A stretch of 35,403 nucleotides of DNA from Elusimicrobiota bacterium. GTDB lineage: Bacteria; Elusimicrobiota; Elusimicrobia; Elusimicrobiales; UBA9959. Under the pieces are notes generated by a model. It searched no databases and was not told the origin of the DNA. It was given only the letters and a program-made list of their open reading frames with translations. A program made the translations under genes and the position numbers. This document shows, one piece after another, positions 1 to 35,403 of the stretch. Every line of letters begins with the position of its first letter. The first letter of the stretch is position 1. The stretch lies in contig JAGVVD010000007.1 in NCBI GenBank assembly GCA_019135865.1, positions 1 to 35,403 of the forward strand. The letters are read 5' to 3'.

Positions 1-1
1 C

Positions 2-322
2 CTGCCCGCCCTCGTGGAGGCCGCGGCCGCCGGCGGCGCGCGGGTCAGGCTGCGCCCCGGGCCGGGCCGCTGGAACAGGGCCTCGCTGGCCGCGCTCAGG
101 CGCGGACTGGCCGGCCTGGGCAAGGCCGTGATCTCCGGCGCGGCCAGGGGACGCCGGCTGCACCTGGACGGCGCCGGCGGGCGCGCCGTCTCGGGGACCG
201 GGCCGGCCGCGGAAGAACTTCGCCGCGGCCTGGACAGGATATTCGAAGGCCTCGGGGCGCTGGCCCGTCCCGGGAACGCTTTCAGGGAGTACCTCGACGG
301 GGTCTCGCAGGCGAGGGGATGA
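2..322 (+). CDS. 3' end of an rSAM-operon protein (distal half-barrel domain), cut by the window edge
   Basis: The frame is open from the left edge (Leu-Pro-Ala-Leu-Val-Glu) and ends at a TGA one base before the next ATG, so only the last ~106 residues are seen. They align by eye with residues ~540-720 of the next gene product. The shared features are a LP-x-LVEAA helix, a Trp followed by LxxLRxGLxxLGxAxxxG, and an EYL-like tail. This is the distal half of the degenerate second radical-SAM-like barrel described for rSAM-1. Unlike rSAM-1 and the 10568-11350 protein, it lacks the PPQWRYDG segment and the Cx8CxxC cysteines. It could be the end of a full rSAM protein or a free-standing half-barrel; the start lies outside the window. 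It shows that the operon extends leftwards. Confidence 0.75.
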   Translation: MPALVEAAAAGGARVRLRPGPGRWNRASLAALRRGLAGLGKAVISGAARGRRLHLDGAGGRAVSGTGPAAEELRRGLDRIFEGLGALARPGNAFREYLDGVSQARG

Positions 323-323
323 C

Positions 324-2507
324 ATGAAAAGCGCTTATACCGAACAGGTCGGCATGACCAACGCTCTTTCCATAGAGCTCTTCATCACCAACCGCTGCAG
401 CATGGACTGCACCTACTGTTCGTCGCGGTACATGATCCACGAGAAGGACGCCAAACGCCTGAGCTTCGAGCAGCTCAAGGTCGCCTTCGACGCGCTGGAC
501 CGCGATCCCTACATCAAAAAACATTTCGGCGGCAAAGTGCACGTGGACCTTACCGGCGGCGAGCCGCTGATAGAGTACGAGACCATAAAACAGATCGTGG
601 CCTATGTCCGGGCCAACCTGGAACTGGAATACGAGTTCGAACTGGAGACCAACGGCACGCTGCTCACCGAGGAGCGCATCAAGTACCTCATCGACAACAA
701 GATCGAGATACGCCTGAGCCTGGACGGCTACAAGGCGCAGAACGACAAGCACCGCCGGTTCCGCAACGCCAGCGACGCCTCCGCCTACGAGGCCATCATC
801 CGCAAGATGAAAATGGGCCTTATCGGCACAAAGCACATGGACCTGGTCTATGTCGGGGCCATACTCGACGCCGAGGACTTCCGGAACCTGCCCAAGGTGA
901 TGGATTACTTCAAGAACGAGCTCGGTTTCCGGCGCATGGAAATAGGCCCGTCGGCCTACGAGCTCTGGGACGAGGCCGCGATAGCCAGGCTGCGCAAGGC
1001 CCTGCGCAGGATGACGCCGGAGCTGATGGCCACGCTCGAATACCAGATGGGCATCAATAAGCGCGAGTCCGTGTTCCACGAGTTCCTCTTCACCCAGTCC
1101 AAGACCATAGGCACGGCCTACGAGGACCTGGCCAAGAAGACCATAACCCTGTTCTACGACGGCTACTGGTACATGTGCGACTTCGTGGTCAAGCCGCCGC
1201 TCGACCCGAAGTTCCGCGTCGGGGAACTGAAGAAAGGCATAGATTTCGGCCGCATCCGGACGATCAGCCGCTACCCGATGTTCAAGGAGATCTATTCCAA
1301 GTGCGAGCACCGCTCCGGGTTCTTCTCGCCGGTCGAGGGCTATTACTGGGGCGTGGTGCACAAGTTCACGCCCCGGCAGCTCGACGACATGATGCGGAAC
1401 ACCTCCAACATGAACAAGGTCCTGGGCGAGGAGGTCGGCTGGTACACCAAGCTGCAGAAGACCTACTACGACCTTTACATGACGCCCGGTTTCGGCGACT
1501 TCGGCCACGAGCCCAAGCACAAGGCGGGCAAGGAGATGCGCACCCTCCGCCTGTCGGTCAGCGACTCGTCCGACATCGTGAAACTGCGGGCCGCGGTGGA
1601 CTTCTTCCTCTACTCGCCCGGCGGCCGCAAACGTCTCATAATGGACGCCACGGACAACGGCGCGGAGACCGCGAAACTGGTCGAGGGCATGGTCCTGTAC
1701 TCGCTGGTCAAGACCGGCAAGGGCTACCTGGACAAGGAGCTCCGCCTGATGCTGGAGACCGACGCCAGGGGTTTCGACGACGACAACTGGCGCTTCCTCG
1801 ACGATCACGGCGTGCAGGTCGGCATCAAGGCGGCCTCCCGCTACAGCGCCGCCACCGCCTACCGACGCAGCTACCGGATGGACGCCGCCCTCAACACGGT
1901 CGACAGCACCTACGCCGTGCTCGGCGTCACGCGCCGCAACGCCCGGAACCTGCCGACCCTGGTGGAGGCGGCCGTGCGCAACGGCTGCCGCTGGGTGCGG
2001 CTGGAGCTCTCCGGCCGCGAGGACTGGGGCGACGCCGACATCGCCGGGCTGCGCTCCGGCATGGAAGCCCTGGGCCGGGCCCTGGTGGCCGGCATCGCCA
2101 GAGGCGAGCCGGTGTACCTGCTGAATTTCGAGGAGGCGGCGGCGCCGGCCGGCTGCCCCGTCTTCGCCGATGCCTTCCTGGCGGACGGAAAGGGCGACTA
2201 TAAGCTGGTCCCGCCGCAGTGGCGCTACGACGGGCGCGGGGTGAAGGTCGGGGACTTCGACCGCGGCGCGGGGGGAGCGGCCGGCTGCTCCTGGTCCGCT
2301 TCCTCGGGGACCTGCGCGGCCTGCCTGCGCCGGACGGCGGCCGCCGGTTACGACGCCTGGGCGGAGCGGGAGTTCTCCGCCGGGCTGCGGAAGCTGCTCG
2401 GGAGCATCGGATATCTGGCGGCCGGGAAGAGACCTTTCGCGGCCTATCTGGAAAGGCTGCGCGCCGACCTGGGGCGGGTCTCCGGGCTGCTGATAAACAA
2501 GAAATGA
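324..2507 (+). CDS. rSAM-1: radical SAM protein with auxiliary-cluster domain and a complete degenerate second barrel
   Basis: 727 residues, far longer than its ~440-490-residue paralogs. The rSAM core is clear: C25-x3-C29-x2-C32, GGEP at 78-81, TNGTLL and SLDG. An SPASM/twitch-like region follows, with C285 (in WYMCDF) and C327 (in SKCEHRSG) as likely ligands of a second Fe-S cluster, and GFGDFGHEPK near 389-398. From ~410 the chain repeats the barrel without the CxxxCxxC. D426 with LYSPGG matches helix 1; LIMDATDNG matches the GGEP strand; LMLETDAR matches LETNGT; GVQVGIKA matches IEIRLSLDG; YAVLGVTRRN (from 530) matches the fifth strand. It ends with PPQWRYDGRGVKVG (630-643) and C611, C655, C664, C667 (Cx8CxxC), a possible extra metal site. 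The ATG has a GAGGGG five bases upstream. Peptide or natural-product modification is likely from the family; the substrate is unknown. Confidence 0.9.
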   Translation: MKSAYTEQVGMTNALSIELFITNRCSMDCTYCSSRYMIHEKDAKRLSFEQLKVAFDALDRDPYIKKHFGGKVHVDLTGGEPLIEYETIKQIVAYVRANLELEYEFELETNGTLLTEERIKYLIDNKIEIRLSLDGYKAQNDKHRRFRNASDASAYEAIIRKMKMGLIGTKHMDLVYVGAILDAEDFRNLPKVMDYFKNELGFRRMEIGPSAYELWDEAAIARLRKALRRMTPELMATLEYQMGINKRESVFHEFLFTQSKTIGTAYEDLAKKTITLFYDGYWYMCDFVVKPPLDPKFRVGELKKGIDFGRIRTISRYPMFKEIYSKCEHRSGFFSPVEGYYWGVVHKFTPRQLDDMMRNTSNMNKVLGEEVGWYTKLQKTYYDLYMTPGFGDFGHEPKHKAGKEMRTLRLSVSDSSDIVKLRAAVDFFLYSPGGRKRLIMDATDNGAETAKLVEGMVLYSLVKTGKGYLDKELRLMLETDARGFDDDNWRFLDDHGVQVGIKAASRYSAATAYRRSYRMDAALNTVDSTYAVLGVTRRNARNLPTLVEAAVRNGCRWVRLELSGREDWGDADIAGLRSGMEALGRALVAGIARGEPVYLLNFEEAAAPAGCPVFADAFLADGKGDYKLVPPQWRYDGRGVKVGDFDRGAGGAAGCSWSASSGTCAACLRRTAAAGYDAWAEREFSAGLRKLLGSIGYLAAGKRPFAAYLERLRADLGRVSGLLINKK

Positions 2508-4066
2508 CGATCGGGATACGGTCTGGCGGCGAATGCGGCGGGCCCGCCGGCGGGAACGCCGGGCGGGCCGTAGCCCCGGCGCTGCTGGAGGTCGAGGTCT
2601 ACCTCACCAACCGCTGCAACCTCGCCTGCTCCTACTGTTCCGCCAGGCACATCATACGCGAGCGCGACGTCTCGCGGCTCACCGGCGCGCAGCTCGAGCG
2701 GGCCGTCGACCTGCTGGCCGCGGACCCGGAGGTGCGGCGCCGCTACGGCCGCCGGGTCAGGCTCACGTTCAAAGGCGGCGAGCCCCTCCTGGAGTACGGC
2801 GCGATGAAGGCGGCCATCGACAGGGTGCGGACCCGGCGGCTGGGTTTCGAACTGGCGCTGACCACCAACGGCACCCTGCTGACGCCGGAGAGGATGGACT
2901 ACCTGGCGCGCAACGGCGTGGAGGTCTGCGTCAGCATAGACGGCTACAAGGAGGTCAACGACCTCCACCGCAGGTTCAAAGGGGCGGACGGCCGTTCCGT
3001 CTACGATTCGGTGATGGGCAACCTGCGGGCGCTGATGGGGGACGAGCGCTACCGGCGGCGCATCCACATAGGGACCACTTTCACCGCCGACACCATCGCC
3101 AGCGCCCCGGACGTGGCCGAGTTCTTCAGCCGCCGTCTCGGTTTCCGTCAGCTCAAGATAGGCATAGAGGTCTACGGGCTCTGGGGGCGGGCCGGCATCG
3201 CCGCGCTGCGCCGCGCCCTCCGGACTTTCAGGGAGAGGCTCCTCGCCTCGCTCCCCGCCGCCGCGGCGGCCGGACGGGTGGAAGAACTTTTCTCCGAGGT
3301 GCAGTTCTCCCAGTATATGCGCAATCTGCCCGACGTCCGGGACGACGGCGCCCGCCTCAACGAGCTGGCCGTCAATCCGCTCGCCCTGTTCTACGACGGC
3401 GCCTTCTACCCCTGCGACCTGGCCCTGAAGCCGCCCCTGGAGAGGCGGTACCGCGTGGGAGACCTGCGGAGCGGCCTCGATCTCCGGCGCTTCGACGAAA
3501 TATGCGCCCTGCCGCGCTTCGCCGGGCTGTCCCGGAAATGCGCCCATCCTTCCGGCCTGCTTTCCCCCGTCGAGCGCTGCTGCTGGGGGATAGTCAACGG
3601 CTACGGGCCGGAGAGGATGGCGAGGCTGCTCGAGAACACTTCCGAGGTCAACGCGGTCTTCGAGCGCGAAATGGGCTCTTACGTCAGGATGCAGCGCGAC
3701 TGCGAGCGGCTTTTCATGACGCCGGGTTTCGGCGACTTCGCCCATGCGCCCAAGTACAAGGGGCCCCGCGAGGTGCGCTTCCTGCGCGTTTCCGCCGGGA
3801 AGGGCGCCGACATCGTCCGCCTGCGGGCGTCCGCCGACTATATGCTCCATTCGCCCGGCGCCGGCAAGACGCTGGCGATAGACGCGGCCGACGCATCCGC
3901 GCTGGACCCGGCCGAGAGCCTCGCGTTCTACGCGATAGTGAAGGCCCGGTGCCTGGGCGGGCGGCTGCTGGTCTCGGTGAGGGCGCCCCGGGGCGCGGCC
4001 GACGCGTCCCGCCGCCGCCGGTTCGCGGCCCTCGGCGTGCGCCTGGAGGAGACGTGCCCGGTATGA
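2504..4066 (+). CDS. rSAM-2: radical SAM / twitch-type protein
   Basis: 520 residues. I chose the ATG that overlaps the rSAM-1 stop (ATGA). The open frame runs further upstream, but that part lies inside rSAM-1. C38-x3-C42-x2-C45 binds the SAM [4Fe-4S] cluster. KGGEP, TTNGTLL and SIDG are present. The auxiliary site is intact: FYPCD, then RKCAHPSG followed by SPVE, so two conserved cysteines are available for a second cluster. GFGDFAHAPK and a C-terminal half-barrel segment (DYMLHSPG, then AFYAIVKAR) follow. The end (RRRRFAALGVRLEE) resembles the next step of the rSAM-1 second barrel (WRFLDDHGVQVG), as if the duplicated barrel had been cut there. There is no obvious SD, so translation probably depends on coupling. 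The product family is rSAM maturase-like; the substrate is unknown. Confidence 0.88.
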   Translation: MTIGIRSGGECGGPAGGNAGRAVAPALLEVEVYLTNRCNLACSYCSARHIIRERDVSRLTGAQLERAVDLLAADPEVRRRYGRRVRLTFKGGEPLLEYGAMKAAIDRVRTRRLGFELALTTNGTLLTPERMDYLARNGVEVCVSIDGYKEVNDLHRRFKGADGRSVYDSVMGNLRALMGDERYRRRIHIGTTFTADTIASAPDVAEFFSRRLGFRQLKIGIEVYGLWGRAGIAALRRALRTFRERLLASLPAAAAAGRVEELFSEVQFSQYMRNLPDVRDDGARLNELAVNPLALFYDGAFYPCDLALKPPLERRYRVGDLRSGLDLRRFDEICALPRFAGLSRKCAHPSGLLSPVERCCWGIVNGYGPERMARLLENTSEVNAVFEREMGSYVRMQRDCERLFMTPGFGDFAHAPKYKGPREVRFLRVSAGKGADIVRLRASADYMLHSPGAGKTLAIDAADASALDPAESLAFYAIVKARCLGGRLLVSVRAPRGAADASRRRRFAALGVRLEETCPV

Positions 4067-5466
4067 GCCGCCTCCCCGTCCCGGAACCTTTCCTGGTCGA
4101 GGTCTTCCTGACCGGCCGCTGCAACATGGACTGTTCCTACTGCGCCGCGCGCTACATGATACATGCGAAGGAGCCCGGCCTGCTGACCTTAGAACAGCTG
4201 GAACGGGCGGCGGAAATCATCGCCTCCGACGGGGTAGTGCGGGAGAGGCACGGCGGCCGCGCCAAGATCTCTTTCACCGGCGGCGAACCGATGCTCGAGT
4301 TCCCTCTCATAGAAAGGGCGGTGAGGCATATCCGCGCCCGGCATCCGGACTGGGAATTCGACGTCTCCACCAACGGCACGCTCCTGACCCCGGAGAGGCT
4401 GGAGTTCTTCGTGCGCAACGGCGTGGGTCTCAGCGTGAGCCTGGACGGCTTCGGCCGCGTCAACGACTCGCACCGCCGCTTCGTCTCGGGAAAGGCCTCC
4501 GCTTTCGGCGTGGTCGAGCGGAGCCTGCGCGCCGGCCTGGACGACCCGCGCTACCGGGACATGTTCCATGTCGCCGCGACCCTGACCAGCCGCACCATCG
4601 GGGACCTGCCCGGCGTCGTGAGTTTTTTCAGGGAGCGGACGGGGCTCAGGGAGCTCGAGATCGCGCTGGAGGCCTACGAGGACTGGGGGCCGCGGGCGCG
4701 CGCCGGTCTGCGCCGCGTCCTGCGGGGGCTGGGGAGGAGATGCGCGGCGGCCCTGGAGCGCGGCGAAGGCGCCGAGGAGGCTTTCAGGGAATTCATCTTC
4801 ACGCAGGCCAAAGGGGCCGGGGCCCGCGAACTCGTCCGGAAATCGCTCACGCTCTTTTACGACGGCCGTTTCTATCCCTGCGATTTCGTGGTCAGGCCGC
4901 CGCTGGAGGAGAAATACTGCGTGGGGGACCTGGAGCGGGGGCTGGACCACCGCCGGCTGGAGGCCCTGGAGCGGCTGCCGCTTTTCCGGGAGATAGAGCG
5001 GAAATGCGAGTACAAGTCCGGACTTCTTTCCCCCGTGGAGCGCTACTACTGGGGAATGGCGCACGGCTATTCGCGCCGGGAGCTCGACGCCGTGCTCCTC
5101 AATACTTCGGAGGTCAACAGGATCTTCCACGAGGAACTGGGCCCTTACCTGCGCCTGCAGCGGTCCTACGCGCGGCTTTTCATGTCCCCCGGCTTCGGCG
5201 ATTTCGCCCACGCCCCCAAGTTCAGCGGCCGCGCTCCCGCCGGGCTCCTCCGCCTCGCCGCCGCGGCCGGCGCCGATCCCGCGCGGCTGCGCGCGGCTGC
5301 GGACTGGACGCTCCACGCGCCCGGCGCGCGCGCCTCCCTGGCCCTGGCGGCCCCCGGCGGCGCGCCGGAGGCGGGGGACATCGCTTTCTACGCCATGGCC
5401 AAATCGCGCATGCTGGGCAAACGCGTGCGGATCCGCCTGGAGCCGGACGGCGGGGGGCGGGCATGA
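4063..5466 (+). CDS. rSAM-3: radical SAM / twitch-type protein
   Basis: 467 residues. The ATG overlaps the rSAM-2 stop, with GGAGGAG about ten bases upstream. C20-x3-C24-x2-C27 (preceded by TGR instead of the usual TNR), TGGEP, STNGTLL and SLDG define the SAM core. The linker EAYEDW lies at the end of the sixth strand. FYPCD and RKCEYKSG keep both auxiliary cysteines, followed by SPVERYYWG. GFGDFAHAPK and a short C-terminal half-barrel segment (DWTLHAPG, then AFYAMAKSR) close the protein. It is closest by eye to rSAM-1 and rSAM-2. Its own start is secure from the position of the first strand (FLVEVFLTGRC). Confidence 0.88.
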   Translation: MSRLPVPEPFLVEVFLTGRCNMDCSYCAARYMIHAKEPGLLTLEQLERAAEIIASDGVVRERHGGRAKISFTGGEPMLEFPLIERAVRHIRARHPDWEFDVSTNGTLLTPERLEFFVRNGVGLSVSLDGFGRVNDSHRRFVSGKASAFGVVERSLRAGLDDPRYRDMFHVAATLTSRTIGDLPGVVSFFRERTGLRELEIALEAYEDWGPRARAGLRRVLRGLGRRCAAALERGEGAEEAFREFIFTQAKGAGARELVRKSLTLFYDGRFYPCDFVVRPPLEEKYCVGDLERGLDHRRLEALERLPLFREIERKCEYKSGLLSPVERYYWGMAHGYSRRELDAVLLNTSEVNRIFHEELGPYLRLQRSYARLFMSPGFGDFAHAPKFSGRAPAGLLRLAAAAGADPARLRAAADWTLHAPGARASLALAAPGGAPEAGDIAFYAMAKSRMLGKRVRIRLEPDGGGRA

Positions 5467-6863
5467 TAGTCAACCCGCTGCGCGCCGATCACCGCCCCCG
5501 CGAGGAGTTCCTGCTCGAGGTCTTCCTGACCAACCGCTGCAACCTGGACTGCTCGTACTGCTCCTCGCGGCGGATGATAGACGAGCCGGCGCGGCGCGCC
5601 CTTTCGTTCGGGCAGGTGCGGCGCGCGGTGGACGTCTTCGCCGCCTACGGGAGGAGGAAGGGCGCGCCGCAGGAGCGCACCGTCTTTTTTACCGGCGGCG
5701 AGCCTTTCCTGGAATACGACGTTCTCCGGCGCTCCGTGGAGTACATCGACTCCCTGCCGGGCCGGTTCCGCGTCAGGATAGCCACCAATGCGACGATGCT
5801 GGACCCGGAAAGGGTGAAGTTCCTCGCCGCGCATAATGTCCGGATCTTCGTCAGCCTCGACGGCTGCCGCAAGGCGCACGACCGCCACAGGGTCTTCCGC
5901 GGCGGCCGCGCTTCCTTCGATCATATAGACCGCGCGCTGCGCCGCCTGCCCCGCGCCGTCCGGAGCGGACCCAATTTCTGCGTTTCCGCCACTTTTACCT
6001 CCGAGACCGCGAAGTGGCTCCCCGAGAGCCTGGATTATTTCCGGGACCTGGGCATAAGCGTGGTCGAGATCTGCCCCGAGGCCTACGAGGTCTGGAAGCC
6101 CGCCGGCATAGCCCGCGCGTCCGCGGTGCTGGCCCGGGTGGCGCGGGAGCGGCTCTGCCGCCGTTTCGACGGCGGGGACGGCGGCCCGCAGTTCGTCTTC
6201 TCCAACAGCTCGGCCCCCGACAACGCGAAGTGGTCGCTCGCCGACTACAGGGACACGCTGCTCCACAGCGTCAGCCTGATGTACGACGGCTTCTTCTATC
6301 CCTGCGAGGCGGTCTTCGGCGGCGGGACGGACGCGGCCTACCGCATCGGCGACGCGGAGCGCGGCATAGACCGGCGGCGGGCGGAGAAAGTCTACGCGGC
6401 CGCGCTCGCGCGCATAGGGCGCTGCGCCCCGTCGGTGGGGACGCTGCTGACGGCCGGGCGCTACTATTACGCCGTGAATGCCGGGCTCGACCCGGCGGAA
6501 TATTTCGACAACGCCCGGCGCGTGAACGAGGCCTTCGACTCCGCCCTGGGGGGCTACCTGCGCGCCCAGGTGCTGCACGACCGCGTCACGGCGCTGCCGG
6601 CTTTCGGCGATTTCGCCCACGCCCCCCGCCTCGCCTCCCGGCGTGAGCTCCCCGCCCTCAGGCTGGAAGCGGCGCCCGGCTCCGACCCGGCGCGGCTGCG
6701 CGCCTGCGTCGATCATTTCCTTTATTCCCCCGGCGGGCGCAAGGCGCTGACCATCCGCCGCGCCGCCGGCGCGGAGGAAGTCTCCTCGGCCCTGGCGCTG
6801 TACGCCCTTTCCAAGGCGGGCCGCCTGCGCAAAGAACTTTCGGTCAGGACGGAGGCCGCGTGA
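5463..6863 (+). CDS. rSAM-4: radical SAM / twitch-type protein
   Basis: 466 residues. The ATG overlaps the rSAM-3 stop. C26-x3-C30-x2-C33, TGGEP and SLDG are present; the TNG strand reads TNAT. FYPCE and a diverged GRCAPSVG keep two auxiliary cysteines, although the SG-x-LSPVE context is altered to TLLTAGR. FGDFAHAPR and DHFLYSPGGRK with LALYALSKAG mark the C-terminal half-barrel. The protein stops exactly where rSAM-1 would continue into the distal half. That distal half is found at the N-terminus of the next gene product (6860-9157), so the pair together reproduces the rSAM-1 layout. Confidence 0.88.
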   Translation: MIVNPLRADHRPREEFLLEVFLTNRCNLDCSYCSSRRMIDEPARRALSFGQVRRAVDVFAAYGRRKGAPQERTVFFTGGEPFLEYDVLRRSVEYIDSLPGRFRVRIATNATMLDPERVKFLAAHNVRIFVSLDGCRKAHDRHRVFRGGRASFDHIDRALRRLPRAVRSGPNFCVSATFTSETAKWLPESLDYFRDLGISVVEICPEAYEVWKPAGIARASAVLARVARERLCRRFDGGDGGPQFVFSNSSAPDNAKWSLADYRDTLLHSVSLMYDGFFYPCEAVFGGGTDAAYRIGDAERGIDRRRAEKVYAAALARIGRCAPSVGTLLTAGRYYYAVNAGLDPAEYFDNARRVNEAFDSALGGYLRAQVLHDRVTALPAFGDFAHAPRLASRRELPALRLEAAPGSDPARLRACVDHFLYSPGGRKALTIRRAAGAEEVSSALALYALSKAGRLRKELSVRTEAA

Positions 6864-9157
6864 CGGCTCCCGCCGCGAGACCGCCGGCGAAGGAGCTCGA
6901 GGTCCCCGGGCATTCGCTGACCCCGGAGAAGGCCGCCGCGCTGCTGCGTCCGGGTGCGGAAGTCTGGGCCGTCTTCGAAGGCGCGGCCGGCGCGCGCGCC
7001 ACGGCGGCCAGGCTCGCGGCTATTCCCCCGGACCTGCTCCGGCGGATATGCGTGTCCGGAGTTTTCGGCCCCGCCGACGCCGGTTCGCTGCTGCGCTCCG
7101 CCCGGCTCTTCCGCAAGACGGACATAAAAGAACTGGTCTTCGAACTGGACCCGCGCGCCGCGTGGAGGGGAGCGGGGCTGGCGCGGCTGCGCGCGGAGCT
7201 GAAGCGGATAGCCCTGGACTTCGCCCGCGAACTGCGCTCGGGGTCTTTCCCGTGGCCGCAGCCGAGCCGCCTCTACGGCATCGACCTGGCCGGCGGCTCC
7301 TTCGCGCCTCCCGGCGCCGCCGCCGCGGTGAAGAGGGAGATCGGTTTTTTCGCCGCCATAGAGAGGAAGCTCCGCCGCCTGGCCGCCGGTGACGCGGCAG
7401 GGGCCCTGGAATTCTTCCAGCCCCTCACGGCCTGCGGCTTCCGCGGCGGCATCGGGCGCAAGGCGGAGACTCTCAGGCGGCTGGCCGCGTCCGGCGGGGC
7501 CGTGCCGCCGTCCTATGTGCTTTCGGCGGGAACGCTGCGGCGCCTGTCGCCGGCGCTCGGCGCGGCCCGGCGGAGCCCGTCCCCGCGCGGCGCCGGCCTC
7601 CGGTTCCTGGCCGAGCTGCGCGGGCTTTTCCCGGCGGGCCGCCGGTTCATCGTCAGGAGTTCCTCCGCCGAAGAGGACGCGCCGGGCGCCTCCTTCGCCG
7701 GGGTCTTCCGCTCGGAAGTGGTCGCTTCGCCGGGCGGCGCGCCCGCCGCGATACGGCGCTGCCTGGCCTCCGGGCGGGACGCGGGGTCGGCCGTCTACAG
7801 GCGGCTCTCCGGGCGCGGCCGCCGGGCCGCCGGGGGTATGGCGCTGCTGTTCCAGCCTTTCGTCGAGACCGGGCTGGGCGGCGTCGCCGTCTTCGACGGG
7901 CAGGGCCGGGCCGTCATGGAACTTTCCCGCGGCGGCAATGCCGGCATAACGGGCGGCCGCTCCGCCGACTGGCGCTTTGTCCTGGACGCGCGCGCCCGCC
8001 GCCTGGACTGCCCGCCGCGCTCCCCGCTGTCCCGTTCCGCGGCCGCGCGGCTGCTCTCGGCGCTGGCCTCCGCGAAGAACGGGCTTTTCCCTTCGGGCGC
8101 GGCCTCGTTCGAATTCCTGGCCGGGGGCGGAGAACTCCTTTTCCTGCAGGCGCGCCCCCTGCCGCGCGCGCCCGGGGAGACGCGCGCTGATATGCCGGCC
8201 GTCTACGCGCGCATAGCGGCGGCCATGTCCGGCCTCGGCCTCGGGCCGCGCGGCTGGAGCCTGGCCGAGACGGCGGACGTGGCGGCTTTCAATTTCCTCG
8301 GCCTCGCGCGGCCGGCGGGAGAACGGCTGGAGCATTTCCGCGTCAGGATAAGCCGCGCGGCCAGGGAAAAGATCTCCCGGCGCGGCTGGGTCAGCGTCAA
8401 ATACGACGACGACGACGACACGCTCTTTCCCTCCGGCCTCCCTCCGCGGCGGCGGGCCGCGCTTGAGCGCCTGGCCCGGGAGGGGATATTCGTCATGTTC
8501 GTGCTGCCGAAAGAAGGCGAGACGGTCCTGCGGCGGACGCTGTCTTTCCCCGCGCCGTCCGTCCGGCTGCGCGTCCCGTTCTCCTATTCCCCCGAGGGGC
8601 TGGAGAAGGAAGAGGAACGCGACCTGCTCCGGCGCGACCCGGCGGAGGCGGCCGCCTGGCTGCGGCGCCTGGCCCGCGAACGCGAGATCTGGCTGGGCGT
8701 GCGCCGCGTCGTCCGTGCCGGAAAGGCCGGGGCCTACGGCCGGGCGCTGGCCCGCTTCCTCCCGGGGGAGTTGGCGCTCATAGCGCGCAAGGAGCGGCTG
8801 GCGCGCCGCGCGGCCGCGCGCGCTCCCTCCGGAAGCGCCGCTGTAAAAGGGCTGCCTTTCCGACCGGCCGACGCGGTACTCTCCGGCGTGGCCGTGACGG
8901 CCGCCAAAGCCGCCGCCTGGAAAGGCGGACCTTTCGTCTATTTCGGCCACGACCTGGAGCCCTGTTTCCTGCCGCTGATGGACCGCATAAAGGCGGTCGT
9001 CGTCTCGCGGGGGGCCTTCGGCTCCCACGCGGCGCAGATCTGCTCGGAACTGGGCGTCCCGCTGATACTCGAAACTTCCAACCTGGGCCTGGTCCGGGAC
9101 GGCGACCGGGTCGCGCTGGACCTGCGCACCGGCGAAGTGAGGAGGAAGCCGGAATGA
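6860..9157 (+). CDS. PEP-utilising-type phosphotransferase (ATP-grasp plus swivelling His domain) with a half-barrel N-terminus
   Basis: 765 residues. The GTG start overlaps the rSAM-4 stop, with GGAGG just upstream. Residues ~50-150 resemble the distal half of the rSAM-1 second barrel. Residues ~190-435 look like the pyruvate-phosphate-dikinase/PEP-synthase ATP-binding domain: VRSSS from V265, then AEEDAPGASFAG, and QARP at 430-433. Residues ~435-690 are an unrecognised middle domain with a run of five Asp. Residues ~695-765 resemble the PEP-utilising mobile domain, with GSHAAQ and likely phosphoryl-carrying H723, then ELGVP and DGDRVALDLRTGEV. The order ATP domain, middle, His domain, with no C-terminal TIM barrel, matches rifampin phosphotransferase-like enzymes rather than PPDK. 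I infer an ATP-dependent phosphorylation or activation of a pathway intermediate; the substrate is unknown. Confidence 0.8.
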   Translation: MTAPAARPPAKELEVPGHSLTPEKAAALLRPGAEVWAVFEGAAGARATAARLAAIPPDLLRRICVSGVFGPADAGSLLRSARLFRKTDIKELVFELDPRAAWRGAGLARLRAELKRIALDFARELRSGSFPWPQPSRLYGIDLAGGSFAPPGAAAAVKREIGFFAAIERKLRRLAAGDAAGALEFFQPLTACGFRGGIGRKAETLRRLAASGGAVPPSYVLSAGTLRRLSPALGAARRSPSPRGAGLRFLAELRGLFPAGRRFIVRSSSAEEDAPGASFAGVFRSEVVASPGGAPAAIRRCLASGRDAGSAVYRRLSGRGRRAAGGMALLFQPFVETGLGGVAVFDGQGRAVMELSRGGNAGITGGRSADWRFVLDARARRLDCPPRSPLSRSAAARLLSALASAKNGLFPSGAASFEFLAGGGELLFLQARPLPRAPGETRADMPAVYARIAAAMSGLGLGPRGWSLAETADVAAFNFLGLARPAGERLEHFRVRISRAAREKISRRGWVSVKYDDDDDTLFPSGLPPRRRAALERLAREGIFVMFVLPKEGETVLRRTLSFPAPSVRLRVPFSYSPEGLEKEEERDLLRRDPAEAAAWLRRLAREREIWLGVRRVVRAGKAGAYGRALARFLPGELALIARKERLARRAAARAPSGSAAVKGLPFRPADAVLSGVAVTAAKAAAWKGGPFVYFGHDLEPCFLPLMDRIKAVVVSRGAFGSHAAQICSELGVPLILETSNLGLVRDGDRVALDLRTGEVRRKPE

Positions 9158-10530
9158 AGCCCGTCCTCCCGCCGCCCACGCTGGAACTTTATTTCACCAA
9201 CCGGTGCAACCTGGACTGCGCGTACTGTTCCAGCCGCGCCGTCAAAGCGGGCGGGGCCAGGACGATGAGCCTGGAGGAGATAGTCCGCGGGGCGGACCTC
9301 GCCCTGGACTATGTCCGCCGGGCCGGCGGCGGCCCGCTGACCGTGGGACTGACCGGCGGCGAGCCGCTCGTCGAATTCCCGCTGCTGCGGCGCGCGGTGG
9401 AGACCCTGCGCCGCAGGCGCGGCCTTCACCTGCACGTCTGCACCAACGGGACGCTGCTGGACCGGGAGAAGGCCGGCTTCCTGCTCGACAGCGGCGTGGA
9501 GCTCGACGTCAGCCTCGACGGCCCGGCGGCGCTGCACGACCGCAACAGGCGGGCGGGGCCGGGCGGGCCGCGCTCCGTCTTCGCCGCGGTACTGCGGAAC
9601 CTGGAGGCCCTGCCGCCCTCGTGGACGGGGCGGATGCGCGCCGTCTCCACCTTCGATTCCCGCACCATCGCCGGCGCCGCCGGCGCGCTGGAGTTCCTGC
9701 GGGACCTGGGTTTCCGGCACGCCGGTTTCGGCATCGACATATACGAGAACTGGTCCCGGCGGGACCTCGGACGGCTGGCCGGGACGCTCGCCCTCTTCCG
9801 GCGCCGCTATACAGGCGCCTGGCTTTCGGCGCTGCGGTCCCGGCGGCCCGATCCGCCGCCGTTCCCGTTCGAGGACGGCCTGGGCGGAAGCCTGCGGCCG
9901 GAGGACTCCCGCGAGTTGTCGCTTTCGGTGGACGGCTATTTCTTCCCCTCGGACACGGTCTGCCGCGGTCCCGGCCGGCCGGGCTGGACGGTGGGCGACC
10001 TGCGGACGGGGATCGACCCCTCCCTGCTGTCGAAAGCCCGGGCCAGGGTCTCGCGCGCCGCGTCAGGTCTCGGCTTCTCCAACTGGATAATACCTCCGGC
10101 CGACCGCTACTGGCAGGCGGTGTTCCGCGGCGCCGACCCCGTCGTTTCGCTGGCCAACGCGGCGGAGGTGTCGGCCGTTTTCGGACGGGAACTCGGCGGA
10201 CTGCTGGAGGCCCGTCGGACGCTGGACTCGCTGGCGACCGAGCCCGGTTTCGGGGACTTCTCCCATCGCCCCCGTTACGCCGCCCCGCGCGGCGTGGGCT
10301 CTTTCGCCTCCGCCGCGGAGCGGCTGGCGGAGGCCAGAAGGGGAGTGGATTATTTCCTGCATTCCCCGGCGCGCGGCGGACGGCTGACCCTGGAAGGCGC
10401 GGACGGGGAAAGCTCCCGGCGCCTGGCGCTCTACGCGCTGCTGAAGGCGGCGCGGCTGGGCGGCCCGCTGAAAGTCGCGCTCCGCCGGCAGGGCCCCGGC
10501 GGCCGCCGTTATGGTAAAATTGAAGGATAA
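9154..10530 (+). CDS. rSAM-5: radical SAM protein with degenerate auxiliary site
   Basis: 458 residues. The ATG overlaps the previous stop, with GAGGAGG about eight bases upstream. C18-x3-C22-x2-C25, TGGEP, CTNGTLL and SLDG are intact, so SAM chemistry is likely retained. The auxiliary cysteine is replaced by serine (FFPSDTVC), and the second (KC-x3-SG) is gone (SRAASGLGFSN). A lone Cys four residues after the Ser is the only candidate ligand. GFGDFSHRPR and DYFLHSP with LALYALLKAA give the C-terminal half-barrel. The distal half is absent but is supplied by the next gene (10568), mirroring the rSAM-4/6860 split. The last codons are unusually AT-rich and hold a putative internal promoter. Confidence 0.87.
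   Translation: MKPVLPPPTLELYFTNRCNLDCAYCSSRAVKAGGARTMSLEEIVRGADLALDYVRRAGGGPLTVGLTGGEPLVEFPLLRRAVETLRRRRGLHLHVCTNGTLLDREKAGFLLDSGVELDVSLDGPAALHDRNRRAGPGGPRSVFAAVLRNLEALPPSWTGRMRAVSTFDSRTIAGAAGALEFLRDLGFRHAGFGIDIYENWSRRDLGRLAGTLALFRRRYTGAWLSALRSRRPDPPPFPFEDGLGGSLRPEDSRELSLSVDGYFFPSDTVCRGPGRPGWTVGDLRTGIDPSLLSKARARVSRAASGLGFSNWIIPPADRYWQAVFRGADPVVSLANAAEVSAVFGRELGGLLEARRTLDSLATEPGFGDFSHRPRYAAPRGVGSFASAAERLAEARRGVDYFLHSPARGGRLTLEGADGESSRRLALYALLKAARLGGPLKVALRRQGPGGRRYGKIEG
10512..10520 (+). promoter_or_regulatory. Putative internal extended -10 promoter
   Basis: TGGTAAAAT matches an extended -10 (TGnTATAAT, with TAAAAT 5/6). It sits in an AT-rich island inside otherwise ~70% GC sequence, at the end of rSAM-5. 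No convincing -35 is seen. It lies ~48 bases before the ATG at 10568, and a GGAGG precedes that ATG. It coincides with one of the few breaks in translational coupling. Confidence 0.35.
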
Positions 10531-10567
10531 ATACTCGGAGGCGGGGCGACCGCCACGGAGGCGGACA

Positions 10568-11350
10568 ATGAAAGGTTTCGATCAGGACGAGATAAGGTTC
10601 ATCAAGGAACACGGTATTTTCCTCGGCTTGCGCGATACGGGCGGCGGGAAACCCTCGCCGGACCTGGCCGGCTATGACAGGCTCTACGGCATAATCGGGC
10701 TCGACCGCCGCAACGCTTCGAGGGCCGCGGCCCTGGCCGGTACCGCGCTGAAGAACGGGTACACGCGGCTGCGTTTCGAGCTCTGCGGCAAGGGACGCTG
10801 GACCGTCAAGGAGCTCGACGGCCTGCGCTCCGGCCTGGCCGGGCTGGGCCAGCTGCTGCTCAAGAGCGTCATCGCGAAAAAACCTTTCATCCTCCTGAAC
10901 CTGGAGGACCTGCTGGATCCCGAAGAGGGCTGCCGCATCTTCTCCGATATGCTGATGGCCGACGCCAAGGGGAACTACGTGCTGGTGCCCCCGCAGTGGC
11001 GCTACGACGGCCGCGGGGTCAAGGTCGGCCACGCCGACACCGGGATCAGCCGCTACCAGGGCTGCGTCCACGACGCCGGGTCGGCCCGCTGCGTCGAATG
11101 CGAGAAGAAGAATTTCGCGCTGCTGGCCAGGATCTACGACGGCAACGCCACCGAAGGTTTCCGCGCCGGCATGGCGAAGGTCTTCGAGAGCGTCCGCTAC
11201 CTGGCCGGCGCCAAGCCCGCCTTCAAGGCCTACCTGGCCGCGCTCCGGGAGGACAGGGACCTGGAGTCGGGCCTGTTCATAAACGAGGCCGGGAAGAAGG
11301 CGGAGAAGACGAAGAAGGCGAAAACGGCGGCCAAGGCGAAGACGCGTTAA
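10568..11350 (+). CDS. Stand-alone distal half of the degenerate rSAM barrel with Cx8CxxC site
   Basis: 260 residues, starting at the ATG preceded by GGAGG seven bases upstream (MKGFDQDE). The frame is open further upstream, but that part overlaps rSAM-5. It aligns from end to end with residues ~490-727 of rSAM-1: IRFIKEHGIFLGL with WRFLDDHGVQVGI, YGIIGLDRRNA with YAVLGVTRRNA, and the identical PPQWRYDGRGVKVG (W144). C122, C166, C175 and C178 match the four rSAM-1 cysteines, including the Cx8CxxC spacing. There is no CxxxCxxC, so it is not itself a SAM enzyme. A Lys/Ala-rich tail follows. It may be a cluster-carrying or scaffold partner that docks on rSAM-5 or other paralogs. The function is not known from any family I recognise. 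Confidence 0.85.
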   Translation: MKGFDQDEIRFIKEHGIFLGLRDTGGGKPSPDLAGYDRLYGIIGLDRRNASRAAALAGTALKNGYTRLRFELCGKGRWTVKELDGLRSGLAGLGQLLLKSVIAKKPFILLNLEDLLDPEEGCRIFSDMLMADAKGNYVLVPPQWRYDGRGVKVGHADTGISRYQGCVHDAGSARCVECEKKNFALLARIYDGNATEGFRAGMAKVFESVRYLAGAKPAFKAYLAALREDRDLESGLFINEAGKKAEKTKKAKTAAKAKTR

Positions 11351-11405
11351 CGGTCCGCCCGCCGCCGCCGGCTTCCCGCCCCCGTTCCCCGCGGTCCGCC
11401 ACATT

Positions 11406-12764
11406 ATGTCCGTTTTCCGACCCACGAGGCTGGAGATCTTCCTCACCAACAGGTGCAACCTCAGGTGCACCTACTGCTCCTCCAGGCATCTCCTGGCCGG
11501 CGCGGCCGGGACGCTGTCCGCCGCCGCGCTTAAAAAAGCCGTCTCCATCTTCGCCGCCTACGGCCCGGGGCCCGGCGGTCCGCGCACCATCTGCTTCACC
11601 GGCGGCGAACCGCTGCTGGAGTTCCCCCTGCTGAAGGAGGCCGTGCTCCACATCCGCTCGCTGCGCGAGCGCTTCGATATCACCGTCAACACCAACGCCA
11701 CGCTGCTCGACCGGAGCAAGGCCGCTTTCCTGGCGCGCAGCGGCGTCTACCTGGCCGTCAGCCTGGACGGGGGGAAGGAGGTCCACGACGCCCACCGCGT
11801 CTTCGCGGGAGGGGGAGGGGCCTCGGTCTACGACGCGCTGCTGCGCAACCTGCGCGCGCTGCCGCCGGATTCCCTGGCCGGCGTGCGGGCCTCAGTGACC
11901 GTCACCTCGCGCACGATGCCGTCGCTGCCGGACACCATCGAGACCCTGCAGGACATGGGCTTCCGTTTCGTCGAACTGGGGCTGGACGCCTACGAGCGCT
12001 GGACGCCGGCCGGGCTCCGCGCCCTGGGGCGGACGCTGGACGCCCTGCGTGCCCGCTACGCCGCCGCGCTGGCCTCGGGCGACCCCGCCAGGATCGCCCG
12101 CGTCTTTTCCTTCTCGCTCGAGAACAAGCGGCAGAAGGCCGGCTTCTACACCCCGCTGGGGGATGTTTCGCTTTCGCCGGAGGGGCGCTTCTACCCTTCC
12201 GATACCCTCGCCACCGCCGGCGCCGGCGGCGGGGACTTCTCGGTGGGTGACCTGGAGACGGGGATAGACGAGTCGAAGCTGCGCGCCGTTTACCGCCGGG
12301 CGGCCGCGCTCATACCGCCCGGCGCGCGCGCGGAGGGGGCCTTCTCCCCCGTGGACAGGTGTCTCTATTGCCTCGTCCACGGCCTGGACCCGCGCGCCCT
12401 GCTCGCCGACGCCGCGGCCGCCAACCGTCTTTTCTCGGAGAAGATAGGCGGTCTGCTGGAAGTGCAGCGGGTCTGGCGCGAGCTGGCCAAGGACAGGGAG
12501 TTCGGCGACCTCGCGCACGCGCCGAGGCAGGCCGCCTCCAAACCCGTGCGGCGGCTGGCCGTCGCGGCCGGAGGACTCGCGCCGGCCGCCCTGCGCGCCG
12601 CCGCCGACTTCGCCCTTTATTCGCCCTCCCCGTCGGTGCGGCTGCGGCTGGCCGCCGGCCGCGGCGCCGGGCCCGACCTGGGGACGGCGGCGGTCTACTC
12701 CTCGCTCAAGGCCAGGCTGCTGGGCAAAAAGCTGCGCCTGGCGGCGGAGTCGGACTCCTTATGA
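11406..12764 (+). CDS. rSAM-6: radical SAM protein lacking auxiliary cysteines
   Basis: 452 residues. The ATG follows a 55-base C-rich spacer with no evident SD. C17-x3-C21-x2-C24, TGGEP, NTNATLL and SLDG are intact. The auxiliary position reads FYPSDTLA with no nearby cysteine. The second site is replaced by GAFSPVDRCLYC, whose CxxC lies one turn later and is not shared with other paralogs. EFGDLAHAPR and DFALYSP with AVYSSLKAR give the conserved C-terminal part. The linker reads DAYERW. It probably keeps the SAM cluster but not a canonical second cluster. The chemistry is unknown. Confidence 0.87.
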   Translation: MSVFRPTRLEIFLTNRCNLRCTYCSSRHLLAGAAGTLSAAALKKAVSIFAAYGPGPGGPRTICFTGGEPLLEFPLLKEAVLHIRSLRERFDITVNTNATLLDRSKAAFLARSGVYLAVSLDGGKEVHDAHRVFAGGGGASVYDALLRNLRALPPDSLAGVRASVTVTSRTMPSLPDTIETLQDMGFRFVELGLDAYERWTPAGLRALGRTLDALRARYAAALASGDPARIARVFSFSLENKRQKAGFYTPLGDVSLSPEGRFYPSDTLATAGAGGGDFSVGDLETGIDESKLRAVYRRAAALIPPGARAEGAFSPVDRCLYCLVHGLDPRALLADAAAANRLFSEKIGGLLEVQRVWRELAKDREFGDLAHAPRQAASKPVRRLAVAAGGLAPAALRAAADFALYSPSPSVRLRLAAGRGAGPDLGTAAVYSSLKARLLGKKLRLAAESDSL

Positions 12765-14083
12765 GCGCGGGACTTTTCTCGAGGCGGCTGGACATCTTCG
12801 TCACCAACAGGTGCAACCTGGACTGCGACTACTGCTCCTCCAGGGGAATGCTCGGCCCCTCCGCCGCCCGCTCCCTGTCCGCCGCGGAGCTGCGCCGGGC
12901 CGTGGACCTTTTCGCGGCTTGCGGGCCGGGGGGAGGGGAGCCGCGCACCATCGCTTTCAGCGGCGGGGAGCCTTTCCTCGAGTTCGACGCGGTCGCCTCC
13001 GCGGCGCGCTATATCCGTTCCCGCCGGGAGAAGTTCCTCGTCAGCGTGACCACCAACGGCACGCTGCTGACCCGCGACAGGGCGCTGCGGCTGCTGGACG
13101 AAGGGGTCTGCCTGGTGCTGAGCGTGGACGGCGGCCGCGCCGCCACCGACCGCCACCGCCGGTTCCGCTCCGGCGGCGCTTCCGTCTTCGGAACCGTGAG
13201 GAGGAACCTGGGGCGGCTGCCGGCCCGCGCGCTGGCCCGGCTGCACGTGACGCTGACGCTCACCTCCAGCACGATAGCGTCCGTGGCGGAGAGCGCGCGC
13301 CTGCTGGAGGAGATGGGCTTCGCTTCCGTCGAGATAGGCCTGGACGTTTACGAGACCTGGAGCCCGGAGAAGCTGGCCCTGCTCGGCCGGGCCCTGGCGT
13401 CCTTCCGGGACCGCGCGCTGCGCTCCGCCGACGCCGCCGTCCTGCGGCGCGGCGGCGGCCTGGTCTTCCGGTCCTTCTTCCAGGACTACGACGCCGGCGA
13501 GAAGGTGCTCCCTTTCGATACGCTCTGCCTTTCCCCGGAAGGCATATTCTTCCCCTGCGACGCGCTCTGCGCCGCCTGGCCGCGGCAGGACCGCTACTCG
13601 GTCGGCGACCTGCGCCGCGGCGTGGACCTGCGCCGCCTCCGAAGGATATACGCCGGCGCCCTGTCCTTCATCCGCCGCCGCGGCCGGGCCGACGGCGTGC
13701 TCTCGCCCGTCGACAGGTACTTCTTCGCCCTGACCAGGGGGACCGACCCGGCCGCGCTGCTGCGCAACGGGGCCGAGGTGGACCGGATCTTCGACAGGGA
13801 ACTGGGAGGCCTGGCCGGGGTGGAGAAATGCGCCGCCTCGGCGCGCCTCGCCCCGGCCGCGCCCGCGCCCTTCCGCTCGGCCCGGGCCGCCCTTCCCGGC
13901 GGGCCGGCGGCCTGCGGCGCCGTCCGTTCGCTTCTCTCCGGCGCCGGCGACAAAACCCTTTCGCTGCGGCTGCCCGGCGGCCGCGGCCTGCCGCCGGCTT
14001 CCGGCCCGCTCGCTCTCTATTCGCTGCTGGCCGCCCGCGGCCGCCGCGGCCGGTTCGCCCTTTCGCTGGAGGCCGGCGCATGA
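12761..14083 (+). CDS. rSAM-7: radical SAM protein with CxxxC auxiliary variant
   Basis: 440 residues, the shortest paralog. The ATG overlaps the rSAM-6 stop. C18-x3-C22-x2-C25, SGGEP, TTNGTLL and SVDG are present. The auxiliary segment reads FFPCDALC, a CxxxC pair, while the distal KC-x3-SG cysteine is missing (RADGVLSPVDRYFFA). The GFGDFxHxP motif found in most other paralogs is absent, replaced by an Ala/Pro-rich stretch. The C-terminal half-barrel is weak (RSLLSGAGDK, then LALYSLLAAR). The C-terminal part therefore looks eroded, while the SAM core looks functional. Confidence 0.86.
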   Translation: MSAGLFSRRLDIFVTNRCNLDCDYCSSRGMLGPSAARSLSAAELRRAVDLFAACGPGGGEPRTIAFSGGEPFLEFDAVASAARYIRSRREKFLVSVTTNGTLLTRDRALRLLDEGVCLVLSVDGGRAATDRHRRFRSGGASVFGTVRRNLGRLPARALARLHVTLTLTSSTIASVAESARLLEEMGFASVEIGLDVYETWSPEKLALLGRALASFRDRALRSADAAVLRRGGGLVFRSFFQDYDAGEKVLPFDTLCLSPEGIFFPCDALCAAWPRQDRYSVGDLRRGVDLRRLRRIYAGALSFIRRRGRADGVLSPVDRYFFALTRGTDPAALLRNGAEVDRIFDRELGGLAGVEKCAASARLAPAAPAPFRSARAALPGGPAACGAVRSLLSGAGDKTLSLRLPGGRGLPPASGPLALYSLLAARGRRGRFALSLEAGA

Positions 14084-15501
14084 ACCGCTCCTCCGCCCTC
14101 CGCGCGCTTCAACTGCTGCCGGCCAGCCTGGAGATCTACCTGACCTCCGCCTGCAATATGCGCTGCGGCTATTGCTCCAGCTCCGCCATCGTGAACGGCC
14201 CTGCCCGCCGCCTGACGGAGGGGCAGGTGAAGCGCGGCATAGACCTTTTCGCCGCCCTCTGTTCGCCCCGGACCGCGGCGGCCGCCGGCGGGGACCCCAA
14301 GTTCCGGGTCGTCGGCCTGACCGGCGGGGAGCCGCTGCTCGAGTTCGGCGCCGCCGCCGCCGCCGTCGAGCACGTGCGCAAGAACCACAAGCGGCTGTCG
14401 GTGACGGTCTCGACCAACGGCCTCCTGCTGGACCGGGAGAAAGCGCGGTTCCTGCTGGACCGGGACGTGGACCTCACGGTCAGCCTGGACGGGCCGCGCC
14501 GGGCCACGGATTCCCAGCGGCGCTTCGCGGCCGGCGGGGGCTCCGTGTCCGCCGCGGTACTGCGCCGCCTCGCGCGGCTGCCCGCCTCCTATCTCCGCCG
14601 TATGCGCGTGATGGCCACCTTCACCCCGGACACCGCGCCGGACATCGCCGGCAGCGTGCGCTTCCTGCGGGGGCTCGGTTTCGCCGCCGTGGAGGCCGAC
14701 CTGGACATGTACGCCGACTGGACAGCCCGCGACCTGGCCCGCCTGCGCGCCGGCCTGGCCCGCCTGCGCGGCCTCTACATGCGCGGGTTCCGCGACGGGG
14801 ACTGGACCTCCGACTGGGGGGATATCTTCGGCGGCGCGCTGCAGAACAAAGTGCGGGGTGCCGGCCCCTACGAGGCCTTTCACGAATTCTCCCTCTCCTG
14901 CGACGGCTGGTTCTACCCGGCCGACGTGCCCGCCCTGTTCGGCCCCGGGCCGGGTCCCGGCGCTTTCGCCGTGGGCGGCCTGGAAAAAGGAGTCGACCTT
15001 CGGCGGCTTAAAGGACATCTCGACGCGGCCGCCGCCTTCCTGGGGCGCCGCTCCGGTCCCGGCGAGGCGGTGCCGCCCGCCTGCCGATACTTCAACGCCC
15101 TGGCCAGGGGGCTCGACCCCGCCGCCGCGATGGACGGTTTCGACCGGCTCTGCGCCGTGTTCGACGAGGAGCTCGGCGGCCTGCTGCGCCTGGAGCGCGT
15201 CTTCCGCCGGCTGGCCCGCGCCCGCGATTTCGGGGATTTCTCCCACCGGCCGAAGTCCCTGCCCCGCCACCGGGCGGCTTCGCTCGCCGTGCATCCTTCC
15301 GCCGGCCTCGGAGCGGCGCGCCGCGCCGCCGACAGGGCGCTCTACGCCCCCGGCCGCCGCAAGGCCCTGCGCTTCGCCGACCCCGGACCGGCCGGGCGCG
15401 GCGACGCGCTGGGGCTGGCCCTCTATTCCGCGCTCAAGGGCGCCTGGCTGGGCGGGAAGCCGCGCGTCGCCCTGGAATCCGGCGGGAGGAGGTCGCCATG
15501 A
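14080..15501 (+). CDS. rSAM-8: radical SAM protein with auxiliary Cys replaced by Ala
   Basis: 473 residues. The ATG overlaps the rSAM-7 stop, with GGAGG about six bases upstream. C25-x3-C29-x2-C32, TGGEP, STNGLLL and SLDG are intact. The motif before the first Cys is TSAC rather than TNRC, shared in spirit with rSAM-9 and -10 (TDAC). The auxiliary site reads FYPADV, with alanine in place of cysteine; the only cysteine near the second site is in PPACRYF. DFGDFSHRPK and DRALYAPGRRK with ALYSALKGA are present. The linker is DMYADW. The substrate is unknown. Confidence 0.87.
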   Translation: MNRSSALRALQLLPASLEIYLTSACNMRCGYCSSSAIVNGPARRLTEGQVKRGIDLFAALCSPRTAAAAGGDPKFRVVGLTGGEPLLEFGAAAAAVEHVRKNHKRLSVTVSTNGLLLDREKARFLLDRDVDLTVSLDGPRRATDSQRRFAAGGGSVSAAVLRRLARLPASYLRRMRVMATFTPDTAPDIAGSVRFLRGLGFAAVEADLDMYADWTARDLARLRAGLARLRGLYMRGFRDGDWTSDWGDIFGGALQNKVRGAGPYEAFHEFSLSCDGWFYPADVPALFGPGPGPGAFAVGGLEKGVDLRRLKGHLDAAAAFLGRRSGPGEAVPPACRYFNALARGLDPAAAMDGFDRLCAVFDEELGGLLRLERVFRRLARARDFGDFSHRPKSLPRHRAASLAVHPSAGLGAARRAADRALYAPGRRKALRFADPGPAGRGDALGLALYSALKGAWLGGKPRVALESGGRRSP

Positions 15502-16907
15502 CCGGCGGGAAACCGTCCGACGCCGCGCGCCGGCTCCGCGCCGTCCCTTCTTCCCTGGACATATACATGACGGACGCCTGCAATATGCGCTGCTCTTACT
15601 GCGCCAGCGCCAGGTTCATAGAGGGAGGCGGGGCCAGGACCCTGCCGCCGCGGCTCCTGCTGCGGGGCGTTGACGCCTTCGCGGCGCTGGTCGCTCCCCG
15701 CCGAGGCGCGGCCGATCCGTCCGCGGTGAGGGAGGTCTCCTTCACCGGCGGCGAACCGCTGCTCCGCTGGGACCTGCTGAGGGATTCGGTCCGGGCGATA
15801 AAGCGCAAATATCCCTGGCTCAAACAGACCGTTTTCACCAACGGCACGCTGCTCACGCCGGAAAAGGCGGACACGCTGCTGCGCGCGGGCGTCAGGATAG
15901 TGGTGAGCCTCGACGGCGGCCTCGCCGTCAACGACCGGCACCGCCGGCTGGCCGACGGCCGGCCGGGTTTCGCCGCCGTGGCCGCGAACCTGCGCCGCCT
16001 CGGCGCCGCCCGCCGCGCGGAGCTGCACCTGATGGCCACCTTCACCCCGGCGACGGCCGGCGCCATAACGGAGACGGTCAGGTTCTTCCGTACCCTGGGC
16101 TGCCGCGACATACACCTGGGCCTGGACCTCTACGAGGACTGGTCCCCGGCGGCCCTGGCCAGCCTGCGGGCCGCCCTGGCGGAACTGAGGGCTTACTGCC
16201 TGAGGGACGGCGCCGCCGCCCGGGGGCCGGGCGGGGACTGGGATTTCAACTTCTATTTCAAGGACCGCGTGGCCGCCTGCCTCGACCTGACGCCGTCTAA
16301 CTCCTTCACTCTCTCGCCCGACGGATTCTTCTACCCCTGCGACGAGCTCTGCATCTCGGCCGCGGACCCGGCGAAGTACGCCGTCGGGTCGGCGGAGAGC
16401 GGCCTGGACCTGGACCGGCTCGGGCGCGTCTACGCCGCCGTGGAGCGGCGCGTGAAGGGACTGGACCTGGTCAACGGCGTGCTTTCGCCCATAGACAGGT
16501 ATTTCCGCGCGGTGCTGGACGGGCGCGATCCGTCCGCCTCGCTGCGGGCCGGCGGGCGGGTGACGCGCGTCTTCATGGAGGAGCTCGGCGGGCTGGTCGA
16601 AGTGGAGCGGCTTTTCAAACTGCTGGCGCGCGCGCCCGGCTTCGGCGATCTCATGCACCGGCCCCGCCACGCCCTGCGCGCCGGGGGCCGCCGCTCGCGG
16701 CTGATCGCGCCGGCTTCGCCCGGCGCGCTGGCGGCTTCGCGGGCCGCCGCGGACCTGCTGCTTTACTCCCCGGGTAAGCGCAAGGAGCTGGTCCTGCGCG
16801 CGGAGCGCTCTTTCGGCGGCGCGGCCCGCGGCCTCGCCCTCTACGCGGCGCTCAAGGGCGCGCGGCTCGGCGGGCGGACCCGGGTGAGCCTGGAGGCGGG
16901 CCGGTGA
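15498..16907 (+). CDS. rSAM-9: radical SAM protein with CxxxC auxiliary variant
   Basis: 469 residues. The ATG overlaps the rSAM-8 stop and is preceded by a strong SD (GGAGGAGG at ~15486-15493). C28-x3-C32-x2-C35, TGGEP, FTNGTLL and SLDG are intact. The auxiliary segment FFYPCDELC has the same CxxxC pair as rSAM-7, and the distal cysteine is missing (VNGVLSPIDRYF). GFGDLMHRPR and DLLLYSPGKRK with ALYAALKGAR complete the shared layout. The linker is DLYEDW. It shares the TDAC-NMRCSYC style of rSAM-8. Confidence 0.88.
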   Translation: MTGGKPSDAARRLRAVPSSLDIYMTDACNMRCSYCASARFIEGGGARTLPPRLLLRGVDAFAALVAPRRGAADPSAVREVSFTGGEPLLRWDLLRDSVRAIKRKYPWLKQTVFTNGTLLTPEKADTLLRAGVRIVVSLDGGLAVNDRHRRLADGRPGFAAVAANLRRLGAARRAELHLMATFTPATAGAITETVRFFRTLGCRDIHLGLDLYEDWSPAALASLRAALAELRAYCLRDGAAARGPGGDWDFNFYFKDRVAACLDLTPSNSFTLSPDGFFYPCDELCISAADPAKYAVGSAESGLDLDRLGRVYAAVERRVKGLDLVNGVLSPIDRYFRAVLDGRDPSASLRAGGRVTRVFMEELGGLVEVERLFKLLARAPGFGDLMHRPRHALRAGGRRSRLIAPASPGALAASRAAADLLLYSPGKRKELVLRAERSFGGAARGLALYAALKGARLGGRTRVSLEAGR

Positions 16908-18292
16908 AAAAGAACCCCGCCCTTCCGCTCTATCCGCGGGCCGAATTCCCCCGGGAACTGGACCTCTGCCTGACCGACGCCTGCAACCTCGACTGCCGCT
17001 ACTGCTATTTCACCGCCAAGGCCAGGACCGCGCCGTCCTCCCTCTCGCCGGCGCAGGTGGAGCGGGCGCTGGACCTTTACCTGGAGCGCCTGCCGGCCCG
17101 GCGCGTGCAGAAGTTCAGCTTTTCCGGCGGCGAGCCGCTGCTGCGCTGGGACTCGCTCATAAGCGGCGTGGCCTCCGCCCGCCGGCGGCTTGGCCCGCGG
17201 CCCAATATCGAGGTCTTCACCAACGGCACCCTGCTCGACCGGCGCAAGGCCGAGGCCCTGCTGGCGCACGACCCCGAACTGGTCATAAGCCTGGACGGGC
17301 CGCGCGCGGTCTGCGACGCTGGCCGCCGCTTCTACGGCCGCGGCGGCTCGGTGTTCGACGCCGTCGACCGCAATCTCCGCGCGCTCGGGCGGGGACTGGT
17401 CTCGCGCTGTTTCGCCGGCTCCACTTTCAGCGCCGCGACGGTCTCCAGGATGCGCGAGAGCGTGGAGTACCTGCTGGAGCGCGGCTTCAAATGCGTGATA
17501 GTCGACCTGGACGTCCTGGCGCGTTGGGACCGGCGCTCGCTGGACGTCCTGCGCCGGCAGGCGGAGGGGCTCAAAAAGCTCTACTCCTCCTCGATGAACC
17601 TGGGCTTCGGCGAGGTGCAGCAGCGGCTGCGCTTCGACTTCCTGATCTCGCGGGAGGAGCTGCGGCAGGTGGCGCGCCCCGCGGGGCTCAAGGAACTTTC
17701 CCTCGCGCCCGACGGGAAGTTCTACCCCAGCGGACTGGTCTCCGGGCGCGGCGCGGAGAAGGCGCGCTACGCCGTCGGCAGCCTCGCGGAAGGTTTCGAC
17801 ACGGGCAGGATGAACGCCGTGCTGGGCGAACTGCGCGGCTATTTCGGCCGGCACGCCAGGAGCGGCTACAACGGCTGCCCCACCCACGTCTATTTCGCCT
17901 GCCGCCTGGAGGGACGCTCCACGGAGGAGGTCTTCGATTCGGGCGAACGCCTGTTCGGGGCGCTGGACCCGGTGGTGGGGCCCGTCATAGATTTCGAACT
18001 GCTGCAGAACTCCCTGGCCTCGGCGAAGGACCTCGGCGATTTCGACCATCCGCCGCGGCTGGCGCCCGCCGCGGGCCCGGCGGAGCTGAAGCTCTCCCTT
18101 TCTCCCGGGGCGGGACGGGCCAGGGACGCCGCGGACGCGGCGCTCTATCCGCCCGGCCCCTCCAAGCGCCTGGAACTGGCGGCCGCGGAGAACGACCCGC
18201 CCGACGCGCTGCGCCGCCTCGCGGCCTATTCGCTGATGAAGGCGCGGCTGCTGGGGAAGAAACTCAGGCTCGCCGTCGTGGCGGACGGCTGA
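16904..18292 (+). CDS. rSAM-10: radical SAM protein, YCYF subclass
   Basis: 462 residues. The GTG start overlaps the rSAM-9 stop, with GGAGG about seven bases upstream. C27-x3-C31-x2-C34 continues as YCYF instead of YCSS, shared only with rSAM-11, so these two form a subgroup. SGGEP, FTNGTLL and SLDG are intact. The auxiliary site reads FYPSGLV, with serine for cysteine. Other cysteines occur at NGCPTHVYFAC, but their spacing does not match the paralogs. The sixth-strand motif is diverged (DVLARW). LGDFDHPPR and DAALYPPGPSK with AAYSLMKAR are recognisable. Confidence 0.87.
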   Translation: MKKNPALPLYPRAEFPRELDLCLTDACNLDCRYCYFTAKARTAPSSLSPAQVERALDLYLERLPARRVQKFSFSGGEPLLRWDSLISGVASARRRLGPRPNIEVFTNGTLLDRRKAEALLAHDPELVISLDGPRAVCDAGRRFYGRGGSVFDAVDRNLRALGRGLVSRCFAGSTFSAATVSRMRESVEYLLERGFKCVIVDLDVLARWDRRSLDVLRRQAEGLKKLYSSSMNLGFGEVQQRLRFDFLISREELRQVARPAGLKELSLAPDGKFYPSGLVSGRGAEKARYAVGSLAEGFDTGRMNAVLGELRGYFGRHARSGYNGCPTHVYFACRLEGRSTEEVFDSGERLFGALDPVVGPVIDFELLQNSLASAKDLGDFDHPPRLAPAAGPAELKLSLSPGAGRARDAADAALYPPGPSKRLELAAAENDPPDALRRLAAYSLMKARLLGKKLRLAVVADG

Positions 18293-18298
18293 TTTAAG

Positions 18299-18304
18299 TA
18301 TCAT
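18299..18304 (+). promoter_or_regulatory. Putative -10 element for the HemN-like gene
   Basis: TATCAT (5/6 to TATAAT) lies in a short AT-rich gap of 21 bases. It ends nine bases before the ATG at 18314, and no SD is present. This geometry would give a nearly leaderless transcript. No -35 match is seen, because the upstream sequence is coding. Confidence 0.3.
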
Positions 18305-18313
18305 ATTCACGGC

Positions 18314-20104
18314 ATGCTCATGGACGATACGCAACTCAAGGCGCTTTTCGGGCTGATGGACGCGGAGAACCCGCCGGAATACCCGCCCCATTACCCGCCG
18401 CCCGCGCTCTGGAAAAAGAACTTCTCCGGCGCGGACGCCGCCGCCGCCTGGCGGCGCTCGCTGGCCCGACGCGGCGACCTGGTCCTCTACGTCCACCTGC
18501 CTTTCTGCCGCGAGGTCTGCGCTTTCTGCGGCTTCTACGCCCGCCCCTGCCCCGGTCCCGGCGCCGTCGACGATTATCTCTCCGCGCTGGAGCGCGAAGC
18601 GGCCCTGCTCTCGCCCCTTTTCGCGGGCCGCCGCTTCAAATGGCTCTGTTTCGGCGGCGGCACGCCGTCGCTGCTCTCCGGCCCGCAGTTGCGGCGCCTC
18701 TTCGGCGCGGTGAAAGGGAACTTCCGGCCCGCGCCGGGGGCCCGCACCGCCTTCGAGTCGCACCCGGACAGCCTCGACCCGGCCAAGTTGCGGCTGCTCA
18801 AAAAGCTCGGCGTGGACTGGCTTTCCATCGGCGTGCAGACCTTCGACGACGCGGTGCTGAAAAAGAACGGCCGCCGGCAGGACAATTCCAGGGTGCCGGG
18901 CCTGGTGCGCGCCGCCCGGTCCGCCGGCATCAAGAACGTCCAGCTCGACCTCATCGCCGGCCTCCCCTTCCAGTCGCGGGAGGCTTTCGCCGCCGACGTG
19001 GAGAAGGCCGCGCGGCTGGACCCGGAACGCATCTACCTCTTCCCTTTCCAGGCCAAGGAACGCGTGCGGCTGAAGGCGAGGCAGGCGCCCTGGCTGTGGG
19101 AGGCCTACCGGGGCGCGGTGGAGTCGCTCTCCCGGCGGGGTTACGAGCTCAGCTGCGGCCGCTGGCTTTATAAAAGGAGCGGCGGCGACTGGCCTTACAG
19201 CTACGACCAGGGCGAGCGGATGTCCCGCGATTTCTACTCGGTGCTGGGGCTCGGCGCCGGCGCCATCTCCTACGCCAGGTACGGCGCGCGCTACCAGAAC
19301 CTGGCGGACCCCGCCGCCTACGCGCGGGCGCTGTCCGGCGGCCGCCTGCCCGCGGCCAGGGGCTGCCGGCTGGGCGAAAAGGAGGAAGCGCTCAATTTCC
19401 TCCTGCTCAATTTCCTCCAGCGCGGCGCGCTGGACCGTCGGGAATTCCGCTCCGTCTTCGGCCGCGGCCCGCGCGGCGTCTTCGGCCGGGTCCTGGACTC
19501 GCTGGCCGCCGACGGTACGCTGGTCGCCTCCCGCGACGGCTGGCTGCTGGACGACAGGGAGAACGGCCTGTTCCGCCTGAGGAAGGCCTTCTATCCCCCG
19601 GGGCCGCTCGCCGCCGCCGCGCGCGCTTACGGCCGGCGGCTCGCCTCCGCGGCGCGCGCGGGGGAGAAGCCCTCCGCCGCACCGGCCGGGAGCGGCCGCG
19701 CCGGCGCCTCCGGCACGCTCGTTTTCGAAGCGGGGCGCGCCCCCTTCGCCGCGCTCGCGCCCGCTCTGCTGCGGGAGATAAAAGCGCGCCGTCCCGGGAC
19801 GGTCCTTCTCTACTGCTCGGGGCCCGGCCCGGGCCCCGCGCTGCCACGGCTGGCGGAGCTGGTCGGCCGCGCGGGGATGAAGGCGGCCGTCAACCTGCCG
19901 CCCTGCCTGCTGCCCGGCCTGCCGCGGCTGCCCCAGGCCGCGCCGGCCGGGAGCGGCGATCCCGGCGTCTTCCGGCCGGAGGGCTGGGTCAAGCCGGCGC
20001 GCTGCGCCGACTGCGTCCTTCAGCTGGAGTGCCCCGGCCTGGACTCCGCCTACGCCGCGCGCCACGGCGCGCGCGCGGTGAGGCCGCTGAGGAGGCGCCC
20101 GTGA
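18314..20104 (+). CDS. HemN/HemW-type radical SAM protein with degenerate half-barrel and C-terminal CxxCx5C
   Basis: 596 residues. YVHLPFC with C65-x3-C69-x2-C72 followed by GFYA, GGGTPS near 114-119 and IGVQTFDD are signatures of the coproporphyrinogen-dehydrogenase-like/HemW/class C methyltransferase superfamily. A winged-helix-like HemN C-terminal region follows (NFLLLNFLQRGALDRREF). Beyond ~470 there is an addition not usual in HemN/HemW. It runs from LVFEAGRAP through LLYCSG to AGMKAAVNLP, matching the GGEP, TNG and SLDG strands of an rSAM barrel without their catalytic residues. It then ends in C564-x2-C567-x5-C573-PG with a Tyr and a His-Gly, as seen at auxiliary clusters of other rSAM proteins. 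The family transfers radicals or methyl groups, or acts on tetrapyrroles; the role here is unknown. An alternative start is the ATG six bases downstream. Confidence 0.82.
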   Translation: MLMDDTQLKALFGLMDAENPPEYPPHYPPPALWKKNFSGADAAAAWRRSLARRGDLVLYVHLPFCREVCAFCGFYARPCPGPGAVDDYLSALEREAALLSPLFAGRRFKWLCFGGGTPSLLSGPQLRRLFGAVKGNFRPAPGARTAFESHPDSLDPAKLRLLKKLGVDWLSIGVQTFDDAVLKKNGRRQDNSRVPGLVRAARSAGIKNVQLDLIAGLPFQSREAFAADVEKAARLDPERIYLFPFQAKERVRLKARQAPWLWEAYRGAVESLSRRGYELSCGRWLYKRSGGDWPYSYDQGERMSRDFYSVLGLGAGAISYARYGARYQNLADPAAYARALSGGRLPAARGCRLGEKEEALNFLLLNFLQRGALDRREFRSVFGRGPRGVFGRVLDSLAADGTLVASRDGWLLDDRENGLFRLRKAFYPPGPLAAAARAYGRRLASAARAGEKPSAAPAGSGRAGASGTLVFEAGRAPFAALAPALLREIKARRPGTVLLYCSGPGPGPALPRLAELVGRAGMKAAVNLPPCLLPGLPRLPQAAPAGSGDPGVFRPEGWVKPARCADCVLQLECPGLDSAYAARHGARAVRPLRRRP

Positions 20105-21567
20105 AGAAAAAGGAGACGCTGCCGATAGGGTCCTTCGATATCTGCCTGTCCAACCGCTGCAACCTGGCCTGCCGGTACTGCTATTTCGACTCCATCAACC
20201 GCGGCGCGCCGCAGTTCCTGGACTTCGCGGCCGTGAAGAAGGCCGTCGACGCCTATGTCTCCCTGGTTTCCGTCAGGGGCATAGATAAGATCAGCGTCGC
20301 GGGCGGCGAGCCGTTCCTGGATTTCCCGCTGCTGCTGAAGATAGCGAAGTACATACGGCGTTCCTGCGGTCCGCGGACGGAGATAGAGGTCTTCACCAAT
20401 GGCACGCTGGCGACCCCGGAAAAGATGCGGCGCCTGCTGCGCTATACCGGCAAGATCGTGATCAGCCTCGACGGGCGCAAGGCGAGCAACGACCTCAACC
20501 GGGTTTTCCTGAAAGGCAGGGATTCGGTCTTCGAGGCCGTGATGAACAATCTTCGCGGCCTCACGGCGGCGGAGCGGCTGAAGGTGTGCGCCAGCATGAC
20601 GGTGACGGCCGCCACCGCCGGCGGCCTGTGCGCCAATATCCGCTTCCTGCGCGGCCTCGGGCTGGGCGAGGTGCAGATAAACGTCAACCTGCTGGAGCGC
20701 TGGAGCCGCGAGGACCTGGACCGGCTGCGCGTTTCGGCGCGCGCGCTCAGGGCCTATTACGGGGAGCTGGCCGCGGCGGAACTGCGTTCCTTCGAAGGCT
20801 TCCGCTTCGGCCTGGAGTACATCCTGCTCAAATGGGACGAGACGCTGAAAGAGAGCGGCGTCTTCAAGGAAATCTCCGTCGCGCCGGACGGCCGCTTCTA
20901 TCCCTGCGGGCTGGTCTCCACCTACGGGCCGCAGAAACGGGAATTCGCGATAGGAACGCTGGAAAAGGGCTTCGACCGCCGCCGGCTTCGTTCGCTGCGC
21001 GCCGCCGCCGTCCGCGCCATGCTGGCCGCGGACCGCGGGATAGGGCTGCTGGAATACATCCCCAACCCGATGCTGCTCTATTTCGAGACCCGGCTCAAGG
21101 GCGAGGACCTGCGGGAGGTCTTCGCCAACGCGCGCCGCGTCTTCAAGGTCTTCTACGACGAGCTTTCCGTCTTCCTGCGGCTGGAGAGGTTCTTCGACAT
21201 CCTCTCCAGCGACCCGCTGGTGGGCGACTTTTCCCACGAGCCGCCCTTCAGGTCCGGAAAGGGACTGCGGTCCCTGGCCGTCGCCATGGGCGAGCCCGGC
21301 CGCCCGGCCGCCAAGGCCTGCGCCTGCGGCAAGGGCTGGGTCGGTTTCCCGGGCCTGGCGCAGCGGCGGCGCGCGGCCGACCTGCTGCTCTATTCCCCCG
21401 GCGGGAACAAGGAGCTGCGGCTGCGCTCGGAGCGCCCGTCGGAGGAGTTCGAACTGACCGGCTCCGCGGCCGTCTACGCGGCCCTCAAGGCCCGCGCGCT
21501 GGGAGGAAAGCTGAAGGTGAAAGTGGAACTCCCGCCGGGCGGCGTCACTTCTTCTTCACGTACTTGA
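20101..21567 (+). CDS. rSAM-11: radical SAM protein, YCYF subclass, last gene of the operon
   Basis: 488 residues. I chose the GTG overlapping the previous stop (GTGA), with GAGGAGG upstream (MKKKETLPIG). C20-x3-C24-x2-C27-YF, AGGEP, FTNGTLA and SLDG define the core. One auxiliary cysteine is kept (FYPCGLV); the second is missing. VGDFSHEPP is a diverged form of the shared motif. Before the half-barrel (DLLLYSPGGNK, then AVYAALKAR) there is an insertion with Cys-Ala-Cys-Gly, absent from the paralogs. The 3' end overlaps the convergent SpoIID gene by 23 bases, and no terminator is seen between them. Confidence 0.87.
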   Translation: MKKKETLPIGSFDICLSNRCNLACRYCYFDSINRGAPQFLDFAAVKKAVDAYVSLVSVRGIDKISVAGGEPFLDFPLLLKIAKYIRRSCGPRTEIEVFTNGTLATPEKMRRLLRYTGKIVISLDGRKASNDLNRVFLKGRDSVFEAVMNNLRGLTAAERLKVCASMTVTAATAGGLCANIRFLRGLGLGEVQINVNLLERWSREDLDRLRVSARALRAYYGELAAAELRSFEGFRFGLEYILLKWDETLKESGVFKEISVAPDGRFYPCGLVSTYGPQKREFAIGTLEKGFDRRRLRSLRAAAVRAMLAADRGIGLLEYIPNPMLLYFETRLKGEDLREVFANARRVFKVFYDELSVFLRLERFFDILSSDPLVGDFSHEPPFRSGKGLRSLAVAMGEPGRPAAKACACGKGWVGFPGLAQRRRAADLLLYSPGGNKELRLRSERPSEEFELTGSAAVYAALKARALGGKLKVKVELPPGGVTSSSRT

Positions 21568-23611
21568 GCCGGCTTATGCCGGTGCCGGGGAAGTAGAAGT
21601 CCAGGATCTCCCTGTATCTCTTCCCGTGCCTGCCCGCCATGCCCGCCGCCCCCGACTGGCACAGCCCTATGCCGTGTCCCCAGCCGCCGCCGTAGAGCCA
21701 GTAGTTGCGCACCCTGCCGTCGGGGAACCTGTTGGTCTCCATGAAGAAAAGCGTGCTCTTGAGCGAGCCGAACCCCAGGATATTGCGTATCAGGTGCTCG
21801 CGGTCCACGTCCACGGTCTTCCTGGAGCCGACGAAGCGTATGGCGTTGACGTTGCCGGAGACGGCCCGGCGCAGCGGGATCACTTCCTTCAGCGAGCCGG
21901 TGCCGTAGCGCTTGTTCACCCTGAACTCGATGTCCTTGTGCTTGAGTATGCGCAGCCAGCGGTATTCGGAGGGGCGCACGGCTTCCGGGTAATTGCAGCT
22001 GGCCGGCGGGTTCCCGGTCATCCAGAGATGGAAATCCCAGGGCCCGCGCGGCGCCGCGGGCGCTTCCTCTTCGGGCATGTCCGGGCGCCCCTTAAGATAG
22101 GCCAGCGGGCTCCAGCCGGTGACCTCCCCCGAGGCCTGGGTGTGCCCGCCGCAGTTGGAATGATAGAAGGTCCAGGCGGGCTTGCCTTTGTAGGTCAGTA
22201 TCTCGGACTCCGTCTCCAGTACGGCCTTGTTGGTGGAGTTCGCCTCGTGGCCCACGCCGCGGTAGACCTGGCAGTGCTGGCTGTCGCAGATGTGGTAGCC
22301 GTCGGCCTTGTGCGGACCGCCGCGGGAGCGCAGCACCGCCTGGGTGCGGGCTATGACGGCCTGCGCCTTTAGCGATTCGTAGGGCCATTGCGGGGAGACC
22401 TCGGCCGGCACGACCCCGAGCAGGTAGAGCTCCATGTCGATATGGTTGCGCACGCCGATGCCGCGGCCGGGCATGGGGTAGAGTTCCAGCGCGCCGCGGT
22501 ACTGGCGGTCGGAATACCTGAAGTACGGGTTGCCGCAGTTCCTGACGGCCTCTATTATCACGGAGCCGGTCCTCTTGTCGAGCGACTCGAGCATTATGGC
22601 TCCCTGGAAACGGCCGTAGACCGCGCCCTCCGCGTTCTTCACCACTATCCTGCCGTTCTCGAAAAGGACCGTCCAGCTCTCGCCCGCCGGGACCGTCGCG
22701 TACAGTTTGCCGCTGGACCGGCCCGTTATCGTGAAGCCCTCGAAGGAGCGCAGCCGCAGGATATTGTTGCGGCCCTGCTTGCCCGTATTGTCGGTGCCGA
22801 CGCCGACTTTCAGCCTCACCGACTTTTCCAGCGCCTGCACGGCGTCGACGTGCTCCACGCGCGTGGGAGAGGTGATGCGGAAAGGCGGCCTGATATCCTC
22901 GGGCTGCTTCGTCAGCTTCCCCTCGAGGATCTTTATGTTCTCCGCGGCTATCGGGTGCTCCGGCGCGTAGTCCAGGACCCTGTAGTACTGGTTCCAGGCC
23001 TCATCGAACTTCTTCTGCCGCGCGTAGATGCCGGCCAGCGGCAGCCGGGCCTCCACGAAGGAAGGGTCCTGCCGGAGCACCTCGATGAGCTTTTCCTCGG
23101 CCTCGGCGTACATGCGGAAGTTCACGTAGTTCCAGGCGATGATATAGTCCACGCCGGAGAAATCGGGCCGCAGTTCCTTATAGCGCGACAGCAGGCGCAT
23201 CGCGCCCGCCCTGTCCCCCAGATGGGAGCGCACGCTGGCCATGCCGAGCACCGATCTCGAATGGTCCGGCCTCAGCTTCAGCGCCCTTTCGAAGAAATAG
23301 ACGGCCTTGTCGTAGGAGGCCTCGTGGAAATGGAGCCAGCCCGCCTCGCACAGGATGTCCGGGTCCCCGGGCTTCTCCGCCGCGGCTTTTTCCAGCAGTT
23401 CCGCCGCGCGGCGGCCCCTGCCCAGCTGTTTCAGGACCATCGCGGCGTCCAGCAGCGGCTTCACCGACGAAGGGTCCGCCTCGAAAGCGTCCTGGTAGGT
23501 CCTTACCGAGTCGGTCAGGCGGCCGGACAGGTAGAGGCGGTAGGCGTCGGCCGAGGCGCCGGCCGGGGCGGCCGTGAAGAGGAGCAACAGGGGTAAAAAA
23601 TAAATATTCAT
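21545..23611 (-). CDS. Secreted TPR-SpoIID/LytB-domain protein
   Basis: 688 residues with an N-terminal signal peptide (FLPLLLLFTAAPAGASA). Residues ~20-230 form tandem TPR-like helices (for example AEKPGDPDILCEAGWLHF and ALKLRPDHSRSVLGMASV). The second half carries the SpoIID/LytB amidase-enhancer domain: GVVPAEVSPQWPYESLKAQAVIARTQA, shown here only by its ends (GVVPAEV and KAQAVIARTQA), then YHSNCGGHT and the C-terminal GGGWGHGIGLCQSGA. Family members bind or cleave peptidoglycan glycan strands in the cell envelope. In non-sporulating bacteria they are thought to act in cell-wall remodelling. The gene is convergent with the rSAM operon and divergent from the sigma-factor gene, so it is probably unrelated to the operon. 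Function is inferred from the domains. Confidence 0.88.
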   Translation of the reverse strand: MNIYFLPLLLLFTAAPAGASADAYRLYLSGRLTDSVRTYQDAFEADPSSVKPLLDAAMVLKQLGRGRRAAELLEKAAAEKPGDPDILCEAGWLHFHEASYDKAVYFFERALKLRPDHSRSVLGMASVRSHLGDRAGAMRLLSRYKELRPDFSGVDYIIAWNYVNFRMYAEAEEKLIEVLRQDPSFVEARLPLAGIYARQKKFDEAWNQYYRVLDYAPEHPIAAENIKILEGKLTKQPEDIRPPFRITSPTRVEHVDAVQALEKSVRLKVGVGTDNTGKQGRNNILRLRSFEGFTITGRSSGKLYATVPAGESWTVLFENGRIVVKNAEGAVYGRFQGAIMLESLDKRTGSVIIEAVRNCGNPYFRYSDRQYRGALELYPMPGRGIGVRNHIDMELYLLGVVPAEVSPQWPYESLKAQAVIARTQAVLRSRGGPHKADGYHICDSQHCQVYRGVGHEANSTNKAVLETESEILTYKGKPAWTFYHSNCGGHTQASGEVTGWSPLAYLKGRPDMPEEEAPAAPRGPWDFHLWMTGNPPASCNYPEAVRPSEYRWLRILKHKDIEFRVNKRYGTGSLKEVIPLRRAVSGNVNAIRFVGSRKTVDVDREHLIRNILGFGSLKSTLFFMETNRFPDGRVRNYWLYGGGWGHGIGLCQSGAAGMAGRHGKRYREILDFYFPGTGISRLKYVKKK

Positions 23612-23632
23612 CGCCAGCGCAGCGCCAAATCC

Positions 23633-23638
23633 TATAAT
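23633..23638 (+). promoter_or_regulatory. Consensus -10 hexamer in the divergent spoIID-like / sigma intergenic region
   Basis: The 123-base spacer 23612-23734 is AT-rich and contains a perfect TATAAT on the + strand, ~97 bases before the sigma-factor ATG. No good + strand -35 precedes it. On the - strand TTGAGG (23666-23661) and TAAGAT (23644-23639) are spaced 16 bases and could drive the SpoIID gene. One or both promoters are probable; direction is not settled. Confidence 0.35.
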
Positions 23639-23734
23639 ATCTTATGAAATTAGGGAGAACCCTCAAAAAAGCGGGACTTGCGGCGCAATAAAAAATGGAC
23701 CTGGAACGTTATATATGCGAGGAGGCCGGGCTGC

Positions 23735-24328
23735 ATGCTGAGCGACGCTGAACTGGTCCGGTCCTTCAGGGGCGGCGACGAGGCCGCTCTGGGAGAACTG
23801 ATAGAGCGGCACAGGAACGGGCTTTACGCCTACCTGCGCCGGCTGGCCGGGGACGCGGCGGGGGCGGAGGATATGTTCCAGGACACCTGGGTCAAGGTCG
23901 CGCGCAACATAGGCGCCTACAGGGAGGAGAGCAAGTTCTCCGCCTGGCTTTTTTCGGTGGCGCACAATACGGCCATGGACGCGCTGCGCCGCCGCCGGCC
24001 CGATAGCGTATCTCTGGACGCGGCATCGGCGGGGGACACCATGCGGCATGGTGTCCCGGTTCCGTCCGGCCGCCCGCTGTCCGAGGTCATCGGTTCGGCC
24101 GAGCCGGGACCCGAGTCCTCTTACGAGGCCGCGGAGTCCCGCCGGGCCATAGACGGCGCGCTGGCGGCGCTTTCGCCGGAGCAGAGGGAGGTCTTCCTGC
24201 TCAGGCATTATTCGGGCATGTCGTTCAGGGAGATAGCGGAGACGCTGGGAGTGCCGATCGGCACCGTTCTCGCCCGGGCTTCCCGGGCGGCGGCGAAACT
24301 CAGGGAGAAACTGGCGGGGGAGATATGA
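23735..24328 (+). CDS. ECF-type RNA polymerase sigma factor
   Basis: 197 residues from the ATG preceded by GAGGAGG nine bases upstream. An in-frame ATG at 23678 exists but has no SD and would add an unconserved leader. Region 2 is clear (EDMFQDTWVKVARNIGAY, then SKFSAWLFSVAHN and DALRRRR), as is region 4 with its helix-turn-helix (LSPEQREVFLLRHYSGMSF, then IAETLGVPIGTV). The ~55-residue linker between them is longer than typical and contains a perfect DNA palindrome (24033-24057). The gene overlaps the anti-sigma gene by four bases. It probably responds to envelope or metal stress through the neighbouring zinc-finger protein. Confidence 0.92.
   Translation: MLSDAELVRSFRGGDEAALGELIERHRNGLYAYLRRLAGDAAGAEDMFQDTWVKVARNIGAYREESKFSAWLFSVAHNTAMDALRRRRPDSVSLDAASAGDTMRHGVPVPSGRPLSEVIGSAEPGPESSYEAAESRRAIDGALAALSPEQREVFLLRHYSGMSFREIAETLGVPIGTVLARASRAAAKLREKLAGEI
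24033..24057. repeat. Perfect 11-bp inverted repeat inside the sigma-factor gene
   Basis: GGGACACCATG and CATGGTGTCCC flank a CGG loop. It lies in the sequence encoding the linker between sigma regions 2 and 4, so it is not constrained by a conserved protein domain. It could be an mRNA hairpin, a protein-binding palindrome, or the relic of a small palindromic repeat inserted in frame. Confidence 0.7.
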
Positions 24329-24798
24329 GCTGCGATAAGGAAGGAAAGACTTTGCTCCTGCATTACGGCGAACTGCCGCCGGGAGAGGCGGACGCCGCGC
24401 GCGTCCACGCCGCCTCCTGCGCGGATTGCCGCCGCCTGCTGGCCGGTCTGGAGAAGGCCGGAGCCCTGCTGGCCGCCTCCGACCCCGCCGCGCCCGCCGG
24501 GCTGGCCGCGGCCGCGCTGGAGCGCGCCGTGACCGGAGGGCAGGGCCTGCTTTCCTGGCTTTTCCTCGACTGGCGCCGGGCTGCCGTCTCGGCCGCGGCC
24601 GCGGTCATGATGGTCGCCGTTTTCCGCGGCGCCGCGCCCGAGCCCGTTCCGCCGGTGGCCTCGGCGGCGACGATAGAGGAGGGGCTCGAGGACCTGGAAT
24701 ATTCCATCTACCAGGCGCGGATGGACTTCTCCTCGCGCGACACGCAGGATTTCGACTATAAGTACGCGGACATGGAGTCGAGAAAAGAGAGCGTTTAA
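24325..24798 (+). CDS. Membrane-anchored zinc-finger anti-sigma factor
   Basis: 157 residues, starting at the ATG that overlaps the sigma stop. The N-terminal part has the zinc-associated anti-sigma motif His-x3-Cys-x2-Cys (VHAASCADC) preceded by GELPPGEA, as in ZAS-family regulators. A hydrophobic segment near residues 89-103 (AAVSAAAAVMMVAVF) would span the membrane, leaving a ~50-residue acidic/aromatic extracytoplasmic tail. It probably sequesters the ECF sigma factor encoded immediately upstream and releases it on an envelope or redox signal. Translation is coupled to the sigma gene. Confidence 0.85.
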   Translation: MSCDKEGKTLLLHYGELPPGEADAARVHAASCADCRRLLAGLEKAGALLAASDPAAPAGLAAAALERAVTGGQGLLSWLFLDWRRAAVSAAAAVMMVAVFRGAAPEPVPPVASAATIEEGLEDLEYSIYQARMDFSSRDTQDFDYKYADMESRKESV

Positions 24799-24814
24799 GA
24801 TGACCGGAGGGGAT

Positions 24815-25531
24815 ATGAAAAGGACTGTGGCGGTGTTATTCGGTTCGATGCTGGCTTTTGCGGCGTCGGCGCCTTTCGCGTCGGCCGTGGACGACGGGCC
24901 GGACGGGGAGGAGATCGAGATCGAGGAGGCCTTCGAAGGCGGGCCCGGTATGGGGATGGGACCCGGCGGCCGGCAGGGGGGCGGTCCCGGCATGATGCAG
25001 CGCGGCCCGCAGGAGCGGCAGATGAACGTCAAGTTCCGCAAGACCATGCGCCAGGGGGAAGGCCGCTTCGGCTGGGAGGAGGAGGGCGGCGAGGACAGGG
25101 TGCTGGAGATCGTGAAGAAACACGATCCCGCCTTCCACGGCAAGCTGCTCAAGCTGCGGGAGTCCGCCCCGGCCAAGTACAAGGTCGCGACCCGGATGGC
25201 CGGCAAGGCCTTCATGATGTCCAGGTTCGAGCAGGACCCGTCGCTGGAGAAGGACGCGGTGCGCATGATGGCGCTGGAGTACGAGACCCGCGAACTGGGC
25301 CTCTCCTACGAGAAGGCCAGGGACTCCGAGAAGACGAAGATAAAGGCCGACCTGAGGAAAGGCCTCTCCGAACTGTTCGACCTTAGGCTCAAGGGTCAGG
25401 AACAGCGCGTCAAGCGCATGGAGAAGGACCTCTCCAAGCTCAAGGGCCAGCTGGAGAAGCGCAAAGGCTCCAAGGCCAGGCTCGTGGAGAGCCGCCTCGA
25501 GCAGATGACGGGCGAAGCCGAGACCTGGTAA
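24815..25531 (+). CDS. Secreted coiled-coil protein with Gly/Met-rich segment
   Basis: 238 residues from the ATG preceded by GGAGGGG; an in-frame ATG at 24800 without an SD is less likely. A signal peptide (VAVLFGSMLAFAASAPFASA) is followed by an acidic stretch (DGEEIEIEEAFEGG), a Gly/Met-rich linker (GPGMGMGPGG, GPGMMQRGP) and a long charged helical region (ELFDLRLKGQEQRVKRME) predicted to coil. It resembles periplasmic sensors of the CpxP/Spy/heavy-metal-resistance type in size and character, but no defining motif is visible. It is co-transcribed with the sigma/anti-sigma pair and may be the sensed or regulated envelope component. It ends before a strong terminator. Confidence 0.75.
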   Translation: MKRTVAVLFGSMLAFAASAPFASAVDDGPDGEEIEIEEAFEGGPGMGMGPGGRQGGGPGMMQRGPQERQMNVKFRKTMRQGEGRFGWEEEGGEDRVLEIVKKHDPAFHGKLLKLRESAPAKYKVATRMAGKAFMMSRFEQDPSLEKDAVRMMALEYETRELGLSYEKARDSEKTKIKADLRKGLSELFDLRLKGQEQRVKRMEKDLSKLKGQLEKRKGSKARLVESRLEQMTGEAETW

Positions 25532-25554
25532 GCCGGCGGTCCCGGAAAATAAAG

Positions 25555-25582
25555 AACCCCCGCGGGATCCCCGCGGGGGTTT
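25555..25582. terminator. Bidirectional intrinsic terminator
   Basis: A 12-bp stem (AACCCCCGCGGG with CCCGCGGGGGTT) closes a 3-base loop (ATC) and is flanked by A-rich sequence on the left (AATAAAGAA) and T-rich sequence on the right (TTTGTATTTG). It lies between the convergent secreted coiled-coil gene (+) and CPBP protease gene (-), and probably terminates both. Confidence 0.92.
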
Positions 25583-25603
25583 GTATTTGAGACTCCGGGG
25601 TTG

Positions 25604-26323
25604 CTACAGGAATATCATGACCAGCAGGGCGGTAAAATTGATAACGGAGTGGGCCGTTATAGCCGCGAAGAGGCCTTGCTCCTTTTCGTATACGAAAGCC
25701 AGATAGAGTCCGGCGATAAAGGACATCGCGAAGTTGTTGATATGGCCAATCGCGAAGATAAAAGCGGAAACCCACATTGATCTTTTGACGCTGAATCTTG
25801 ACTTCAGTGACTCATAGAGTATCCCCCTAAAGAAGATCTCCTCCGCGACCGGGACCAGGAAACAGAAGCCGGTGAAATACGCGAACATCCGCGATTTTGA
25901 CTCCAAGACGTCCGTCGGGAATAGAGTCGTCTTCCCGCCATCCTTTATGATGTCCGCGACCGGCGTGCCGCTAATTTGGGCGGCCAGGAAAACGAGGGAG
26001 ACCAGAACGGCGCCGAGAAGAGCCAAAAACATGAGATAGATGGCGGAGTATTTCGCCCCGGCCCGTAGACCGGGTGTCAGGGGGAGCGAGAAGGTTTCCC
26101 GCAACCGGCGAGGGTCCATGTGCCCGAGGCGGAAAAGTAGGCCGATCGAGAAAAGGACCATGACGAGGCTTTGCGCTGCGAAAAAAATCTCGTCCCGTTC
26201 TGAAAAGCCCGGTATCAATCTGTCCGCCGTGGGTTTTAACGCGAACAGTAAAACGAGGGTGCCGATGACTATCAGCACCCCCGTTTTTACCGCGTCGGAT
26301 ATTTTTATGTTTTTCCAGACCAT
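25604..26323 (-). CDS. CPBP-family intramembrane metalloprotease (CAAX protease-like)
   Basis: 239 residues with about six hydrophobic segments. The family motifs are intact: EE161-162-x3-R166 (EEIFFR), H194 in FAIGH, and H225-x3-N229 (HSVIN). These residues bind the metal in CPBP/Rce1-type intramembrane proteases, which in bacteria include bacteriocin-immunity and prenyl-protein-protease-like members. Base composition is markedly lower in GC (about 45% in 25681-25800) than the neighbours, suggesting recent acquisition. It lies 22 bases downstream of the subtilisin gene on the same strand. No clear SD is visible, so it may be transcribed from the upstream promoter. Confidence 0.9.
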   Translation of the reverse strand: MVWKNIKISDAVKTGVLIVIGTLVLLFALKPTADRLIPGFSERDEIFFAAQSLVMVLFSIGLLFRLGHMDPRRLRETFSLPLTPGLRAGAKYSAIYLMFLALLGAVLVSLVFLAAQISGTPVADIIKDGGKTTLFPTDVLESKSRMFAYFTGFCFLVPVAEEIFFRGILYESLKSRFSVKRSMWVSAFIFAIGHINNFAMSFIAGLYLAFVYEKEQGLFAAITAHSVINFTALLVMIFL

Positions 26324-26341
26324 CAGATCTTGATGGCGCCC

Positions 26342-26353
26342 GGATCTAGATCC
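26342..26353. repeat. Perfect 12-bp palindrome at the protease gene 3' end
   Basis: GGATCTAGATCC is self-complementary and overlaps the TAG stop of the subtilisin gene on the - strand. It has no T-run, so it is not a classical terminator. Confidence 0.5.
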
Positions 26354-27731
26354 CGGTCCGCTGATGCAGTTGGGGTCCGACCTGGGGCGGGATATCCGCG
26401 GAGGGCGTCTCGCAGACGTACACGTTTTGCGTTGTGTATTGATAGACCCATTTTACTCCGTCCCATATCATGCCGGAGATAATCGACTGGACGACCCATT
26501 TGCAGACTTGTCCAACGACCTTATTCTCCGTTCTTACCAGCTTGGCCGCGTCGACCATGCCGGCGCCCTGGTGGCCGGGATCGACGGCCGGGAGCAGCGT
26601 GGCCGCGCCCTTGAGCGCCGCGCGCACGGCTTCCGCGCCGTTATGGCCGGCTTCCACCGCCAGCGCCGCCAGGCCCGCTACGTGGGGGCTGGCCATCGAG
26701 GTGCCGGACATGGTGGTGTAGCCGCCGCCCTTCTTGGTCGAGTAGACGCTCACGCCGGGGGCTATAACGGAGAGCTCCGGGCCTTTGGACGAGAAGTAGG
26801 CGAGGGTGTCGTTGGAGGCGCTGGCCGAAACGGCTATGGCCTCCGGGTATTTGGCGGGATAGTTGACCGCGCCGGAGTCGTTGCCCGCGGCGCAGACTAT
26901 GGCTATGCCGGCCGCGTGGGCCTCTTTCATGGCCTCGGCCAGCGCGGCCGTTCCGCTGCGGCCGCCCAGGCTCATATTGATGACCTGCATCCCGTTCTCG
27001 ACGGCCCACTGTATGCCGGCGACGATCCAGGAATACTGGCCGGAGCCGTTCTTGTCGAGGACCTTCACGCCGTAGAGACCGGCGCGGGGGGCCACGCCGG
27101 CCACGCCGGCGCCGTCGCGCACCGCGGCGACCGTGCCGGACACGTGCGTGCCGTGGCCCTGGTCGTCCATCGGGTCGGGGCCCTGGGTCACCGCGTTCCA
27201 GCCGCCTTTATAATTGGGGGCCAGTTCGGGGTGGGTATAGTCTATGCCGGTGTCTATCACGGCGACCTTGACGCCCGCGCCGGTAACATGCGTCCAGGCG
27301 CCGGCGGCGTTGACGCGCTTGATGCCCCAGGGCAGTTCGGCGTCCTCTTCCCTGGTGAAGGAAAGAGCCGCCTCGGCCGCGGGGGTTTCCAGCTCGCCGG
27401 CGGAGGCCAGCGCGGCCTCCATGGTCGGCAGGGGGCTGGCCTGCAGCGAGGCCTCGTTGAGCCAGGGCAGGTAGAGGTCGTCCTCCACGTTGGTCACGCC
27501 TTTGAGCGACCAGATCTTGAAATCCTTGACGTCCTCGGGGAAGACGGCCGCGACCGCGCCGATGAGCCGCAGGTCGCGCTCCACGGTGCCGCCGATGCTG
27601 TTTATCTGGACGAACCTCTCCGACGACTTCATGTGCCTGTCGAACGTAACTATCTTGCTCCCGCCGGCGAAGGCCGAGGCCGCGAAGGACGCGGTCAGCG
27701 CCAGGGACAACATTATTTTGAGCTGCTTCAT
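26346..27731 (-). CDS. Secreted subtilisin-like serine protease (S8 family)
   Basis: 461 residues. A signal peptide (IMLSLALTASFAASAFA) is followed by an I9-like propeptide (~25-100). The catalytic domain has D160 (AVIDTGID), H193 (GHGTHVSG), oxyanion N284 (AAGND) and S345 (SGTSMASPHVAG). All triad residues are intact. A ~55-residue C-terminal extension with two cysteines and many Trp/Tyr follows the domain and is not part of the usual fold. The ATG has GGAGG seven bases upstream and a sigma70-like promoter ~60 bases upstream. It is probably an extracellular or envelope protease. Confidence 0.95.
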   Translation of the reverse strand: MKQLKIMLSLALTASFAASAFAGGSKIVTFDRHMKSSERFVQINSIGGTVERDLRLIGAVAAVFPEDVKDFKIWSLKGVTNVEDDLYLPWLNEASLQASPLPTMEAALASAGELETPAAEAALSFTREEDAELPWGIKRVNAAGAWTHVTGAGVKVAVIDTGIDYTHPELAPNYKGGWNAVTQGPDPMDDQGHGTHVSGTVAAVRDGAGVAGVAPRAGLYGVKVLDKNGSGQYSWIVAGIQWAVENGMQVINMSLGGRSGTAALAEAMKEAHAAGIAIVCAAGNDSGAVNYPAKYPEAIAVSASASNDTLAYFSSKGPELSVIAPGVSVYSTKKGGGYTTMSGTSMASPHVAGLAALAVEAGHNGAEAVRAALKGAATLLPAVDPGHQGAGMVDAAKLVRTENKVVGQVCKWVVQSIISGMIWDGVKWVYQYTTQNVYVCETPSADIPPQVGPQLHQRTGI

Positions 27732-27784
27732 GGAGAACCTCCGTTTCAGGGCCGGCCGCCCGGCTGCCCTTTGTGCCTAAGGCA

Positions 27785-27814
27785 TTTATAGGACTTTTGG
27801 TTGACAGGTGTCAA
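27785..27814 (-). promoter_or_regulatory. Sigma70-like promoter of the S8 protease gene with overlapping palindrome
   Basis: On the - strand TTGACA (27814-27809, perfect -35) and TATAAA (27790-27785, -10) are 18 bases apart. The -35 hexamer is one arm of a palindrome, TTGACA-GG-TGTCAA (27801-27814), that could be an operator. The start codon is ~54 bases downstream of the -10. Confidence 0.75.
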
Positions 27815-27856
27815 GCGCCGTGTTGACCGGGGACAAGGCGGCGGGCGGGGGGCGGG

Positions 27857-28753
27857 TCAGAAAGGGGTCTTGACCTTGCTGGTGTCGAACTTGCCCACGA
27901 CGCCGCTCACTTCCGGGTTGGACATGAGCATGGCGAGGGTCTGCGGGTTCTGCATGGCCAGCTGCACCAGCTGGGGGTTCTCCTGCACCAGGGCGGCGAT
28001 CGCGTTCGGATCGTTCATCAGGGCCTTGGCCGCCGGCGTCTCCAGCATGGCCGAGACCATGCCGCTGGAGGCCACGGCGCTTACCACGGCCGGGTTGTTC
28101 ATGGCCGCCTTGACCACGGGGTTGTTGAGGAAATTGACCGGGCCGGAGCCTTTGAGGTACTGTTTGAGCGCTTCGGGGCTGGAGGTCGCCTGTTTGACCG
28201 TGCCGCGGGCCATGAAGCCTTCGACCACGTACTTGTTGTTGAGCAGCGCCCTCACCGCTTTGGGGTTCTTCATCGCGGCGCCGACGGCCTTGGTCAGGTA
28301 GCCCTTCTGGTGCCCGACGCTCATCTGCTCCCGCTTGTTCACGTCGGCCATGTCCGGCTTCTTTATCCCGGCGGCCAGCGCTTTGGACGCGGACATGCGC
28401 TCGTCGCCGCCGCCGGTCCCGCCGTCCCGGCCTTCCGCCGGCTTAGCGCCCCGCTTCTTCTCCCCGTCGGAAGAGGCGGAGCCGGCCCTCACCAGGGACT
28501 GTTCCGGTTCCTCGCCTCCGGTCCGGTACCTGACGCGCAGGACGCCGTCCACGAATTCGGGCTCAGCCAGCTCTCCCCAATCCTTGAGCTCCCCTTCGTC
28601 GGAAGCGAAGGCGCTGTAATCCTCCTTCGAGAGGCTGATCTCGCTAGAGTCTATCTTCATGCTCCAGCGGACCAGCGGCCAGAGCAGCAGCAGGTAGACC
28701 GGCGTAAGGTAGAGCCAGATGCGCCAGCCGGATCGTTTTTCGCCTGTCTCCAT
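27857..28753 (-). CDS. Membrane-anchored protein with Asn-Pro (STI1-like) repeats
   Basis: 298 residues from the ATG at 28753 (METGEKRSG). A TTG at 28780 is in frame but less likely. One N-terminal transmembrane segment (IWLYLTPVYLLLLWPLVRW) is followed by a charged low-complexity linker (residues ~85-140) and a C-terminal region of short helices, each begun by Asn-Pro or Asp-Pro (KNPKAV, NNPVVKAAM, NNPAVV, NDPNAI, ENPQLV, QNPQTL, SNPEV). The spacing recalls STI1/heat-shock-chaperonin-binding modules. The function is unknown. No SD is visible; a -35/-10 pair (TTGACA 28797-28792, TATATC 28773-28768, spacing 18) lies just upstream. Confidence 0.75.
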   Translation of the reverse strand: METGEKRSGWRIWLYLTPVYLLLLWPLVRWSMKIDSSEISLSKEDYSAFASDEGELKDWGELAEPEFVDGVLRVRYRTGGEEPEQSLVRAGSASSDGEKKRGAKPAEGRDGGTGGGDERMSASKALAAGIKKPDMADVNKREQMSVGHQKGYLTKAVGAAMKNPKAVRALLNNKYVVEGFMARGTVKQATSSPEALKQYLKGSGPVNFLNNPVVKAAMNNPAVVSAVASSGMVSAMLETPAAKALMNDPNAIAALVQENPQLVQLAMQNPQTLAMLMSNPEVSGVVGKFDTSKVKTPF

Positions 28754-28767
28754 AAGGGGGTAAATAT

Positions 28768-28797
28768 GATATAACACCAAATATAGCCCGCTGTCAA
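28768..28797 (-). promoter_or_regulatory. Sigma70-like promoter of the Asn-Pro repeat protein gene
   Basis: On the - strand a perfect TTGACA (28797-28792) is followed after 18 bases by TATATC (28773-28768). The ATG at 28753 is only ~15 bases beyond the -10, which would give a very short leader. The intergenic region is AT-rich and shared with the divergent glycosyltransferase gene. Confidence 0.5.
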
Positions 28798-28815
28798 TGA
28801 TATCTTTCTGAATAC

Positions 28816-30075
28816 ATGACGGAATACCTGTTATATTACCCCGCGCTCTTCGCGGCCAACCTGCTGCAGGCCTTCCTTTTTTTCACCGGGCTCTACTACC
28901 TTTTTCTCAGTTTCAGGGGCCTGGCCCGCCCGCCCGCCTCTCCGCGCGACCCGGGAACGAAGGCCGTCTTCGCCGTCATGCTGCCGGCCTATAACGAGGA
29001 GAAGGTGGTGAAGTATTCCCTCGAAAGCCTGCTGGGGCTGGCTTATCCCCGCGAGGCTTTCGACGTCTGGCTGGTGGCCGACCACTGCACCGACGCGACG
29101 GCGGAGATCGGCGAGGCGGCCGGCGCGCGGGTGCTGCGCTACGGCCCCGCCGACGGTCCCGCCGGCAAGGCGCGGGCGCTGAACTGGGGCACGGACCGCG
29201 CGCTGGCGTACCGGCGCTACGACGCCTTCTGTTATTTCGACGCCGATTCCCTGGCCCATCCCGGCTTCCTGAAGGCGATGAACGCGAGACTGGCCGCGGG
29301 GGAGACGGCGATACAGGGGCGGCAGCTCGCCAAGAACAAGCGCGAAGGGCTCATCCCGCGGATCCTGGCGGCCGGCCACTGCATCACGAACCGCTTCTTC
29401 CAGCAGCCCAAGGAGGCCTGGGGGCTTTCCGCCACCTTCCACGGCAAAGGCATCTGCCTGTCGGCGGCCGTCGCCGACGCCTTCCGCTGGGACCAGCACT
29501 GCCTGACCGAGGACCTGGAACTCCAGATGCGCCTGGCCCGGCACGGGGTGCGCATCGCCTGGGCGGCCGACGCCGTAGTGTACGACGAGGAGCCGGTGAC
29601 GCTGGCTCAGTACGTCAAACGCTCCATACGCTGGACGCGCGGTTCGCTGGACACGGCGCGCCGGCATCTGCGGGGGCTGTGGGCGCGCGCCGTCCTGAAG
29701 GGGGACCTGCGCGCGCTGGAGGCCGGCGTCTACTGCGCCCAGGCCTACAAGTTCGCGGTCGTTTTGCTTGCGGCCGCCCTTATTTATTACACTAGGGACG
29801 GCTTCAACCTCGTGCTGTGGTTCTACGAGGTGCTGCCGGGTTCGCGGGCGGCGCTGAAAGCGCTGTCCCTCGCGCCCCTGCTGCTCTACCCCTCGACCGC
29901 GATACTGCTGGCGGGGGAAGGAGCGGATGTTTTCGCGGCTTACTTCCTGCATCCCGTGCTGCTCTCGCTGAGGATGCCGGTCTTCGTTGCGGGGCTTTTC
30001 CGCAGCAGGGACTACTGGGGCAGGACGGAACACGCCAGCCGGGTCGCCATTTCCGAACTGGCCGACCAGGAATAG
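28816..30075 (+). CDS. Membrane glycosyltransferase, family 2
   Basis: 419 residues. One or two hydrophobic helices (6-33) are followed by a GT-A domain with PAYNEE (57-62), FDADS (141-145, nucleotide-sugar/metal), TED (231-233, catalytic Asp region) and R269-x2-R272-W273. The last is the (Q/R)xxRW motif of processive GT2 enzymes such as cellulose, hyaluronan or poly-GlcNAc synthases. Three further hydrophobic stretches lie in the C-terminal third. It probably makes or extends an exported polysaccharide or glycolipid. There is no SD; TATCTT (28801-28806) ends nine bases before the ATG, as in the HemN-like gene, suggesting a leaderless message. Confidence 0.92.
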   Translation: MTEYLLYYPALFAANLLQAFLFFTGLYYLFLSFRGLARPPASPRDPGTKAVFAVMLPAYNEEKVVKYSLESLLGLAYPREAFDVWLVADHCTDATAEIGEAAGARVLRYGPADGPAGKARALNWGTDRALAYRRYDAFCYFDADSLAHPGFLKAMNARLAAGETAIQGRQLAKNKREGLIPRILAAGHCITNRFFQQPKEAWGLSATFHGKGICLSAAVADAFRWDQHCLTEDLELQMRLARHGVRIAWAADAVVYDEEPVTLAQYVKRSIRWTRGSLDTARRHLRGLWARAVLKGDLRALEAGVYCAQAYKFAVVLLAAALIYYTRDGFNLVLWFYEVLPGSRAALKALSLAPLLLYPSTAILLAGEGADVFAAYFLHPVLLSLRMPVFVAGLFRSRDYWGRTEHASRVAISELADQE

Positions 30076-30096
30076 GCCGCCGCACGGAGGATGAAA

Positions 30097-30702
30097 ATGA
30101 ACAGGATGATCCTATTGCCGGCCTGCCTGGCCGCGGCCGCGCTGCTGGCCCCGGTCTCGTTCGCCGCCGACCTCGAAGTGCCCCCGGAACCGGGCGCCCT
30201 CAGCGTCTCCAGGCCGGAGGCCGGGGCCGTGATCGCCGATCTGGGCGGCCGGCTGAAGCTGAGCGCCCGCCAGGAGGAGCGCATCTCGGGCGCGATACAG
30301 AAGCAGACGCGCGACTTCGACACGATCTTCAAGGAATACGAGGCTGCGGCCGCCGAGGAGAAGAAATGGCGGTACCGCATGAACGAGACCCGGTACCGGC
30401 TTTCCCTGATAAGCAGGGGGATTCCCGATCTCGTCAGGGAATACCTGGACGAGGAGCAGCGGGAGGCCTTCGACGAGCTCCTGGAGGAGCGGCGCAGGAC
30501 CCTGGCCGAGATGAAACAGCCCGCCCGGCCGCCGGAGAAGCCGGCCGAGGTGAAGCCCAGGCCCAAGAAGAAGGTCCTGGTGCGGAAAAAGAAGGCCCCG
30601 GCCAAGGCCAAACCCGCCCCGGCCGCGCCGGCCGCCCCGGAACCGGCCGGAGAGCCGCCGGCCTCCGAAGAAGAGTTCGACGACCTGGGTTCTTATCCCT
30701 GA
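30097..30702 (+). CDS. Small secreted protein with Lys/Pro/Ala-rich tail
   Basis: 201 residues. Two in-frame ATGs lie at 30091 and 30097; GGAGG at 30086-30090 is correctly spaced (six bases) only for the second. The signal peptide ends near SFAADLEV. A helical, charged region (KLSARQEERISGAIQKQT, then YLDEEQREAFDELLEERR) resembles Spy/CpxP-like LTxxQ helices. The tail is low-complexity (KPRPKKKVLVRKKK, then Ala/Pro) and ends acidic. The function is unknown. The stop codon lies within a hairpin. Confidence 0.75.
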   Translation: MNRMILLPACLAAAALLAPVSFAADLEVPPEPGALSVSRPEAGAVIADLGGRLKLSARQEERISGAIQKQTRDFDTIFKEYEAAAAEEKKWRYRMNETRYRLSLISRGIPDLVREYLDEEQREAFDELLEERRRTLAEMKQPARPPEKPAEVKPRPKKKVLVRKKKAPAKAKPAPAAPAAPEPAGEPPASEEEFDDLGSYP

Positions 30703-30735
30703 ACTTCCGTTCAGGGACCGGCGCGGGGCCGCGCC
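30697..30735 (+). terminator. Tandem hairpins after the small secreted protein gene
   Basis: CCCTGAAC-TTCC-GTTCAGGG (30697-30716) contains the TGA stop, and GGCGCGG-GG-CCGCGCC (30720-30735) follows directly. Neither has a T-run, so this may be a pause site, a 3' stabiliser or a factor-dependent terminator. Confidence 0.4.
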
Positions 30736-30776
30736 CGTCCCGCGGGGCGGGGGTGCGGTCTGAAGGCCCCGCAGAT

Positions 30777-33464
30777 ATGCTGAGAAGGAGATTTTCCGGG
30801 GGGGAACCTCCCGCGGGTATTGCGATGCCGGAATCCATCCCATCACGCGCTCCTGGCCGGCGCCGGGGCGTAACCCTTACCGAACTGATGATAGCCATGT
30901 CAGTCATCACCATAGGCGTGGTGGGGGGGATGGGCGCTTTCAAGTACATCAACGTCGCCCTGGCGCAGTCGAGGCTGAAGACCATCGCCACCAACCTGGC
31001 GCAGGAGCGGATGGAAGTGCTCAAGAACATGTCGTACTTCCAGATCAAGGTCACCACCGCCCCGGCCGTCAGCTCCGGCTATTCGCCGGATTTCGTCTAC
31101 GACACCGGCAGTTACCCGCCGGAACTGATAACCCTCTGGGGCATGCCGCCTTTCACCCGTTCCGTGAACGTGGACTACGCCTACGTGTCCGGCAACACGG
31201 TCTCCACCGTCACGTATACGGCCAACGATACCGGGATGAAAAGGATCACGGTCTACGTCACCTGGACCGACCGAGGCGAAGGCCGGAAGGTCCAGATCGA
31301 CAGTTATTACCAGAACCCGGACGCCGCCACGCTGAGCGCCGGTTTCAGCGGCACGGTGAGAGAAGCGGGATTGCCGGCGCGGGGCGTTCTGGTCCAGGTG
31401 GTAGGCACCCCTAAATGGAGAGGCTACACCGACGCGGCCGGGGAATACCGGTTCCAGGTGGCGCCGGGGACCTATACGCTCAGTTGTTCTTCTGCCGGGT
31501 TCTTCTCCCAGACGACCCCCCAGAGCCTCAGCGTGCCGCAGGGCTCCTATGTGCCGAAGGACTTCTCCATCGTCCGCATCGGGACCGGCACCATCGCCTC
31601 CGACAGCGTCTACGCGGTCGATCCGGGCCTGGTCATAAGCCAGGTCGTGGCCTCGACGGTGCAGGCCGGGGGTTTCGACGCGCAGTACATAGAACTTTTC
31701 AACCCGACGCCCGCCCCGGTGGATATCGGCCTGAACGCTTTCAGCCATTCCATACGGCTCAATTACGGCAGCAAGTACATGAACCAGCTCTGCTCCGACA
31801 TCCCGCTGGTCTACGTCTCCACTTTCGTTCCCGCCGGCGGCTACTACCTGATAGCCAACGCTCCCTCGCTCACCGTGGCGGGCGTCACGCTGGCCGCGGA
31901 CGCATATTACACGGATTCGGCCAACTCGGCCTGTTCCGTCGGCAGCCCGCCTGGTTTCGCCTGGGCGCCCCCCGGCGCCAAGCCGATACTCATGTACGAT
32001 CACAGCGGCGCGGTCTGGCTCACGGACGCTTCGGGTTCCGTCATCGACTCCGTCGGCTGGCGGCATACGGCCAGCGTGCCGGACTATTGCGAGACTTCCT
32101 GCATCCCCCTGCCGGCCGGCCTCAAGCGGGAGGACCAGCTCGTCCGCTTCTCGCTCCCCTGTTCGCCGGGGACGGTCTACGGCCGCGCCTACGACAGCGG
32201 GAATAACGCGAACGATTTTTATTACAACCCCGGCGGCGCGGCCGCCGGCCTGCCCTACCGCCCCTTCAACAAGGCCGCCGGCGCGCAGACCGTGCTTTCG
32301 GGCGTTCCGGCGACCGGGGCTTACGTCTTTTCCGACGACGGCAATTCCCCGGCCGTCCGGTCGTCGGTCAGTTCCGTCGCCGGCGCGCAGGGGCAGACCT
32401 GCCCGGTCTCCTCCTTCACGCTGGTCGGGGTGGCCACGGGCACCTGGAACCTGACGGCGGCGTACGGTCCCTACATGGCGGTGATCGCGGACGTGACGGT
32501 CACGCAGAACGCGACGATCATGGTCCCCGGCGCCTCCACCTCTCCGCCCTGGCCCGCCGCCGGCCTCAATTATTCGGTCCTGTCCTCCACCTACACCGGC
32601 GGTCTGGTCTCCGGCCACGTTTACGGCGCGGGACCGGATCACTGGACGCCGCTCCAGGGCAAGGCGGTCTGCTCCTCCGACGGCAATTCCATAACGACCG
32701 ACACCCAGGGCTGGTACTTCCTCGCCGTTTCGACGGGCACGGCCGTGATCACCGCCAACTGCGCTTCCGACGACGGCAATTACGGGACGGAGAACGCGGT
32801 GGTGACCGTGAACCAGGGCGAAGTGACCACGGCGCCGGACCTGCACCTCGCCCGCGGCGGCTATATCCGGGGTTACGTCACTTCCGGGACGGGGGCCCTG
32901 CCCAATATCCCGGTGCGGGCCTCCAACGGAGGGCCCGTCTACGAGGATGTCAGCGACATCACGGGCTATTTCTACATCTTCGCCGCCACCTCTTCCGCCA
33001 CCTACCAGATAGAACCCGACCTGGACCCGCTCCAGACCTATACCTCGGTGCCTGACATGCCGCTCGCCGCCGACGTCACCGTCGCGGGGGCGGCCGTCTT
33101 CGCCGGCACCATCACGGTGGTCGGGGCCATGGGGACCATAAGCGGCAGCGTCTCCGACCAGGGGGAACCCATAACAACCGGGGTGCTGGTGGTGGCCAGC
33201 ACGGCCGCCGTGACCGACCCGCTGCCCGCCATATACGCCTCCACGGCCGCGGCCGGCGTCGTCTATTATTCCGCTTCCAGCAAGTCGGACGGGACCTACA
33301 GCCTGGAAGTGCGCTCCAGTACCAGCGCCTCCTATAATCTGCGGGCCTTCTACCCCGTGGTCGACGAAAGGAACGGGACGGTCGCTTACACCAGCAAGAC
33401 CGATTCCGGCGTCTCCGTCGAGGCCGGAGAGACGGTCACCGGGAGGAACTTCCTGTGGCCCTGA
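30777..33464 (+). CDS. Giant type IV-like prepilin with carboxypeptidase-regulatory-like and lamin-tail-like domains
   Basis: 895 residues. A class III prepilin signal (RRRG31/V32-TLTE36) with Glu at +5 and a hydrophobic helix define the N-terminus. The ATG at 30825 would give a shorter, equally plausible 15-residue leader. Following the pilin helix are a beta-rich carboxypeptidase-regulatory-like repeat (FSGTVREAGLPARGVLVQV), a lamin-tail-like domain at ~274-434 (VISQVVAST, YIELFNPT, GGYYLIANA, DSVGW), and two or three more regulatory-like repeats (GHVYGAGP, GYIRGYVTSG, GTISGSVSDQG). Typical pilins are 130-200 residues. It probably forms part of a surface pseudopilus or adhesive fibre. It overlaps the next prepilin gene by ten bases. 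Confidence 0.85.
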   Translation: MLRRRFSGGEPPAGIAMPESIPSRAPGRRRGVTLTELMIAMSVITIGVVGGMGAFKYINVALAQSRLKTIATNLAQERMEVLKNMSYFQIKVTTAPAVSSGYSPDFVYDTGSYPPELITLWGMPPFTRSVNVDYAYVSGNTVSTVTYTANDTGMKRITVYVTWTDRGEGRKVQIDSYYQNPDAATLSAGFSGTVREAGLPARGVLVQVVGTPKWRGYTDAAGEYRFQVAPGTYTLSCSSAGFFSQTTPQSLSVPQGSYVPKDFSIVRIGTGTIASDSVYAVDPGLVISQVVASTVQAGGFDAQYIELFNPTPAPVDIGLNAFSHSIRLNYGSKYMNQLCSDIPLVYVSTFVPAGGYYLIANAPSLTVAGVTLAADAYYTDSANSACSVGSPPGFAWAPPGAKPILMYDHSGAVWLTDASGSVIDSVGWRHTASVPDYCETSCIPLPAGLKREDQLVRFSLPCSPGTVYGRAYDSGNNANDFYYNPGGAAAGLPYRPFNKAAGAQTVLSGVPATGAYVFSDDGNSPAVRSSVSSVAGAQGQTCPVSSFTLVGVATGTWNLTAAYGPYMAVIADVTVTQNATIMVPGASTSPPWPAAGLNYSVLSSTYTGGLVSGHVYGAGPDHWTPLQGKAVCSSDGNSITTDTQGWYFLAVSTGTAVITANCASDDGNYGTENAVVTVNQGEVTTAPDLHLARGGYIRGYVTSGTGALPNIPVRASNGGPVYEDVSDITGYFYIFAATSSATYQIEPDLDPLQTYTSVPDMPLAADVTVAGAAVFAGTITVVGAMGTISGSVSDQGEPITTGVLVVASTAAVTDPLPAIYASTAAAGVVYYSASSKSDGTYSLEVRSSTSASYNLRAFYPVVDERNGTVAYTSKTDSGVSVEAGETVTGRNFLWP

Positions 33465-33952
33465 GGCGCGCCAGGAGGGGCTTCACCCTCACCGAACTCA
33501 TCATGACCGTCGCCATCCTCGGCATACTCGGCGGGCTCGGCGCGACCCTGATGACGCAGATGCTCAATTTCTGGGGGCAGACCACGGCGCGCAACGCCAT
33601 ACAGCGCGACGTCCGCGCCGGCCTGGACATGATAAACCGTTTCGTCCGGCAGGGCAGGAGTTCCACGTTCGTGATAGACCGGGCCCCCGGCCAGCCGCCG
33701 GCCTCCCGCATCTCCTTCACCAGCGTCCAGGGGGAACCGGTCTCCTTCTATCAGGAAGGGAACAAGCTTTACATGACCATTTCCGGCCGGGTCACGCTGC
33801 TCTCGGAGAACCTGGCCTACATAGCCTTCACCTATCCCCGCACGGACGACGTCACGCTCATCTCCGTCGCCATAACCGCGCAGGCCCTTTCGTTCAGGGG
33901 GGGCAAAAAAGTGCTGCAGCTGTCGGTGCAGAAAGTGAGAATAATGAACTGA
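33455..33952 (+). CDS. Type IV-like minor prepilin (PulJ/PilW-like)
   Basis: 165 residues. The GTG start has GGGAGG eight bases upstream and overlaps the preceding stop by ten bases. The prepilin signal RRG9/F10-TLTE14 and a hydrophobic helix (LIMTVAILGILGGLGATL) are typical of class III prepilins. The following INRFVRQG and RISFTSVQGE pattern resembles GspJ/PilW minor pilins. It probably assembles in a pilus or pseudopilus tip with its two neighbours. Confidence 0.88.
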   Translation: MALRRARRGFTLTELIMTVAILGILGGLGATLMTQMLNFWGQTTARNAIQRDVRAGLDMINRFVRQGRSSTFVIDRAPGQPPASRISFTSVQGEPVSFYQEGNKLYMTISGRVTLLSENLAYIAFTYPRTDDVTLISVAITAQALSFRGGKKVLQLSVQKVRIMN

Positions 33953-35232
33953 TGAAACGGAGAAAAGGACAGCTCCTGGTGGTCGCCATCCTGCTGGTGG
34001 TGCTTCTGGCCATACTGACGCCGGTAATGGTCAAGTATGTCCGCAACGAGACGAACTGGAGCGTGAAGCAGGGGCAGAGTTCCAACGCCCTGCAGCTGGC
34101 CGAGGCCGCCCTGGACCGCGGCTTCCAGAAGATCATCGAGTCCACCGGCACCTGGAAGGAGCTGCAGTCCGGCCAGACCTTCCCCGGTTTCGAGTTCGAC
34201 TTGGCCTACACGGAACTCCCCGGCGGCTCCTACGCCATCTCCCTCACCAGCGGTCCGGAGGCCGGCGAGGCGACCATCGTGGGCGTCGGCCGGGACAGGA
34301 TGGCCCGCGAGGTCCGCGCGCTCAAGGCCGTCTACCAGAACCAGGTGCTCAGCGAGGTGAGCGTGCAGGCCGACGACGGCATACAGATGAGCGGCAACAA
34401 TATAGAGGTGGAGTGGGGCGCGGTGGCCAGCCCCAAGAACGTGGACATAGACGGCAAGACCCATCCGTCCTTCTGGAGCGCCAGCAATATCCTCAACTCG
34501 GGCAGCGCCGCCAACAGGGACAATAACGGTCCGGCGCCGCCCAACTGCGACTCCCCCAACTGCTGGTGGTGGCATTCCTATTACACGGCCCTTCCTCCCG
34601 CGCCCTCCATAGACTTCGCGGCCTACAAAAGTTCGGCCATCGCTTCGGGCAACGATCCCTGCGGCCGGGCCTATTACCAGCCCGGCAATTTCAGCAGCAA
34701 CTGCACCTCCAATACCGGGAAACCCTACTTTGTAGAGGGGAACTGGACCAGTTTCCGCAGCGCCGTGAACGGCGCCGTCATCGTGATGGGGAACCTCTCC
34801 TTCCACAACGGCAATTGTCCCACGCTGGGGGCCAGGAACGCCAAGGTCCCGCCCAAGGCCTGGAAGCAGTACTGCAATGACTGGGACTATTATCTCGACA
34901 ATTACGACCCCGGCCTGAAGGTCCCGTCCCCGCCGCCGGCCTGTTTCGGAGACATCAACCATACCTACTCCGCCAGCGCGACCAAGAGCATAAACCCCGC
35001 CCTGCAGGGCTTCGTCTATGTCGGCGGGGACCTTACCCTGCCCAACGGCGGCGGCAGTTCGGACCTGCTGCACGGCACCATAATCGTCAAAGGGTCCGCC
35101 AACATAAACTCCAACTCCCATTGCCGGATCTATTACGACCCGACCGCCGCGGCCAATATCATGGTCACCAACCTGAACCTGGCGCGAAAGTCCTGGGAGG
35201 CCGTCGTGATGCCCTGGCCTTCCGGCCTGTAA
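33952..35232 (+). CDS. Type IV-like minor prepilin (PilX/GspK-like N-terminus) with large Cys-containing C-terminal region
   Basis: 426 residues. The ATG shares a base with the upstream stop (TGATG). The N-terminus RRKG6/Q7-LLVVAILLVVLLAIL is like PilX/GspK leaders, without Glu at +5, a feature of tip minor pilins. The helix continues with LQLAEAALDRGFQKI, as in PilX. The remainder is Asn/Ser/Pro-rich with about nine cysteines (for example PPNCDSPNCWWWH), suggesting a disulfide-stabilised extracellular domain with beta-helix-like strands (GAVIVMGNLSFHNGN, GFVYVGGDLTLPNGG). It probably caps the same pseudopilus as the two upstream genes. Confidence 0.85.
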   Translation: MKRRKGQLLVVAILLVVLLAILTPVMVKYVRNETNWSVKQGQSSNALQLAEAALDRGFQKIIESTGTWKELQSGQTFPGFEFDLAYTELPGGSYAISLTSGPEAGEATIVGVGRDRMAREVRALKAVYQNQVLSEVSVQADDGIQMSGNNIEVEWGAVASPKNVDIDGKTHPSFWSASNILNSGSAANRDNNGPAPPNCDSPNCWWWHSYYTALPPAPSIDFAAYKSSAIASGNDPCGRAYYQPGNFSSNCTSNTGKPYFVEGNWTSFRSAVNGAVIVMGNLSFHNGNCPTLGARNAKVPPKAWKQYCNDWDYYLDNYDPGLKVPSPPPACFGDINHTYSASATKSINPALQGFVYVGGDLTLPNGGGSSDLLHGTIIVKGSANINSNSHCRIYYDPTAAANIMVTNLNLARKSWEAVVMPWPSGL

Positions 35233-35291
35233 GCCTCCGGCGGCGGCCCCCGCGGGGCCGTCCTCCTCCGCGCCCGCCGCGCGCGCGCCCG

Positions 35292-35403
35292 TGTCAACTC
35301 ATCTAAGAATGTTCCCCAAACAGTAGTGCGCTGTCCGTTCATTTTTTGAGTGATTTTGACGCTGTCGATCACATTATCAACCGATCCCCAGCAACCTTTC
35401 CTT
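35292..35403. mobile_element. Possible end of an IS21-like insertion sequence (cut by window edge)
   Basis: GC content falls sharply after ~35291. The segment begins TGTCAACTCATCTAAGAATG followed by TTCCCC, which from memory resembles ends of IS21-family elements. CATTTTTTGAGTGATTTTGACG (35340-35361, ends CATTTT and TTGACG) is an imperfect inverted copy of that start. IS21 elements carry such subterminal repeats. No transposase is in the window, so this remains tentative. Confidence 0.3.

Follow-up and report, generated by a model that had tools for sequence, protein, structure and literature searches.

What might a bacterium do with eleven related radical SAM (rSAM) enzymes encoded one behind the other? 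The question is raised by an Elusimicrobiota contig of 35,403 nucleotides, which we analysed over its entire length (the window) and which is cut at its left end. The eleven complete rSAM paralogs, encoded head to tail on the forward strand, are g1 (324-2507, 727 aa, with a PF04055 catalytic domain and a second C-terminal barrel), g2 (2504-4066, 520 aa), g3 (4063-5466, 467 aa), g4 (5463-6863, 466 aa), g6 (9154-10530, 458 aa), g8 (11406-12764, 452 aa), g9 (12761-14083, 440 aa), g10 (14080-15501, 473 aa), g11 (15498-16907, 469 aa), g12 (16904-18292, 462 aa) and g14 (20101-21567, 488 aa). Ten 4-base stop/start overlaps couple the genes of the array (g1/2, 2/3, 3/4, 4/5, 5/6, 8/9, 9/10, 10/11, 11/12 and 13/14), and in both counts the initial annotation described the locus correctly. 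Elsewhere, neighbouring genes are separated by 1, 21 or 55 nt or, in one case, overlap by 20 nt. Because no gap exceeds 55 nt, there is no space for a precursor gene inside the array, and a precursor at that place is ruled out. Scanning the window for Rfam families and tRNAs returned no match.

All eleven paralogs keep the CxxxCxYC, GEP, TNG and SxDG motifs, and each exceeds the PF04055 cut-off and carries CxxxCxxC, which places the whole set in the radical SAM superfamily. It had been suggested that only some members are catalytic; as far as sequence can tell, the SAM and cluster motifs that are intact throughout the window argue against this. Pairwise identity is 23-47%, with neighbours most alike. 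For the catalytic domain, the closest sequence families and folds are those of the PapB/CcpM/CteB-type rSAM/SPASM maturases, and the structures closest to the paralogs are peptide-modifying enzymes (CteB, Z 28; anSME, Z 27; ChlB, Z 26). The array paralogs nevertheless differ from these maturases: those scanned score 77-121 bits with the PapB model NF047865 (cut-off 340), their SPASM cysteines are lost, and a degenerate second rSAM barrel has been added to the array. None of the eleven retains more than one or two of the SPASM auxiliary-cluster cysteines, so that the label SPASM/twitch originally given to them does not apply in its strict sense. The set is complete in an Omnitrophica homolog, and four of its cysteines are kept in relatives from two other genomes (G154 and G127). 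With the HxsB model, the paralogs scanned reach 52-88 bits against a cut-off of 370 and are thus not HxsB members.

The added barrel is the C-terminal half of g1, which lacks CxxxCxxC and aligns as a second rSAM-like barrel over 211 columns (hhalign E 3.4e-8, prob 95); a 73-column C-terminal fragment by itself gives prob 6-8. In an AF2 model of g1 (pLDDT 77.7), the predicted C-terminal half taken alone matches CteB with Z 14.8. Whole in g1, this pseudo-rSAM barrel is split in g7 and present as pieces in g5 and in an aldo/keto reductase. Three interspersed genes had been listed as non-paralogous partners of the array, and all three exist, but the description fails for two of them. The first of these, g7 (10511-11350, plus strand), corresponds to the latter half of the g1-type pseudo-rSAM domain, encoded separately; it is 41% identical to the g1 C-terminus, shares four cysteines with g1 and has no Pfam or NCBIfam match. 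Its first 20 nt are shared with the end of g6, a sign that g6 and g7 may derive from a single g1-like gene. The second, g13 (18314-20104, plus strand), is itself an rSAM gene of the HemN/HemW type, nearest in NCBIfam to the STM4012 family at a score below cut-off, with a C-terminal extension that ends in CxxC...CPG. The third gene, g5 (6860-9157, plus strand), encodes a dikinase-like enzyme (PF01326 and PF00391 above cut-off) in which an N-terminal rSAM half-barrel piece (E 7e-8 in a whole-genome search) is followed by a PPDK-type ATP-binding domain, a middle region and a C-terminal phospho-His mobile domain carrying the SHAA histidine. No PEP-binding C-terminal barrel was found in g5: its matches are to PPDK_N and the mobile domain, and the protein ends after the latter. 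With the ATP-binding domain first, the phospho-His domain last and no PEP barrel, g5 resembles rifampin phosphotransferase and the ligases PigC/RedH, but it differs from them in its middle region and in the extra half-barrel piece.

What had been read as a partial rSAM relative at position 2 turned out to be the 3'-terminal part of an aldo/keto reductase gene (g0, 2-322, plus strand, the last 106 residues), and we rejected it as a twelfth paralog; this part is a C-terminal extension that matches an rSAM profile, resembles the end of g1 and is related to its pseudo-rSAM domain. The gene starts on C42, another contig from this genome, where its part runs from 994 to 1 on the minus strand and matches PF00248 with E 7e-33. 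The two contigs are joined by a 47-base exact overlap that is present at these two contig ends only, and the reading frame stays open across it. C42 contributes five further rSAM paralogs, which makes 16 in all and includes one that has lost the cluster motif (C42:1097-2368, outside the window), as well as three NifH-NifD fusions with NifK-like partners.

The same contig supplies a candidate substrate. The absence of a visible precursor, reported earlier, holds within the window, but C42 encodes an HxsA4 precursor at 51386-51805, a small peptide of 139 aa with His-Gly-Ser repeats and 22 HXS motifs. It scores 87.8 bits with NF038313 against an NCBIfam cut-off of 55, and does not reach the cut-off of the older HxsA model TIGR03979. 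The leader/(HGS)n layout occurs in 11 genomes, mostly with an RGGWC end, and shuffles gave 0 such runs. Two C42 proteins score as HxsB (425 and 461 bits, cut-off 370) and a third reaches 327. Likeness to the HxsA4-type HXS system (NF038313, TIGR03978, TIGR03977, TIGR03976) thus consists of HxsA4 and HxsB above curated cut-offs, together with genes below them that are HxsC-like (among named families, at best 157 of the 500 bits required for HxsC4 and 90 of the 268 required for HxsC) and HxsD-like (35 and 27 of the 50 bits required; E 1e-8 and 5e-6). Because C42 carries all of these genes, we think it reasonably likely that the array belongs to an extended HXS system, as an accessory arm of an enlarged HXS peptide-maturation supercluster. 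It is gene context that probably links the array proteins to HxsA4 and the HXS enzymes, and we count against this reading that the HxsA4 gene lies about 51 kb from the array in its own genome. Known HXS loci are described, in a passage of PMC9062424 that cites Haft and Basu, around two rSAM enzymes, HxsB and HxsC. The combined cluster, about 75-76 kb, differs in holding about 30 rSAM genes, three nitrogenase-like pairs, the dikinase-like enzyme and the extended aldo/keto reductase. The earlier statement that no named system has this layout therefore stands as regards its great enlargement, but the surrounding cluster does match the named HXS system.

The array appears to have been added to this system. 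Its right border is a SpoIID-like/TPR gene (21545-23611, minus strand), and in G119, a complete genome of the same genus, the ortholog of this border gene directly adjoins the counterpart of the gene at C42:18810. Since the genes that flank the array here adjoin each other there, we regard the array as an added block; judged from gene order, C42:1 to 18706 and window positions 1-21567 together make up a single insertion of about 40 kb at the edge of the cluster. The array occurs in 3 of the 341 genomes of the phylum, as opposed to 93 for HxsA4, and is thus dispensable for basic HXS function. A search for the same gene order in related genomes had been advised; the array recurs in part in two genomes of other genera. 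One of them, G232, has array members with a g5-like dikinase (37% identical to g5), again with 4-base overlaps. In the other, G114, HxsA4 and the gene for a Cys-rich secreted protein, c11, are followed directly downstream by three array-family genes, of which two are the orthologs of g14 and g12. This recurrence means that the array is not an assembly artefact, which the contig overlap, synteny and orthologs in other genomes together rule out. A scan of genome contigs outside the phylum yielded ordinary peptide-modifying rSAM genes, apart from one Omnitrophica contig whose HXS-type cluster has a single relative, and a search of viral contigs for a relative of g1 found none.

That most HXS carriers have no array would also fit an independent pathway that acts on a peptide or protein substrate of its own, for example c11, and merely lies beside the HXS genes. 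The c11 gene directly precedes the paralogs of the block in this genome, and in G114 it comes before the three array genes. However, relatives of c11 adjoin HxsA4 or HxsB in genomes that have no array (G119, G141 and the Omnitrophica contig), which makes c11 itself part of the HXS context, and the window part of the block holds no other precursor candidate. We consider such a separate pathway unlikely.

A further possibility is that the array is mostly a redundant tandem duplication in decay, with many copies having no distinct role. A single clade private to this genome (99/99) takes in nine of the 16 members. The C42 member without its cluster motif and the truncated or split second barrels would fit the same explanation. 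Against it, all eleven members in the window are intact, translationally coupled and in possession of their catalytic motifs at the low identities given above, and two of the lines extend beyond the genus: g12 has orthologs in G232 (support 100/99) and G114 (100/98), and g14 has one in G114 (100/98). Because these orthologs occur in other genera, long selection on g12 and g14 is implied, and we regard wholesale decay as very improbable. The g9 gene groups with an array member of G232 (98/95). The old orthologous lines of g12 and g14 suggest that these enzymes may serve different sites or steps and not mere gene dosage; in our preferred reading, g1-g4 would have arisen by a more recent local amplification.

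The nitrogenase-like genes invite another reading, namely that the array serves these adjacent enzymes in the synthesis or reduction of a tetrapyrrole-like cofactor. Meheust et al. are said to have proposed, in 2020, a tetrapyrrole-like cofactor role for nitrogenase paralogs beside many rSAM genes in Elusimicrobia. Two of the NifH-NifD fusion/NifK-like pairs lie inside the 40-kb block and the third nearby, the C42 genes contain NifH-type ATPase and nitrogenase component 1 domains (PF00142, 2e-58; PF00148, 8e-35), and the closest family to the NifH part, though below cut-off, is CfbC of F430 synthesis. HemN/HemW-type rSAM genes are likewise present. Yet peptide methyltransferases also occur among HemN-type proteins, and the nearest solved structures to g13 are both HemN (1olt) and the methyltransferase NocN (9p2u). 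Moreover, G114 has array-family genes and no NFL (nitrogenase-like) match anywhere in its genome. Searches of the present genome, which is scored 100% complete, gave no PF00490 or PF01379 match for HemB or HemC, and HemC is absent from 14 of the 20 same-family genomes bearing the long NifH-NifD fusion. The lack of HemB and HemC weakens the tetrapyrrole explanation, which we find improbable. Nitrogenase-like enzymes with radical SAM partners are known from NflBHDK/IsrBHDK (PMC11423573). As in these systems, CfbCD and BchLNB, NifH and NifD/K-type domains are encoded here beside rSAM genes, but NifH is fused to a NifD-like part, and three pairs sit in one peptide-maturation cluster of a genome without HemB or HemC.

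Because we found no paper giving the product of any HXS system, we are left to infer the chemistry of the array; searches of the literature on HxsA4 and HxsC4 and on rSAM genes in Elusimicrobiota returned nothing useful. If the array is indeed an accessory arm of the HXS supercluster, the 5'-deoxyadenosyl radical of each paralog would take hydrogen from a residue in the HXS-repeat peptide or, alternatively, in one of the secreted proteins encoded alongside it, the Cys-rich one or the TTYYP protein. Under the same reading, the degenerate second barrel would serve as a common docking or scaffold module that gathers the enzymes on the peptide. Because the paralogs are without auxiliary clusters, we propose that they may either perform redox-neutral steps or hand electrons to partner subunits, candidates being the four-cysteine site of g1 and g7 or the nitrogenase-like proteins. 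The paralogs may work either as an assembly line or, as had also been suggested, as a multi-subunit complex. In its fullest form, a tentative possibility, the sixteen paralogs and the nitrogenase-like reductases would act in turn on one HXS-repeat peptide, each specialised for a site or step and all relying on shared pseudo-rSAM docking. If this proves true, these would be, to our knowledge, the first nitrogenase-like enzymes known to reduce a ribosomal peptide.

With the HxsA4 precursor now identified, the system can be reconstituted. Whether nitrogenase-like enzymes act on peptides can thereby be tested directly at this locus, as can the activity left to an rSAM paralog once its auxiliary clusters are gone and the ability of a dead rSAM barrel to serve as a docking module. 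Recognition of HXS systems has so far come from sequence, and the present locus illustrates how large such systems can become.

The array of radical SAM (rSAM) genes described in the initial annotation stands: gene calls on the window, which is the whole of contig C36 (35,403 bases, 68% G+C), confirm eleven complete paralogs (440-727 residues each), the three partner genes and all ten 4-base overlaps. C36 belongs to a 2.95-Mb draft genome scored as 100% complete. All eleven paralogs match PF04055 and retain CxxxCxYC and the other core motifs. Pairwise identity is highest between neighbours (g2-g3, 47%; g10-g11, 42%; g1-g3, 40%) and falls to 23% for the lowest pair, as would be expected if tandem duplication had been followed by long divergence.

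The nearest solved structures to the array paralogs are CteB, anSME and ChlB, all of which modify peptides or proteins. An Omnitrophica relative retains the full set of SPASM auxiliary-cluster cysteines; relatives from two other genomes (G154 and G127) have four of them, and the array has lost them, with mostly the FYPC cysteine alone persisting. Over 211 columns, the C-terminal half of g1 is colinear with the catalytic domain (hhalign E 3.4e-8, probability 95); it comprises six beta/alpha units in the predicted structure and on its own matches CteB and anSME with Z of 13-15, against about 9 for generic barrels. With no cluster motif, this rSAM-like barrel counts as a pseudo-rSAM domain. Its first part is retained by the other paralogs and its second part is a separate gene, g7, which overlaps g6 and shares with g1 four cysteines in this region; further pieces lie N-terminally in g5 and C-terminally in an aldo/keto reductase. 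We suspect that these pieces would serve to dock the various enzymes onto one shared substrate. As for the remaining partners, dikinase-like g5 has a PPDK-type ATP-binding domain followed by a C-terminal phospho-His domain, with no PEP barrel found, a domain order shared with rifampin phosphotransferase and PigC/RedH. The third partner, g13, is a HemN/HemW-type rSAM closest to family STM4012, its nearest solved relatives being HemN and the methyltransferase NocN.

The left edge of the window is an assembly break: bases 1-47 of the window and bases 1-47 of C42, another contig of the same genome, are exact reverse complements, and this 47-mer is unique in the genome. Since the reading frame joined across the two contigs encodes an aldo/keto reductase (PF00248) with a C-terminal extension, g0 is not a truncated rSAM gene but the end of that frame. 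Synteny with the complete genome of the same genus, G119, confirms the join. There, the orthologs of the window's right-hand genes extend as far as the SpoIID-like gene, which rSAM12 (equivalent to C42:18810-19883 here) follows immediately; window 1-21567 and C42:1-18706 are therefore a single block of ~40 kb that is absent at that site in G119. G119, which lacks the array, has five closely spaced HemN/HemW-type rSAM genes (G119:C40:19690-27292). The right end of the window (30888-35232) carries pilin-like prepilin genes, of which one contains a large insert with repeats.

On the C42 side, the block encodes five further members of the paralog family, along with two NifH-NifD fusions and their NifK-like partners (PF00142, PF00148), a TPR protein and c11, a secreted Cys-rich protein. 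One of the five paralogs, at C42:1097-2368, has lost CxxxCxxC with its frame still open, making it a natural pseudo-rSAM protein. Beyond the block, C42 carries a third NifH-NifD/NifK-like pair, three HxsB proteins of the His-Xaa-Ser (HXS) peptide system (two exceed the curated cut-off), HxsC-like and HxsD-like genes, one HemN-type rSAM and a secreted TTYYPAPYGGY protein. The window and C42 combined hold about 32 rSAM-family genes within about 76 kb. Next to an HxsC-like rSAM lies a gene pair (C42:27114-28888), one member matching U32 peptidase (PF01136) and the other resembling its equivalent in the two such pairs of G119.

Nitrogenase paralogs found with many rSAM genes in Elusimicrobia have reportedly been predicted to reduce a tetrapyrrole, and the array could in principle serve the nitrogenase-like genes in such a reduction. 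This explanation is weakened by the failure to find HemB or HemC in this genome, although a tetrapyrrole could be salvaged, and by the lack of HemC in 14 of the 20 genomes of the same family that carry the long NifH-NifD fusion. Four NifH-NifD fusions, each with a NifK-like gene, occur in this genome (C42:6839-14560, C42:28934-32717 and C54:152159-155961). Some 20 genomes of the family have the long form, mostly without HemC.

The distribution of the array points instead to the HXS system. Strong relatives beyond this genome were found in only 2 of 341 genomes, G114, from the same family, and G232, from a different family of the class. In G114 the order along transcription is the TTYYP secreted protein, HxsD, HxsB, HxsA4 and c11, followed by three array genes, and that genome gave no nitrogenase-like match; the G232 fragment includes a g5-like dikinase and 4-base overlaps. 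It is mainly on these grounds that we connect the array with HXS in preference to the nitrogenase-like genes. Other genomes have single-copy relatives of about 360 residues within HXS-type clusters. A maximum-likelihood tree places g12 with genes of G232 (100/99) and G114 (100/98); G114 also supplies the partner of g14 (100/98), and G232 that of g9 (98/95). A further clade (99/99), made up of g1-g4 and the five C42 members, nine in all, is confined to this genome. The array is therefore partly old and shared and partly a product of more recent local amplification.

A precursor of the HxsA4 type is encoded at C42:51386-51805, a 139-residue peptide (MKKKPSKIRKNIRLFLNSEEGKMLDADIVK...(HGS)n...ARGGWC) containing 22 HXS motifs and scoring 87.8 bits against the HxsA4 model (cut-off 55). 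Peptides of the same layout occur in the clusters of ten other genomes and none in shuffled sequence; of the 341 genomes of the phylum, 93 have HxsA4. A second candidate substrate of the HXS enzymes is a secreted protein bearing the motif LTLTTYYPAPYGGYARLLTT; it is encoded once per cluster, at C42:54057-54776 and in seven HXS clusters belonging to other genomes (one of them Omnitrophica L085:6325-6870), and is single-copy in this genome. The c11 family (C42:17672-18706, G114:C157:28659-29786, L085:8927-9652) is kept beside HxsA4/HxsB in several genomes and lies directly ahead of array genes in two. The adjacency to C42, the make-up of the cluster, the orthologs, the retention and loss of motifs and the pseudo-rSAM domain are established here, and the best reading of the array is that of an accessory arm, restricted to certain lineages, of an enlarged HXS peptide-maturation supercluster of the HxsA4 type, whose enzymes would act on an HXS substrate, presumably by radical chemistry.
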